This document shows, one piece after another, positions 1 to 64,000 of a DNA stretch of 64,000 bases; position 1 is the stretch's first letter; each line of letters begins with the position of its first letter. A program made the translations under genes and the position numbers. Source of the stretch: Pyxidicoccus trucidator (GTDB taxonomy: Bacteria; Myxococcota; Myxococcia; Myxococcales; Myxococcaceae). The DNA is taken from assembly GCF_010894435.1 (NCBI RefSeq), contig NZ_JAAIXZ010000014.1, positions 248,001-312,000 on the forward strand, in the 5' to 3' direction. Below the pieces are notes generated by a model that saw only the letters and a program-made list of their open reading frames with translations, was not told where the DNA came from and made no database searches.

Positions 1-2
1 GC

Positions 3-1685
3 CACCGGCCGGCCTATGTGCGCTTCCGGCTGACGGGGGATCCTCCCTACCGGGAGCGGCGCGCGCCCCGGCTCCAGCTCGGGGGCACCCGTCCGGAGCC
101 GGCCACCGTCACCTCCGTGGAGCGCTTCCAGGACGCGCTGCGGCTGCTGGCGAAGGATGTCCGGCTCAAGGGCATTCTCCTGGAGATTGAGGGACTTGCG
201 GTGCCTCCCGCCAAGCGCGACGCGCTGCTGGCGGTGCTGGCGGAGTTCCGGGCGACGGGCAAGCGGGTGGTCGCCTGGGCGGTGAGCGTGGACACGGACG
301 CGTACCCCGTCCTGGGCGCGGCGGACGAGGTGCTCCTGGCGCCCATGGGCCGGGTGGAGCTGACGGGCTACGCCGCGGAGTCCACCGCCCTGGGGGAGGC
401 CCTGTCGCGCGTGGGCATCCAGGCCCACTTCGTGCGGCGGGGCGACTACAAGACGGCGCCGGAGCTGTTCACCCACCCGGCCGTGTCCGACATCCAGCGG
501 CGCACGGTGGAGTCCTTCCTGGACGAGCGCTACGCGGACCTCGTGGAGTCCGTGTCCCGGGGACGCCGGAAGACGCCGGAGGAGGTGCGCGCCCTCATCG
601 ACCAGGGGCCCTTCAGCGCCCAGCGGGCCGTGGCGGCCGGGCTGGCGGATGCGCTGGTCAGCGAGGCGGACCTGCCGACACACCTGGGCCTGGCGAAGAC
701 CGGAGTAGGGGACGAGGACGAGGCCGAGCTGGAGTCCCTGTCCTCGTACCTGGCGACGGTGCCCTTCCCGCCGCGGCGCTGGCGGGCGGTGCGACGGAAG
801 ACGCGGCTGGCGCTGGTGCCCATCTCAGGAATCATCGCGCCCGGACAGGCCGGGGGCGGTGGAGGACGGCTGGCCACGTCCGGCACGGTGGTGAAGGCCC
901 TGCGCGCGGCGGGGCGGGACAGGCGCGCGAAGGCGGTGGTGCTCTACATCAACAGCCCTGGCGGCGCGGCGCTGGCCTCGGAGCAGATGCTGGAGGCGGT
1001 GCAGCGGGTGGCGCGCAAGAAGCCCGTCATCGCCTTCATGGACCGCGTGTGCGCCAGCGCCGGGTACATGGTGGCGGTGGGGGCGAAGGAGATCTGGTCC
1101 GCGCCGCACGCCGTGGTCGGCTCCATCGGCGTGTTCTCCGGGAAGTTCGAGGCCTCCGCGCTGCTGGAGCGGCTGGGCATCCACCGCACCCTCCTGGCCC
1201 GAGGGGAGAACGCGGCCTACTTCTCCAACTCCCGCGGCTTCACGCCGCACGAGCGCGCCGCGATGGAGGCGGACGTGGAGGAGACCTACCAGGCCTTCCT
1301 GGCCCACGTGGCGAAGGGGCGAGGCCGGACGCCGGAGGAGATCCACACGCTGGCGGAGGGCCGGGTGTACTCGGGCATGAGGGCGAAGGCGCTGGGGCTG
1401 GTGGACCACGTCGGAGGCTTCGAGGCGGCGTGCCGGCAGGCGCTGGAGCTGGCGAAGGTGCCGGCGGACCGGTTCGAGATCACGACCTATGGCGGGCCGA
1501 AGCAGAAGTTCTCCCTGCTGAAGCTGCTGATGGGCGCGGCGCAGGCCCGGACGTATGCGCTGTGCCCCACGGCGTGGAGCCTGGGGGCGCGGTGGGGCAC
1601 GGAGCGGTTCGACGCGCCGGGCCCCTGGTGGGACGGGCTCACCGGGCTGATGGAGGAGCTGAAGGCGGCGCGCGGCGAGGAGTGA
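3..1685 (+). CDS. sppA: Signal peptide peptidase SppA, 67K type (5' end outside window)
   Basis: This is a membrane-associated serine protease that degrades signal peptides left after secretion. The two tandem SppA/S49 (ClpP-like) halves of the long family form are visible. Numbered from the GTG at 18, the candidate catalytic lysine lies in the N-terminal half (GDYKTAPE, K145) and the nucleophilic serine in the C-terminal half (CASAGY, S347), after the conserved SPGG turn at about 313-316. The Ser-Lys dyad therefore looks intact. The reading frame stays open to the left edge, the GTG at 18 has no ribosome binding site, and the protein would start inside the first fold. I therefore treat the gene as 5'-truncated by the window. 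It converges on the next gene with only a 21-bp gap. Confidence 0.9.
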   Translation, partial: HRPAYVRFRLTGDPPYRERRAPRLQLGGTRPEPATVTSVERFQDALRLLAKDVRLKGILLEIEGLAVPPAKRDALLAVLAEFRATGKRVVAWAVSVDTDAYPVLGAADEVLLAPMGRVELTGYAAESTALGEALSRVGIQAHFVRRGDYKTAPELFTHPAVSDIQRRTVESFLDERYADLVESVSRGRRKTPEEVRALIDQGPFSAQRAVAAGLADALVSEADLPTHLGLAKTGVGDEDEAELESLSSYLATVPFPPRRWRAVRRKTRLALVPISGIIAPGQAGGGGGRLATSGTVVKALRAAGRDRRAKAVVLYINSPGGAALASEQMLEAVQRVARKKPVIAFMDRVCASAGYMVAVGAKEIWSAPHAVVGSIGVFSGKFEASALLERLGIHRTLLARGENAAYFSNSRGFTPHERAAMEADVEETYQAFLAHVAKGRGRTPEEIHTLAEGRVYSGMRAKALGLVDHVGGFEAACRQALELAKVPADRFEITTYGGPKQKFSLLKLLMGAAQARTYALCPTAWSLGARWGTERFDAPGPWWDGLTGLMEELKAARGEE

Positions 1686-1706
1686 GAACGTCGCTTCGAC
1701 GGGCGC

Positions 1707-2666
1707 TCAGGGAAGCTGGAGGCGCTCGGCGAGGACGTAGATGGGCCCCGGCACCTGGCTCAGCACCGTAGAGGTGAATTGGGTGTAGTGCCCGATGCTG
1801 CTGGGGGTGGGCTCAAGAAGGGGATGGTCCAGCTCCAGCTCCACGCGATAGGTCCCAGGAGCGACGAATCCAGAGAAGGTCCACCCCTCACTTTCCGAAG
1901 TGCTGTCACCACACCGGAGTTGCACCCGTGTGCTGATACCGGCTTCATCGATGAACACCACGTTGGGAGGCACATACGTCGAGCCGGTCGGATTTCCCCG
2001 CCGGACAACAACGTGCCCGCATTCATCGAACGGACTCATCGGCTGCCCATTCCGCGTGAGGGTGCCGGAGACCTCGACCAGACCTTGCTGGACGAAGGCC
2101 CTGGTCCCCGTGGGCTTCCGGGCTTCGGGCAGGCCCTGCTTCTGGAAGAACTCGGACCCATGACCCACGTCGATGACCAGGTCCTTCCGGTCCTCCCACG
2201 CGAGGAGCCGCGTGTGCCAGTCGTAGTCGTGGCGCTCGCGTTCCGTGGACAGCCGGTCAGGCTGAAACGTCACGGCATAGGCGCCCGGGGGAACCCAGCC
2301 CTGGAACGTCCAGCCCTGCCCGGACTCGCATCCGACGTTCACGTAGTACCGCGTGTCCCCGTTCCGCAGCTCCAGGAAGGAATTGGAGACAAGCTCTCCG
2401 GCATACGGCGGCGTCACATGGGAGCAGTTGGTGTCCTGGATGGGCGCTCCCTCTCGCAAGAGGGTTCCCGCGACCTCGACGGCCTTCACGTCCAGTACCA
2501 GTGCCTGGGGTGAGCCTCCCGTGCACGTGTTCCCCTCCGTGCACGCATAACCCGTGGGGCATTCCGGCACGCAGCCCGCGGGGGCGCCGCTGTCGCCATC
2601 GCAGCCCGTCAACGCCAGGACCGCCGCCGCCATCAGGCTCGCACTGCTTCGAAAACCACCTCTCAT
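1707..2666 (-). CDS. Lipoprotein with two repeated beta-sandwich-like domains
   Basis: This is a secreted lipoprotein of 319 aa with no recognised enzymatic role. It has a type II signal peptide with lipobox LTGC at residues 19-22. A short cysteine-rich stretch follows (CVPECPTGYACTEGNTC, about 32-48) that resembles EGF-like linkers seen in myxobacterial surface proteins. The body is an internal duplication: each half begins VEV(A/S)GTL, continues with (R/T)xG(A/Q)P, and ends GWTF(Q/S)G(W/F)V(P/A)PG(A/T)Y. That looks like two carboxypeptidase-regulatory-like beta domains. The ATG at 2666 has a good purine-rich site (GGAGAGAGAG) just upstream. It is transcribed divergently from the gene at 2803. 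The function is unknown, probably a cell-surface structural or ligand-binding protein. Confidence 0.75.
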   Translation of the reverse strand: MRGGFRSSASLMAAAVLALTGCDGDSGAPAGCVPECPTGYACTEGNTCTGGSPQALVLDVKAVEVAGTLLREGAPIQDTNCSHVTPPYAGELVSNSFLELRNGDTRYYVNVGCESGQGWTFQGWVPPGAYAVTFQPDRLSTERERHDYDWHTRLLAWEDRKDLVIDVGHGSEFFQKQGLPEARKPTGTRAFVQQGLVEVSGTLTRNGQPMSPFDECGHVVVRRGNPTGSTYVPPNVVFIDEAGISTRVQLRCGDSTSESEGWTFSGFVAPGTYRVELELDHPLLEPTPSSIGHYTQFTSTVLSQVPGPIYVLAERLQLP

Positions 2667-2740
2667 TACTCTCTCTCCACGACACGGAGCTGCCTGGACG
2701 GCATCGCACCCATGTCTCCCCCGGCCCTGGGCCGCATCTT

Positions 2741-2767
2741 ATACGCCACAGCGTGATGGGGGCGTAT
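2741..2767. promoter_or_regulatory. Inverted repeat between divergent genes (possible operator)
   Basis: ATACGCC (2741-2747) and GGCGTAT (2761-2767) are perfect 7-bp arms separated by 13 bp. They lie in the 136-bp region between the lipoprotein at 2666 and the gene at 2803. The placement would suit a shared operator. No regulator is identified, and a 7-bp pair can arise by chance in GC-rich DNA. Confidence 0.25.
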
Positions 2768-2802
2768 CTTCGTAGAGCCCTGAGCACCGGGCCGAGCACC
2801 CA

Positions 2803-3150
2803 ATGACGTCATTCAGCAGAGCACCGAGCGAGCCGTTGCGCCAACCTCTCAGGATTCCTGGAGGCTGGGTCGTTGAACACAATGAGCTCAGGCAGCTCGA
2901 ACCGGCGGTGTTGGCTGAGGACTCCCGGTTCTGGAGCTATCTTACGGAGGATCTCCTGCAGCTGCGCAACGCGAGGCGCGACGTGCTGGTCGACGCCGGG
3001 TGGTACCCGGATGGAGATCCAGGGGGAGGATTCCGAGCAGTTTTGCTCCAAGGGCAGGACTGGGAGAACCCACTTCAAGTCTGCAACACCCGCAGTCTCT
3101 CCGACCTGGTTGTCCAGATTGAGGAGTGGCTGGCCCGTCCTCAGCCATGA
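2803..3150 (+). CDS. Small conserved hypothetical protein (115 aa)
   Basis: This is a soluble 115-aa protein with no signal peptide or membrane segment. It shows an aromatic-rich pattern: GGWVVEHNEL near 21-30, FWSYLTEDLLQLRN at about 43-56, GWYPDGDPGGGF at about 66-77, then a C-terminal amphipathic helix. The compact alpha/beta pattern and size resemble the small single-domain proteins that myxobacteria carry in many copies, some of which are called immunity-like. There is no adjacent toxin gene to support that, so the function is left unknown. The ATG at 2803 has no strong ribosome binding site, but the frame uses codons like its neighbours. Confidence 0.6.
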   Translation: MTSFSRAPSEPLRQPLRIPGGWVVEHNELRQLEPAVLAEDSRFWSYLTEDLLQLRNARRDVLVDAGWYPDGDPGGGFRAVLLQGQDWENPLQVCNTRSLSDLVVQIEEWLARPQP

Positions 3151-3276
3151 GGCCATCGTCTCGCCGGACCTCCTTGGGCCCGCGCCCGTTGCTATCGTGA
3201 CTGGGCGCATGTGCGGCTTGGCGACAGTGGGGTTGCAACGAACTACTACAGCGACGAAGTGTAGTGTCGGGACGAA

Positions 3277-3885
3277 ATGGCCATGCTGACCCTCCTGCTC
3301 GTTCTGATGATTTCGGAAGTCCCCGCCCGGCCGCCTCTTGAGCAGATGGAGCTCGAGGAGATCCTGTCCTGCGCGGGTGACGCCGCGAAGTGCGAGGCCT
3401 CGGACTGGGACCTGGCGCGCGAGTTGGCGCGTCGCTACGACTCCGCGGTCCTTGCAGCGCGTTTCCCTCGCGCATCCGGTGCTCAGCGCAGGGTGCTGAC
3501 GTTCGCCCTCTACGCGGGGCCGTCGAGTCCGACGGTGACAAGCTTCATGAAGAAGCTGTGGGGAGACCGGGACGAGGAGATTGCGTATTACGCGCTCAAC
3601 CAAGGCGCCAAACAGTGTGACCGGGATGCCCTCGCCAGGCTGGTCGCGCCTCCGTATCGCGTCCGGGCGGCCTGCGAACAATGGGCGGTCACCGTGTCCC
3701 TGGTCGGTCAATGTCACTACGTGCCCGGTGGCGCCTTTCTCCTGACCTCCCTTGACCATGCGTGTCTCAATGTCGTCCAGGCCGCGGAGACAGGGTTGCG
3801 GGCGCTCTACCCGGATGCCCCCCTCTTCGAGTCGCCGAAGGATGAAATTGAGTACTTCAGGAAGAAGGTGCGGCAGGGGCGCTGA
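3277..3885 (+). CDS. Secreted hypothetical protein, helical-repeat-like (202 aa)
   Basis: An N-terminal hydrophobic segment (LTLLLVLMI, about residues 4-12) followed by a plausible Ala-x-Ala-like cleavage site near residue 17 (VPA) suggests export. The mature part is alanine- and arginine-rich with spaced amphipathic helices, reminiscent of HEAT-type repeats, and carries several cysteines (CAGDAAKC, KQC, AACEQW, GQC, DHAC) that could form disulfides in the periplasm. Two in-frame ATGs (3277 and 3283) are possible and neither has a clear Shine-Dalgarno sequence. Just upstream, ACTACA (3245-3250) and TGTAGT (3260-3265) form a short inverted repeat. I do not recognise a family. Confidence 0.6.
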   Translation: MAMLTLLLVLMISEVPARPPLEQMELEEILSCAGDAAKCEASDWDLARELARRYDSAVLAARFPRASGAQRRVLTFALYAGPSSPTVTSFMKKLWGDRDEEIAYYALNQGAKQCDRDALARLVAPPYRVRAACEQWAVTVSLVGQCHYVPGGAFLLTSLDHACLNVVQAAETGLRALYPDAPLFESPKDEIEYFRKKVRQGR

Positions 3886-3969
3886 CTGTCGGACGTGATG
3901 ACGAGGAGGACACGCAGGCCCGGCGAACCGTTCGGGTCTCCGCGTCTCTGGTGCTACCCTCCGCGCGCC

Positions 3970-4572
3970 ATGAAGCGCACTGTCCTCCTCAGCCTCTGCC
4001 TGCTGGCCCCCGCCTGCGCCACCACCCCGCGTGAGCCCGTGTCCGTCGCCGAGGCCTATGCCCGGGCCCTGGACGAGGGGCGCCTCCAGGAGGCCTACGC
4101 CCTCACCAACGGAGGCCCCGAGGGCGAGGTCGCCTTCCTGGACCGCTACTCCGACGAGGCCACCCGCCGCGAGCGCGCCGCCGCCGTCCGGGCAGGAACC
4201 GCCGTGCTGGAGGCCCGTGCCCCCTCGGTCACCCTGGCGAACACGGAGCAGGGCTGGCGCGTCGTGGAGTCCCGGCCCGCGGACGTACCCCGGGCCAGCC
4301 TCTCGCGGTTCCTGGACACGGTAGAGGCCCGCGACTGGCAGAAAGCCTGGAGCCAGCTCGCCGCTCCGCTGCGCGCCCGCTACACCCCCGAGCGTCTGCG
4401 CGAGGACTTCGAGCGCGAGCCCCTCGCGAAGGAGCGCCTGCGCCGGGCCCGGCTTGCCCTCAATGCCAATGTGCGCGTCGGCGCGGGCGAGGCCCTCTTC
4501 CCCCTGGGCGGGGACCGGGCCGTGGTCCTCGTGCTGGAGGACGGCGAGTACCGTGTCTCGGCCCTCGAGTGA
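3970..4572 (+). CDS. Lipoprotein of unknown function (200 aa)
   Basis: I chose the ATG at 3970 because it begins a clean lipoprotein signal peptide (MKRTVLLSLCLLAPAC, lipobox LAPAC, cysteine 16). The 25 codons upstream in the same frame have no signal features. The mature protein has two similar-looking alpha/beta halves: the first at about 25-70 (AYARALDEGRLQEAYALTN) and the second at about 115-160 (FLDTVEARDWQKAWSQLA). This matches the small NTF2-like/DUF4878 folds often seen in bacterial lipoproteins; that assignment is inference. It stands alone between unrelated genes, with 208 bp of non-coding DNA before the next start. Confidence 0.65.
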   Translation: MKRTVLLSLCLLAPACATTPREPVSVAEAYARALDEGRLQEAYALTNGGPEGEVAFLDRYSDEATRRERAAAVRAGTAVLEARAPSVTLANTEQGWRVVESRPADVPRASLSRFLDTVEARDWQKAWSQLAAPLRARYTPERLREDFEREPLAKERLRRARLALNANVRVGAGEALFPLGGDRAVVLVLEDGEYRVSALE

Positions 4573-4696
4573 CGCGGCGGGCGCCCGATCACCTGGCCCT
4601 CCAGCCACGCTGATGGCCTCCTTCAGCCGGCCAGCCTTCCTCTTCCCAGGAACGCTCCGCCAGGGTGCACCCGAGGTCCCGCCGCGTTAAACGACG

Positions 4697-4725
4697 TTGA
4701 CAGCCCCCGGGGGGCTGGCAGATTC
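4697..4725 (+). promoter_or_regulatory. Candidate sigma-70-type promoter for mrp
   Basis: A perfect -35 hexamer TTGACA (4697-4702), a 17-bp spacer and a weak -10 (AGATTC, 4720-4725) lie about 55 bp before the mrp start. The spacer contains a GCCCCC/GGGGGC inverted repeat (4703-4715) that could be an operator or simply GC-rich sequence. The poor -10 keeps this call tentative. Confidence 0.35.
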
Positions 4726-4780
4726 CGCGCCCGTTGGCGGCCCCCAACCGCCCGTTTTCCAAAAGGTTTCAGGTGTTCAG

Positions 4781-5866
4781 ATGAGCGTTTCCGAGGCGGC
4801 CGTCCTCGCGGCGATGTCGAAGGTCATGGACCCCGAGCTCCATGTGGACCTCGTGAAGGCGGGGATGGTGAAGGACATCCGCGTCGCCGGGGACTCGGTG
4901 AAGCTGAAGATCGAGCTCACCACGCCCGCCTGCCCGATGAAGGCGAAGATCCAGTCGGACGCCGAGGCCGCCCTCAAGACGGTGCCCGGCCTGAAGACCT
5001 TCGACATCGAGTGGGGCGCCCAGGTGCGCGCGGCCGGCGGCGGCATGCCCGGCGGCGGGCTGCTCCCCAAGGTGAAGAACGTCATCCTCGTCGGCGCCGG
5101 AAAGGGCGGGGTGGGCAAGAGCACCGTCGCCCTGAACCTCGCCGCCGCCCTGGCCATGCACGGCGCCAAGGTGGGCCTGCTGGACGCGGACTTCTACGGC
5201 CCCTCCGTGCCGCTGATGACGGGCCTCTCGGACAAGAAGCCCGTGAGCCCGGATGGCAAGTCGCTGGATCCGCTCCTCGCGCACGGCCTCAAGGTCATGT
5301 CCATTGGCTTCCTCGTGGAGGCGGACCAGGCGCTCATCTGGCGCGGTCCCATGCTCCACGGCGCGCTGATGCAGCTGGTGCGCGACGTGAACTGGGGCGA
5401 GCTGGACTACCTCGTCCTGGACCTGCCCCCGGGCACCGGCGACGTGGCCCTGTCCCTGTCCCAGTCCATCCGCGCCGCGGGCGCGGTGCTGGTGACGACG
5501 CCGCAGGACGTGGCGCTGGCGGACGTGGTGCGCGCCAAGCAGATGTTCGACAAGGTGCACATCCCCGTGCTGGGCATCGTCGAGAACATGAGCCAGTTCG
5601 TGTGCCCGAACTGCTCGCACGTCACCCCCATCTTCAACCACGGTGGCGGCCGCAAGGCGGCGGAGATGTTCGGCATCCCATTCCTGGGTGAAATCCCCCT
5701 GGACCTGAAGGTGCGCGTGTCCGGAGACTCGGGCGTGCCGGTGGTGTTGGGCGAGAAGGACAGCCTGGAGGCCAAGGCCTTCATGGAAGTCGCCCGAAAC
5801 GTGGCGGGCCGGGTGTCCACGCAGAGCCAGAAGAGCGTCCCCCTACCGGTGGTGCAGGCCCGATAA
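4781..5866 (+). CDS. mrp: Mrp/ApbC-family iron-sulfur cluster carrier ATPase
   Basis: This is a cytoplasmic P-loop ATPase that binds and transfers Fe-S clusters to apoproteins. The 361-aa protein from the ATG at 4781 has an N-terminal MIP18/DUF59 domain (about 1-80, with the typical MDPEL and TTPACPMK motifs), a flexible glycine-rich linker (about 84-95), and a deviant Walker A GKGGVGKST (107-115). It also has a DLPPGTGD switch motif (about 214-221) and the cluster-binding CPNC pair (C275, C278). Length and order match the family. The frame extends 28 codons further upstream, but that part is low-complexity and overlaps the promoter-like TTGACA, so I prefer 4781. The following two small genes are closely spaced and may be co-transcribed. 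Confidence 0.93.
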   Translation: MSVSEAAVLAAMSKVMDPELHVDLVKAGMVKDIRVAGDSVKLKIELTTPACPMKAKIQSDAEAALKTVPGLKTFDIEWGAQVRAAGGGMPGGGLLPKVKNVILVGAGKGGVGKSTVALNLAAALAMHGAKVGLLDADFYGPSVPLMTGLSDKKPVSPDGKSLDPLLAHGLKVMSIGFLVEADQALIWRGPMLHGALMQLVRDVNWGELDYLVLDLPPGTGDVALSLSQSIRAAGAVLVTTPQDVALADVVRAKQMFDKVHIPVLGIVENMSQFVCPNCSHVTPIFNHGGGRKAAEMFGIPFLGEIPLDLKVRVSGDSGVPVVLGEKDSLEAKAFMEVARNVAGRVSTQSQKSVPLPVVQAR

Positions 5867-5884
5867 CTTCCCAGGAGACGCACC

Positions 5885-6382
5885 ATGGCCTCGGCCGGCA
5901 ACGACGACTTCCCGCCCGACCCGCTGCTCGACGACGACGACAGGCAGGGCCGGCCCACCGGCCCCGCGGGCTTCGTGCCGGAGTTCGTGCGCCGCATGGC
6001 CGTGGCCGGCCTCGGTGCCCTCTTCATGACGGAGGAGGGCATCCGCAACCTCGCCGGCCAGCTCAAGCTGCCCAAGGAGGCCATGGGCTTCATCCTCGGT
6101 CAGGCTGAGAAGACCAAGGATGAGATCACCGGCGCCATCACCGACGAGCTCCGCCGCTTCCTCCAGTCGGAGAAGCTGCGCGACGAGTTCCTCAAGCTGA
6201 TGTCCGGCATGACGGTGGAGGTCAAGGCGCAGATCCGCCTCGTGCCCTCGGACAAGGTCGAGAAGGGCGCCGAGCCCGAGCCCACGGGTGAGCCGAAGGA
6301 GAAGAAGGGCGGCTCACCCCGCGTGGTCATCTCCGAGCTCAACGCGCGCCGGCCCGGCTCCAAACGAACGAAGAAGGAGTAA
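5885..6382 (+). CDS. Conserved hypothetical protein (165 aa)
   Basis: This is a soluble acidic protein that starts 18 bp after mrp with a good site (AGGAG before ATG 5885). The N terminus is disordered and Asp-rich, followed by a helical core (FVPEFVRRMAVAGLGALF, then EEGIRNLAGQLKLPKEAMGF) and long charged helices (about 75-120). A lysine-rich C-terminal tail ends SKRTKKE. The amphipathic all-helical layout resembles small granule- or membrane-surface-associated proteins such as phasins, but no diagnostic motif is present. The stop is two bases before the next start, suggesting an operon. Function unknown. Confidence 0.7.
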   Translation: MASAGNDDFPPDPLLDDDDRQGRPTGPAGFVPEFVRRMAVAGLGALFMTEEGIRNLAGQLKLPKEAMGFILGQAEKTKDEITGAITDELRRFLQSEKLRDEFLKLMSGMTVEVKAQIRLVPSDKVEKGAEPEPTGEPKEKKGGSPRVVISELNARRPGSKRTKKE

Positions 6383-6384
6383 CA

Positions 6385-6825
6385 GTGGCAGAAACGCCTC
6401 CTCCCGCCACGCCGCCGGCCCCCGCTCCCGAGCAACGCGGGTGGCGCAAGCACCCGCTGGCGAGGCGGCTGCCCCTGCTGCTGCTCGTGGCCTTCGGCTT
6501 CTGGCTGTGGCGCACGACAGAAACCCCCGAGCGCGAGCTGCGGCTCCAGTTCGACGGGCCCGGGTGGAGCGCGGCGCGCGCGCTGGACTTCCAGGTGCTG
6601 GAACCGGACAGCGAGCAGATCGTCAAGCGGGCGGAGCGTTTCTATCCCTCGGGCCCTCCGCCGGAGGAGACGTTCGGCCTGGACCTGCCCGAGGGCACCT
6701 GGCGCGTGCGGCTCTTCGTGAAGGTGGAAGGGCACGAGCGCCGCCTGAAGCTGGAGCAGTCGCTGGAGGTGGACGAGCAACGCTACATCGTTCGCCAGCT
6801 CCAGATGCCGCCCACCGGTCGTTGA
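6385..6825 (+). CDS. Single-pass membrane protein of unknown function (146 aa)
   Basis: The GTG start at 6385 is fixed by an AAGGAG site that overlaps the end of the previous gene. After a proline-rich cytoplasmic tail (PPPATPPAPAPEQ), one transmembrane helix is visible at about residues 29-42 (LPLLLLVAFGFWLW). The remaining 100 residues form a beta-rich domain (ELRLQFDGPGW, TWRVRLFVKVEGHERRLK) likely to face the periplasm. No catalytic motif is visible. The tight spacing to the gene at 5885 suggests they are made together. Confidence 0.7.
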   Translation: MAETPPPATPPAPAPEQRGWRKHPLARRLPLLLLVAFGFWLWRTTETPERELRLQFDGPGWSAARALDFQVLEPDSEQIVKRAERFYPSGPPPEETFGLDLPEGTWRVRLFVKVEGHERRLKLEQSLEVDEQRYIVRQLQMPPTGR

Positions 6826-6895
6826 CCGTCCCGGGAGCGTGGGCTAAGGGCGCCCCCACGTCGTTCTCATACCGACCGAGGGGTACGCGAAGACC

Positions 6896-7744
<849 letters not shown>

Positions 7745-7780
7745 GCCTTTCCACCCGAGTCCATTCAAGGAGCCTCGCAC

Positions 7781-8557
7781 ATGGCCTACGAGAACATCCG
7801 GCTGGAGAGGGACGGCGCGGTCGCCACCCTCTTCATCGACCGTCCCAAGGCGCTCAACGCCCTCAACAGCAAGACGCTGCAGGAGATGGAGGCGGCGCTC
7901 CACACCCTCGGCGAGGACGTGCGCGTGCTCATCGTCACCGGCGGGGGCGAGAAGGCCTTCGTCGCCGGCGCGGACATCGCGGAGATGGCCGCGCTGAGCG
8001 AGCCCCAGGCGCAGGAGTTCGGCGCCCTGGGCCACCGCGTCTTCGCCATGCTGGAAGCGCTGCCCATTCCCACCATCGCCGCCGTCAACGGCTTCGCGCT
8101 GGGCGGCGGGTGCGAGCTGGCCCTGGCCTGCGACTTCATCTACGCGTCGGAGAAGGCCAAGCTCGGCCTGCCCGAGGTGGGCCTGGGCGTCATCCCCGGC
8201 TTCGGTGGCACCCAGCGCCTCACGCGCGCGGTGGGCCGCGCCCGCGCCAAGGAGCTCATCTTCACCGGCGAGCGCATCGACGCCGCCAAGGCGAAGGAGA
8301 TCGGCCTGGTGCTGGAGGTGCTCCCCGCCGAGGGGCTGATGCAGCACTGCCGCGACGTGGCCGCGAAGCTGCTCAAGAACGGGCCGCTCGCCATCGCCAA
8401 GGCCAAGCAGGTCATCGAGGCCGGCGCGGACCAGGACCTGCGCGCCGCCAACGAGTTGGAGCGCCGCGCCTTCGGCGAGCTGTTCGGCTCGGCGGACCAG
8501 CGCGAGGGCATGAAGGCCTTCCTGGAGAAGCGCACCGCTGCCTTCACCGGCAAGTGA
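7781..8557 (+). CDS. Enoyl-CoA hydratase (crotonase family)
   Basis: This enzyme reversibly hydrates trans-2-enoyl-CoA to 3-hydroxyacyl-CoA in beta-oxidation or its reversal. The protein is 258 aa, as for short-chain crotonases. The two catalytic glutamates are where expected: E112 in GGGCELALACD and E132 in LPEVGLGVIPGFGG. The oxyanion-hole glycines (AGADIAEMA, LGGGCE) are intact. A strong AAGGAG site precedes the ATG. It follows hbd directly and precedes two acyl-CoA dehydrogenases on the same strand, so a C4 (crotonyl/butyryl) role is likely. Exact chain-length preference cannot be read from sequence. Confidence 0.92.
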   Translation: MAYENIRLERDGAVATLFIDRPKALNALNSKTLQEMEAALHTLGEDVRVLIVTGGGEKAFVAGADIAEMAALSEPQAQEFGALGHRVFAMLEALPIPTIAAVNGFALGGGCELALACDFIYASEKAKLGLPEVGLGVIPGFGGTQRLTRAVGRARAKELIFTGERIDAAKAKEIGLVLEVLPAEGLMQHCRDVAAKLLKNGPLAIAKAKQVIEAGADQDLRAANELERRAFGELFGSADQREGMKAFLEKRTAAFTGK

Positions 8558-8558
8558 C

Positions 8559-9254
8559 GTGCGGCGCGCGCTCGCGGCCGGGGGACTGCTGACCTGCCTC
8601 CTGGCCGCGACGCCCGCTCGCGCCGCGGAAGGAGACGCGGACGGCCGTGCCCCGGCGCTCGTCTCCTGGAAGCGAACGCTGTGCCTCTACACCGGCTGCT
8701 TCCTGGAGCCTCTCGTCCCCGACGTCCGCTACGAGTGGGGACCGGGCCCACGCGAGCACTGGCTGCTGTCCTGGCCCATCCACCCGTGGGCCCTGCCTCC
8801 GCTGGACGTGCCCGGGCCCACGCTGATCCTCTCGCCGTTCGTGGAGCCCCAACTCCGTCTGAAGCCGTCGGTCTTCCGGCTGCTCGCCGGTGCACGGGTG
8901 TCCGCCTTCCCGGACACGCTGCGCTTCGGCGTGCTCGCCGAGGGAGCTGGACTGTGGGGCGAGGACGGCTCGGGCGGAATGGCGGGCGTCGGGCTGACGT
9001 ACGATCTCATCGAGCGCCACCGGCACACCGTGCCATGGACCCTGTCTGTGATTCTCCGACGGAGCTGGACGGGGGAGGGCAACCGGACGGACGTCAGCTT
9101 CGACGTCACCGTGCCGCTCAACATGTTCTTCGGTTCCCCCTTGGATTCCGGGGAATCAACCAGTCGGTCGTCCTCTAATCGGAGCACCAACCCGCGCTTG
9201 CGACCGGGACACACCTCTTCGGTGTTTGCGAGGAGCACCCTACATATTATGTAG
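8559..9254 (+). CDS. Outer-membrane-like protein with signal peptide (231 aa)
   Basis: The GTG start lies one base after the crotonase stop, so translation is probably coupled. A signal peptide is clear (MRRALAAGGLLTCLLAATPARA, cleaved after about residue 22). The mature region alternates polar and hydrophobic residues in short beta strands (about 80-190), typical of small myxobacterial outer membrane proteins, and reaches a natural-looking end at VTVPLNMFFG (about residue 190). The last 40 residues are serine- and arginine-rich and unlike the rest, and the gene's stop falls inside a perfect palindrome. A stop-loss or frameshift extension is possible. The function is unknown. Confidence 0.6.
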   Translation: MRRALAAGGLLTCLLAATPARAAEGDADGRAPALVSWKRTLCLYTGCFLEPLVPDVRYEWGPGPREHWLLSWPIHPWALPPLDVPGPTLILSPFVEPQLRLKPSVFRLLAGARVSAFPDTLRFGVLAEGAGLWGEDGSGGMAGVGLTYDLIERHRHTVPWTLSVILRRSWTGEGNRTDVSFDVTVPLNMFFGSPLDSGESTSRSSSNRSTNPRLRPGHTSSVFARSTLHIM

Positions 9255-9255
9255 G
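9239..9255. promoter_or_regulatory. Perfect 17-bp palindrome upstream of acyl-CoA dehydrogenase
   Basis: CCTACATATTATGTAGG has perfect 8-bp arms around one central base, is AT-rich in a GC-rich setting, and lies 38 bp before the ATG at 9293. It contains TATTAT, usable as a -10 element. The placement fits an operator over a promoter for the acyl-CoA dehydrogenase genes. It could instead be a weak stem-loop at the end of the preceding gene. Confidence 0.45.
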
Positions 9256-9292
9256 CCCCCTTCTTTCTCTAATCCTCCCGCTGAGGAGCCTC

Positions 9293-10435
<1,143 letters not shown>

Positions 10436-10440
10436 GCGAC

Positions 10441-10887
10441 ATGAAGCGGGTACTTCTCCCAGCGGTCCTTCTTGTGTCGGCGGTGGCGCTCGCTCAGGGC
10501 GCTCCCGCGAAGAAGCCCTCCGGCGGGAAGCCCGCCCCGGCGACGGCCCCCGCGAAGAGCGAGGGGCCGGACGTCGAGCGCCTGCCCTTCACCCCGGACT
10601 CCATCCGCCAGGTCGTCACGTACCACCAGCCTCGTATCCAGGAGTGCTACGAGGACCACATGGCGGAGAAGGACAAGAAGGTAGAGGGCAAGCTGAAGAC
10701 GTCCTTCACCATCGACGCCAACGGGCTGGTGAAGGGCGCCAAGGTGGTGAAGAAGGCGAGCACGCTGAAGGACCCGAACCTTCACGACTGCGTGGTGGCC
10801 GTGCTGTCGTCCATGACGTTCCCCAAGCCTCCGGACGGCGCGGACCACCCCATCGAGTACCCGTTCAACCTCAAGGCCATCGAGTAG
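10441..10887 (+). CDS. Secreted AgmX/PglI C-terminal domain protein (148 aa)
   Basis: This is a small exported protein with signal peptide MKRVLLPAVLLVSAVALAQG, a lysine/proline/alanine-rich linker (about 22-45) and a C-terminal domain of about 95 residues. The motifs HQPRIQECYE, KLKTSFTIDANGLVKGAKVV and LHDCVVAVLSSMTFPKP match the AgmX/PglI C-terminal module, which resembles TonB-type energy transducers. Two cysteines (in QECYE and HDC) could form the disulfide seen in the family. It sits 5 bp after one acyl-CoA dehydrogenase and 10 bp before the next, so it is co-transcribed, but a metabolic link is not evident. Confidence 0.8.
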   Translation: MKRVLLPAVLLVSAVALAQGAPAKKPSGGKPAPATAPAKSEGPDVERLPFTPDSIRQVVTYHQPRIQECYEDHMAEKDKKVEGKLKTSFTIDANGLVKGAKVVKKASTLKDPNLHDCVVAVLSSMTFPKPPDGADHPIEYPFNLKAIE

Positions 10888-10897
10888 GAATCCCGCC

Positions 10898-12043
10898 GTG
10901 AACCTCGAGCTGACCGAGACCCAGACGCTGATCCGCGACACCGCCCGCAAGTTCGCGCGCGAGCGCGTGGCCCCCCAGGCCCGCACGTTGGACCGTGAGG
11001 AGCGCTTCCCCACGGAGCTCTACAAGGAGATGGGCGAGCTGGGGCTGCTGGGGGTGAACATCCCGGCGAAGTACGGCGGCTCGGAGGCGGGCACCGTCTC
11101 CTACGCGCTGGCGATGATGGAGATGGCGGCGGCGGACGCCTCCACCTCGGTCACCATGGCCGTGACGAACATGTGCGCGGAGCTGATCCACGCGTTCGGC
11201 ACCGAGGCGCAGCGCGAGAAGTTCGTCACGCGGCTGGTCTCCGGCGAGGCGATTGCCGGCTCCTTCGCGCTGTCCGAGCCGCACGCGGGCTCCGACCCGG
11301 GCGCGATGCGCACCTCCGCGGTGAAGCGCGGGGACACGTACGTCCTCAACGGCAGCAAGCAGTGGATCACCTCCGGCGAGTTCGCGGGCGTCATGGTGGT
11401 GTGGGCGCGCACCTCCCCGGCGGGGAACAAGGGCCTGTCCTGCTTCATCGTGGAGGGCGGAACGAAGGGCCTCATCATCGGCAAGCATGAGGACAAGATG
11501 GGGCTGCGCGCCTCGAACACGGTGTCGCTCACGTTCGAGGACTGCGTGATTCCGGCGGCGAACCTCCTGGGCCAGGAAGGGCAGGGCTTCCGGCTGGCGA
11601 TGACGGCGCTGGACGGCGGGCGCATCGGCATCGCCTCGCAGGCGTGCGGCGTGGGCCGGGCGGCGCTGGAGGCCAGCGTGGCCTACACGAAGGACCGCAA
11701 GGCCTTCGGCCAGTCCGTCGCCGACTTCCAGGGCCCGCGCTTCATGATGGCGGACATGAAGACGCAGCTGGACGCGGCGGAGCTGCTGACGCTGCGCGCG
11801 GCCTACATGAAGGAGCAGGGCCAGCCGTTCTCCCGCGAGGCCTCCATGGCGAAGCTGTTCGCCAGCGAGATGAGCAACAAGCTGGCTGACAAGGCCGTGC
11901 AGCTCCACGGCGGCTACGGCTACATCGACGAGTTCCCGGTGGAGCGGTACTTCCGCGACGCCCGCGTGCAGACCATCTACGAGGGCACCAGCGAGGTGCA
12001 GCGCATGGTCATCGCCCGCGAGAGCTTCAAGCTGCTGGGCTGA
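10898..12043 (+). CDS. Acyl-CoA dehydrogenase (second copy)
   Basis: This is a paralogue of the dehydrogenase at 9293 (381 aa, GTG start with an AGGA site). The flavin/substrate signature LSEPHAGSDPGAM, NGSKQWITSGE and the catalytic IYEGTSEVQR glutamate (E362) are present. Active-site-adjacent residues differ from the first copy (for example MEMAAADASTSVTMAV in place of VEEISRGCASTGVIVS), implying a different acyl-CoA preference. It ends the rightward acyl-CoA operon; a strong stem-loop follows seven bases after the stop. Confidence 0.92.
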   Translation: MNLELTETQTLIRDTARKFARERVAPQARTLDREERFPTELYKEMGELGLLGVNIPAKYGGSEAGTVSYALAMMEMAAADASTSVTMAVTNMCAELIHAFGTEAQREKFVTRLVSGEAIAGSFALSEPHAGSDPGAMRTSAVKRGDTYVLNGSKQWITSGEFAGVMVVWARTSPAGNKGLSCFIVEGGTKGLIIGKHEDKMGLRASNTVSLTFEDCVIPAANLLGQEGQGFRLAMTALDGGRIGIASQACGVGRAALEASVAYTKDRKAFGQSVADFQGPRFMMADMKTQLDAAELLTLRAAYMKEQGQPFSREASMAKLFASEMSNKLADKAVQLHGGYGYIDEFPVERYFRDARVQTIYEGTSEVQRMVIARESFKLLG

Positions 12044-12049
12044 AGTCGA

Positions 12050-12076
12050 GCGGTCCGCCGTGTCCCGGCGGACCGC
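12050..12076. terminator. Bidirectional stem-loop between convergent genes
   Basis: GCGGTCCGCC (12050-12059) pairs perfectly with GGCGGACCGC (12067-12076) around a 7-base loop. The stem sits between the stop of the acyl-CoA dehydrogenase (12043) and the stop of the convergent peptidase (12097), the expected place for a terminator serving both. There is no long U-tract, as is common in such GC-rich genomes. Confidence 0.7.
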
Positions 12077-12096
12077 CTTCCCGAACGTCATTCCAT

Positions 12097-15000
12097 TCAG
12101 GTTCCGGGCTGGCAGTTCAGGTACGCGAGCTGGGTCGTGTCCGTGTCCACGTAGCACCAGTAGCCCTGGGTGCGCTCGTTCCCCCAGGTGTCCTTCGCCG
12201 TGACGCTCATGGGCCAACTGCTATTCGTGTTCCAGCTGAACGTCCACTGGGCCGTGAAGGGCGGCTGCGTCAGCGTGAAGTCGAAGGCAAGAAGCCCGGT
12301 CATCCGGACGGACTGAACGCCATGCGGATCGGTCACGTTGCCCGCGGAGACGATGTATGAGTGGCCGGCGCCGAAGATGCTGAACTGGAACCCGGGGCCG
12401 GTGTTGTCCGCGGTCACCGTCCGCGTCTCCGGGCTGCTCGCCGCCCCGTAGATGTCGGAGCAGTGGAACAGCACCGTGTAGTTCCCGTCCGCCCGATTCG
12501 AGGTGTCGACCTCGAACTGGTAGGGCGCGGTGTTGTCCGACTGGACGATGACGCCGTTCTCCCGCATCTCGACGTGATTCACGCCCTCCGTGTCGGTGCA
12601 TTGGACGGTGAACTTCGGCTTCTTGGGCTGGCTGTCGTCGCGGGCGATGCCGGTGATGACGGGCGGGGTGAAGTTCTTGGTGAACACCGTCTGGAAGTTC
12701 GCCGTGTTGCCGCACGAGTCACGGACGAGGGCCTGGAATGTGTGCGCACCGGGGGCCATCGAGGTGCCGAAGATGAGCACGTAGCCGGGCGTGGTGGGCT
12801 GGGCCACCAGGTTGGCGTCCACGTACAGCGCATACGGGTAGGTGATGCCGCAGGTGTCCGAGACGCCCACGGTGAGCGTCACCTGGGTGCCCGACTGGGT
12901 GGTGTTGAGGCTCACCGTGGGCGGCTGCAGGTCGCGGGGCGCGGCCTGCATCGCCACGCTCTTGTTGCCGAAGGAGTCGGTGACCTCCACGTAGAGGTTG
13001 TGGGCCAGCGCGTCGAGCGGTGAGTACGACGCCTGGTACGACGTCGCGGAGTTCGTCCGCGTGGCGAAGACCAGCCCGTCCACCTTGAAGTCCACGCGGG
13101 TGATGGTGGAGGCGTCCGACACGGAGGCGTTGACGCTGAAGGGCGGGTTGCCGCTACCCACCGTCATCGTCACGGTGGGCCGGGTGTTGTCCACCTTCAG
13201 GGCGTGGCTGAGGCTGGTGACGTTGAAGTAGGCGTCGTACACCTTGATGACCAGGTTGTAGGTGCCGTCGGTCCAGGTCGAGGTGTCCAAGCCCTGCTGG
13301 TACGGAGGGGCGAACACCGTGCCCAGCACCTGGGCGCCATTGAGGAACTCGACCATGGCGACACCAGAGGGGTCATTCGCCGTGACGGTGAGCAGGGGCT
13401 GCTTGGGCGGGCCGGAGCGGGAGACCGAGGCGGTGGGCCCCGCCTTGTCCAGGAACACCGTCACCGTGCGGGTGACCTCGTTGTTCCACACGTCCCAGGC
13501 CCTGAGCTGGACGGTGTGGTTACCGGTGGCGAGCGAGGCGCCGGAGAGGTGCTGGGTGAACTGCCAGCCCGTCAGGGTATGGGTTTGAGCGCCGCCGTCG
13601 ACCACGAGTTGGGGGGGCGTGTAGAACTGGTTGGGAGTCTCGGCGTCGGAGATGGTGCCGGAGCACTCGAGGTCCAGCTGCACCTGGAGGCACGTCAGGG
13701 TGGCCTGGGGCGGGGTGGTGTCGGGAGGGAAGCCCACGTTGATGGCCGCGAAGGCGAAGGCCGTCGCCTTCTTCAGCGGCCCACCATGGAAGCCCTCCAG
13801 GGCGGTCGCCGCGGCGAGCGCGGCCTGGCGAGCACCGACGTAGTCAGTGCCCAGCGGAAGCAGCTCCACCGCCTTGCCCCAGATGCGGGCGGCCTTGGTG
13901 GGACCGACGCCGGAGAAGCCCGCGGGGACCCGGTGGCAGGCTCCAGGGGCGCAGCCATAGGCCAGCAGCACGAACATCCGGGCGAGCGGACCGCCGGACT
14001 GGTGGTTCTCCTCACCACCGATGCCGCTGAACCACTCGTCGTAGAGCGGCGAACGGAAGTCGCGGAAGGTAAGGCCTGTCTCTTCCCCCAGGGTGAAGTT
14101 CGAGTCGCGCGGGGTCACCGTGTCGAGGTCGTTCCACGTCCGTCGCAGCCGCAGGGCGTCGCGGCCAAGCTCGGTCATGAAGCCGATGATGTCCCCCGTG
14201 CCCTCGTTCATCCCGGCCTCCTCCGAGCGCTTGGTCGAGAACAACGTGGGGTCGCCGGCCAGCTCCCGCATGAAGAAGTCATGGCCGAGCTCGTGGGCGA
14301 CGACGTCGGTGGTCGTCAGGGGCTTCATGAGTCCGGAGGTCAGGGGATGGACGCGGTAGCCAAGCTGGATGGACGGCACGCGGGGCTGAGGGCTGTAGGT
14401 TGCGTTGTTCAGGGGATAGTGGACCCGGACCAGGAACGGCGTGCCATCCCCGGCGGGGCCGTTCCTTCCGAGGATGGTCTCGAAGAAGGTCCACGTGAGG
14501 TTCACGGCGTGGAGCGCATCCACTGCCGCGGTCTCGCCGTTGGCGCTGTCCGGCGCGGCGTTGTACGCGAAGAAGTTCCCGTCGCCGAAGCTCGCATCGT
14601 CGCTGGAGTACTCATCGTAGGTGATGACCTTGCCCTCGCTGACAAAGCTCGCCTGGTAGGTGTTCCGTCGCGGGTCGGAGAGCCAGTAGGCGTTGGTGCT
14701 GGAGTCGAAGGACGTGGAGAAGGTGAAGGTGCCCGCGTAGCGACCGCGGCCGGTGACGTTCCGGAAGGTGCCGGGAAGGGGAGGGGGAAGGGTGTGCACC
14801 TCGAGCGGATCCAGCCGCAGCAGCGCTCCGGAGCGGGCATCCACCTCCGCGCGCCAGCGCCGGTGCCCCGCGGAGTCCGGCTCCCCGGTGGACAGCTCCA
14901 GCCGGTAGATGAGCGTCAGGCCCGTCACCACCCGCTCGAAGTGCTCGGCGTTGGGGCGCTCGGAGGCGGGGGCGTCTGGCTTGAGCCGCCGCTCCTCGCG

Positions 15001-15399
15001 CGGCAGCAGCACGAGCTGGCCCTGCTCCACCCGGCCGGACGCGTCCTTCAGCCCGGTCAGCGCGACGGCCTCGGCGCGGGCCTGGGGAACCCGGGGCTGC
15101 GTGTCGACAGCGGCGGCCGGCTCGAAGCGGACATTGGGGAAGAGGGTGACTCCGTGCGCCGTCTTCGCCTCCAGGCCCCAGATGGGAACGCCCTGGAAGT
15201 GCAGCTCATGGCGGTTCCCCCTTTCGTCCCGTGACTGGACCAGCGCTACCTGCCGGAGGTCGAAGCCGCGCGCGGTGACGAGCCGCTCGGCTTCGGCCTG
15301 CGCCGGGGGCTTCTCGGGCTCCGGGGGCTGCTGCTGCGTGGGCCCACATGCGGTGAGGAGGATGGCGAGACCGAGGGACAACCAGGTGTGGAGCTTCAT
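12097..15399 (-). CDS. Lipoprotein M4 (thermolysin-type) metallopeptidase with Ig-like repeats
   Basis: This is a cell-surface or released zinc endopeptidase of 1100 aa. In order it has a lipoprotein signal peptide (lipobox LTAC, C18), an FTP/PepSY-type propeptide (about 35-200, with GFDLRQVALVQ and HELHFQGVPIWG), and the M4 catalytic domain (about 215-555). A long tail of Ig-like beta domains follows (about 560-1100), each with (T/D)NT(R/A)P-type linkers and WTDGTYNLVIKVYD-like strands. Zinc ligands are HELGH (369-373) and E399 in MNEGTGDI; H466 in ENHQSGG fits the transition-state histidine. The catalytic set therefore looks complete. RBS GAGAGGAAG precedes the ATG. It follows its paralogue by 22 bp, so the two are one transcript. 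Confidence 0.88.
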   Translation of the reverse strand: MKLHTWLSLGLAILLTACGPTQQQPPEPEKPPAQAEAERLVTARGFDLRQVALVQSRDERGNRHELHFQGVPIWGLEAKTAHGVTLFPNVRFEPAAAVDTQPRVPQARAEAVALTGLKDASGRVEQGQLVLLPREERRLKPDAPASERPNAEHFERVVTGLTLIYRLELSTGEPDSAGHRRWRAEVDARSGALLRLDPLEVHTLPPPLPGTFRNVTGRGRYAGTFTFSTSFDSSTNAYWLSDPRRNTYQASFVSEGKVITYDEYSSDDASFGDGNFFAYNAAPDSANGETAAVDALHAVNLTWTFFETILGRNGPAGDGTPFLVRVHYPLNNATYSPQPRVPSIQLGYRVHPLTSGLMKPLTTTDVVAHELGHDFFMRELAGDPTLFSTKRSEEAGMNEGTGDIIGFMTELGRDALRLRRTWNDLDTVTPRDSNFTLGEETGLTFRDFRSPLYDEWFSGIGGEENHQSGGPLARMFVLLAYGCAPGACHRVPAGFSGVGPTKAARIWGKAVELLPLGTDYVGARQAALAAATALEGFHGGPLKKATAFAFAAINVGFPPDTTPPQATLTCLQVQLDLECSGTISDAETPNQFYTPPQLVVDGGAQTHTLTGWQFTQHLSGASLATGNHTVQLRAWDVWNNEVTRTVTVFLDKAGPTASVSRSGPPKQPLLTVTANDPSGVAMVEFLNGAQVLGTVFAPPYQQGLDTSTWTDGTYNLVIKVYDAYFNVTSLSHALKVDNTRPTVTMTVGSGNPPFSVNASVSDASTITRVDFKVDGLVFATRTNSATSYQASYSPLDALAHNLYVEVTDSFGNKSVAMQAAPRDLQPPTVSLNTTQSGTQVTLTVGVSDTCGITYPYALYVDANLVAQPTTPGYVLIFGTSMAPGAHTFQALVRDSCGNTANFQTVFTKNFTPPVITGIARDDSQPKKPKFTVQCTDTEGVNHVEMRENGVIVQSDNTAPYQFEVDTSNRADGNYTVLFHCSDIYGAASSPETRTVTADNTGPGFQFSIFGAGHSYIVSAGNVTDPHGVQSVRMTGLLAFDFTLTQPPFTAQWTFSWNTNSSWPMSVTAKDTWGNERTQGYWCYVDTDTTQLAYLNCQPGT

Positions 15400-15421
15400 G
15401 GGGTTCTTCCTCTCACCAGGC

Positions 15422-18400
15422 TCAGAGCGGCTGGCAGATCAGGTACGCGTTCTGGGTGGAGGCCGTGTTCATGTAGCACCGGCGGCTGAGCGTGGACGTG
15501 TTGCCCCAGGCGTCCTTCGCCGTGACGTAGAACGGAAGGTCGCTCTGGATGAGCGCGGTGCCGGGGATGAACCACTGGTAGCCGTAGGGCGCCTGCGTCA
15601 GCGTGATGGTGAAGGCCGGTATCACCAGCCCACCCGCCAGGGTGACGGACTGGATGCCTCGCGGGTCCGCCACGCTGCCGGCCAGGACCTGATACGAGCG
15701 GCCCGAGCCGTAGACGGAGAAGCTGTTGATGCTGGGGCCGGTGTTGTCCGCCGTCACCGTCCGGGTCTCCGGTGTGCTCGCCACCCCGTGGAGGTCGGAG
15801 CAGTGGAACAGCACGGAGTAGCTCCCGTCCGTCCGTGCCGTGGTGTCCACCACGAACTCGTAGGGCGCGGTGTTGTCTGACTGGACCACCACGCCGTTCT
15901 CCCGCATCTCGACATGGTGGACGCCGTCGGTGTCCGTGCACTGGACGGTGAACTTCGGCTTCTTGGGCTGGGTGTCGTCGCGGGTGATGGAGTTGATGAC
16001 GGGCGGGGACGCGGACCGGGAGAACGTCGCCTGGAAGTCCGCCGTGTTCCCACACCCGTCCTGGACGAGGGCCCGGAACTGGTGCTCTCCGGGCTCCACG
16101 GAGGTGCCGAGGTCCAGCACGTGGCTGTCCGTCATGGGTTGGGCCTTCAGGGTGCCATCGACGTACAGCGAATACGGGTACTGGATGCCGCAGGTGTCGG
16201 AGACGCCCACGTTGAGCTTCACCGTGGTGGCCGTCTGGCTCACGCTGAAGGTGACGTCGGGCGGCTTCAAGTCCCTGGGCGCCGCCAGCCCCACCACGCG
16301 GGTGTTGCCGAAGGCGTCGGTCACCTCCACGGAGAGGTTGTGGGCCACCGGGTCCAGGGGCAGGTACTCCGCCTGGTACGCCGCCGCGGAGTTCGTGAAG
16401 GTGGCGAAGACCACCCCGTCCACCTTGAAGTCCGCGCGGACCAGCGGCGAGGCATCCGCCACGGTGGCCGTGACAGTGAAGGGCGGGCCGCTCGTGCCCA
16501 CGGCCAGCGCCACGTTGGGCGGGGTGTTGTCCACCACCAGCGGGTAGTTGAGGGTGGTGACGTTCTGGAAGCGGTCGTACGCCTTGATGACCATGGGGTA
16601 CGTGCCGTCGGTCCACGTCGAGGTGTCGAACCCGTACTCATAGGGAGGCACCGCCACATAGGCCATCAGCGTGGTGCCCCGGAGGAAGTCGACCGTGGAG
16701 ATGCCCGAGGGGTCATTGGCCGCGACGAAGAACACGGGCTGCTTCGGAGGGCCGGAGCGGGTGAGCCACGCCTGGGGCGGCGTCTTGTCGATGGAGACCG
16801 TCACCGTGCGGGTGACCTCGTTGTTCCACAGGTCCCAGGCCCTCAGCTGGACGGTGTGGCTGCCGGCCGCGAGGCCCGGGAAGCGGTGGGTGAACTGCCA
16901 GCCTGGCATCGTGTGGGTCTGCGTGCCGTCCAGCACCAGCACCGGCGCCCTGGCGGACTGGTTGGGAGTCTCCGCGTCGGAGATGGTGCCGGTGCACTCG
17001 AGGTCCGCGACCACCTGCTGGCAGCTCAGGGTGGCCTGGGGAGGGGTGTTCTCGGGAGGGAAGCCCACGTTGATGGCCGCGAACGCGAAGCCCACCTTCC
17101 GCATCAGGGGGCCGCCCACGTAGCCGTCCATGGCCATCGCCGCGTTGAGTGCCGCCTGGCGGGTCTGGAGGTAGTCGGCGCCCATGGGCAGCGCCTCCAC
17201 CGCCCTGGCCCAGATGCGTGCCGCGGTCAGGGGCCCGGTGCCGGTGAAGCCGCCGGGCACCAGCGGGCACTGCCAGCCCGTGGTCGGATCGCCGGAAGGC
17301 GGCATGGCCTGGCAGCCCCAGGCCAGCAGCAGGAACATCCGGGCGAAGGGGCCTCCCGCGTCGTGCTCCTCCAGGTCGCCGATGCCGTCGAACCACTCGG
17401 AGTACAGCGGGATGAGGAGGTTGCGGGCGCTGAGGACCGCCTGCTCCCCGACGGTGAGGTTGGAGCTCTGCAGGGGCGTCTGGTCGATGTTGAGCAGGGC
17501 CCGTCCCGAGCGCACGGTGTCGCGGCTGAGCTCGGTCATGAACCCGCTGATGTCTCCCGCGCCCTCGTTCAGCCCGGCCAGCTCGGAGTTGCCTTGTGGG
17601 AAGTTCGAGGGAATGCCGGCCACCTCCCTCATGAAGAACTCGTGGCCGAGCTCGTGGCCGATGATGTCGGTGGTCGCCAGGGTCTTCCAGGTGCTGCCGC
17701 TGTTGGGGTAGGAGCTGTAGCCCACGATGATGGACGGGGGGCTGGAGTAGGCGAGGTAGGACGCGTTCCCGCTGGTGTGGTGCACCTTGATCTTCATGCC
17801 CTTGCCCGTATTGCCGGGGCCGCTCCGTCCGAGGAGCGTCTCGTAGAAGCTCCACGCCATGTTCACGGCGTAGTAGGCGTCCACGGCCGCCGTCTCGCCG
17901 TTGGCGCTGGCAGCACCGGCGCCAGGCGAGAAGAGCTGCCCGTTGCCGAAGCTCGTGTCGGGGCTCCCGTAGTCCGCGTAGGAGAGGGTCCGGCCGCCGG
18001 GCGTCGGGTACGCGTACTGGTACTCGTTGCCGCGGGGGTCCTCGAGCCAGTGCGGGGGCGAGTCGGTGCTCACGTAGAGGACGGAAAAGGGGAAGGTGCC
18101 CGCGTAGTAGCCGTAGCCGGTCCCCTTCTTGTAGGTGTTGCGCCACTGGTTGACTTCGAGCGAGTCCCGCCGCAGCACCCGTCCTGAGCGGGCGTCCACC
18201 CGCGCCATCCAGCCCCGCTCGTCTCCGGGCTCACCGGTGGACAGCTGCACCCGGTAGATGAGCGTCAGGTCCGTCACCACCCGCTCGAAGTGCGCGGCGT
18301 TGAGGCGCCCGGAGGCGGGGGCGTCCGGCCTGCGCCGGCGCTCCTCGCGCGGAACGAGCACCAGCCGGGTGGCCTCCACGCGCCCGGACGGGTCCTTCAG

Positions 18401-18751
18401 CTCCGCCAGGGCGGCGGCCTCTGCCTGGGCCTGGGTGATGTGGGGCTTCGTCTCGGGGTGTCCGGCCGGCGCGAAGCGGGCGTTGGTGAGGTGCGTCACC
18501 CCGTGCGCCGTCTTCGCCTCCAGGCCCCAGATGGGCACGCCCTGGAAGTGCAGCTCGTGCCGGTTCTCCGCTTCATCCTGCGCGGGGACCAGCGCTGCCT
18601 CCCGGAGGTCGAAGCCCTGCGCCTTGGCGAGATGCTCGGCCTGGACCTGGGCCGTGGACTTCTCGCGCTCCACGGACTCCACCTGCGCGGGCTCACCACA
18701 CCCCGCGCACACGACGACAACGCTGCTCAGCAGCCACCTGCGAAACGACAT
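15422..18751 (-). CDS. Lipoprotein M4 (thermolysin-type) metallopeptidase, paralogue
   Basis: I chose the ATG at 18751 because an AGAGGGGG site sits directly before it and it begins a clean lipoprotein signal (VVVVCAGC, C18). An ATG nine codons upstream is in frame but lies in front of that site. The protein has 1109 aa, with the same layout as the neighbour at 12097: propeptide (about 35-200), M4 domain with HELGH (366-370), E396 in LNEGAGD and H463 in EEHDAGG, then Ig-like repeats to the C terminus. The last 450 residues are very similar between the two, so this is a tandem duplication. It lies downstream of the PKS-NRPS-exporter genes on the same strand, with 84 bp to the exporter stop. 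Confidence 0.87.
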   Translation of the reverse strand: MSFRRWLLSSVVVVCAGCGEPAQVESVEREKSTAQVQAEHLAKAQGFDLREAALVPAQDEAENRHELHFQGVPIWGLEAKTAHGVTHLTNARFAPAGHPETKPHITQAQAEAAALAELKDPSGRVEATRLVLVPREERRRRPDAPASGRLNAAHFERVVTDLTLIYRVQLSTGEPGDERGWMARVDARSGRVLRRDSLEVNQWRNTYKKGTGYGYYAGTFPFSVLYVSTDSPPHWLEDPRGNEYQYAYPTPGGRTLSYADYGSPDTSFGNGQLFSPGAGAASANGETAAVDAYYAVNMAWSFYETLLGRSGPGNTGKGMKIKVHHTSGNASYLAYSSPPSIIVGYSSYPNSGSTWKTLATTDIIGHELGHEFFMREVAGIPSNFPQGNSELAGLNEGAGDISGFMTELSRDTVRSGRALLNIDQTPLQSSNLTVGEQAVLSARNLLIPLYSEWFDGIGDLEEHDAGGPFARMFLLLAWGCQAMPPSGDPTTGWQCPLVPGGFTGTGPLTAARIWARAVEALPMGADYLQTRQAALNAAMAMDGYVGGPLMRKVGFAFAAINVGFPPENTPPQATLSCQQVVADLECTGTISDAETPNQSARAPVLVLDGTQTHTMPGWQFTHRFPGLAAGSHTVQLRAWDLWNNEVTRTVTVSIDKTPPQAWLTRSGPPKQPVFFVAANDPSGISTVDFLRGTTLMAYVAVPPYEYGFDTSTWTDGTYPMVIKAYDRFQNVTTLNYPLVVDNTPPNVALAVGTSGPPFTVTATVADASPLVRADFKVDGVVFATFTNSAAAYQAEYLPLDPVAHNLSVEVTDAFGNTRVVGLAAPRDLKPPDVTFSVSQTATTVKLNVGVSDTCGIQYPYSLYVDGTLKAQPMTDSHVLDLGTSVEPGEHQFRALVQDGCGNTADFQATFSRSASPPVINSITRDDTQPKKPKFTVQCTDTDGVHHVEMRENGVVVQSDNTAPYEFVVDTTARTDGSYSVLFHCSDLHGVASTPETRTVTADNTGPSINSFSVYGSGRSYQVLAGSVADPRGIQSVTLAGGLVIPAFTITLTQAPYGYQWFIPGTALIQSDLPFYVTAKDAWGNTSTLSRRCYMNTASTQNAYLICQPL

Positions 18752-18770
18752 GGGAACTTCCCCCTCTATT

Positions 18771-18787
18771 CTGGCCATACCGGCCAG
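18771..18787. promoter_or_regulatory. Palindrome upstream of the peptidase pair
   Basis: CTGGCCATACCGGCCAG has perfect 6-bp arms (CTGGCC/GGCCAG) around five bases and lies about 20 bp above the start at 18751, in the 84-bp gap after the exporter gene. It may be an operator giving the peptidase pair its own control, or an RNA hairpin within a longer transcript. I found no convincing -35/-10 pair beside it. Confidence 0.35.
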
Positions 18788-18835
18788 CCCACCATTGTCG
18801 TGAGGAGGAAGAAAAAGGTTCCGCGCCGCGAGGCG

Positions 18836-20215
18836 TCAGCTCGCGGGCTGTGCCGTGGGTGGCACCACCGCGGAGGTCGGCTGTGACTCCGCGTCCGGCA
18901 GCTCATCTTCCAGGTTGCGGATGTGCGGGTTCTGCCAGGCGGCGATGGCCTGGACGACCAGCACCACGCCCAGGGACGCGAGCAGCAGCGCGATGCCACG
19001 CCCGGTGCCCGTCCCCACCACGCGGCCCACCGTGTTCGCGAGCGCCCCGCCCGGCGCCATCCAGGGCTCGAAGAAGGCATCGGAGAGCACGCCCGCCAGC
19101 AGCGAGGCCACCGGCGCGCCGAGGAGATTGACCATGCGCCGCAGCGAGAACACGCGGCCCTGGACGTCCGGCGGCACCTTCTGCTGCCAGAGGGTCTGCG
19201 CGCAGCTCGACAGGATGGGGACGTTGAAGAGGAACAGCGCCGCGGCCAGCCCCACCAGCCACGGGCGCGGCTGGAGCACCGCGAGCATCAGCGGCAGGCC
19301 CGCCAGCAGCACGAAGCCGAGCACGCCCTGGATGCGGCGCTTCGGCCCGCCCCACACGCCCATGGCGATGCCGCCGAACAGCATCCCCAGGCCGGACACG
19401 GACATCACCCGGCCCAGCGTCGCGGCGTCCGTGAAGCTCAGGATGAGCGGGGTGATGAGCACCATCACCATGCCCATGGCCACGTTGACCATCGCCAGCG
19501 TCCACATCAGCCCGAACAGCCCCGGCCGCGAGCGGATGAAGCTCCAGCCCAGGCCCATCTCCTTCCACAGCGAGCCACGCGCCGCGGCGCCCTCGGCCGA
19601 CACGGGCGGCTTCGGGAAGCGCACCATCAGCAGCGTCACCATGGAGAAGGCGAAGGTGGCCAGGTCCATCAGGACGATGCCCTCCAGGCCCACCTTCAGG
19701 AGCAGCACGCCCGCGAGCACCGGGGACACGAGCTGCCCCACGCCCGAGGCCAGCTCCACGAAGCCGTTGGCCCGCGCGAGGTGCTGCTTCGGCACCATCA
19801 GCGTGGTGCTCGCCTGGAAGGCCGGCCAGCGGAAGGCGCTGAACAACGCGCCGAGGATGATGGGCCCGTAGAAGTGCCAGGGCTCGAGCGTCCACATCCC
19901 CGCGTTGCTGGCCTGGAGCAGGCCGAAGATGCACAGCGTGGCGACGCCGGACCCGAGGTCGCTCAGCAGCATCACCTTGCGCCTGTCCCAGCGGTCCACC
20001 AGCGTGCCCGCCAGCGGGGACAGCAGCGCCATGGGCAGCAGGTAGAAGAACGTGAGCAGCGAGAACTGCGTGACGGAGCCGGAGCGCTTGTAGATCTCGA
20101 TGCCGAGCGCGAAGTGCGTCACGCCCGAGCCGATGAGCGAGGCCACCTGGCCGAGCCAGGTGAGGCCGAACGCGCGCGCCGAGCTGGGAACCGCGGTCTG
20201 TGTCGATGAGGTCAT
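18836..20215 (-). CDS. MFS transporter, probable exporter of the PKS-NRPS product
   Basis: This is a major facilitator superfamily protein of 459 aa with about twelve hydrophobic segments and a typical motif A-like loop (GTLVDRWDRRKVML, about 65-80). The sequence (GQVASLIGSGVTHFALGIEIYKRSGS at the start) is of the EntS/MFS_3 type that exports siderophores and other peptides. The C terminus is cytoplasmic and acidic. It starts 37 bp after the NRPS stop on the same strand, so product export or self-resistance is the natural inference. No clear Shine-Dalgarno precedes the ATG (the nearby bases are pyrimidine-rich), suggesting translation depends on the upstream gene or that the start is weakly used. 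Confidence 0.85.
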   Translation of the reverse strand: MTSSTQTAVPSSARAFGLTWLGQVASLIGSGVTHFALGIEIYKRSGSVTQFSLLTFFYLLPMALLSPLAGTLVDRWDRRKVMLLSDLGSGVATLCIFGLLQASNAGMWTLEPWHFYGPIILGALFSAFRWPAFQASTTLMVPKQHLARANGFVELASGVGQLVSPVLAGVLLLKVGLEGIVLMDLATFAFSMVTLLMVRFPKPPVSAEGAAARGSLWKEMGLGWSFIRSRPGLFGLMWTLAMVNVAMGMVMVLITPLILSFTDAATLGRVMSVSGLGMLFGGIAMGVWGGPKRRIQGVLGFVLLAGLPLMLAVLQPRPWLVGLAAALFLFNVPILSSCAQTLWQQKVPPDVQGRVFSLRRMVNLLGAPVASLLAGVLSDAFFEPWMAPGGALANTVGRVVGTGTGRGIALLLASLGVVLVVQAIAAWQNPHIRNLEDELPDAESQPTSAVVPPTAQPAS

Positions 20216-20252
20216 TGGAGGAAGTCAGGTGAAGGGTGGGGCGCCTGGGGGC

Positions 20253-23200
20253 TCAGCCTGGCCGGCGCCGGGATTCGGTGTCGCTCGCGTGGGTCCGGGC
20301 ACGTTCCAGCAGCGCGGCCAGGGCCGTCGCGAGTCGCTCCACGTAGGGAGCGCTCAAGAGGGAGTGGTGGTCTCCGGGCATCGTCAGGACGTCCACGTGC
20401 TCGGCCAGCGTGTCCCAGCCTCGCGCGGGGCCATGCTCGTCCAGGCCCTGAGTGTCCGCGCCCAGCAGCAGTGTGACGGTGCCGGCCTGTGGCTTCAGGG
20501 TGTGCGCGTGGAGCGCGCCCAGGTTGGCGGTGAAGACGCGCTCCAGCGCGGCCCGCTGCTCCGGGGACAGGCCCACGGCCTGCGCGGGCTCCGCGTCGAA
20601 GAGGCCCGCCAGCGCCGAGGCGTCTGGCAGCGGCTCGCCCTTGGCGTAGGAGGTGGGGCTCGGCTCGATGAGTGCCACCACGTCCACCTCCTCGCCGCGC
20701 AGGCGTAGCACGCGCGCCATCTCGAATGCGATGACCGCGCCGAGCGACCAGCCTCCCAGCCGGTACGGGCCGTGCGGCTGCACGGTGCGGAGGGCCTCGA
20801 TGTAGAAGTAGGCCATCTCCAGGATGGACTCCAGCGGAGGCTCCGCGCCGTCCAGGCCCTGCGCCTCCAGCCCGTAGAGGGGCTGCCGGGGACCGAGCTG
20901 ACGCGCCAGCTCCGCGAAGCCGAGGACACCGCCGCCCACCGGGTGCACGAGGAAGAACGGCGGCAGGTCTCCGCCCGGCTGGATGGGGACCAGTGGAATC
21001 CACGGCGCGGGCTCGCGCCGGGCGAGGGCGGCGAGCTGCTCCACCGTGGAGGCCTGGAACAGCGCCGCCAGGGGCAGCGTGCGTCCGGTCCGCTCGCGGA
21101 GCAGGCCCATGAGGCGCACCGCGAGCAGCGAGTGGCCGCCGAGCGTGAAGAAGTCGTCGTGGATGCCCACCGAGCGCGCTCCCAGCACCTCCTCGAACAG
21201 CCGCGCCACGGCCAGCTCCAGCGAGTCGCGCGGGGCGACGTGCGCCACGCCCGAGCCTTCCTGCCTCGGCGCCGGCAGCGCCCTCCGGTTCACCTTGCCG
21301 TTCGGCGTCAGCGGCAGCGCCTCCAGGACGACGAAGGCCGACGGCACCATGTACTCGGGCAGCCGCTCCTTGAGGAACGTGCGCAGGGCCGTGGCGTCCG
21401 CCGCGGCTTCCGTGCCCGTGGGGACCAGGTACGCCACGAGGCGCTTGTCGCCCGGAGCGTCCTCTCGCACCACCACCACCGTGTCGGCCACGCCCGGGTG
21501 AGCGCGCAGGGCGGACTCGACTTCTCCCAGCTCGATGCGGAAGCCGCGCACCTTCACCTGGAAGTCGATGCGGCCGAGGAAGTCCAGCGTGCCATTCGCG
21601 CGCCGGCGCACCCGGTCTCCCGTCCTGTACATGCGGGCGCCCGACCCGGCGTGGAACGGGTCCAGCATGAAGCGCTCGGACGTCAGCTCCGGGCGGTCCA
21701 GGTAGCCGCGCACCACGCCCTCGCCAGCGATGAACAGCTCACCGGGCACGCCCACCGGCACCGGCAGCAGGTGCTCGTCCAGGACGTAGAGCCGCGTGTT
21801 GGCGATGGGCCGACCGATGGAGACGGTGGCCGGCAAGTCGTCGCACATCACCGTGTACGTGGACGACCAGACCGTCGTCTCCGTCGGGCCGTACATGTTG
21901 GTGAGCGCCGCCGAGGGCAGGGCGGAGCGGAGCTGGCGCGCCAGCGAGCCGGGCAGCGCCTCGCCGCCGACGAGCAGGTGCTCCAGCGCGCCCAGGCCCG
22001 CCACCGTCTCCGGCGCCAGCACCAGCGAGCGCGCGAAGGACGGCGTGCACTGCAAGTGCGTCACGGCGTGGCGCCCCAGCAACTCCGGCAGCGTCGGAGC
22101 CGAGCCCATGCGTGCCGCCGCGTGCTCGTCATGCAGCACCACCTGGTAGCCGCGGCACAGCGTCCAGAGCAGCTCGAGGACGTGGATGTCGAAGGAGATG
22201 CTGGTGACGGCCAGCCACACGCCCGGCGTGCTGCTGCCCAGCAGCGCGTCCATGCCCGTGAAGAAGTTGGACACGGTGCGGTGGGGAACCACGACACCCT
22301 TGGGCCGCCCCGTGCTGCCGGACGTGTAGATGACGTAGGCGGCGTCATCCGGCGAAGCCTTCACGGTGTTGGTCCTGGCGCGCGAGCGGCTGGCGTCATC
22401 CTTCGGCCCGTCGAGGTGCACCACATGCCCGCCGTAGCCGGCGAAGGTGCCCGACAGGTGGTGCTGCGTGAGGAGCACCGTAGCTCCCGAGTCCTCCAGC
22501 ATCAGCGCCAGGCGCTCCGCCGGGTACACCGGGTCCAGGGGCAGGTAGGCGCCGCCCGCTTCGAGGATCGCGAGCATGGCGACGACCATGTCCACGGAGC
22601 GCTCGACGGACACGCCGACCCGCACATCCGGGCCCACACCGAGCGTCCGCAGCCGCCGGGCCAGGCGATCCACCTTCTGGCGCAAGCCGGCGTACGTCAC
22701 CCTCGACTCGCCGGACATCAGCGCCACCGCGCGGGGCGTGCGCTCCGCCTGCGCCGCGAACAGCTCGTGGATGCAGGACTCGCGGGCGTACTCCGTCTCC
22801 GTTGCGTTCCAGTCCATCAGGACCTGACGGCGCTCCGTCTCGCCCAGGAGGGCCAGCTCGGACACGCGCTGCCCCGGGTCTCCGGCCAGCCCCTCCAGCA
22901 GCTTCTGGAAGTGTCCGGCCATGCGGTGGATGGTGGCGGCCTCGAAGAGGTCCACGTCGTAGTTGAAGCCGGCCTCCAGCCCGTCCGCCGTCTCCTGCAT
23001 GGCGACGGAGAGGTCGAACTTCGACGTGCCGTTGTCGAGCGTCCGCTGGCTCACCGACACCCCCGGCAGCGCGGACTCGCCCATGGGGGCGTTCTGGAGG
23101 ACGAACATCACCTGGAAGAGCGGCTGGCGGGACAGGTCGCGCGTGGGCTCAAGCTCCTCGACCAGCTTCTCGAAGGGGATGTCCTGGTGCGCGTAGGCGC

Positions 23201-26200
23201 CCAGGGTGGACTCCTTCACGCGAGACAGCAGCTCACGGAAGGTCGGCGCGCCCTCCAGGCTGGTGCGCAGCACCAGCGTGTTGATGAACATGCCGAGCAG
23301 CGGCTCCAGCTCCTGCGTGCGGCGGCCCGCGATGGGCGTGCCGACCGCCAGGTCCTTCTGGCCGGAGTAGCGGCTGAGCAGCGCCTGGAAGCCCGCGAGC
23401 AGCACCATGAACAGCGTGGCGCCCTCCTGGCGGCCCAGGGCGCGGAGCGAGTCGCTGAGCTCCCGAGGCAGCTTGAACTCCACCGTGGCGCCCTGCTGGC
23501 GGCGCACGGCGGGACGGGGGAAGTCGGTGGGAAGCTCCAGCGGCTCCAGGCCGGCGAGCTGCTGGCGCCACCAGGAGCGCTGCGCGTCGAGCACCTCGCC
23601 CTGGAGCCAGCCGCGTTGCCACACGGCGTAGTCCGCGTACTGCAGCGGCAGCGTGGGCAGCGGCGACGGCTGGCCCTCCTTGAAGGCCGCGTAGAGCGCG
23701 CCCAGCTCGCGCACCAGCACGCCCACGGACCAGCCGTCCGAGACGATGTGGTGCATGTTGAGCAGGAGCACATGCTCGCTGGCGCCCAGCTTCAGCAGCG
23801 AGGCCCGGAGCAGCGGACCGTCCGTGAGGGAGAACGGCTGGCGTGCTTCGTCCTGGCCGCGGCGCTGCACCTCGGCGCGAGCCTCCGCGTCCGGCAGGGA
23901 GGACAGGTCCTCCAGCGGCAGCGTGAAGCGGGCGGGCGGGTGGATGACCTGGACGGGCTGTCCGTCCGCGCCCATGGCGAAGGTGGTGCGGAGCACCTCA
24001 TGGCGGTGCACCACCGTCTCGAACGCGCGGCGCAGCGCTTCGACGTCCACCGTGCCGGAGAGGCCCAGCGCCACCGGGATGTTGTAGGTCGCATCACCGG
24101 GGAGGAGCTGCTCCAGGACCCAGAGGCGCTGCTGCGCGAAGGACAGCGGGAGCGGCTGCTCGCGCGAGGTCTCCACCAGCGGCGGGAGCTGCGGGCCCTT
24201 CGTCAGGCCCAGGGCCTCGATGCGCTCCGCGAGCTGACCGGCCGTGCTGGCCTCGAAGAGGGCACGGAGGGGCAGCTCGACGCCCAGGCTGGCGCGGATG
24301 CGGGACACCACGCGCGTGGCCAGCAGGGAGTGCCCGCCGAGCGCGAAGAAGTCGTCGTTGAGCCCCACGGCGGGCAGGCCCAGCACCTCCGCGAACGCAT
24401 CGGCCAGGAGCTGCTGGACGGGCGTGTGGGCGGCATTGCCGGCCTCGGTGGCGGTGCCGGCCTGCGTGGTGGTCGGCGCGGGCAGCGCCTTGCGGTCCAC
24501 CTTGCCGTTCGGCGACAGGGGCAGCGCGTCCAGGACCACGAGGGCCGAGGGCACCATGTGTTCCGGCAGCTTCTGCTGGAGGAAGGTCCGGATGGAGGCG
24601 GTCAGCGCCGCGGGCTCTCCACCGTGTGCCGTCGCCGCCGCGACTACGTACCCGACGAGGCGCTTGTCACCCGGGGAGTCCTCGCGTGCAACCACCACCG
24701 CCTCGCGGACGCCCTCGTGCTGGCAGAGGACGGTCTCCACCTCTCCCGGCTCCACGCGGAAGCCACGCACCTTCACCTGGAAGTCGACGCGGCCGAGGTA
24801 CTCCAGCGTGCCGTCCTCCTTCCAGCGCACGCGGTCTCCGGTGCGGTACATGCGCTCGCCGTCCGCGGAGTGGAACGGGTCATCGAGGAAGCGCTCGGCG
24901 GTCAGGTCCGGGCGGCCCAGGTAGCCTCGGGCCACGCCGGCGCCGCCGATGAACAGCTCTCCGGGGACGCCCACCGGCACCGGCTGCCGCTGCTCGTCCA
25001 GGACGTAGAGCCGCGTGTTGCCAATGGGGCGGCCGATGGTGGCCGGCCCGTCCGCCCGGCGCAGGGCGTAGGTGGAGTACGTCGTCGTCTCGGACGGACC
25101 GTAGAGGTCGTAGACCTTCCACACGCCGGGCTGCGCGTAGAGCTGGCGCACCAGGGACGTGGGCAGCGGCTCGCCGGCCAGGTTCACCACGCGGACGCTC
25201 TCGGGCAGCGGGCCCGAGCGCAGCAGCTCCGCCATGACGGACGGCACCGTGTTCACCAGCGTGACGCGGTTGGCCGCAGGCAGCGTGTGCAGGGCCAGGG
25301 CGTTCTCCGCCATCACCACCGTGCCACCCGTGGTCAGCGGGAGGAACAGCTCGAAGACGGAGAGGTCGAAGTTGATGGACGTCGCGGCCAGCGTGCCGGT
25401 GAGCACCTCGGGCGGGAACACCGTGCGGGCCCAGGCCAGGAAGGCCACCGCGTTGCGGTGCTCAATCGCCACGGCCTTGGGCCGGCCCGTCGAGCCCGAC
25501 GTGTAGATGAGGTACGCGAGCTGGTGGCTGGAGACGACCGGCAGCGCGGCGGACGGCACGGCCAGGCCGGAGCCCACCTCGTCCGAGTCCACACAGAGCA
25601 CCCGCGCGGAGTGCTCCGGCAGGACGGACGCGAGCGACGCGCGGGTCAGCAGGAGCCGGGCCCCCGAGTCCTCCAGGATGAAGCCCAGCCGCTGGCGCGG
25701 GTAGGCCGGATCCAGCGGAACGTACAGGCCGCCCGCCTTGAGGATGGCCAGGAGCGAGACGACGAGGTCGATTCCGCGCTCCAGGCACACGCCCACCGGC
25801 GTCTCCGCACCCACGCCGAGCACGGCCAGCACTCCGGCGAGGTGGGTGGCGCGCTGCTCGAGCTGCGCGAAGGTGAGCGACTCCTCTCCGGAGATGAGGG
25901 CGACGGCGTCCGGCGTGCGCGCGGCCTGCTGCTCGAAGAGGGAGGCGAGCGAGGCGTCGCGCGGATGCTCCAGGTCCGTGGCGTTCCAGTCGACGAGGAC
26001 GCGCTGGCGCTCCTCGGCGCTCATCATCGTCACGTCCGCGAGCGTTTGCGTGGTGGGGGCCACCAGGGACACGAGTGCGCGGCCCCACTGCTCCAGGACG
26101 CGCTGGAGGCTCTCGCGCTCGAAGCGCGGCTCCTCGTAGGTGAGCTGCAGCTTCGTGGTGCGGCCCGGGAGCACGGTGGCGGTGAGGGGGTAGTGCGTGT

Positions 26201-29200
26201 GGTCTCCGCCCTCCACGTCCTTCAGCGACATGGCGCTGGTGCGCTGCTCCATCGACTCGTCGATGGGGTAGTTCTCGAAGACCAGCAGGGACTCGAACAG
26301 CGTGGTGCCACGTGGCACGGAGGACAGCGTCTGGACGTGGACGAGCGGGGTGTGCTCGTGGTTGCGCGTCTGCTGCTGTTGCTCGCGGAGCGCTTGCAGC
26401 CACGTGGCCACGGGGGTGGTCGTCACCGGCACGTGGATGCGCACGGGCACGGTGTTGATGAGCAGGCCCACCATGAGCTCGGCGCCGGGAAGCTCGGGCG
26501 GACGGCCGGCCACGGTGTTGCCGAAGACCACGTCCGGCTCGCCAGCATGGCGCGAGAGAACAAAGCCCCAGGCGGCCATGGTCAGCGTGGACAGCGTGAG
26601 CTGGTGCTGGCGCGCGAAGGCCTGGAGCGCGGCGGACTGCTGCTGCGTGAGAGGAAGCTCCAGCGTGTGCTGCCGGGCCTGGGTTCCAGCCGGAGGCGTG
26701 GCGTGGGTGTCCGCGGGCAGCGGCGTGGGAGCACTGAAGCCCTGGAGCGTGGTGCACCAGAAGGCGTCATCCGCCGCCGTGTCCCGGCGCTGGAGCCAGG
26801 CGATGTAGTCGCGGTACAGCGGCCGCGCCGGCAGCTTCGGCGCGCGCCCGGAGGCGAAGGCGTCGAAGAGGGTGAAGACGTCCTGGAGGATGGGGCTGAG
26901 GCTCCAGCCGTCCAGGAGCAGGTGGTGGTGGCTCCACAGGAAGCGCCACGTGTCGTCCGCCAGGCGCACCGCCGTCATGCGCATCAGCGGGGCATTGCGA
27001 AGGTCGAAGCCCCGGCGACGGTCCTCCGCCTGGAGCTCCGCGAAGCGGGCCTTCTGCTCGGCTGCGGGCACGGTGCGCCAGTCGAGCTGCGCCCACGGCA
27101 GCTCCGCGTGCGCGTGCACCACCTGGAGCGGAGCGTCGAGTCCCTCCCAGGCGAAGCCCGTGCGGAGGATGGGCGTGCGGTCGATGAGCGCCTGCCAGGC
27201 CCGGCGGAAGTGCGCCACGTCCATGGTGCCACTGGCCGTCCAGGCGAGCTGCTCGAAGTAGGCGCCGGACTCCGGGGACAGCAGCGTGTGGAAGAGCAGG
27301 CCCTGCTGGAGCGGGGACAGCGGGTAGAGGTCCTCCACGCTGGAGCCGTACCGCTGGAGCAGCGAGTCGAGCGCGGGCGGGGTGAGCGAGGCGAGCGGGA
27401 AGTCCGCCGTGCCGAGCCGCTTCGCGTCGTCGGAGTGGCTCTCGGTGATGAGGGCGCGCAGGTGCTTGAGGAAGCGCTTCGCCAGCGCCTCGATGGTGGG
27501 CTTGCGGTGCAGGTTCTCGCTGTAGGCGAACACGAGCTGCAGGCGCCCGCCGAGCACGGAGCCGCTGACCTCCAGCGGGTGCATGCGGAGCGCCTCGGGC
27601 GGCACTTCCGCGCCCGCGGGCTCGTTGGCGAACGAGAGCAGGGCCGCGGTGTCAGAGGACGCGTCGAGCTGTCCCAGGTAGTTGAAGGCCACCGGCGGCG
27701 TGGGCAGCGCACGGAGGGGCGCGCTGAGCTCGTCGGGCCCCAACGACTTGAGGATGCCGAAGCCGACACCGTGATGGGGGATGTGGCGCAGGGACTCGCG
27801 CACCGCGCGCAGGTTGTCGCCCGCCGTCCCGCCGCGAGGCAGGGACAGGTGCACCGGGTAGATGGAGGTGAACCAGCCCACCGTGCGGGACAGGTCCACG
27901 CCGTCGATGAGCGAGTCCTCGCGGCCGTGGCCTTCCAGGTCGAGCCAGATGTGGCCCTGGTCCGTCCAGTCCGACAGAGCCTGCGCCAGGGCCGTGAGCA
28001 GCACGTCCTGGAGGTTGCTGCGCCAGGCCGTGGGCACCTCGCGCTGCAAGGCACGGGTCTCTTCCGTGTCCAGCGTGAAGGTGACGGTGCGGGCGGAGGC
28101 GTAGGTGTTCGGGCCGGAGCTGTCCGTGGGCAGCGGCGCCGGGGGCGTGGCCGCATGACGGAGCCACCCCTGGGCCTCCTTCTTCATCGCGTCCGATTGG
28201 GCGTACTGCTGGAGCTTCTGCGCCCAGGTCTGGAAGGAGGTCGTCTTGGGAGGCAGGGCGGGCTGACCGCCTTGGAGCAGGCGCTGGTAGGTCGTCTGGA
28301 GGTCCTCCAGCAGCACGCGCCAGGAGACGGCGTCCACGACGATGTGGTGCACGCAGATGAGCAGCCGCTGGGTGGAGCCCAGGTTGAAGAGGGCCGCGCA
28401 CAGCAGCGGTGGCTGGCTCAGGTCGAAGGACGCCTGGAGGCGCGTGCCATGGGCTTCCAGCTCCCGACGCTGCTCCTCGGCCGGGAGCGCGGAGAGGTCA
28501 TGGTGCTCCAGGCGCAGGGGGGCCTCGTCGATGGAGGCGTTGTCCTGAGCCCAGGCGCCGTCGTCCTGCTGACGGAAGCGCAGGCGCAGGGCGTCGTGGT
28601 GGGCGAGCAGTGCACGCAGGGCCTTGTCCAGCACGTCCAGGTGCAGCGGCTGGTGGGCGGCCAGCAGCAGCGACTGGTTGAAGTGGTGCGGGTGGCTGGC
28701 CTGATGCTCCAGGAAGTAGCGCTGCACGGGCGTCAGCGGCACGGGGCCGGTGACGGGCCCCTGGTCGATGGTGGCCAGAGCGGAAGCGGAGCGTGCGGCG
28801 ACGGCCAGTTCCGCCACCGTCTGGTGCTGGAAGAGGTGACGCGCGGTGAGGGGGAAGCCGGCCTGACGCGAGCGGGAGACGACGAGCAGGCTGAGGATGG
28901 AGTCGCCACCCAGGGCGAAGAAGTTGTCGTGGACGCCCACGCGAGGCAGGCGCAGCACGGCGGCCCAGATGTCGGCCAGTCGCTGCTCCACCTCGTCTCG
29001 CGGCGCCGCGTACTCGCCCTGCGGGAGCTGGTGCGAGGCGTCCGGCGCCGGCAGCGCCTTCTTGTCCAGCTTGCCCGTCACGGAGAGGGGCAGGGCCTTC
29101 AGGACGACGAAGGCCGAGGGCACCATGTACTCGGGCAGCCGCTGCTTGAGCGCGGTGCGCAGGGGCGCCAGGTCCAGCTCCGGGGCCGCCGCGTCCTGGG

Positions 29201-32200
29201 ACACGGGCGGCTTCGGGACGACGTAGGCGACGAGGCGCTTGTCGCCGGGGGCGTCCTCTCGCACCAGCACCACCGCCTCATGGACGGTCGGCTGGTCGAG
29301 CAGGGCGGCTTCAATCTCCCCGAGCTCGATGCGCAGGCCGCGCAGCTTCACCTGGAAGTCGATGCGGCCCAGGTACTCCAGCTGGCCGTCCTCGCGCCAG
29401 CGCACTCGGTCTCCCGAGCGGTAGAGGCGCGCTTCGGGCTCGGTGCTGAACGGGTCTGGGATGAAGCGCTCGGCGGTCAGCTCCGGGCGGTCCAGGTAGC
29501 CCCGGGCCACGCCCACGCCGCCGATGTACAGATCGCCCGGCACGCCCACGGGCTGCGGACGCAGCGCCGCATCCAGGACATACAGGCGCGTGTTGGGAAT
29601 CGCGCGGCCGATGCTAAGGCGCTCCGGGTCCATGGAGCCCTTCGTCATCGTCGCGACGATGGTGACTTCCGTCGGTCCGTACGCGTTGAGGAACGTGCGG
29701 CCCTGGACCCAGCTCCGCGCCAGCGCGGGCGGGCAGGCCTCGCCTCCCGACGCCACTGTGCGCAGCTCGGGCAGCGCCTCCGGCTGGAGCGTGGCCAGCG
29801 CGGTAGGCGTCGCCAGCAGCACTGAGATGTGCTGCTGCGCCAGGGTCGTCTGGAGCGGCTCACCCGGCAGGAGCTGCTCGCGCTGGGCGAGGACGAGCGT
29901 GGCCCCGGACAGCAGCGCGGAGAAGACCTCCCACACCGAGGCGTCGAACGCCGGGGACGCGAGCTGCAGGGCTCGCTGACCGGGCTCGATGCGCAGGCCC
30001 TGGATGATGGCCAGCGCCGTGTTCACGAGGCCGCGGTGGTGCAGCAGCGTGCCCTTGGGCCGGCCCGTGCTACCCGAGGTGTAGATGACGTACGCGAGGC
30101 GCTCCGGCCCGACGCTCACGGCAGGCGGCGCCTCCGGCAGGCGGGACAGGAGCTCGGCCTCCTCGTCCAGGCACAGCACCTTCGCGCCGTGGGCCGGCAG
30201 GCGGTCCACCAGCGCCCGGTGCGTCAGCAGCACCTGCGCGTGAGAGTCCTCCAGGTAGTACGCGAGCCGCTCGGGCGGGTGCGCGGGGTCCAGCGGCAGG
30301 AAGGCGCCACCGGCCTCCAGCGTGGCGAGCATCGCCACCACCAGATCCGGGCTGCCTCGCTCCAGGCACAGGGCCACGCGGCCCTCGGCACCCAGGCCCA
30401 GGGCCTCCAGCCGGTACGCGAGCTGACGCGCGCGTCCCTGGAGCTGGCGGAACGTGAGCACCGTGTCCCCGGCGATGAGGGCGGGGGCCTCCGGTGTGCG
30501 CTCCACCTGCTGGTGGAACACGTGCTGCACGCTGGCTTCCGAGGGGAACGCCACATCGGTGGCGTTCCACTCCACCACGACGCGGTGCCGCTCCTCGGCG
30601 TCCATCATCGTCACGTCCGCGAGGCTCTGCGTCTCCGGAGCCGCGAGGGACAGGAGCGCCAGACGCCACTGGTCCAGCACCCGGCCCATGCTGTCACGGG
30701 TGAAGCGCGGCTCCTCGAAGGTGAGGCGCAGGCGCAGCTTCTGGCCCGGGAGGATGGTGGCGGTGATGGGATAGTTGGTGCGCTCCACGCCCTCCACGTC
30801 TCGCACCGCCATGGCCGACGTGCGCTGCGTGAGCGAGTCGTCGATGGGGTAGTTCTCGAAGACGAGCAGGGACTCGAACAGCGGCGTGCCGCGCGGCACC
30901 GGCGCCAGCGACTGGATGTGCACCAGCGGCGTGTGCTCGTGGTTGCGCGACTGCTGGTACTGCGTCTGGAGCGCCTGCAGCCACGTGGCCACCGGGGTGG
31001 TCCCAGCCGGGAGCGGGATGCGCACCGGCAGCGTGTTGATGAGCAGGCCCACCATGGCCTCGGCGCCGGGAAGCTCGGGCGGACGGCCGGCCACCGTGTT
31101 GCCGAAGACCACGTCCTGCTCCCCGCTGTGCCGGCCGAGGACGAAGCCCCAGGCAGCCATCATCAGCGTGGACAGCGTGAGCTGGTGCTGACGCGCGAAG
31201 GCCTGGAGCGCGTTCGACTGCTCCACCGTGAGCGCCACCTCCAGCATGTGCTGGGCCGCGTGCTGGCCCTCGGGAGGCGTGACGTGCGTGTCGGCTGGAA
31301 GCGGCGTGGGCGAGCTGAAGCCCTGGAGCGCCGAGCGCCAGAAGGCGTCATCCGCCTCCGTGTCCCGACGCTGGAGCCAGGCGATGTAGTCGCGGTACGG
31401 CGGACGCGTCGGGAGCTTCGGCTCACGGCCCGAGGCGACGGCGTCGAACAGGACGAACACGTCCTGGAGCACCGGGCTGAGGCTCCAGCCGTCCAGGAGC
31501 AGGTGGTGGTGGCTCCACAGGAAGCGCCAGGTGTCCTCGGCCAGGCGCACCGCGGTCATCCGCATCAGCGGGGCCTTGCGCAGGTCGAAGCCCCGGGCCC
31601 GGTCGTCCAGGAGGAGCTGGGCGAAGCGGGCCTTCTGCTCGGCGGCGGGCACGGTGCGCCAGTCGAGCTGCGCCCACGGCAGCTCCGCGTGCGAGTGCAC
31701 CACCTGGAGCGGCGACTCGAGGTCGGCCCAGGCGAAGCTCGTGCGAAGGATGGGCGTGCGGTCCACGAGGCCCTGCCACGCCTGACGGAAGTGCTCGACC
31801 GCCATGGCGCCGCTGACCGTCCAGGCGAGCTGCTCGAAGTAGACGCCGGACTCAGGGGACAGGACGGTGTGGAAGAGAAGGCCCTGCTGGAGCGGGGACA
31901 GCGGGTAGAGGTCCTCGACGGCCGGGCCCTGCTGCTGGAGCAGGGTGTCGAGCACGGGCTGCGTGAGCGAGGCGAGCGGGAAGTCCGCGGTGCCCAGGCG
32001 CTTCGCGTCGTCGGAGCGGCTCGTGGTGATGAGGGTGCGCAGGTGCGCGAGGAAGCCCTTGGCCAGGGCCTCGATGGTGGTCTGCTCGTGCAGATTCTCG
32101 CTGTAGATGAAGAGGAGGCTCAGGCGCCCGTCCAGCACCGAGCCGTTGACCTCCAGCGGGTGCATGCGCAGGGCGTCCGCCGCGAACTGGGCACCGGACG

Positions 32201-35200
32201 GCTCGTTGGCCAGGGAGAGGATGGCGTTGGCATCCGAGGACGCGTCGAGCTGGCCCAGGTAGTTGAAGGCCACCTGCGGCGCGGGCAGGGCGCGGAGTGG
32301 AGCACTGAGCTCGTCGGGGCCGAGCCACTTGAGGATGCTGTGGCCGACACCGTGGTGGGGGATGTGGCGCAGGGACTCGCGCACCGCGCGCAGCCCGTCA
32401 CCCGCCGTGCCGTTCCGGGGCATGGGCAGGAGCACCGGGTAGATGGCCGTGAGCCAGCCCACCGTGCGGGACAGGTCCGCGCCGTCGATGAGCGAGTCCT
32501 CACGGCCGTGGCCTTCGAGGTTCACCCACACGTCATGCCGACCCGTCCAGTCCGCCAGGGAGCGGGCCAGGGCCGTGAGCAGCACGTCCTGGAGGTTGCT
32601 GCGCCAGGCCGTGGGCACCTCGCGTAGCAGCGCGCGGGTCTCCTCGGTATCGAGGGCGAGCGTCACCGTCCGGGCGGACCCGAAGGTGTTGGGGCCGTTC
32701 CGGTCGGTGGGCAGGGGCGCCGGAGGGGTGTCGACGTGGCGCAGCCACCCCTGGGCCTCCTTCTTCATCGCGTCCGAGAGGGCGTACTGCTGGAGCTTCT
32801 GGGCCCAGGTCTGGAAGGACGTCGTCTTGGGCGGCAGCGCGGGCTGACCGCCTTGCAGCAGGCGCTGATAGGTCGTCTGGAGGTCCTCCAGCAGCACGCG
32901 CCAGGAGACGGCATCCACGACGATGTGGTGCACGCAGATGAGCAGCCGCTGGGTGGAGCCCAGGTTGAAGAGGGCCGCGCACAGCAGCGGCGACTGGCTC
33001 AGGTCGAAGGACGCCTGGAGACGGGTGGCGTGGGCCTCCATGACGTTGAGCCGCTCCGCCTCGGAGAGCGCGGAGAGGTCATGGTGCTCCAGGCGCAGGG
33101 GGGCCTCGTCGATGGAGGCGTTGTCCTGAACCCAGGAGCCGTCGTCCTGCTGGCGGAAGCGCAGGCGCAGGGCATCGTGGTGGGCGAGCAGGGCGCGCAG
33201 GGCCTTGTCCAGCACGTCCAGGTGCAGCGGCTGGTGAGCGGCCAGCAGCAGCGACTGGTTGAAGTGGTGCGGGTGGCTGGCCTGGTGCTGCAGGAAGTAG
33301 CGCTGCACGGGCGTCAGCGGCACGGGGCCGGTGACGGGCCCCTGGTCGATGGTGGCCAGGGCGGAAGCGGAGCGTGCGGCGACGGCCAATTCCGCCACCG
33401 TCTGGTGCTGGAAGAGGTGACGCGCGGTGAGGGGGAAGCCGGCCTGACGCGAGCGGGAGACGACGAGCAGGCTGAGGATGGAGTCGCCACCCAGGGCGAA
33501 GAAGTTGTCGTGGATGCCCACGCGAGGCAGGCGCAGCACGGCGGCCCAGATGTCGGCCAGCCGCTGCTCCACCTCGTCACGGGGCGCGGTGTACTCGCCC
33601 TGCGGCACCTGCGCCGCATCCGGCGTGGGCAGGGCCTTCCGGTCCACCTTGCCGTTGGGCGACAGCGGCAGCACGTCCAGGAGGACGAAGGCTGCGGGCA
33701 CCATGTACTCGGGCAGCTTCTGCTTGAGGTACGTGCGCAGGGCCGCGGTGTCCACCGTGGCCGCATGTCCCTCCTGCGGTGACACCGGGACGACGTAGGC
33801 AACGAGGCGCTTGTTGCCGGGCACGTCCTCGCGGGCCATGACAACCGCCTCTCGGACGCCTTCATGCGTGCGGAGCGCGGCCTCGACCTCTCCGGGTTCG
33901 ATTCGGAAGCCGCGCACCTTCACCTGGAAGTCGACGCGGCCGAGGAAGTCCACCGTGCCGTCCGCCAGCCACCGCGCGCGGTCGCCGGTGCGGTACATGC
34001 GGGCGCCCGGCTCGATGCTGAACGGGTCCGGGATGAACTTCTCCGCCGACAGCTCCGGCCGGTGCAGGTAGCCGTGCGCGAGGCCATCGCCCGCGCAGAA
34101 CAGCTCGCCGGGCACGCCCACCGGGACGGGGTGCAGCGTATCGTCGAGGATGTAGACGCGCGTGTTGGCGATGGGGCCTCCCAGCGGCGCGGCGGCGCCG
34201 AGGCGCGACTCGCGGGTCATCCGGTGGCAGGTCGTGAAGGTGGTGTTCTCCGTGGGGCCATACGCATTGACGAACACGAACCCGTCCGGCAGCCGCGCCA
34301 GGTGCTCGCGCACGCGGGCCACCGGCAGGGTGTCTCCTCCGGCCAGCACCTGCGACACGCGGGCCAGAGCCTCCGGCTGGTGGAGCGTCATCTGCTCGAA
34401 CAGCGCCGCGGTCAGCCACATCGTGGTGAGCGAGTACCGATCGCTGAGGGACGCGAGGTCCTCCAGCGACAGGGAGTGGGGAGGCGCCAGGGCCAGCCGC
34501 GCGCCGTGCAGCAGCGCGCCCCAGATCTCCAGCGTGGAGGCGTCGAACGTGACGGGCGCGGCAAGCATCATCCGCTCCTCCGGCCCGAAGCGCATGAAGG
34601 TGCTCCCGAGCACCAGGCGCGACACGCCCCGGTGCGGCACCAGCACGCCCTTGGGCCGGCCCGTGGAGCCGGAGGTGAACATGACGTAGGCAGTGCTGCC
34701 GCCATGCGTGGCCACGGGGGGCGGCGTCACCGGGATGGACGCGGCCTCGGCGGGCAGCGCGTCCATGCAGAGCGTGGTGGCGAAGCGGCCAGCGAAGGCG
34801 GACTCCAGCTTGCGCTGCGTCACCAGCACGGGCGCCTGGATGTCCTCCAGCATCGAGTTGAGCCGCTCGGCCGGATAGGACGCGTCCAGCGGGACGTAGA
34901 AGCCACCCGCCTTGAGGATGGCGAGGTGGGCGACGATGAGCTCCACCCCGCGCTCCAGGCAGAAGCAGACCGGAGTCTCCTCCTGCACGCCCAGGCCCCG
35001 CAGCAGCCTCGCGAGCTGGTTGGCGCGCTGCTCCAGTTCCAGGTACGTGATGGTCGTCTCTTCCGAGACGAGCGCCACGGCGTTCGGGGTGAGGGCCACC
35101 TGGCGCTCGAACAGCGAGGAGAGCGAGGCGTCACGCGGGTAGTCGACGGCGGTGGCGTTCCAGTCCGACACGAGCTGGCGCCGCTCTCGCTCGGCCAGCA

Positions 35201-38200
35201 GGGGCAGCTCGGCCACCCGCTGGTCCGCGGAAGTCACCACGCCTTCGAGCAGCCGCCCGAAGTGCTCCACCATCCGCTCCAGGGTCGCCGCCTCGAAGAG
35301 GTCCGCGTCGTAGTTGAACGTGCCCTCGAGCCCGTCCGCGGTCTCCTGCAGCGACACGGTGAGGTCGAACTTGGACGTGCCGTTGTCCACCTCCTGGAGG
35401 CGCACGGAGACGTCGGGCAGCTCGGGGGCGCTGGCGGGCGCGTTCTGCAGGGCGAACATCACCTGGAAGAGGGGCTGGCGGGACAAGTCGCGCGTGGGCT
35501 CCAGCGCCTCCACCAGCTTCTCGAAGGGAATGTCCTGGTGGGCGTAGGCGCCCAGGGTGGACTCCTTCACGCGGGCGAGGAGCTCGCGGAAGGTGGGGTT
35601 GCCCTCCAGGCTGGCGCGCAGCACCAGCGAGTTGATGAACATGCCGAGCAGCGACTCCAGCTCCTGCGTGCGGCGGCCGGCGATGGGCGTGCCCACCGCC
35701 ACGTCCTTCTGGCCGGAGTAGCGGCTGAGCAGGACCTGGAAGCCGGCCACCAGCACCATGAACAGCGTGGCGCCTTCCTGCCGCGCCAGGGACTTGAGCC
35801 CATCCGCCACGGCCCTGGGGAACCGCGCGGCCACCGTGGCGCCGCGCTGGCGGCGGACGGCCGGACGGGGGAAGTCGGTGGGCAGCTCCAGCGGCTCCAG
35901 GCCGGCGAGCTGCTGGCGCCACCAGGAGAGCTGCGTGTCCAGCACCTCGCCCTGGAGCCAGCCGCGCTGCCACACGGCGTAGTCCGCGTACTGCACGGGC
36001 AGCTCCGGCAGTGGCGACGGCTGGCCGGCGTGGAAGGCCACGTAGAGCGTTCCCAGCTCGCGCACCAGCACGCCCACGGACCAGCCGTCGGAGATGCTGT
36101 GGTGCGTGTTGAGCAGGAGCACGTGCTCGCGCTCGCCCAGCTTCAGCAGGGACGTGCGCAGCAGCGGGCCGTCAGCGAGGGAGAAGGGCCGGCGCGCCTC
36201 GTCCATGGCCCGGCGCTGCACCTCCTCGCGAGCCTCAACGTCAGGCCGCGAGGACAGGTCCTCGAGGGCCAGCTCGAAGCGCGCGGGCGGGTGGATGACC
36301 TGCACGGGCTGGCCCGCGTCGGGGCCGGCGGCGAAGGTGGTGCGCAGCACCTCGTGGCGGTGCACCAGGGCCTCGAAGGCGCGGCGCAGCGACTCGGCGT
36401 CCAGCGTGCCGGTGAGCCACAGGGCCACGGGCATGTTGTACGTGGCGTCGCCCGGCATGAGCTGGTCCACGAACCACAGGCGCTGCTGGGCGAAGGACAG
36501 CGGCAGGGGCTGCTCGCGCGAGGCGCGCTCCAGCGGCGGGAGCCGCGTGCCCGTGAGGCCGAGCGACTCGATGCGCTCCGCGAGTCGTCCCGGAGTGCTG
36601 GCCTCGAAGAGCAGGCGCAGGGGGAGTTCGAAGCCCAGGCTGGAGCGGATGCGCGACACCACGCGCGTGGCCAGCAGCGAGTGGCCACCCAGCGCGAAGA
36701 AGTCATCGCCCAGGCCCACCGCCGGCAGGCCCAGCACCTGGGCAAAGGCGTCCGCCACCAGCTGCTGCACCGGCGTGCTCGGAGCGTCTCCGCCGGCCAC
36801 GGTGGTGGCGGCATGCTCGCCCGTCGGCGCGGGGAGCGCCTTGCGGTCCACCTTGCCGTTCGCGTTGAGCGGCCAGGCGGGGAGGGTGACGAAGGCGGCC
36901 GGCAGCATGTACTCCGGCAGCGTCCGCACCAGGTGCTCTCGGAGCTCCGCGGGCATGGGCTGCTGCCCCTCCGCCGCCACCAGGTACGCCACCAGCTTGC
37001 GGTCGCCGTGCTCGTCGCGCACCAGCACCACCGCCTCCGTCACGCCGGGGTGCGCCTGGAGCGCCGTTTCAATCTCCCCCAGCTCGATGCGGAAGCCGCG
37101 CAGCTTCACCTGGTGGTCCACACGGCCGATGAACTCGATGGCGCCGCTGGCGCGCAGGCGCACCAGGTCACCCGTGCGGTACAGCCTCGCGCCCGGCACC
37201 GTGGAGAACGGGTCCGAGACGAACTTCTCCGCCGTCAGCTCCGGGCGCTCGTGGTAGCCACGGGCCACGCCGTCGCCGCCGAGGTAGAGCTCGCCCACCA
37301 CGCCCCTCGGAACCGGCCGAAGGGCCGCGTCCAGCACGTAGCCCGTGGTGTTCGCGATGGGACGGCCAATGGGGATGCTCCGCGCCCCCGCGTCCACGGA
37401 CTCCACGCGGTGCCACGTGGCGAACGTGGTGGTCTCCGTCGGGCCGTACACGTGGAGCAGGCGCTGCGGCGGGCCCGCCTCCAGCAGCCGGCGCACCGCC
37501 TCCGGGTCGCTCGCCTCGCCGCCGAAGAGCACCTGCTTCGCCGTGGCGAAGCCCTCCGGGTACTCGCGGGCCATCCGGTTGAAGAGGGCCGTCGTGACGA
37601 ACAGCGTGGTGACGCCGCCGTCGCGCAGCGCCTTCGCGAGGTCCGCGGGCACCAGCGACGTGTCGCGCGGCACCAGCACCAGCCTGGCGCCGCAGAGCAG
37701 CGCGCCCCAGACCTCGAAGGTGGCCGCGTCGAAGGACGTGTTGGACAGCTGCGCCACCCGGTCCTCGGGCGTCAGCCGCACGTAGTCCGTCTCCATCACC
37801 AGCCGGAGGATGGCCTGGTGGTGCACGGCCACGCCCTTGGGCCGCCCCGTGGAGCCGGACGTGTAGATGATGTACGCCAGCCCGTCCGGGGTGACGTGCG
37901 AGCGCACGCGCTGGTGGCTCATCGCCCCCAGCACCGGCCGCTCCGTGTCCAGGTTCAGCAGGAGGATGCCGGGCGCGTCCAGGCCCTCACCCAGCGTGCC
38001 GTGCGTCAGGAGGATGGGCACACCGCTGTCGGCCAGCATGTACGCGAGCCGCTCGGCCGGGTGCGCCGGATCCAACGGCACGTACGCGCCGCCCGCCTTG
38101 AGGATGGCGAGCATCGCCACCACCAGGTCCACCGAGCGCTCCAGGCACACGCCCACGCGCACCTCGGGCCCCACACGCATGTCCACCAGCCGGCGCGCGA

Positions 38201-41200
38201 GCTGGTTCGCCCGCTGCTCCAGCTCGGCGTACGTCACCTCCACGTCGCCCGCCACCACCGCCACCGCGGACGGCGTGCGGTCCGCCTGCGCCTCGAAGAG
38301 CGCGTGCACGCTGGCGTCCGCCGGGTACAGGGTGGAGGTGGCGTTCCAGTCCACCAGCACCTCGCGCAGCTCCGCGTCCGTCATCAGCTCCAGCGTGTCC
38401 ACGCGCTGCTGGGGCGCGCGGCAGATGCCCTCCAACAGCCGCTGGTAGTGAGCGACGAGCCGCTCCATCGTCGCGGCCTCGAACAGGTCCGCGTCGTAGT
38501 TGAGGTAGCCGCCCAGCCCCTGGGCCGTCTCCATCAGGGACAGCGTGAAGTCGAACTTGGAAGTGCCGTTGTCGATCTCCTGTAGGCGCACCGAGAGGCC
38601 CGGGAGCGCCGGGTCGCCCATGGGCGCGTTCTGCAGGGCGAACATCACCTGGAAGAGGGGCTGACGGGACAGGTCGCGCGTGGGCTCCAGCGCCTCCACC
38701 AGCTTCTCGAACGGGATGTCCTGGTGCGCGAAGGCCCCGAGCGTCATGTCCTTCACGCGCGACAGCAGCGTCCGGAACGTGGGCCGGTCCTCCATGCGCG
38801 CGCGCAGCACCAGCGTGTTCACGAACACACCGAGCAGCGACTCCAGCTCCTGGCTGCCACGCCCTGCTATGGGCGTACCCACCGTCACGTCCTGCTGCCC
38901 GGAGTACCGGGCGAGCAGCACCTGGAAGCCGGCGACCAGCACCATGAAGAGCGTGGCGCCCTCCTGGCGGGCCAGCTTCTGGAGGTCGTCGGCGAGCGCC
39001 TTCGGGAAGGCCACGCCCACCATGCCGCCGCGCTGGCGGCGCACGGCGGGACGCGCGAAGTCCGTGGGCAGCTCCAGCGGCGTGAGGCCCTGGAGCTGCT
39101 CCTTCCACCACGCGAGCTGCGTGTCGAGCACCTCCCCCTGGAGCCAGTCACGCTGCCATACGGCGTAGTCCGCGTACTGCACCGCCAGCTCCGGCAGCGG
39201 CGAGGGACGCTCGGCCTGGAAGGCCCCGTAGAGCATGGCCAGCTCGCGCACCAGCACGCCCACGGACCAGCCGTCGGAGATGCTGTGCTGCATGTTGATG
39301 CGCAGCACGTGCTCCTCGGTGCCCAGCTTCAGCAGCGAGGCGCGGAGCAGCGGGCCCTGGGAGAGGGAGAAGGGCTGGCGCGCGTCCTCCTGGCAGAGAC
39401 GGAGGGCCTCGGCGCGGGACTCCTCCGTGGACTCGGTGGAGACCTCCACCACGGGCAGCTCGAAGCGCGAGGGCGCGTGGATGAGCTGCGCGGGCACACC
39501 GCGCGTGACGGTGAAGGTGGTGCGGAGTACCTCGTGGCGGCGCACCAGCTCCTCGAAGGCGCGGCGCAGCGACTCCACGTCCAGGGCGCCGGACAGCCAG
39601 AGCGCGGCGGGGATGTTGTACGCGGCATCCCCGGGGATGAGCTGATCCACGAACCACAGGCGCTGCTGTGCGAAGGACAGCGGCAGCGAGCCCTCGCGCG
39701 AAGCTCGGACCAGCGCCGGGAGCCGGACCTGGGTGGCCGCGGCTTGCAGGTGCCGGGCGAGCATGGCGACGGTGGGCGCCTCGAAGAGGCCGCGCAGGGC
39801 CAGGGTGATGCCCAGGCTGGAGCGAATGCGCGACACCACGCGCGTGGCCAGCAGGGAGTGCCCGCCGAGCGCGAAGAAGTCATCATTCACGCCCACGCGC
39901 GGCAGGCTCAGCACCTCCGCGAAGGCGTCCGCGAGGAGCTGCTCCACGGGCGTGCGCGGGGCCTCGGCCGGGTCCGCGGACACCAGCTGGGGCGCGGCCG
40001 GCGCGGGCAGCGCCTTCCGGTCCAGCTTGCCCGTCGGGGACAGGGGCAGGGCGCCCAGGACGACGAAGGCCGAGGGCACCATGTACTCGGGCAGCCGCTG
40101 CTTGAGCGCGGCCCGCAGGGGCGCCAGGTCCAGGTCGGGAGTCGCGTCCTCCACGACCAGAGACGCGGACGACTTCGGGACGACGTAGGCGACGAGGCGC
40201 GGATCGCCCGAGGCGTCCTCGCGCACCAGCACCACCGCCTCGTGGACGGAGGGCTGGTCGAGCAGGGCGGCCTCAATCTCCCCCAGCTCGATGCGCAGGC
40301 CGCGCAGCTTCACCTGGAAGTCGATGCGGCCCAGGTACTCCAGCTCGCCGTCCGGCAGCCAGCGCGCCCGGTCTCCCGTGCGATACAGCCGGGCCCGGGG
40401 CTCGGTGCTGAACGGGTCCGTGAGGAAGCGCTCCGCGGTCAACTCCGGGCGGTTCAGGTAGCCGAGCGCCACGCCCACGCCGCCGATGTACAGCTCGCCC
40501 GGCACGCCCACGGGCAGCGGGCGCAGGCCCGCGTCCAGGACGTACAGTCGCGTGTTGGCGAACGGCCGGCCGATGGTGATGCGCTCCGGGTCCACCGGGC
40601 CCGGCGTCACCGAGGCGCACACCGTCGTCTCCGTCGGGCCGTACGCATTCAGCAGCAGGCGGCCCTCGCCCCAGCGGCGCGCCAGCGTGGGCGGCAGGGC
40701 CTCACCGGCGGAGGCCACCGTGCGCAGCGCGGGCAGACTCTCCGGCTGGAGCCGCGAGAGCACCGTGGGCGTGGACGTCACCGTGGTGATGCGCTGCGAG
40801 GCCAGCAGGGCCTGCAGCTCCTCGCCCGGCATCAGCTGCTCGCGCGGGGCCAGCACCAGCGTGGCGCCGGACAGCAGCACGGAGAAGACCTCCCACACCG
40901 ACGCGTCGAAGGCCGGCGACGCGAGCTGGAGCGCGCGCTCCCCGGGCGCCAGGCGCAGGCTTCGCGCCGCCGCCAGCGCCGTGTTCACCAGGCCGCGGTG
41001 GTGCAGCAGCGTGCCCTTGGGCCGGCCCGTGCTGCCGGACGTGTAGATGACGTACGCCAGGTCGTCCGGCGACAGGGCAGGGTGCTCCGCCTCCAGCAGG
41101 TCCATCCGGGAGACGCTGTACGCCAGCGCATCCGGCGTCAGGGGGAGGATGGACGCCTGGCCCGACGGAACTTCGTCCGCCACGTCCAGGCACACGCTCA

Positions 41201-43031
41201 GGGCCTCGTGCTCCGGGAGCCGCTCCAGGATGGCGCTGTGGGTCAGCAACACCTGTGCGGCCGAGTCCTGGAGCAGGTACGCCAGGCGCTCCGGCGGGTG
41301 CGCCGGATCCAACGGGAGGAACGCGCCTCCCGCCTCCAGGGTGGCGAGCATGGCGACCACGAGGTCGAAGCCGCCACGCTCCACGCACACCGCCACGCGG
41401 CTGTCCGCGCCCACGCCGAGTGAGCGCAGGTGCCCGCCGAGCTGGCGCATCCGCGCCTGGAGCTGGCGGTAGGTGAGGGACTCTTCACCGGAGACGAGGG
41501 CGAGGGCGTCCGGCGTGCGCTCCACCTGCTCGTGGAAGACGTGGTGCGCCACCGGGTCCGGGGGCAGCGCCACGGAGGAGTCGTTCCACTCCACCAGCAG
41601 CCGGCGGCGCTCGTCCTCGCCCATCAGCGGCAGCTCGGACAGCCGGGCGGACGGGTTGCGGACGATGCCCTCCAGCAGCCGCCGCAGGTGCGTCACCATG
41701 CGCGCCGCCGTCTCCGGCGTGAACAGGTCCGCCGCGTACCGCAGGGCGCCCATCATGTCGTAGCCCGTGTCCACCAGGTGCAGGTGCACGTCGAGCTGGC
41801 CGTCCTGCTGCGCGAAGAAGGGCACCGGCTCGCCCGGCAGCGAGGAGCCCGCGCCCAGCCCGGGCAGGCGCAGCATGGCGTCCACGGAGATGCCCGCCTC
41901 GATGAACTGCGGGCGGCTCGAGTCCGGCTTCATCCCCAGCCGCTCGGACAGCCGGTGGAAGGGGAAGTCCTGGTGCTCCAGCGCTCCCAGCACCTTCCGG
42001 TACAGGCGATCCTGCAGCTCGCTGAAGGTGGGGTCCCCCTCCAGGTCGCCGCGCATCACCACGAAGTTGACCAGGTACCCGGACAGCCGCTGGTGGTCCG
42101 GCTGCGTGCGGCCCGACATGGGCGTGCCCACCATGATGTCGGTGCGCCCGGTGTAGCGGTGCAGCAGCGTCTGCCACGCCGCCAGCATCACCGCGAAAAT
42201 GGTCTTGCCCTCGGTGCGCGCCAGCGCCCGGAGGCTGGCGGCCAGCTCCGGGCCGAAGCTCAGCTCATGCACCGCGCCCCGGAACGTCCACACCGGCGGG
42301 CGGGAGAAGTCCGCCGGCAGCTCCAGCGGCTGCGCTCCGCCCTGGAGTTCGCGCAGCCAGTACTCCTCCATCTTCAGCCCACGCGCGCCCGCGAGCATCT
42401 CCTTCTGCTGGCGCACATAGCCCGCGTAGTCCGTCGGCAGCGGGGCGAGCCGCGCGGACTCGCCGCCCGTCTCTTCGCGATAGAGTTGCTGGAGCTCCTC
42501 CAGCAGCATGGCCATGGACCACAGGTCGGTGGCGATGTGGTGGACGACGAGCAGCAGGACATGGTCCTGAGGCCCGACGGAGAAGATGTCCAGCCGCGCC
42601 ACGGGGCCCTGCTGGAGGTCGAACGGGCGCAGGTAGCTGCGCCGCATATGGACGAAGAGCTCCGGGTCCGTCACGCCGGGCACGTCGTGCTGCTCCAGCG
42701 CCACGCCCTGCCGCTCGTTGACCCGCTGGCGCGGGCCCTCGGCCGTCGTCTCGTACGTCGTCCGCAGCACGGCGTGACGGGCGGCCAGCCGCGCCAGGGT
42801 GCGCTCCATGGCCTTCAGGTCCACGGTGGCGTTGACGCGGATGGGTAGCGCCACGTTGTACGCGGCGCTCTCCGGCGCGAGCTGGTACAGGAACCACAGC
42901 CCCCACTGGTTCTCCGAGAGCGGAAACAGGGTGTTCGAGGACACCGACCCCTGCTGCTTCAGGAGGAGCGCCAGCTGCTGACGCTGCTCCGGAGACAGCG
43001 CCGCCAACCTATCCTTCAACGAGCCTTGCAT
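20253..43031 (-). CDS. Six-module nonribosomal peptide synthetase with C-terminal thioesterase
   Basis: This is a giant cytoplasmic assembly-line enzyme of 7592 aa. The ATG at 43031 is preferred over an in-frame ATG 33 bp upstream because an AGAGAGA site lies between them. Domain order is C-A-T, C-A-T, C-A-T-E, C-A-T-E, C-A-T, C-A-T-TE. Phosphopantetheine serines are S1059, S2118, S3184, S4711, S6235 and S7301. The carrier domains before the two E domains carry GGDSIL; the others carry GGHSLL. The TE nucleophile is S7429 in GGWSLGA, with a late GDHHSLL histidine. The first C domain would accept the acyl chain made by the upstream PKS (98 bp away). Hand-read pocket codes suggest Phe-Ile-D-Val-D-Leu-Ala-Gly. 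C domains after the E domains are of the D-accepting type (LYPLSPLQQGLLFH), consistent with the predicted stereochemistry. No MbtH-like gene or phosphopantetheinyl transferase is in the window. Confidence 0.97.
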   Translation of the reverse strand: MQGSLKDRLAALSPEQRQQLALLLKQQGSVSSNTLFPLSENQWGLWFLYQLAPESAAYNVALPIRVNATVDLKAMERTLARLAARHAVLRTTYETTAEGPRQRVNERQGVALEQHDVPGVTDPELFVHMRRSYLRPFDLQQGPVARLDIFSVGPQDHVLLLVVHHIATDLWSMAMLLEELQQLYREETGGESARLAPLPTDYAGYVRQQKEMLAGARGLKMEEYWLRELQGGAQPLELPADFSRPPVWTFRGAVHELSFGPELAASLRALARTEGKTIFAVMLAAWQTLLHRYTGRTDIMVGTPMSGRTQPDHQRLSGYLVNFVVMRGDLEGDPTFSELQDRLYRKVLGALEHQDFPFHRLSERLGMKPDSSRPQFIEAGISVDAMLRLPGLGAGSSLPGEPVPFFAQQDGQLDVHLHLVDTGYDMMGALRYAADLFTPETAARMVTHLRRLLEGIVRNPSARLSELPLMGEDERRRLLVEWNDSSVALPPDPVAHHVFHEQVERTPDALALVSGEESLTYRQLQARMRQLGGHLRSLGVGADSRVAVCVERGGFDLVVAMLATLEAGGAFLPLDPAHPPERLAYLLQDSAAQVLLTHSAILERLPEHEALSVCLDVADEVPSGQASILPLTPDALAYSVSRMDLLEAEHPALSPDDLAYVIYTSGSTGRPKGTLLHHRGLVNTALAAARSLRLAPGERALQLASPAFDASVWEVFSVLLSGATLVLAPREQLMPGEELQALLASQRITTVTSTPTVLSRLQPESLPALRTVASAGEALPPTLARRWGEGRLLLNAYGPTETTVCASVTPGPVDPERITIGRPFANTRLYVLDAGLRPLPVGVPGELYIGGVGVALGYLNRPELTAERFLTDPFSTEPRARLYRTGDRARWLPDGELEYLGRIDFQVKLRGLRIELGEIEAALLDQPSVHEAVVLVREDASGDPRLVAYVVPKSSASLVVEDATPDLDLAPLRAALKQRLPEYMVPSAFVVLGALPLSPTGKLDRKALPAPAAPQLVSADPAEAPRTPVEQLLADAFAEVLSLPRVGVNDDFFALGGHSLLATRVVSRIRSSLGITLALRGLFEAPTVAMLARHLQAAATQVRLPALVRASREGSLPLSFAQQRLWFVDQLIPGDAAYNIPAALWLSGALDVESLRRAFEELVRRHEVLRTTFTVTRGVPAQLIHAPSRFELPVVEVSTESTEESRAEALRLCQEDARQPFSLSQGPLLRASLLKLGTEEHVLRINMQHSISDGWSVGVLVRELAMLYGAFQAERPSPLPELAVQYADYAVWQRDWLQGEVLDTQLAWWKEQLQGLTPLELPTDFARPAVRRQRGGMVGVAFPKALADDLQKLARQEGATLFMVLVAGFQVLLARYSGQQDVTVGTPIAGRGSQELESLLGVFVNTLVLRARMEDRPTFRTLLSRVKDMTLGAFAHQDIPFEKLVEALEPTRDLSRQPLFQVMFALQNAPMGDPALPGLSVRLQEIDNGTSKFDFTLSLMETAQGLGGYLNYDADLFEAATMERLVAHYQRLLEGICRAPQQRVDTLELMTDAELREVLVDWNATSTLYPADASVHALFEAQADRTPSAVAVVAGDVEVTYAELEQRANQLARRLVDMRVGPEVRVGVCLERSVDLVVAMLAILKAGGAYVPLDPAHPAERLAYMLADSGVPILLTHGTLGEGLDAPGILLLNLDTERPVLGAMSHQRVRSHVTPDGLAYIIYTSGSTGRPKGVAVHHQAILRLVMETDYVRLTPEDRVAQLSNTSFDAATFEVWGALLCGARLVLVPRDTSLVPADLAKALRDGGVTTLFVTTALFNRMAREYPEGFATAKQVLFGGEASDPEAVRRLLEAGPPQRLLHVYGPTETTTFATWHRVESVDAGARSIPIGRPIANTTGYVLDAALRPVPRGVVGELYLGGDGVARGYHERPELTAEKFVSDPFSTVPGARLYRTGDLVRLRASGAIEFIGRVDHQVKLRGFRIELGEIETALQAHPGVTEAVVLVRDEHGDRKLVAYLVAAEGQQPMPAELREHLVRTLPEYMLPAAFVTLPAWPLNANGKVDRKALPAPTGEHAATTVAGGDAPSTPVQQLVADAFAQVLGLPAVGLGDDFFALGGHSLLATRVVSRIRSSLGFELPLRLLFEASTPGRLAERIESLGLTGTRLPPLERASREQPLPLSFAQQRLWFVDQLMPGDATYNMPVALWLTGTLDAESLRRAFEALVHRHEVLRTTFAAGPDAGQPVQVIHPPARFELALEDLSSRPDVEAREEVQRRAMDEARRPFSLADGPLLRTSLLKLGEREHVLLLNTHHSISDGWSVGVLVRELGTLYVAFHAGQPSPLPELPVQYADYAVWQRGWLQGEVLDTQLSWWRQQLAGLEPLELPTDFPRPAVRRQRGATVAARFPRAVADGLKSLARQEGATLFMVLVAGFQVLLSRYSGQKDVAVGTPIAGRRTQELESLLGMFINSLVLRASLEGNPTFRELLARVKESTLGAYAHQDIPFEKLVEALEPTRDLSRQPLFQVMFALQNAPASAPELPDVSVRLQEVDNGTSKFDLTVSLQETADGLEGTFNYDADLFEAATLERMVEHFGRLLEGVVTSADQRVAELPLLAERERRQLVSDWNATAVDYPRDASLSSLFERQVALTPNAVALVSEETTITYLELEQRANQLARLLRGLGVQEETPVCFCLERGVELIVAHLAILKAGGFYVPLDASYPAERLNSMLEDIQAPVLVTQRKLESAFAGRFATTLCMDALPAEAASIPVTPPPVATHGGSTAYVMFTSGSTGRPKGVLVPHRGVSRLVLGSTFMRFGPEERMMLAAPVTFDASTLEIWGALLHGARLALAPPHSLSLEDLASLSDRYSLTTMWLTAALFEQMTLHQPEALARVSQVLAGGDTLPVARVREHLARLPDGFVFVNAYGPTENTTFTTCHRMTRESRLGAAAPLGGPIANTRVYILDDTLHPVPVGVPGELFCAGDGLAHGYLHRPELSAEKFIPDPFSIEPGARMYRTGDRARWLADGTVDFLGRVDFQVKVRGFRIEPGEVEAALRTHEGVREAVVMAREDVPGNKRLVAYVVPVSPQEGHAATVDTAALRTYLKQKLPEYMVPAAFVLLDVLPLSPNGKVDRKALPTPDAAQVPQGEYTAPRDEVEQRLADIWAAVLRLPRVGIHDNFFALGGDSILSLLVVSRSRQAGFPLTARHLFQHQTVAELAVAARSASALATIDQGPVTGPVPLTPVQRYFLQHQASHPHHFNQSLLLAAHQPLHLDVLDKALRALLAHHDALRLRFRQQDDGSWVQDNASIDEAPLRLEHHDLSALSEAERLNVMEAHATRLQASFDLSQSPLLCAALFNLGSTQRLLICVHHIVVDAVSWRVLLEDLQTTYQRLLQGGQPALPPKTTSFQTWAQKLQQYALSDAMKKEAQGWLRHVDTPPAPLPTDRNGPNTFGSARTVTLALDTEETRALLREVPTAWRSNLQDVLLTALARSLADWTGRHDVWVNLEGHGREDSLIDGADLSRTVGWLTAIYPVLLPMPRNGTAGDGLRAVRESLRHIPHHGVGHSILKWLGPDELSAPLRALPAPQVAFNYLGQLDASSDANAILSLANEPSGAQFAADALRMHPLEVNGSVLDGRLSLLFIYSENLHEQTTIEALAKGFLAHLRTLITTSRSDDAKRLGTADFPLASLTQPVLDTLLQQQGPAVEDLYPLSPLQQGLLFHTVLSPESGVYFEQLAWTVSGAMAVEHFRQAWQGLVDRTPILRTSFAWADLESPLQVVHSHAELPWAQLDWRTVPAAEQKARFAQLLLDDRARGFDLRKAPLMRMTAVRLAEDTWRFLWSHHHLLLDGWSLSPVLQDVFVLFDAVASGREPKLPTRPPYRDYIAWLQRRDTEADDAFWRSALQGFSSPTPLPADTHVTPPEGQHAAQHMLEVALTVEQSNALQAFARQHQLTLSTLMMAAWGFVLGRHSGEQDVVFGNTVAGRPPELPGAEAMVGLLINTLPVRIPLPAGTTPVATWLQALQTQYQQSRNHEHTPLVHIQSLAPVPRGTPLFESLLVFENYPIDDSLTQRTSAMAVRDVEGVERTNYPITATILPGQKLRLRLTFEEPRFTRDSMGRVLDQWRLALLSLAAPETQSLADVTMMDAEERHRVVVEWNATDVAFPSEASVQHVFHQQVERTPEAPALIAGDTVLTFRQLQGRARQLAYRLEALGLGAEGRVALCLERGSPDLVVAMLATLEAGGAFLPLDPAHPPERLAYYLEDSHAQVLLTHRALVDRLPAHGAKVLCLDEEAELLSRLPEAPPAVSVGPERLAYVIYTSGSTGRPKGTLLHHRGLVNTALAIIQGLRIEPGQRALQLASPAFDASVWEVFSALLSGATLVLAQREQLLPGEPLQTTLAQQHISVLLATPTALATLQPEALPELRTVASGGEACPPALARSWVQGRTFLNAYGPTEVTIVATMTKGSMDPERLSIGRAIPNTRLYVLDAALRPQPVGVPGDLYIGGVGVARGYLDRPELTAERFIPDPFSTEPEARLYRSGDRVRWREDGQLEYLGRIDFQVKLRGLRIELGEIEAALLDQPTVHEAVVLVREDAPGDKRLVAYVVPKPPVSQDAAAPELDLAPLRTALKQRLPEYMVPSAFVVLKALPLSVTGKLDKKALPAPDASHQLPQGEYAAPRDEVEQRLADIWAAVLRLPRVGVHDNFFALGGDSILSLLVVSRSRQAGFPLTARHLFQHQTVAELAVAARSASALATIDQGPVTGPVPLTPVQRYFLEHQASHPHHFNQSLLLAAHQPLHLDVLDKALRALLAHHDALRLRFRQQDDGAWAQDNASIDEAPLRLEHHDLSALPAEEQRRELEAHGTRLQASFDLSQPPLLCAALFNLGSTQRLLICVHHIVVDAVSWRVLLEDLQTTYQRLLQGGQPALPPKTTSFQTWAQKLQQYAQSDAMKKEAQGWLRHAATPPAPLPTDSSGPNTYASARTVTFTLDTEETRALQREVPTAWRSNLQDVLLTALAQALSDWTDQGHIWLDLEGHGREDSLIDGVDLSRTVGWFTSIYPVHLSLPRGGTAGDNLRAVRESLRHIPHHGVGFGILKSLGPDELSAPLRALPTPPVAFNYLGQLDASSDTAALLSFANEPAGAEVPPEALRMHPLEVSGSVLGGRLQLVFAYSENLHRKPTIEALAKRFLKHLRALITESHSDDAKRLGTADFPLASLTPPALDSLLQRYGSSVEDLYPLSPLQQGLLFHTLLSPESGAYFEQLAWTASGTMDVAHFRRAWQALIDRTPILRTGFAWEGLDAPLQVVHAHAELPWAQLDWRTVPAAEQKARFAELQAEDRRRGFDLRNAPLMRMTAVRLADDTWRFLWSHHHLLLDGWSLSPILQDVFTLFDAFASGRAPKLPARPLYRDYIAWLQRRDTAADDAFWCTTLQGFSAPTPLPADTHATPPAGTQARQHTLELPLTQQQSAALQAFARQHQLTLSTLTMAAWGFVLSRHAGEPDVVFGNTVAGRPPELPGAELMVGLLINTVPVRIHVPVTTTPVATWLQALREQQQQTRNHEHTPLVHVQTLSSVPRGTTLFESLLVFENYPIDESMEQRTSAMSLKDVEGGDHTHYPLTATVLPGRTTKLQLTYEEPRFERESLQRVLEQWGRALVSLVAPTTQTLADVTMMSAEERQRVLVDWNATDLEHPRDASLASLFEQQAARTPDAVALISGEESLTFAQLEQRATHLAGVLAVLGVGAETPVGVCLERGIDLVVSLLAILKAGGLYVPLDPAYPRQRLGFILEDSGARLLLTRASLASVLPEHSARVLCVDSDEVGSGLAVPSAALPVVSSHQLAYLIYTSGSTGRPKAVAIEHRNAVAFLAWARTVFPPEVLTGTLAATSINFDLSVFELFLPLTTGGTVVMAENALALHTLPAANRVTLVNTVPSVMAELLRSGPLPESVRVVNLAGEPLPTSLVRQLYAQPGVWKVYDLYGPSETTTYSTYALRRADGPATIGRPIGNTRLYVLDEQRQPVPVGVPGELFIGGAGVARGYLGRPDLTAERFLDDPFHSADGERMYRTGDRVRWKEDGTLEYLGRVDFQVKVRGFRVEPGEVETVLCQHEGVREAVVVAREDSPGDKRLVGYVVAAATAHGGEPAALTASIRTFLQQKLPEHMVPSALVVLDALPLSPNGKVDRKALPAPTTTQAGTATEAGNAAHTPVQQLLADAFAEVLGLPAVGLNDDFFALGGHSLLATRVVSRIRASLGVELPLRALFEASTAGQLAERIEALGLTKGPQLPPLVETSREQPLPLSFAQQRLWVLEQLLPGDATYNIPVALGLSGTVDVEALRRAFETVVHRHEVLRTTFAMGADGQPVQVIHPPARFTLPLEDLSSLPDAEARAEVQRRGQDEARQPFSLTDGPLLRASLLKLGASEHVLLLNMHHIVSDGWSVGVLVRELGALYAAFKEGQPSPLPTLPLQYADYAVWQRGWLQGEVLDAQRSWWRQQLAGLEPLELPTDFPRPAVRRQQGATVEFKLPRELSDSLRALGRQEGATLFMVLLAGFQALLSRYSGQKDLAVGTPIAGRRTQELEPLLGMFINTLVLRTSLEGAPTFRELLSRVKESTLGAYAHQDIPFEKLVEELEPTRDLSRQPLFQVMFVLQNAPMGESALPGVSVSQRTLDNGTSKFDLSVAMQETADGLEAGFNYDVDLFEAATIHRMAGHFQKLLEGLAGDPGQRVSELALLGETERRQVLMDWNATETEYARESCIHELFAAQAERTPRAVALMSGESRVTYAGLRQKVDRLARRLRTLGVGPDVRVGVSVERSVDMVVAMLAILEAGGAYLPLDPVYPAERLALMLEDSGATVLLTQHHLSGTFAGYGGHVVHLDGPKDDASRSRARTNTVKASPDDAAYVIYTSGSTGRPKGVVVPHRTVSNFFTGMDALLGSSTPGVWLAVTSISFDIHVLELLWTLCRGYQVVLHDEHAAARMGSAPTLPELLGRHAVTHLQCTPSFARSLVLAPETVAGLGALEHLLVGGEALPGSLARQLRSALPSAALTNMYGPTETTVWSSTYTVMCDDLPATVSIGRPIANTRLYVLDEHLLPVPVGVPGELFIAGEGVVRGYLDRPELTSERFMLDPFHAGSGARMYRTGDRVRRRANGTLDFLGRIDFQVKVRGFRIELGEVESALRAHPGVADTVVVVREDAPGDKRLVAYLVPTGTEAAADATALRTFLKERLPEYMVPSAFVVLEALPLTPNGKVNRRALPAPRQEGSGVAHVAPRDSLELAVARLFEEVLGARSVGIHDDFFTLGGHSLLAVRLMGLLRERTGRTLPLAALFQASTVEQLAALARREPAPWIPLVPIQPGGDLPPFFLVHPVGGGVLGFAELARQLGPRQPLYGLEAQGLDGAEPPLESILEMAYFYIEALRTVQPHGPYRLGGWSLGAVIAFEMARVLRLRGEEVDVVALIEPSPTSYAKGEPLPDASALAGLFDAEPAQAVGLSPEQRAALERVFTANLGALHAHTLKPQAGTVTLLLGADTQGLDEHGPARGWDTLAEHVDVLTMPGDHHSLLSAPYVERLATALAALLERARTHASDTESRRRPG
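20260..24200 (-). other. NRPS module 6: C-A(Gly)-T-TE
   Basis: C domain about 24200-22816, with the MHHIVSDG motif. A domain about 22815-21275, with pocket residues D-I-L-Q-L-G-M-V-W-K in the ten standard positions; this closely matches the well-known glycine code. Carrier serine S7301 (GGHSLL ending at 21140). The type I thioesterase occupies about 21005-20260, with GGWSLGA around 20747. As the last module it sets the peptide C terminus and its release. Confidence 0.85.
24201..27379 (-). other. NRPS module 5: C(D-accepting)-A(Ala)-T
   Basis: C domain about 27379-25993, with LYPLSPLQQGLLFH and SHHHLLLDGWS, the type that follows an epimerase. A domain about 25992-24480, with pocket D-L-F-N-N-A-L-T-Y-K, which I know as an alanine code. 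Carrier serine S6235 (GGHSLL ending at 24338), with no epimerase following, so the residue should be L-Ala. Confidence 0.85.
27380..31960 (-). other. NRPS module 4: C(D-accepting)-A(Leu-like)-T-E
   Basis: C domain about 31960-30574; A domain about 30573-29050; carrier S4711 (GGDSIL); epimerase about 28765-27390 with HHIVVDAVSW, EGHGRED and RTVGWFT intact. The pocket reads D-A-W-L-A-G-A-I-V-K, nearest in my knowledge to a leucine code (DAWLYGAVMK). This is the least certain of the six assignments. The residue should be delivered in D form. Confidence 0.75.
28150..29010 (-). repeat. Near-identical carrier-epimerase repeat, copy 2
   Basis: This covers the end of the module 4 A domain, the carrier and the first part of the epimerase. 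The direct repeat of the segment 4581 bp away (32731-33591) is almost base-for-base. In the stretch around 28786-28936 I see only one difference. The offset equals 1527 codons, one C-A-T-E module. Confidence 0.8.
31961..36545 (-). other. NRPS module 3: C-A(Val-like)-T-E
   Basis: C domain about 36545-35169, with THHSISDGWS; A domain about 35168-33620; carrier S3184 (GGDSIL ending at 33491); epimerase about 33345-31965 with HHIVVDAVSW, EGHGRED and RTVGWLT. The pocket reads D-A-L-W-L-G-A-T-F-K, close to the valine group (DAFWIGGTFK and variants). D-Val is the best estimate, with other small branched residues possible. Confidence 0.78.
32731..33591 (-). repeat. Near-identical carrier-epimerase repeat, copy 1
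   Basis: This is the partner of 28150-29010. The two epimerases match closely up to the motif KKEAQGWLRH and then diverge, so the boundary of recent duplication or gene conversion lies inside the epimerase domain. Confidence 0.8.
36546..39735 (-). other. NRPS module 2: C-A(Ile-like)-T
   Basis: C domain about 39735-38354, where the usual HHxxxDG reads QHSISDG: the first histidine is glutamine but the catalytic second histidine is kept. A domain about 38353-36830, with pocket D-A-F-F-L-G-V-T-F-K, intermediate between two known isoleucine codes. Carrier serine S2118 (GGHSLL ending at 36689); no epimerase. Confidence 0.78.
39736..43031 (-). other. NRPS module 1: C(acyl-accepting)-A(Phe-like)-T
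   Basis: The first C domain (about 43000-41593) has HHIATDLWS, with leucine in place of the usual glycine after the aspartate; this fits a non-canonical domain that takes a polyketide acyl donor. A domain about 41592-40010, with pocket D-A-W-T-A-A-A-V-C-K, near the phenylalanine code of gramicidin and tyrocidine synthetases. Carrier serine S1059. The N-terminal 30 residues (LKDRLAALSPEQRQQLALLLKQ) form a helix likely to dock with the PKS. Confidence 0.78.
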
Positions 43032-43065
43032 GTCCGCGTCTCTCTCTGGATGCACTTCAGGCAAG

Positions 43066-43087
43066 GGGGGCCCCCGAGGGGGCCCCC
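43066..43087. promoter_or_regulatory. Tandem GGGGGCCCCC palindromes between PKS and NRPS genes
   Basis: Two copies of the 10-bp self-complementary block GGGGGCCCCC (43066-43075 and 43078-43087) are separated by GA in the 98-bp PKS-NRPS gap. In RNA they can fold into one very stable hairpin about 35 bases before the NRPS start. It could attenuate, pause or stabilise the transcript. There is no U-tract, and the NRPS needs read-through, so a full terminator is unlikely. Confidence 0.5.
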
Positions 43088-43129
43088 GCCGATGTGGACG
43101 AACCGTGGGAATGACTGAAGAGGGCCTGC

Positions 43130-48817
<5,688 letters not shown>

Positions 48818-48856
48818 GTTTCACTTCCCCCTCTGAAATTCGACCTTCCCCAGATG

Positions 48857-48886
48857 TTGACAGGTCGCCGTCAGGGCCCCTATTAC
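48857..48886 (+). promoter_or_regulatory. Candidate promoter for the gene at 49005
   Basis: A perfect -35 TTGACA (48857-48862), an 18-bp spacer and TATTAC (48881-48886, four of six matches) point rightwards, predicting a leader of about 110 bases before the ATG at 49005. It lies back to back with the candidate PKS promoter. Confidence 0.45.
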
Positions 48887-48910
48887 TTCAATCCCTGACA
48901 GATGTTTGTT

Positions 48911-48938
48911 ATTACAGGAAACCTTCACTCCCGGTCAA
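48911..48938 (-). promoter_or_regulatory. Candidate promoter for the PKS-NRPS operon
   Basis: On the minus strand, TTGACC (48938-48933) and TGTAAT (48916-48911) are separated by 16 bp, each matching five of six sigma-70 consensus positions. The predicted start near 48904 leaves an 87-base leader before the PKS ATG. The 187-bp intergenic region is distinctly AT-rich relative to its surroundings. Confidence 0.5.
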
Positions 48939-49004
48939 TCACGATAATCGGACCAACGCTCCAGGGTGGAAACCCTGGCATCGGGAGCTGAACCAGGAGG
49001 AGTC

Positions 49005-49655
49005 ATGAAACATCTTTTTTCTCGTTCTCGCGGAGTGGTGCTCGGGTTGTCCCTGCTGTTCGGTACCGCAACCAGTGCAGAGTCGGTGCCAACCGCGAGT
49101 GGGGTGCCGGGCGAGTCACGTCCGACGCCACGAACGTTGCTGGACGGTGACGTGGAGCACGGCGGCTACGGAGGGCCGTCGGCGACGTACTCGCGGATGC
49201 TGGGCTCGAACGTGTTGCTCGTCGGTGGGCGTGGCGCATGGCTGATCGATCAGCGCTTCGCGGTGGGCGCGGCCGTGAACGGCTTGATACCCACCGGAGG
49301 GGCGTTTCAGGTGCAAACGCGCGAGCCGTATGATCTTCGCCTGGGGTACGGCGGATTGTGGCTGGAGTACATCTTTACACCCCACCGCGTACTGCACTCC
49401 ACGGTGGGCGTTCTCCTCGGAGGCGGGTGGCTGAACCGACGCAATGGGAGGTTCGCCGGAGAGGAGACCCTGGGGGTAGACGTGATGTTCGCCGTGGAGC
49501 CCTCGGTCATGACCGAGGTCAACGTCACGGGCTTTTTCCGCGTGGGCGCGGGCGTCAGCTACCGGTACCTGGGCGACGTGGATCTGGAGGGCCTGGAGAG
49601 CAGCGACCTGAGCGCCTTCGCCGGCACGCTGTTCTTCAAGTTCGGCAGCTTCTGA
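49005..49655 (+). CDS. Small outer membrane beta-barrel-like protein (216 aa)
   Basis: The ATG at 49005 follows an AGGAGG site and starts a signal peptide (MKHLFSRSRGVVLGLSLLFG, cleaved near SAES). The mature protein alternates short amphipathic strands (NVLLVGGRGAWLI, RFAVGAAVNGLI, LRLGYGGLWLEYIF, GVGVSYRYLG-like) and ends in the aromatic FFKFGSF, the usual C-terminal barrel signal. It is divergent from the PKS and shares its promoter region, so it might be co-regulated or act in export across the outer membrane; that is inference. Family not recognised. Confidence 0.75.
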   Translation: MKHLFSRSRGVVLGLSLLFGTATSAESVPTASGVPGESRPTPRTLLDGDVEHGGYGGPSATYSRMLGSNVLLVGGRGAWLIDQRFAVGAAVNGLIPTGGAFQVQTREPYDLRLGYGGLWLEYIFTPHRVLHSTVGVLLGGGWLNRRNGRFAGEETLGVDVMFAVEPSVMTEVNVTGFFRVGAGVSYRYLGDVDLEGLESSDLSAFAGTLFFKFGSF

Positions 49656-49660
49656 GGTGG

Positions 49661-49699
49661 AACGGCCCGGTGGAGCCGATGAGGGTCCGCCGGGCCGTT
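49661..49699 (+). terminator. Stem-loop terminator after the beta-barrel gene
   Basis: AACGGCCCGG (49661-49670) pairs with CCGGGCCGTT (49690-49699), a perfect 10-bp stem with a 19-base loop six bases after the stop. It is followed by TCGGGTTTC. The next gene is convergent. The remaining bases to 49833 show no gene. Confidence 0.7.
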
Positions 49700-49833
49700 T
49701 CGGGTTTCTCAGGGCTTGAGAGGGATCAGGAGTCGTTGCATCCGAGGCAACATCCAGACAGGGATTGTTGCTTCGGAGGTTACAGGCGCTGCTCCGGTGC
49801 CTGTCTCAGCGATGAAACATCGACGCAGGCCGC

Positions 49834-50958
49834 CTACCCGTACGGCGTCCCGTCCTCGTGCTTCTGGAAGGGGTAGGCGAGCTGGCCCAGGTACGTCTCC
49901 GGCGGCTGGAACTTCGTGGTGCCGTAGCTCGTGGGCCAGTGCGCGGGCAGGTGGGCGGTGCCGAACATCCAGTCGATGAAGGAGAGGAAGACGGCGAAGT
50001 TCTTGTCGATGCCCTCCTCGTCGGACGTGTGGTGCCAGTGGTGGAACTCGGGCGTCGCGAACACCCAGCGCAGCCCCGGCCAGCGGTGGTTGACGTTGGC
50101 GTGGATGTAGACGGCGTGGAAGGACACGAAGACGAGGTACGCGTAGATGGCCGGCGGGGCGAAGCCGAGGATGAAGACGGGCACGAAGGCCAGCGTGCGG
50201 TTGAGCAGCACGTCCACGAGGTGCGAGCGCGAGCTGGCCAGCCAGTCCATGTGCAGGCTGGAGTGGTGGATGGCGTGGAACTTCCACATCCACGCGAAGT
50301 GGTGGAAGGCGCGGTGCAGCCAGTAGCTCACCAGGTCCACCACGAAGAGGACCTCGAAGAACTGGAGCCAGAGCGGCTGCGCGGCCACCGTCGCCTGGAA
50401 GTCCAGCTTCACCGCCCACGCGAAGAACACCTGCGCCGGAATCAGCGTGGCGAAGGAGATGAGCTGCACCCCCATGTGGCTCACGAAGAGGTGCTTGAGG
50501 TCCGTCTGCCAGCCCACGCGGAAGATGGGCTGCTCCCGCTGCGCCCACAGCCGCTCCATGGGGATGAAGAGCAGGCCCAGCACCAGCAGTTCCAGGATGA
50601 AGTAGTCCAGCCCGGCGCTGAAGGCCCGGGACTGGTGGGTGAGGGGCTCCGCCTCCGCGCCGCCCAGCAGCAGCGCCACCAGCGCCAGCGCCATGGCGAT
50701 GCCCCCGTGCGCCTTGGACCGCAGCGTCAGCACGCTCACCATGCCCAGCGCGAAGGTGAGGACGATGGCGCCCTGGAGGACCGCCCGGAACACGCCGAGG
50801 TGGTCGGCGTAGAAGCCCCGGGCGTCGTTCGTCACCAGCAGGTGCGGGAAGAGGAAGCAGAACTCGGCGAGGATGCACAGCACGCCAAGCAGGCCGGCCG
50901 TGACACCGGCGCGCTTGCCGAGGTCCGTGCGGACGGCGGGAGAGAGGAGGGCGGACAC
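49834..50958 (-). CDS. Sterol desaturase / fatty acid hydroxylase family membrane protein
   Basis: This is an integral membrane di-iron oxygenase that would hydroxylate or desaturate a lipid chain. The 374-aa protein (GTG start, AGGA site) has about six to seven hydrophobic segments. The family's histidine clusters are present: HRAFHH, KFHAIHHSS, IHANVNH and the C-terminal EFHHWHHTS. An N-terminal extension of about four membrane helices (residues 15-125) precedes the catalytic part. The substrate could be a membrane lipid, sterol or carotenoid. It lies beside, but transcribed away from, the PKS region, so a role in tailoring the lipopeptide acyl chain is possible but unproven. Confidence 0.85.
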   Translation of the reverse strand: MSALLSPAVRTDLGKRAGVTAGLLGVLCILAEFCFLFPHLLVTNDARGFYADHLGVFRAVLQGAIVLTFALGMVSVLTLRSKAHGGIAMALALVALLLGGAEAEPLTHQSRAFSAGLDYFILELLVLGLLFIPMERLWAQREQPIFRVGWQTDLKHLFVSHMGVQLISFATLIPAQVFFAWAVKLDFQATVAAQPLWLQFFEVLFVVDLVSYWLHRAFHHFAWMWKFHAIHHSSLHMDWLASSRSHLVDVLLNRTLAFVPVFILGFAPPAIYAYLVFVSFHAVYIHANVNHRWPGLRWVFATPEFHHWHHTSDEEGIDKNFAVFLSFIDWMFGTAHLPAHWPTSYGTTKFQPPETYLGQLAYPFQKHEDGTPYG

Positions 50959-51500
50959 AGGGGTTCCTGGCTCAACGGGAAGGTGTGAGCTTATGCAGGA
51001 CGGCCGCCTACCCGAAAGGCCTGGGAGCCCCCGGCCCGGCGCTCCGCTTCATGGCCATGAAGGAGCCCGCAGACAGGAAAAGGGGGAGGGGCCCGCGGCC
51101 GCCGACGTTCGGGAACAGTCCACCCCCCCGGGCGCACCTCCCCCGTGACATACGCCGGTCACTGGACTCGCGGGCCTCCACCCGAATACCGAACGAACCC
51201 AGGTGGAAAATGTCGCAATTGGCGGAATCACCTGTCGAAACAGGGGGTTGGCGGCCTGGAAAAGCGCGGGGATTTTCCCTTCCCGGCCGCATGCTGCCCG
51301 GCCGTCCCACCAGGACGCTCGGGTTGCCGTCCGCGCCGGGAGGGCTGCACGGGGGGCTTTCCGTTCATAAGTAGGTGAAAGGTCCATCCGGCCGGGATTC
51401 GCGTCCGTCCGCCTGGAGTCCAGCCGGCCGGACACCGAACCCGGGCTTGACATACCCGGGGTAGGCCATCCACCGATCATCACATGGGGCACGTGCTCGC
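50959..51500. other. Non-coding region upstream of rpsA
   Basis: Over 500 bp contain no frame with signal, ribosome site or plausible length. Two CCCGGG palindromes (51440-51445 and 51455-51460) flank a TTGACA (51447-51452). The pair could form a hairpin or operator, but no -10 element sits at the right distance. Otherwise I see nothing distinct. Confidence 0.5.
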
Positions 51501-51530
51501 TTGACTACCGGAATTGTCGGTGTCTAGGGT
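51501..51530 (+). promoter_or_regulatory. Promoter of rpsA
   Basis: TTGACT (51501-51506), an 18-bp spacer and TAGGGT (51525-51530) form a good vegetative-type promoter for a GC-rich myxobacterium. The predicted start at about 51537 gives a leader of roughly 125 bases to the rpsA ATG. Confidence 0.6.
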
Positions 51531-51552
51531 GCGCGGCTTCCATCATTTCAAG

Positions 51553-51661
51553 GTCCTCAATAAGGAGGACGAACGCAGCGGCCCGTTGCTCCCCGCAGGC
51601 TGCTCCGTATTTTTCCCACCCATCAGGGGGCAGCTGTACCGTTTCAAAGGACTTCCTCTAC
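51553..51661 (+). promoter_or_regulatory. Structured mRNA leader of rpsA
   Basis: Two hairpins can form. GTCCTC (51553-51558) pairs with GAGGAC (51565-51570), enclosing a Shine-Dalgarno-like AAGGAGG (51562-51568) that has no start codon behind it. Further on, GCTGCTCC near 51600 can pair with GGGGGCAGC near 51627-51635. The actual rpsA site AAAGGA lies about ten bases before the ATG. S1 autoregulates through its leader in E. coli, so this could be an S1-binding site; that is inference. Confidence 0.45.
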
Positions 51662-53374
<1,713 letters not shown>

Positions 53375-53404
53375 TCCTTCAGCGGCACGCGCCAGTACGG
53401 CGAG

Positions 53405-53436
53405 ACGGCCGGGTTCCCGAGAGGGGGCCCGGCCGT
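53405..53436 (+). terminator. Stem-loop terminator after rpsA
   Basis: ACGGCCGGG (53405-53413) pairs perfectly with CCCGGCCGT (53428-53436), and the loop can add a short inner CCC/GGG stem. It lies 30 bases after the rpsA stop and is followed by TGCCGTTT. Confidence 0.7.
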
Positions 53437-53554
53437 TGCCGTTTGGGGCCCGTGGCAATCATTGCCAGCTGAAGGCTTGCTTTGACTTCGCGCGAGGAGG
53501 CGATTAGTCAGCAGACAGCACGCATCCGGGGCCGGGGCGTGCGGGAACGAACCC

Positions 53555-56104
53555 ATGCACTCTCGTCCTGTGTCCCTGGCCTCCGCCCGCTCCGGGCGCT
53601 TCCGTCTCTTCCTTTCCCTGGCGCTCGCGCTGGGCGTGCTGTCCGCCTGCTCCGACGGCGATGACGATGACGACTCGCTCCGCGGCCGGACGCCGGGCAA
53701 GGCCCGCCTCGAGGCCGAGCTCGCGCGGGGCCGCGTCGGCGAGCCGATGCGCTTCCGGTGTGTCGCCGAGGATCCACGCGACGAGCCGCTGACCTACCTC
53801 TTCGACTGGGGAGACGGGCGCGGGGAGCCCACCACCTCGGAGTCGGTCGCCAGCGGGACGCCAGCCGAGGTGACGCGGACCTTCACCCGGGAAGGCACCT
53901 TCCAGGCGCGCTGCCTGGCGATGAACCCCGGGGGCTTCCAGGGCTCGTGGTCCGAGGGGCTGAGCTACACCGTCGACGCGGCCATTTCGGGACAGGATGA
54001 GCAGTCCGTCTTCATCGAGGTGTACGGGCGCGGGCAGGTGACGAGCACCCCCGAGGGAATCGACTGTCCGGGTGAGCTCTCGTCCCGGTCGTGCTTCCAC
54101 CTCTTCCCGTCGGGCACCCGGCTCGGCCTGCGTCCCACGCCCGAGGCGGGCTGGCGCTTCGTGGGGTGGTGGGGTTGCGAGAACGGGGTGGTGCCCGAGG
54201 AGCTCACCCTCGACCGGGATTTGCACTGCGTGGCGCGCTTCGCTCCGGAGCAGGCGTCCACCACGGAGTGGCGGCGGACGGGCGCACGCCTGCCACAGTC
54301 CCCCGTGTGGAGCCCGGACGGGACGCGGCTGGCCGCGCTCGACGGCAGCCTCGGCACCATTGGAAACCTGCTGCGCATCTGGGACGCGGCGAGCGGGCGC
54401 GTGGTGCGGGAGCTCGACGCCCGGCCCGGGCGCTTCGGCTCGGTGGCCTGGCACCCCACCGGCCCCGTGCTGGCATTGGGCCGCGCGGACGGGAGCATCG
54501 CGCTCATCGACTCCACGACGGGCGGCCTCGTGCGCGAGTGGCCGGCCCATGTCGGTCAGGTCCAGGCGCTGGCCTGGAGCCCGGATGGGAAGCGGCTCGC
54601 CAGCGCGGATGACGTCAGCAAGGCGGTGCGGCTGTGGAGCGCGGACAGCGGGACTTCGGACGGAGCCCCCGTGGTGGCCGTGGACAAGGTGCGGCGGCTG
54701 GCGTGGAGCCCGGACGGGAGCCGGCTCGCGCTGGAGGCGGGCGCGGGCATCGCCTCGTCGCAGTGGGTGGAAATCCACGCGCTCGGCACAACGGGGCCCG
54801 AAGAGCTGTGGACGGACGCGGCCAGCTTCACGTGGAGCCCGGACGGCCAGCGCTACGCCGTGGGCGCTTCCGGTGAGGCGCGGGTGTATGCGACGGCGAC
54901 CCATCAGCTCGCGGAGACCTGGCGCGGGGACTGGGGCCTGACGACGCTCCTGGACTGGAGCCGGGACGGGCGGTGGCTCGCGGTGGGAGACGCGGCGCGG
55001 GCCCTGCTCGTGCTGGAGGCCGCCACCGGGGCCGTGGTGGTGGATGCCAGCGAGCCGCTTCCGCCGGGCAGCGTCACGCGGGGCTACGACGCGCTGCGCT
55101 TCCACCCCTCGAAGCCGGAGCTCGTCGTCATGGAGGACCTGCCCGCCGCGCTCGACGTCCTCACGGTGGACGCGGCGGCCCATACCGTGAGCCGGCGCGA
55201 GCTGCTGCCCCACGGCCACGAGGTGGAGGCGGTGGCCTGGAACCCTGCGGGAGACCGGCTGGCGTCGGGCGGTTCCGAGGGACGCATCCGCCTGTGGGAC
55301 GGTGAGGGCGCGCCGCTGCGCACCCTGGTGGGCCATGGGGACAGCGCCGTCCTGTCCCTGGCGTGGGACGGCACCGGCACGCGGCTCGCCAGCGGTGGCG
55401 CGGATGGCCGCATCCGCATCTGGCGCGCGGAGGACGGCGCGCCGGTGGGCGAGCCCCTCGTGCACGTGACGGGGCAGGGGCCCCTGTTGATGCAGGTCAA
55501 CCGCGTCGCGCTGAGCCCCGACGGCAGCCGGGTGGCGAGCGTCGCGGAGTCCGCTCCGACCGAGTCGCAGCGCGGGACGGTGAAGGTCTGGGACGTGGCG
55601 ACGGGCGCGGAGCTCTTCCGATTCACCGAGGCCGCCAACTGGGTTCGGATGTTGGGCTGGACGCCGGATGGCCGCTACCTCGTGGCGGCGTACCTCGGCG
55701 CGGGCTGGAGCCTGTGGGACAGCCAGACGGGCGCGCTTCGCCACGTGGACCTCGCGGGCGCTGACCTGTCGATGGCCTCCGCGCTGAGCCCGGATGGGAC
55801 GCGCATCGCCGTGGCGCACCGGCCCGGCCTGTCCATCCACGACGTGCTCACCGGAGACGTGGTCGCGAATGCGTCCGGCGGCTTCGACCCGTACGCCCTC
55901 GCGTGGAGCCGGGATGGCCGGTTCCTCGCGGGAGGCGGGCAGGGCGGCCTGGTCTTCGTCTGGGACGTGCAGGCCAACCTCGCGTCCACCGTCGTCGGCT
56001 TCCATGACGGCTCGGTGTCCGCCGTGTCGTGGCGCGCGGATGGCCGGGTCTTCACCACCGGCGGCTCCGACACCGCGCTGACGACGTGGCGCCCCACGCC
56101 CTGA
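53555..56104 (+). CDS. Lipoprotein with PKD domain and WD40-type beta-propeller
   Basis: This is a surface lipoprotein of 849 aa. The signal peptide ends at lipobox LSAC (C32), followed by an Asp-rich spacer. Next comes a PKD-like Ig domain (about 45-140, with LFDWGDGRG and a REGTFQARC strand). A cysteine-containing domain follows with GWRFVGWWGCENG and CVARF (about 150-225), similar to the bacterial repeats that end GW...W.G...C. The rest (about 235-849) holds at least twelve WD40/YVTN-like blades with (A/V)WSPDG(K/S/T)RLA and (I/V)R(L/I)W motifs, enough for one or two propellers. It is probably a protein-binding scaffold on the cell surface. It is transcribed alone. Confidence 0.82.
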   Translation: MHSRPVSLASARSGRFRLFLSLALALGVLSACSDGDDDDDSLRGRTPGKARLEAELARGRVGEPMRFRCVAEDPRDEPLTYLFDWGDGRGEPTTSESVASGTPAEVTRTFTREGTFQARCLAMNPGGFQGSWSEGLSYTVDAAISGQDEQSVFIEVYGRGQVTSTPEGIDCPGELSSRSCFHLFPSGTRLGLRPTPEAGWRFVGWWGCENGVVPEELTLDRDLHCVARFAPEQASTTEWRRTGARLPQSPVWSPDGTRLAALDGSLGTIGNLLRIWDAASGRVVRELDARPGRFGSVAWHPTGPVLALGRADGSIALIDSTTGGLVREWPAHVGQVQALAWSPDGKRLASADDVSKAVRLWSADSGTSDGAPVVAVDKVRRLAWSPDGSRLALEAGAGIASSQWVEIHALGTTGPEELWTDAASFTWSPDGQRYAVGASGEARVYATATHQLAETWRGDWGLTTLLDWSRDGRWLAVGDAARALLVLEAATGAVVVDASEPLPPGSVTRGYDALRFHPSKPELVVMEDLPAALDVLTVDAAAHTVSRRELLPHGHEVEAVAWNPAGDRLASGGSEGRIRLWDGEGAPLRTLVGHGDSAVLSLAWDGTGTRLASGGADGRIRIWRAEDGAPVGEPLVHVTGQGPLLMQVNRVALSPDGSRVASVAESAPTESQRGTVKVWDVATGAELFRFTEAANWVRMLGWTPDGRYLVAAYLGAGWSLWDSQTGALRHVDLAGADLSMASALSPDGTRIAVAHRPGLSIHDVLTGDVVANASGGFDPYALAWSRDGRFLAGGGQGGLVFVWDVQANLASTVVGFHDGSVSAVSWRADGRVFTTGGSDTALTTWRPTP

Positions 56105-56220
56105 AGTTCCACTCCGACTCACTCCAGGACATCCTTCCCATGAGAGTCCTGAACGGCAGGCTCCACGTACGTGTACTCCTGGGGCGTCATCTACTGACCC
56201 CGGCAAGAGCGCTTCACCGT

Positions 56221-56232
56221 CCGACCGGTCGG
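56221..56232. promoter_or_regulatory. CCGACCGGTCGG palindrome, TetR-type operator candidate
   Basis: This perfect 12-bp palindrome has the ACCGACCGGTCGG-like shape common among TetR/AcrR-family operators, which often control fatty acid and short-chain acyl-CoA genes. It lies 117 bp above the putative -35 of the thiolase promoter, farther than usual for direct repression. No TetR gene is in the window. Confidence 0.4.
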
Positions 56233-56348
56233 GCGGGGCGCGGGCCTCCTGGCTGGGCTCAGGGCCCAATCCATTCAAGGGCTTACAGCGGCTGGCGCGA
56301 CGCGTCGCGAGCAGTGGACGCTCCCGTCCGGGGGCCGAGCGAGGACGC

Positions 56349-56377
56349 TTGAACTCCGGGGACCACGCGGTGATAAG
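56349..56377 (+). promoter_or_regulatory. Candidate promoter of the thiolase-CoA transferase operon
   Basis: TTGAAC (56349-56354), a 17-bp spacer and GATAAG (56372-56377) each match four of six consensus positions, with a predicted start about 50 bp before the thiolase ATG. Confidence 0.4.
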
Positions 56378-56432
56378 GGCCCATCGCTGTTAACGAAGTT
56401 CAGTCGCAAATCCTCGAATGGAGGCAGTTTTC

Positions 56433-57614
56433 ATGGCTCGTGAAGTCGTCATCGTGGGCGCGGCCCGTACTCCCATCGGCTCCTTCCAGGGCGCGCTGTC
56501 CAAGCTGACGGCCCCGCAGCTGGGCGCCATCGCCATCAAGGCGGCACTCGAGCGCGCGGGCGTGAAGCCGGAGGCCGTTCAGGAAGTGGTGATGGGCTGC
56601 GTGCTGCAGGCGGGTGTGGGCCAGGCGCCCGCTCGCCAGGCCGGAATCTTCGCTGGCATCCCCGAGTCCGTGCCCGCCACCACGCTCAACAAGGTCTGTG
56701 GCTCCGGCCTGAAGGCCGTCATCGCCGGTGCGCAGGCCATTGCGCTGGGTGACGTGGACGTCGTCGTCGCCGGCGGCATGGAGTCCATGAGCAACGCGCC
56801 CTACCTCAGCCACACCATGCGCGGCGGCTCACGCATGGGCAACGTGGAGTTCAAGGACGCGATGATCCACGACGGCCTCTGGGACGTGTACGGCAATGTC
56901 CACATGGGCCTGTGCGCGGAGGAGTGCGCCACGTCGCAGGGCATCAGCCGCGCCAACCAGGACGAGTACGCGCTGGAGTCCACCCGCCGCGCCATCCAGT
57001 CCCAGAAGGACGGCCTGTTCACCGCGGAGATCGTCCCGGTGCAGATCCCCGGCAAGAAGCCGGAGGACATGGTCACCGTCACGGAGGACGAGGGTCCGCG
57101 CAACGCGAAGCCGGACAAGATTCCCGGCCTGAAGCCCGTCTTCAAGAAGGACGGCACGGTGACGGCCGCCAACGCGTCCTCCATCAACGACGGCGCCGCG
57201 GCGCTGGTGCTGATGAGCGAGGAGCGCGCCAAGGCGGAGGGCCGCACCATCCTCGGCCGCATCACCGGCTACGACCAGGCGGCGCGCAAGCCGGTGGAGT
57301 TCACGATTGCTCCGGCGGACGCCATCAACAAGCTCCTGAAGAAGAAGGGGATCGCCGCGGGTGACGTGGACCTGTGGGAGATCAACGAGGCGTTCGCGGT
57401 GGTGTCGCTGGCCAACAACCGCCTCCTCGGCCTCGACGCGTCGAAGGTGAACGTGCGTGGCGGCGCGGTGGTGCTCGGCCACCCGATTGGCGCCTCCGGC
57501 GCGCGCGTGCTGGTGACGCTGCTGCACACGATGAAGGACCTGGGCAAGAAGCGCGGCGTCGCGTCGCTCTGCATCGGCGGCGGCGAGGGCATCGCGCTGA
57601 TGGTGGAGCGCTGA
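56433..57614 (+). CDS. Acetyl-CoA C-acetyltransferase (thiolase)
   Basis: This enzyme condenses two acetyl-CoA to acetoacetyl-CoA or cleaves it in reverse. I chose the ATG at 56433 because GGAGG lies eight bases upstream; a second ATG five codons earlier overlaps that site. The 393-aa protein has the acyl-binding cysteine C89 (NKVCGSGLKAV), the histidine in VVLGHPIGASGAR (about 349) and the second cysteine in CIGGGEG (about 379). All are at normal positions for biosynthetic/degradative thiolases. It is followed by both subunits of a 3-oxoacid CoA-transferase, so acetoacetate use or formation is likely. Confidence 0.94.
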   Translation: MAREVVIVGAARTPIGSFQGALSKLTAPQLGAIAIKAALERAGVKPEAVQEVVMGCVLQAGVGQAPARQAGIFAGIPESVPATTLNKVCGSGLKAVIAGAQAIALGDVDVVVAGGMESMSNAPYLSHTMRGGSRMGNVEFKDAMIHDGLWDVYGNVHMGLCAEECATSQGISRANQDEYALESTRRAIQSQKDGLFTAEIVPVQIPGKKPEDMVTVTEDEGPRNAKPDKIPGLKPVFKKDGTVTAANASSINDGAAALVLMSEERAKAEGRTILGRITGYDQAARKPVEFTIAPADAINKLLKKKGIAAGDVDLWEINEAFAVVSLANNRLLGLDASKVNVRGGAVVLGHPIGASGARVLVTLLHTMKDLGKKRGVASLCIGGGEGIALMVER

Positions 57615-57637
57615 ACTCTTCTCCCTAGGGGAGAGGT

Positions 57638-57672
57638 ACGGGGTGGGGGCCTCCAGCGGGCCTTCACCCCGT
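57638..57672 (+). other. Intercistronic stem-loop after the thiolase
   Basis: ACGGGGTG (57638-57645) pairs with CACCCCGT (57665-57672) around 19 bases. A smaller TCTCCC/GGGAGA hairpin sits just before it. Both lie in the 77-bp gap before the CoA-transferase gene, so they may reduce or protect the downstream message rather than stop it fully. Confidence 0.45.
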
Positions 57673-57691
57673 TCCACATGCGGGAGGGCGG

Positions 57692-58390
57692 ATGAACAAG
57701 GTCTACGCGAGCGCGGACGAGGCGGTCGCCGACATCCCCGATGGCATCACGCTGATGAGCGGCGGCTTCGGGCTGTGCGGCAACCCCGAGAATCTCATCG
57801 AGGCGATTCACAGGAAGGGCGTGAAGAACCTCACCATCATCTCCAACAACTGCGGCACCACCGAGCTCGGGCTCGGCATCCTTCTTCAGAACAAGCAGGT
57901 GAAGAAGATGGTGTCCAGCTACGTGGGAGAGAACAAGGAGTTCGAGCGGCAGTACCTCTCCGGCGAGTTGGAGGTGGAGCTGAACCCGCAGGGCACGCTG
58001 GCGGAGCGCATCCGCGCGGGTGGCTGCGGCATCGGCGGCTTCTTCACCCCCACGGGCGCCGGGACTCAGGTGGCCGAGGGCAAGGAGTCGCGGATGATCG
58101 ACGGCCGGCTCCACGTGCTGGAGACGCCGCTGAAGGCGGACTTCGCCATCATCCACGCGTGGAAGGCGGACACCTGGGGCAACCTGGTGTTCAACAAGAC
58201 CGCCCGGAACTTCTCGCCGATGATGTGCATGGCCGCGAAGACGACCATCGTCGAGGCCGAGCACATCGTGGAGCCGGGCCAGTTGGACCCGGACCTGGTG
58301 CACGTCCCCAGCATCTTCGTGCACCGCATCGTCCAGGCGAAGAACCTCCAGAAGTGGATCGAGCGGCGCACCGTCCGCAAGCAGGCGTGA
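57692..58390 (+). CDS. scoA: 3-oxoacid CoA-transferase subunit A
   Basis: This is the alpha subunit of a heterodimeric enzyme that moves CoA between succinyl-CoA or acetyl-CoA and acetoacetate. It is 232 aa, as expected, with the family motif [16 protein letters not shown] (about residues 23-38) and the glycine-rich [15 protein letters not shown] (about 110-124). A GGGAGG site precedes the ATG. It is separated by only seven bases from the beta subunit. Confidence 0.92.
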
Positions 58391-58397
58391 GGAGCCC

Positions 58398-59054
58398 ATG
58401 CCACTGACTCGTGAACAGATTGCGATGCGCATCGCCCAGGAGCTGAAGGACGGCTTCTACGTCAACCTGGGTATCGGCATCCCCACGCTCGTCCCCAACT
58501 ACATCCCGGCTGGCGTGGAGGTGGTGCTCCAGTCGGAGAACGGCCTGCTCGGCATCGGCCCGTATCCCATTGCAGGCCAGGAGGACCCGGACCTCATCAA
58601 CGCCGGCAAGGAGACGGTGACGACGGTGAAGGGCGCGTCGTTCTTCGACTCGGCGCTGTCGTTCGGGATGATCCGCGGCGGCCACATCGACATGGCCGTG
58701 CTGGGCGCCATGGAGGTCTCCGAGGAAGGCGACCTGGCCAACTGGATGATCCCCGGGAAGATGGTGAAGGGGATGGGCGGCGCCATGGACCTCGCGGTGG
58801 GTGCCAAGCGCATCTACGTGGCCATGGAGCACGCCAACAAGGAAGGCCAGCCGAAGATCCTCAAGAAGTGCTCGCTGCCGCTGACGGGCCTCAAGTGCGT
58901 GCACCACATCGTCTCCGACCACGCCTTCATCGACGTGACGCCGGAGGGGCTGGTGCTGCGCGAGGTGGCCCCGGGCGTGACGGTGGAGCAGGTGAAGAAG
59001 CTGACGGAGCCGACCCTGAAGGTCGCCCCGGACGTGCGCGAGATGAAACTCTGA
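58398..59054 (+). CDS. scoB: 3-oxoacid CoA-transferase subunit B
   Basis: This is the beta subunit of 218 aa, carrying the catalytic glutamate E47 in [11 protein letters not shown], which forms the glutamyl-CoA thioester intermediate. The N terminus has the usual [12 protein letters not shown] (about 21-32) and the mid part [24 protein letters not shown] site overlaps the end of the alpha subunit gene. With the thiolase it completes an acetoacetate module. Confidence 0.92.
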
Positions 59055-59114
59055 GCGTCCGAGGCTAAGGTGCGCCCCGCGGGTGCCGTTTCCGGCCCGC
59101 GGGGGACTCCATCC

Positions 59115-59510
59115 ATGGCCGACACTCCGCAGAAGACCCACCCCAGCGACCGCGCGCCGCGCCTCGAGTACGAGCTGCCGGTGGCCTACAGCAGTGTGTC
59201 CGGCTTCGTGACGGACTGGGCCGTCAACCTGTCGCGCGGCGGCCTGTACATCAACACCGACAAGCCGCTGCCGGTGGACACCGTGGTGCGGCTGCTGGTG
59301 ACGCTGCCCGGCGCGCACTTCCCGGTGGAGCTGAAGGGCCGGGTGACGCGCACCAATGCGCTGGGGGCTACCTCTGGCAGCCAGTCGCCGGGGATGGCGG
59401 TGGAGTTCGTGGACGTTGATGACGACAAGCGGTCGCGTATCGGGGAGTTCGTGGAGCGCCTGCGCACGGAGTTCCCCCAGGACGACGAGCCGACTGCCAA
59501 TCGGAAGTGA
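59115..59510 (+). CDS. PilZ domain protein (131 aa)
   Basis: This is a single PilZ domain of the small type abundant in myxobacteria. From the ATG at 59115 (GGGGGA site), the protein shows RAPRLEYELPVAY at about 12-24 and NLSRGGLYI at about 38-46. These correspond to the c-di-GMP-binding RxxxR and (D/N)xSxxG motifs, the first in a partly degenerate form. A beta-barrel follows (VVRLLVTLPGAHFPVELKGRVTR) and a C-terminal helix. It may bind c-di-GMP or be a non-binding adaptor. It lies close behind scoB but is functionally unrelated. Confidence 0.8.
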   Translation: MADTPQKTHPSDRAPRLEYELPVAYSSVSGFVTDWAVNLSRGGLYINTDKPLPVDTVVRLLVTLPGAHFPVELKGRVTRTNALGATSGSQSPGMAVEFVDVDDDKRSRIGEFVERLRTEFPQDDEPTANRK

Positions 59511-59547
59511 CGGGCGACGCTCAGGGCGCCGCCCACCGAGCCCCTGA

Positions 59548-60843
59548 ATGACGACGCTGCCCGAGACTCCCATCCAACTGACGATTGAGCGCCTGGGCCA
59601 GCTTGGCGAGGGCGTGGCCTCCTGGCAGGGGCGCACCGTCTTCGTGCCGGGCGCATTTCCCGGCGACACGGTGCGCGTCCATCTGGAAGCCCAGGGCCGC
59701 GTGCTGCGCGGGCTGCTGCGGCAGGTCGTGTCCCCCGGGCCGGACCGCCGCGAGGAGCCGTGCCCCTGGGCAGGCGAGTGCGGCGGCTGTGACTGGCTGG
59801 GGCTGAAGGAGCCCGCCCAGCGGGCCGCGAAGCAGGAAATCGTCCTCTCCACGCTGGAGCACCTGGGCCACCTGCCGAGGGAGTCCTTCACCGTGCGCCC
59901 GCTGCTGGTGGCGCCCCGGGACTGGGGCTACCGGCGCCGCGCGGTGCTGCACCCCACGGGCAAGGGGACGCTGGGCTACTTCGGCCGGCGCAGCCATGAG
60001 CGCGTCCCCGTGTCCGAGTGCGGCGCGCTGACGCCCGTGCTGACGGCGCTGCCGGGCAAGCTGGCCCCGCTGCTCAAGCCGCTGGCGAAGGACACCGAGG
60101 AGGTGCTCCTGCTGGCGGAGGGGGAGAAGGCCGCGTTCGCGGTGAACCTGTCGGGGTCGGTGACGGCGCGGCACCTGGAGGCGGCGGAGGCCGCGGTGCG
60201 GGCGCTGCGACTGGAGGGCGCGGTGCTGGTGCCGAAGGAGGGCTCGCCGCGCGTGCTGGGGAAGCCGGCGCTGCGCTCCTATTCGCCGCTGCGGCCGGAG
60301 GTGCCCCTGTACCTGCGGCCGGACGCCTTCGCCCAGGCTCATGCCGAGGCCAACGTGGGGCTCGTCACGGCGGCGGTGTACGAACTGGGCGCGCGGGACG
60401 AGGACTCCGTGCTGGAGCTGTACTCGGGCAACGGCAACTTCACCTTCCCGCTGGCGGCGGGCTCGGCATCCGTGCTGGGCGTAGAGTCCTCGCCCGTGGG
60501 CGTGGAATTGGCCCAGCGCAGCGCGCGCGAGGGTGGGGTGGGGAACGTGCGCTTCATCCAGGGCGACGCGCGCAAGGCGTGCGACGGGCTGGTGGCCGAG
60601 GGCCGGAAGTTCGACGTGTGCCTGGCCGACCCGCCGCGCGCGGGGGCTCCAGGGCTGGCGAAGTGGATGACGGCCCTGGGCGTGCGCCGGGTGGTGTACG
60701 TGGCGTGCGACCCGGCCTCCCTGGCCCGGGACGCCGCGGGGCTGGTGGAGGCGGGCTACAAGCCGCTGGCCCTGCAGGTGGTGGACATGTTCCCCCAGAC
60801 GCACCACGTCGAGGCCGTCATGTCCTTCGAGCGGGGCTCCTGA
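59548..60843 (+). CDS. rlmD: 23S rRNA (uracil-C5)-methyltransferase RlmD
   Basis: This is an AdoMet-dependent enzyme that makes 5-methyluridine in rRNA. The 431-aa protein is close to the E. coli RlmD length (433). It has an N-terminal TRAM domain (about 6-65), then the 4Fe-4S cysteines C72, C78 and C81 (PCPWAGECGGCDW) with a fourth in SECG (about 157). The SAM site ELYSGNGNFTFPL (about 289-301), DPPRAG, the catalytic cysteine in ACDPASLARD, and the C-terminal HHVEAV glutamate are also present. The cysteines distinguish it from TrmA, which lacks them. The start has only a weak site. Confidence 0.9.
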   Translation: MTTLPETPIQLTIERLGQLGEGVASWQGRTVFVPGAFPGDTVRVHLEAQGRVLRGLLRQVVSPGPDRREEPCPWAGECGGCDWLGLKEPAQRAAKQEIVLSTLEHLGHLPRESFTVRPLLVAPRDWGYRRRAVLHPTGKGTLGYFGRRSHERVPVSECGALTPVLTALPGKLAPLLKPLAKDTEEVLLLAEGEKAAFAVNLSGSVTARHLEAAEAAVRALRLEGAVLVPKEGSPRVLGKPALRSYSPLRPEVPLYLRPDAFAQAHAEANVGLVTAAVYELGARDEDSVLELYSGNGNFTFPLAAGSASVLGVESSPVGVELAQRSAREGGVGNVRFIQGDARKACDGLVAEGRKFDVCLADPPRAGAPGLAKWMTALGVRRVVYVACDPASLARDAAGLVEAGYKPLALQVVDMFPQTHHVEAVMSFERGS

Positions 60844-61090
60844 ACCCACACTCCGTGTGCTGGTTGGGCCTGGCGTGAGGCACCGACGGGTTCGGAGGGG
60901 GCTTCTGGCCTGCTCCGGTCCATTCTCCAATGCCGGCAGGGTGTTGGCGCGGTCGGGCCAACATAGGAATAGTCTGCAATTCAGTAAATTTTAGTGGTTA
61001 CACCGCGTGTACCAGGAAGGCAGGCGACCGCCTGCTGGCGCTCGGTGCATTCCGGATTGCGCCGGAGCCGTGCGCGGACATGATGGTCGG

Positions 61091-62488
61091 GTGGATGCCC
61101 GCATCGTCGAGTTCGCCGAAGTGCTTCGCCAGAACGGGGTGCGAGTCAGCACGTCCGAGGTCCAGGACGCCCTGCGCGCCACCACCGAGGTGGGGCTGAA
61201 GGACCGGGGGCTGTTCCGCTCCGTGCTCCGCACCACGTTGGTGAAGCGCGAGCTGGACGTGGACACCTTCAACCGGGCGTTCGACTTCTACTTCTCCGGC
61301 GCGGCGAGGACGTTCGAGGCCATCGACAAGTCGCTGGCGGACCAGCTCCGGGAAGAGGGCTACCTGGAGGGCGACCTGCTGAAGATGGTCATCATCCAGA
61401 TGCACCAACTCCTTCCGGAGATGTCGCCGCTGGCGCAGGCCATCCTCGAAGGAGACCGGGCGAAGCTCGCGCAGATCTTCCGGATGGCGTCGCTCCAACT
61501 CGACCTGTCGCGGATGGAGAGCCCGCTGCAGGCCGGCTTCTTCTCGCGGCGGATGATGGCGGCGGCGGGCATGGACAAGGCCCGCTCCGACATGAAGTCC
61601 CTGGAGGACGAACTGCGCTCCCGGGGGCTGGCGCCGGAAGGGGTGGAGATCGTCTCGCGCCACGTGGCGGCGGCGATGCGGAAGATTGAAGACGCCGCGC
61701 GCCAGGAGGTGAAGCGCCAGGCCGAGGCGCGCATCCGCCGCCGCACCGACACGGTGCAGGACAAGCCGCTGCATCTGCTCACCCAGGCGGAGGTGGACCA
61801 GATGGAGTCCGCCGTGCGGACGCTCGCGGAGAAGCTGCGCAGCCGGCTCATCCGCAAGCAGCGTGCGCACCGCCGGGGGGCGCTGAACGTGCGCCGCACG
61901 CTGCGCCGCAACATGCCGTGGGGAGGGGTGCCCATGGTGCCCGTGTTCCGCCGCCGCCGCCCCGAGCGCCCGGAGCTGGTGGTGCTGTGCGACGTGTCCG
62001 ACTCGGTGCGGAATGCGTCGCGGATGATGCTGTTGTTCATGCACACGCTGCAGTCGCTGTTCGTGCGCGTGCGCTCGTTCGTCTTCGTGTCCGACGTGGG
62101 CGAGGTGACGCAGTACTTCAAGGACCTGGACGTGGCCGAGGCCATCGACATGGCCACCGCGGGCAAGACGGTGTCCCTGAGCGCGAACTCCAACTACGGC
62201 CGCGCGCTGGCGGACTTCACCCGGGACCACCTGGGCAGCATCACCCGCCGCACCACCGTCATGGTGATTGGCGACGGGCGGAACAACTACAACGCGAACA
62301 ACGCCTGGGCGCTCAAGGACCTGCGCCGCAAGGCGAAGCGCCTGCTGTGGATCTGCCCCGAGGAGCGCGGCAACTGGGGCATCGGCGACAGCGAGATGCT
62401 GACGTACGAGAAGCACTGCCACCAGGCCGTCGTGGTTACGTCCGTGTCCGACTTGGCCCGCATCGCGGACCAGCTCGTTCCTGCGTGA
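61091..62488 (+). CDS. VWA domain protein of the CoxE type
   Basis: I chose the GTG at 61091 (465 aa) because homologous-looking sequence (DARIVEFAEVLRQNGVRVS) begins there. The frame extends 28 codons upstream without such features. CoxE-like proteins work with MoxR-type AAA ATPases in metal-centre or complex maturation. The N-terminal half is helical; the C-terminal von Willebrand A domain starts near residue 295 and has the MIDAS DVSDS (301-305) plus a late VIGDGRNN. No MoxR gene is visible next door. The 247-bp region upstream contains an AT-rich patch near 60976-61000 (CAGTAAATTTTAG) that may hold the promoter. It overlaps the next gene by one base. Confidence 0.85.
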   Translation: MDARIVEFAEVLRQNGVRVSTSEVQDALRATTEVGLKDRGLFRSVLRTTLVKRELDVDTFNRAFDFYFSGAARTFEAIDKSLADQLREEGYLEGDLLKMVIIQMHQLLPEMSPLAQAILEGDRAKLAQIFRMASLQLDLSRMESPLQAGFFSRRMMAAAGMDKARSDMKSLEDELRSRGLAPEGVEIVSRHVAAAMRKIEDAARQEVKRQAEARIRRRTDTVQDKPLHLLTQAEVDQMESAVRTLAEKLRSRLIRKQRAHRRGALNVRRTLRRNMPWGGVPMVPVFRRRRPERPELVVLCDVSDSVRNASRMMLLFMHTLQSLFVRVRSFVFVSDVGEVTQYFKDLDVAEAIDMATAGKTVSLSANSNYGRALADFTRDHLGSITRRTTVMVIGDGRNNYNANNAWALKDLRRKAKRLLWICPEERGNWGIGDSEMLTYEKHCHQAVVVTSVSDLARIADQLVPA

Positions 62489-63015
62489 TGCTGAGGGATG
62501 GCGAGATCTCATTGCCTCGGTGGGAAGCCCTGCTGGGAGTGGTGGCCGTCCTGTTGGCCAGCACGGGGCTGGTCGGGTGTGTCCATGGGAGCAATTCCGT
62601 CGCTGGACGCATTTCCCCGGAGCATTTTCGCTTCAAGACGGTCGTCACTCTGGACAGCCAGACGCTTCCTGATGGGTGGAGAGCCGTCTGCATCATTGCG
62701 CGCATCACGGAGGGCGACTCGGGAGCCACCGACGTCTGTAAGTTCGAAGTGGGCCTGCCCCTACGCAATGCCCAGCGAGGAGATGTTCCCTTGATGGATG
62801 CCCGGTGGATCTCGGCGGAGCTGGCGAATCATGCCGCCCGCTCGGTCCTGGCTGAAGCACGGCCGGGAGAGATGATCGCCGTACACTGCATCCAGTTCAA
62901 ACGGCGCTACGAGCGGATGCTCAAGGACGAGATTGCCGGTGCCCGCGTCTCGGAGTGCCGCACCCCGGGGATTGAGACCGTGCACTTCGATATCCCAATG
63001 GAGTCCAAGCGATGA
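62488..63015 (+). CDS. Lipoprotein of unknown function (175 aa)
   Basis: It begins at the ATG that shares one base with the preceding stop (TGATG), so translation is coupled. The N terminus has a hydrophobic segment (LLGVVAVLLASTGLVGC) with lipobox LVGC and cysteine near residue 31, preceded by a longer than usual charged region. The mature part is a mixed alpha/beta domain with two or three cysteines (VCIIARI, DVCKF, SECRTPG). No family is recognised. It overlaps the following gene by four bases. Confidence 0.7.
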   Translation: MLRDGEISLPRWEALLGVVAVLLASTGLVGCVHGSNSVAGRISPEHFRFKTVVTLDSQTLPDGWRAVCIIARITEGDSGATDVCKFEVGLPLRNAQRGDVPLMDARWISAELANHAARSVLAEARPGEMIAVHCIQFKRRYERMLKDEIAGARVSECRTPGIETVHFDIPMESKR

Positions 63016-63629
63016 TGGGCCTGACACAGGATGACCTCGTGCGCCTGGCCCAGCAGTTCTACCCAACAGGGTTTCCTCCCGAGGAGGATGACGCCAGCGA
63101 GTCCATCCCCGCGCACCACCGCACCCCGGAGCACGAGCGCTTCATCGCAGCCTGGAAGAAGGCGCTTGAATGGAAGGAGTGGGGGGCCTTCCTGGAAGAG
63201 CTTCGGGTCGTGTTTCCGGAGTATTCCATCGGCGGAGGGACACAGCCCTTCGTATCCGCATGCCTTCGCTGCCAGCTCCTCAAAGTGGAACCGCAGCCGG
63301 ACGGAACCAGGCTGGTGACCCGGTGGGCCGTTGCCGTCAGTGTCCTGGCCCCGCTGTACATCGTCTACGTGACGACCCAGACGTGGTACCCCACGGGGCG
63401 CGCCTCTCGCCCCTCTCTAACCCTGGAGCCTCGGAACGGAAGCAAGCTCCAGGCGGACCTGTTGGAGCGCAAGGCGGAGCGCATGCTGAACTGCCGCCCA
63501 TTTCCACTGTCCCTGGCGAGAGTGCCTCTGCAGGGCCTCCGCATCGGACAGCTCAACTACCTCAGCACCGACCCAGCACCGACCCTGCTGGACGCCTTCT
63601 TCACCGATGACCTGGCCAACCTGCCCTGA
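63012..63629 (+). CDS. Hypothetical protein paired with the lipoprotein (205 aa)
   Basis: The ATG overlaps the lipoprotein stop (ATGA), a tight coupling that implies joint function. The protein is soluble, with an N-terminal helical part (LTQDDLVRLAQQFYPTGF), a central beta-rich part (RCQLLKVEPQ, LYIVYVTTQTWYPTG) and a C-terminal LDAFFTDDLANLP. No catalytic motif is evident. A second in-frame ATG follows immediately at 63015. It may be an immunity-like or chaperone-like partner, but there is no direct evidence. Confidence 0.7.
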   Translation: MMGLTQDDLVRLAQQFYPTGFPPEEDDASESIPAHHRTPEHERFIAAWKKALEWKEWGAFLEELRVVFPEYSIGGGTQPFVSACLRCQLLKVEPQPDGTRLVTRWAVAVSVLAPLYIVYVTTQTWYPTGRASRPSLTLEPRNGSKLQADLLERKAERMLNCRPFPLSLARVPLQGLRIGQLNYLSTDPAPTLLDAFFTDDLANLP

Positions 63630-63719
63630 CGCACCGTCGAGGCTGCCTGGGGCGGCGCCTTTCGACCATCAGAACGCGACAACGGCCGCGTCCAGGCTGT
63701 TAGATGCGAGAGCAATCCC

Positions 63720-64000
63720 ATGGCACCCTCCTTCTTCGACGACGCGGGCTATCAGGACGTCCGGAACCTCGAGCGCTCCTCCAACATGGACGCCGCCGAT
63801 GACCGCACCCTTCGCATGGCGTCCCTGCCGGTGGACGGCCCCCTGCTCGACGCCCTGGTCCGCTACCAGCAGGCCTACCTCTCCCACGCGGAAGCGGGGC
63901 AGGGGACGGAGGCGCTCGGCACCGCCCACACCGAGGCGCTGACCGCCTCCGGCCTGGACTCCCGGAAAGCCGAGCTGGGCACCGCCATGCTCCGCGCCTT
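63720..64000 (+). CDS. Unknown protein, N-terminal part (runs off window)
   Basis: An open frame starts at the ATG at 63720 and remains open to the last base, giving 93 residues. It begins MAPSFFDDAGYQDVRNLERS and continues with alanine-, leucine- and glutamate-rich segments (DALVRYQQAYLSHAEAG) that suggest helices or a coiled coil. There is no signal peptide and no strong ribosome binding site (GAGAG lies about 12 bases upstream). The third-position GC is as high as in neighbours. Family not recognised. Confidence 0.6.
   Translation, partial: MAPSFFDDAGYQDVRNLERSSNMDAADDRTLRMASLPVDGPLLDALVRYQQAYLSHAEAGQGTEALGTAHTEALTASGLDSRKAELGTAMLRA

What the first reader, a model, noticed from the sequence alone, without database searches (positions are those of the whole stretch)
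20253..48817. PKS-NRPS locus predicting an acylated hexapeptide not recognised as a known compound
A single PKS module and a six-module NRPS with TE form one assembly line. Pocket residues read against GrsA give DAWTAAAVCK, DAFFLGVTFK, DALWLGATFK, DAWLAGAIVK, DLFNNALTYK and DILQLGMVWK, suggesting acyl-Phe-Ile-D-Val-D-Leu-Ala-Gly. The epimerases and the D-accepting condensation domains agree. I know of no myxobacterial peptide with this order, though my recall is limited.
Basis: partly seen in the sequence, partly recalled or inferred. Interest (0 to 1): 0.75.

Follow-up and report, generated by a model that had tools for sequence, protein, structure and literature searches.

The report
Myxobacterial gene cluster for polyene lipopeptide
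A myxobacterium of the Myxococcus/Pyxidicoccus group carries an enzyme assembly line that most likely joins a polyene fatty chain to six amino acids, and close relatives carry versions with one amino acid exchanged and the last one missing, so the product is probably new but of a known type.

Summary
Window 20253-43064(-) encodes a six-module NRPS (C-A-T, C-A-T, C-A-T-E, C-A-T-E, C-A-T, C-A-T-TE) and 43130-48817(-) a KS-AT-DH-KR-ACP PKS. An MFS exporter gene (18836-20215) belongs to the cluster.

Two additions. (1) The PKS is probably iterative: its KS lies in a supported clade with PKSs of the tetramate macrolactam and myxochromide types, and its receiving C domain groups with theirs, so the acyl group is likely a polyene. 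(2) Orthologous clusters exist: P. fallax has six modules and nearly the same codes; P. caerfyrddinensis and an unnamed relative lack the last module and carry a Thr-type A domain in module 3, which is 88% identical to one in another NRPS of the unnamed relative, a natural A-domain exchange.

Residues: Ile2 best supported; Phe1 likely; residue 3 Val-like; Ala5 and Gly6 by recalled codes; residue 4 open. Release is probably hydrolytic (linear).

No characterised match appeared in the listings of the open-paper searches; MIBiG was not available. A new member of a known kind.

The parts
20253..43064 (-). Six-module NRPS with C-terminal thioesterase; an alternative ATG start lies 11 codons in (43031)
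   Evidence: ORF, translation, Pfam, motifs
43130..48817 (-). Type I PKS, KS-AT-DH-KR-ACP, no ER found; KS Cys/His/His, AT Ser, DH His and Asp, KR Tyr and ACP Ser motifs present
   Evidence: Pfam, motifs, KS tree
18836..20215 (-). MFS exporter, 37 bp after the NRPS, conserved with the cluster
   Evidence: Pfam, NCBIfam, orthologues of 83-87% next to the NRPS in G023, G010 and P. fallax
41625..42935 (-). C1, receives the PKS acyl chain; groups with C domains of tetramate macrolactam-type and myxochromide-type lines
   Evidence: tree; coordinates approximate
40011..41552 (-). A1, code DAWTAAAVC(K), Phe-like
   Evidence: near codes
36840..38297 (-). A2, code DAFFLGVTF(K), Ile (Val tolerated)
   Evidence: same code in cyanopeptolin synthetase
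33636..35102 (-). A3, code DALWLGATF(K), Val-like; a Thr-type A domain stands here in G023 and G010
31995..33332 (-). E3, epimerisation domain of module 3
   Evidence: motif HHIVVDAVSW, tree
29058..30527 (-). A4, code DAWLAGAIV(K), substrate not assigned (hydrophobic; Leu a guess); code identical in all four complete clusters
27420..28757 (-). E4, epimerisation domain of module 4
24489..25937 (-). A5, code DLFNNALTY(K), Ala by recalled code
21279..24488 (-). T5-C6-A6 unit, A6 code DILQLGMVW(K), Gly by recalled code; present here and in P. fallax, absent in G023 and G010, joint in the A-T linker; borders approximate
20295..20960 (-). Thioesterase, GWSLG and GDHHS motifs
   Evidence: Pfam
12044..49833 (.). 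Sequence present here but replaced by about 0.8 kb (G021) or 0.4 kb (G002) in two relatives without the cluster at this place

Best explanation
A three-gene cluster (PKS, NRPS, MFS exporter) that makes and exports an N-polyenoyl hexapeptide. The stand-alone KS-AT-DH-KR-ACP PKS is probably used several times over, each cycle adding malonate, reducing and dehydrating, to give a conjugated polyene acyl chain on its ACP. C1 of the NRPS couples that chain to residue 1; the modules add Phe-Ile-Val-X-Ala-Gly, with residues 3 and 4 epimerised to D before C4 and C5 take them on (X hydrophobic, Leu by guess). The TE most likely releases a linear acid, because neither the predicted residues nor a polyene chain offers a nucleophile for ring closure. 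Shown by sequence: genes, domains, motifs, codes, orthology. Inferred: iteration, polyene, residues, D-configuration, linear release, export.
For: Domains, motifs and strand. KS tree of 70 KS: the window KS lies in a 37-row clade (100/97) with tetramate macrolactam-type PKSs, three myxochromide-type PKSs and six Bacillota PKSs; the six KS of a modular Myxococcus line and the 14 other own-genome KS found at E <= 1e-40 fall outside. C1 groups at 99 (SH-aLRT, 10 rows) with C domains of two tetramate macrolactam-type and three myxochromide-type lines. Iteration in these types: passages of PMC8399814 and the title of the 2005 myxochromide paper in the reference list of PMC10204066. C4 and C5 group with the C domain that follows E in the myxochromide-type lines (98, 11 rows). 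The same three genes in the same order occur in P. fallax, P. caerfyrddinensis and G010. Codes for Ile, Thr, Phe and Val compared with papers.
Against: KS identity alone does not separate it: listed matches to other Myxococcus KS are 52-62%, to tetramate macrolactam-type KS 55-59%. The 37-row clade also holds PKSs of unknown product (mycobacterial, Methylocystis, four other myxobacterial). The window's group is sister to, not inside, the sub-clade that holds both known iterative types, and the next branch out (three rows) includes first modules of longer PKS lines. The Bacillota C1 domains do not join the C1 group, and that tree had no bootstrap and flagged the C4/C5-myxochromide join among long branches that meet. 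The A4 substrate is unknown. No product, no expression data, no MIBiG comparison.
Confidence: 0.68

Rival explanations
1. The PKS works once only: it extends a fatty acyl starter from primary metabolism by two carbons to a 2-enoyl chain, giving an ordinary fatty-acyl lipohexapeptide.
For: One module with DH and KR and no ER gives a 2-enoyl group in a single pass; the KS group branches just outside the sub-clade with the known iterative PKSs.
Against: No loading domain, acyl-CoA ligase or extra carrier protein in the PKS or in the neighbouring ORFs scanned with Pfam (not every ORF of the window was scanned); C1 groups with C domains that accept chains from iterative PKSs.
Confidence: 0.2
2. The product is cyclic: the TE closes a lactone onto a 3-hydroxy group left in the chain when the last dehydration is skipped.
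For: TE of the Thioesterase family with Ser and His motifs; myxochromides, the closest analogue, are cyclic depsipeptides.
Against: DH motifs present; no Ser/Thr-type code in this strain's modules; in myxochromide A residue 1 is Thr, here it is Phe-like; the variant with Thr has it at position 3 of 5.
Confidence: 0.2
3. The gene order and codes belong to a characterised myxobacterial peptide that the searches missed.
For: MIBiG and subscription papers were not searchable here; P. fallax and P. caerfyrddinensis carry relatives of the cluster.
Against: Neither the code searches nor the listed part of the topic searches showed such a compound; a 2025 survey gives myxoprincomide as the characterised cluster conserved in Pyxidicoccus beyond five phylum-wide ones (passages of PMC12766979).
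Confidence: 0.12

Closest known systems
Myxochromide synthetase (mchA-C; Myxococcus, Stigmatella)
   Same: Stand-alone iterative-type PKS followed by a 5-, 6- or 7-module NRPS ending in TE; module number differs between strains; KS clade and C1 group shared
   Different: Two NRPS genes, not one; larger PKS (2151-2152 aa against 1895) with a longer DH-KR spacing; E in module 2 only; Thr-Pro/Ala-Leu-Pro-Ala/Phe-Gln against Phe-Ile-Val-X-Ala-Gly; cyclic depsipeptide (passages)
Polycyclic tetramate macrolactam PKS-NRPS (HSAF, frontalamide, ikarugamycin)
   Same: KS-AT-DH-KR-ACP PKS, 42% identical in the best segment in L046 (Streptomyces griseus) and L053 (S. albidoflavus); their C domain groups with C1
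   Different: PKS and one NRPS module fused, C-A-PCP-TE with ornithine and Dieckmann release, FAD oxidoreductases and a dedicated sterol desaturase; here the PKS stands alone before six modules
Epifadin synthetase (Staphylococcus epidermidis)
   Same: Peptide polyene built by NRPS and iterative PKS (passages)
   Different: trans-AT PKS, peptide first and polyene after it, tetramate end

Membership tests
PKS-NRPS lipopeptide assembly lines | PKS with ACP feeding a C-A-T modular NRPS with TE | tested here: met
   Pfam; motifs and the 65-bp gap between the genes
Iterative polyene type I PKS (myxochromide / tetramate macrolactam type) | KS within the clade of these PKSs | tested here: met
   37-row clade 100/97, modular KS outside; the window's group is sister to the sub-clade with the known iterative ones, so the support is partial
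Iterative polyene type I PKS (myxochromide / tetramate macrolactam type) | Polyene product made by repeated use of one module | not testable with these tools
   needs enzyme or product
Myxochromide family | Thr-type module 1 with N-methyltransferase, E in module 2, Gln last | tested here: not met
   codes; no methyltransferase in the Pfam lists; E in modules 3 and 4; family pattern
Polycyclic tetramate macrolactam family | PKS fused to a single C-A-PCP-TE, with sterol desaturase and FAD oxidoreductases in the cluster | tested here: not met
   separate six-module NRPS; no FAD oxidoreductase among the neighbouring ORFs scanned except acyl-CoA dehydrogenases of a flanking gene set; the FA-hydroxylase neighbour occurs without the PKS in relatives
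Linear lipopeptide | TE releases a free acid | not testable with these tools
   argued from absence of nucleophiles only

The most novel reading that the evidence does not exclude
A new family of polyene lipopeptides in Pyxidicoccus, diversified in nature by two clean NRPS recombinations: exchange of a whole A domain (Val-type for Thr-type) with another NRPS of the lineage, and gain or loss of a T-C-A unit at the A-T linker that turns a hexapeptide line into a pentapeptide line with the same terminal T-TE.
Probability: 0.6. Interest if true: 0.5.

Novelty: new member of a known kind. Interest (0 to 1): 0.4.

Why it matters
It points to an undescribed polyene lipopeptide family with a small, self-contained three-gene cluster suitable for cloning. 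The four complete orthologous clusters are a natural experiment for NRPS engineering: an A-domain exchange with mapped borders, and a T-C-A unit gained or lost before the same T-TE, in assembly lines that are otherwise about 85-89% identical. Similar recombinations are known in other NRPS families (recalled), so the principle is not new.

Tried and rejected
FA-hydroxylase as a tailoring gene: the gene 49834-50958(-) upstream of the PKS (PF04116) looked like the sterol desaturase beside tetramate macrolactam PKSs (24-34% identity to such neighbours). Rejected as a dedicated cluster gene: it is at least 80% identical in 16 of the 25 genus genomes (own included), stands without the PKS in 8 of the 10 relatives' stretches examined (the G012 and G019 stretches being only 19 and 8 kb), and was not found on the P. 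fallax contig that holds the PKS. A recruited role is not excluded.

KS percentage identity as proof of iteration: rejected, because listed matches to other Myxococcus KS are 52-62%; only the trees were used. A first tree of 85 KS, without Myxococcus modular lines, left the place of the window's group among the others unresolved.

Polarity of the module-6 event: M. dinghuensis has a PKS orthologue at a contig end and an A-T-TE plus MFS at the end of another contig; the middle of its NRPS was not found, so gain or loss stays open. The direction of the A3 exchange is open too.

Recent donor for module 6: the non-orthologous A6 matches listed for the four genomes are 59-66%, so none was seen.

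Selection in the trees: 33 of the 80 loci went into the tree, where matches under 340 residues were left out (number not printed), 5 of 69 domain hits were left out as shorter than 300 residues.

Full report
What is there. The window is G000:C14:248001-312000 of a 12.67 Mb genome. The nearest named relatives for the PKS are Pyxidicoccus fallax DSM 14698 (85%) and P. caerfyrddinensis CA032A (83%), then Myxococcus dinghuensis (64%). The NRPS is one ORF of 7603 codons at 20253-43064(-) and the PKS one ORF of 1895 aa at 43130-48817(-), 65 bp apart; an MFS gene follows 37 bp after the NRPS (Pfam). Codon-position GC points to the minus strand in every 600-base window from 20401 to 49200; the one straddling the MFS-NRPS border reads otherwise.

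Domains. PKS: KS-AT-DH-KR-ACP, with DTACSS, HGTGT and NIGH in the KS, GHSTG and VPFH in the AT (malonyl-like, by a recalled rule), HxxxGxxxxP and DxxxQ in the DH, GGRGGLG and YAASN in the KR, and LGLDSI in the ACP; neither Pfam nor a motif search found an ER. NRPS: six C, six A, six T, two E after T3 and T4, and one TE. Codes, read at recalled GrsA positions on an alignment of the A domains: DAWTAAAVC, DAFFLGVTF, DALWLGATF, DAWLAGAIV, DLFNNALTY, DILQLGMVW, with the A10 lysine present in each domain.

Residues. DAFFLGVTFK is the code of the Ile positions (Val tolerated) in cyanopeptolin synthetase (passage of PMC2533009) and goes with l-Ile or d-allo-Ile in related inhibitors (passage of PMC13122637). 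DAWTVAAVCK was predicted to be Phe in lunaemycin (passage of PMC9866976), and DAWTIAGVCK sits at an N-methyl-Phe position in cyanopeptolin. DALWMGGTFK is quoted as a Val code (passage of PMC3943440), but DALWMGGVFK goes with l-allo-Ile, so residue 3 is Val-like rather than Val. Ala and Gly for modules 5 and 6 rest on recalled codes. Of the six codes only DAFFLGVTF was found in print (2 papers) in the search of 5.39 million open papers; DAWLAGAIV was not, and Leu for module 4 is a guess.

The PKS is probably iterative. A tree of 70 KS placed the window KS in a 37-row clade (100/97) with PKSs of the tetramate macrolactam type, three myxochromide-type PKSs, six Bacillota PKSs and others of unknown product (mycobacterial, Methylocystis, four myxobacterial); the six KS of a modular Myxococcus line and the 14 other own-genome KS found at E <= 1e-40 lie outside. 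The tetramate macrolactam type was recognised by fusion of the PKS to a C-A module; one row is Streptomyces griseus, whose SGR810-815 cluster is named in PMC8399814. Five of the six Bacillota PKSs have an NRPS on the same strand directly downstream. The myxochromide loci were recognised by architecture (PKS; two modules with E in the second; then three or four modules with TE) against the published pattern (passages of PMC9581180); their N-methyltransferase was not tested. In a tree of 72 C and E domains C1 groups at 99 with the C domains of two tetramate macrolactam-type lines and C1 of the three myxochromide-type lines; C4 and C5 group at 98 with the C domain that follows E in the latter; C2, C3 and C6 fall in another part, with the remaining myxochromide C domains. 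That a single PKS module is used iteratively to make polyene chains is stated for the tetramate macrolactams in PMC8399814 (passages), and iteration for myxochromide in the title of a 2005 paper seen in a reference list.

Against iteration. KS identities do not discriminate. The window's group is sister to the part of the clade that holds the known iterative PKSs, and the next branch out (three rows) includes first modules of longer lines. The C1 domains of the Bacillota loci do not join the C1 group; the C tree is a quick one, without bootstrap, and reported the C4/C5 join with myxochromide among long branches that meet. A single extension of a fatty acyl starter remains the main rival.

Relatives. 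A KS orthologue (at least 74%) is in 5 of 27 genus genomes, the next best match being 62%; with the DH-KR segment, 5 of 96 family genomes have a match of 52% or more, and the other matches listed at E <= 1e-60 are 31-38%. G012 is P. fallax and G023 is P. caerfyrddinensis, by matching contig numbers and lengths. P. fallax has the same six-module NRPS (7554 aa, 86%, 86.8% over the alignment) and MFS. G023 and G010 have five modules (6487 and 6488 aa). In M. dinghuensis the PKS and the start of the NRPS end at a contig edge, and an A-T-TE end followed by an MFS gene (55%) begins another contig; that these belong together is inferred.

Two natural recombinations. Window against G023 is 86.4% identical over residues 1-2600 and 85.3% over 3180-6180, but 47.4% over A3 (2655-3143), where window against P. 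fallax is 84.3% (60-column steps). The code there is DALWLGATF in the window, DALWLGGTF in P. fallax and DFWNIGMVH, the Thr code of cyanopeptolin, in G023 and G010. The Thr-type A domain of G023 is 97% identical to that of G010 and 88% to an A domain of another NRPS in G010 (open frame 11315 aa); the next best match in the four genomes searched is 65%. Against that second NRPS the G010 cluster is 80-98% identical in DNA over residues about 2633-3160 and 58-77% on either side. The borders are those of the A domain; the direction is not known. Second, G023 and G010 lack T5-C6-A6: their A5 runs straight into a T-TE that matches T6-TE of the window, the joint lying in the A-T linker. The hexapeptide line of the window and P. 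fallax thus faces a predicted pentapeptide line (Phe-Ile-Thr-X-Ala) in the other two.

Place. Between window 12043 and 49834 two relatives without the cluster there, G021 and G002, have only about 0.8 and 0.4 kb; G023 and G010 hold the cluster between the same flanks, and P. fallax shares the 12043 flank. That flank is a fatty-acid beta-oxidation gene set (two acyl-CoA dehydrogenases, enoyl-CoA hydratase, 3-hydroxyacyl-CoA dehydrogenase), shared with the cluster-free relatives and so not part of the cluster. The two genes at 12097-18778 (M4 peptidase and Ig domains) were not found in the relatives' stretches searched. The FA-hydroxylase gene upstream is shared by part of the genus and is not a cluster gene on present evidence.

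Known or new. The listings of the open-paper searches showed no compound of this order; only the top rows of the larger result sets were seen. A 2022 review counts the myxochromides as the one lipopeptide family characterised from Myxococcus (passage of PMC9581180); a 2025 survey gives myxoprincomide as the characterised cluster conserved in Pyxidicoccus beyond five phylum-wide ones (passages of PMC12766979). MIBiG and subscription papers could not be searched. The verdict is a new member of a known kind, polyene PKS-NRPS lipopeptides, neither a myxochromide nor a tetramate macrolactam by the tests above.

Noticed in passing
12097-15399(-) and 15422-18778(-): Two tandem proteins of 1100 and 1118 aa with M4-type peptidase and bacterial Ig domains next to the cluster, not found in the stretches of relatives that hold the cluster.
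   Followed up: partly
49834-50958(-): FA-hydroxylase family gene upstream of the PKS, conserved in part of the genus without the PKS, by chance or not resembling the sterol desaturase beside tetramate macrolactam PKSs.
   Followed up: yes
L200 (G010:C1:11570001-11590000): A second very large NRPS (open frame 11315 aa) whose Thr-type A domain is the likely exchange partner of A3 in the G010/G023 clusters.
   Followed up: partly
L016-L018, L020, L039, L083: Bacillota (Tumebacillus, Bacillus glycinifermentans, B. sonorensis, Jeotgalibacillus, Paenibacillus) hold stand-alone PKSs of the same type, five of six with an NRPS directly downstream; their products were not looked up.
   Followed up: no
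own genome G000: 111 condensation-domain matches, several in open frames above 10000 aa: a very NRPS-rich genome.
   Followed up: no
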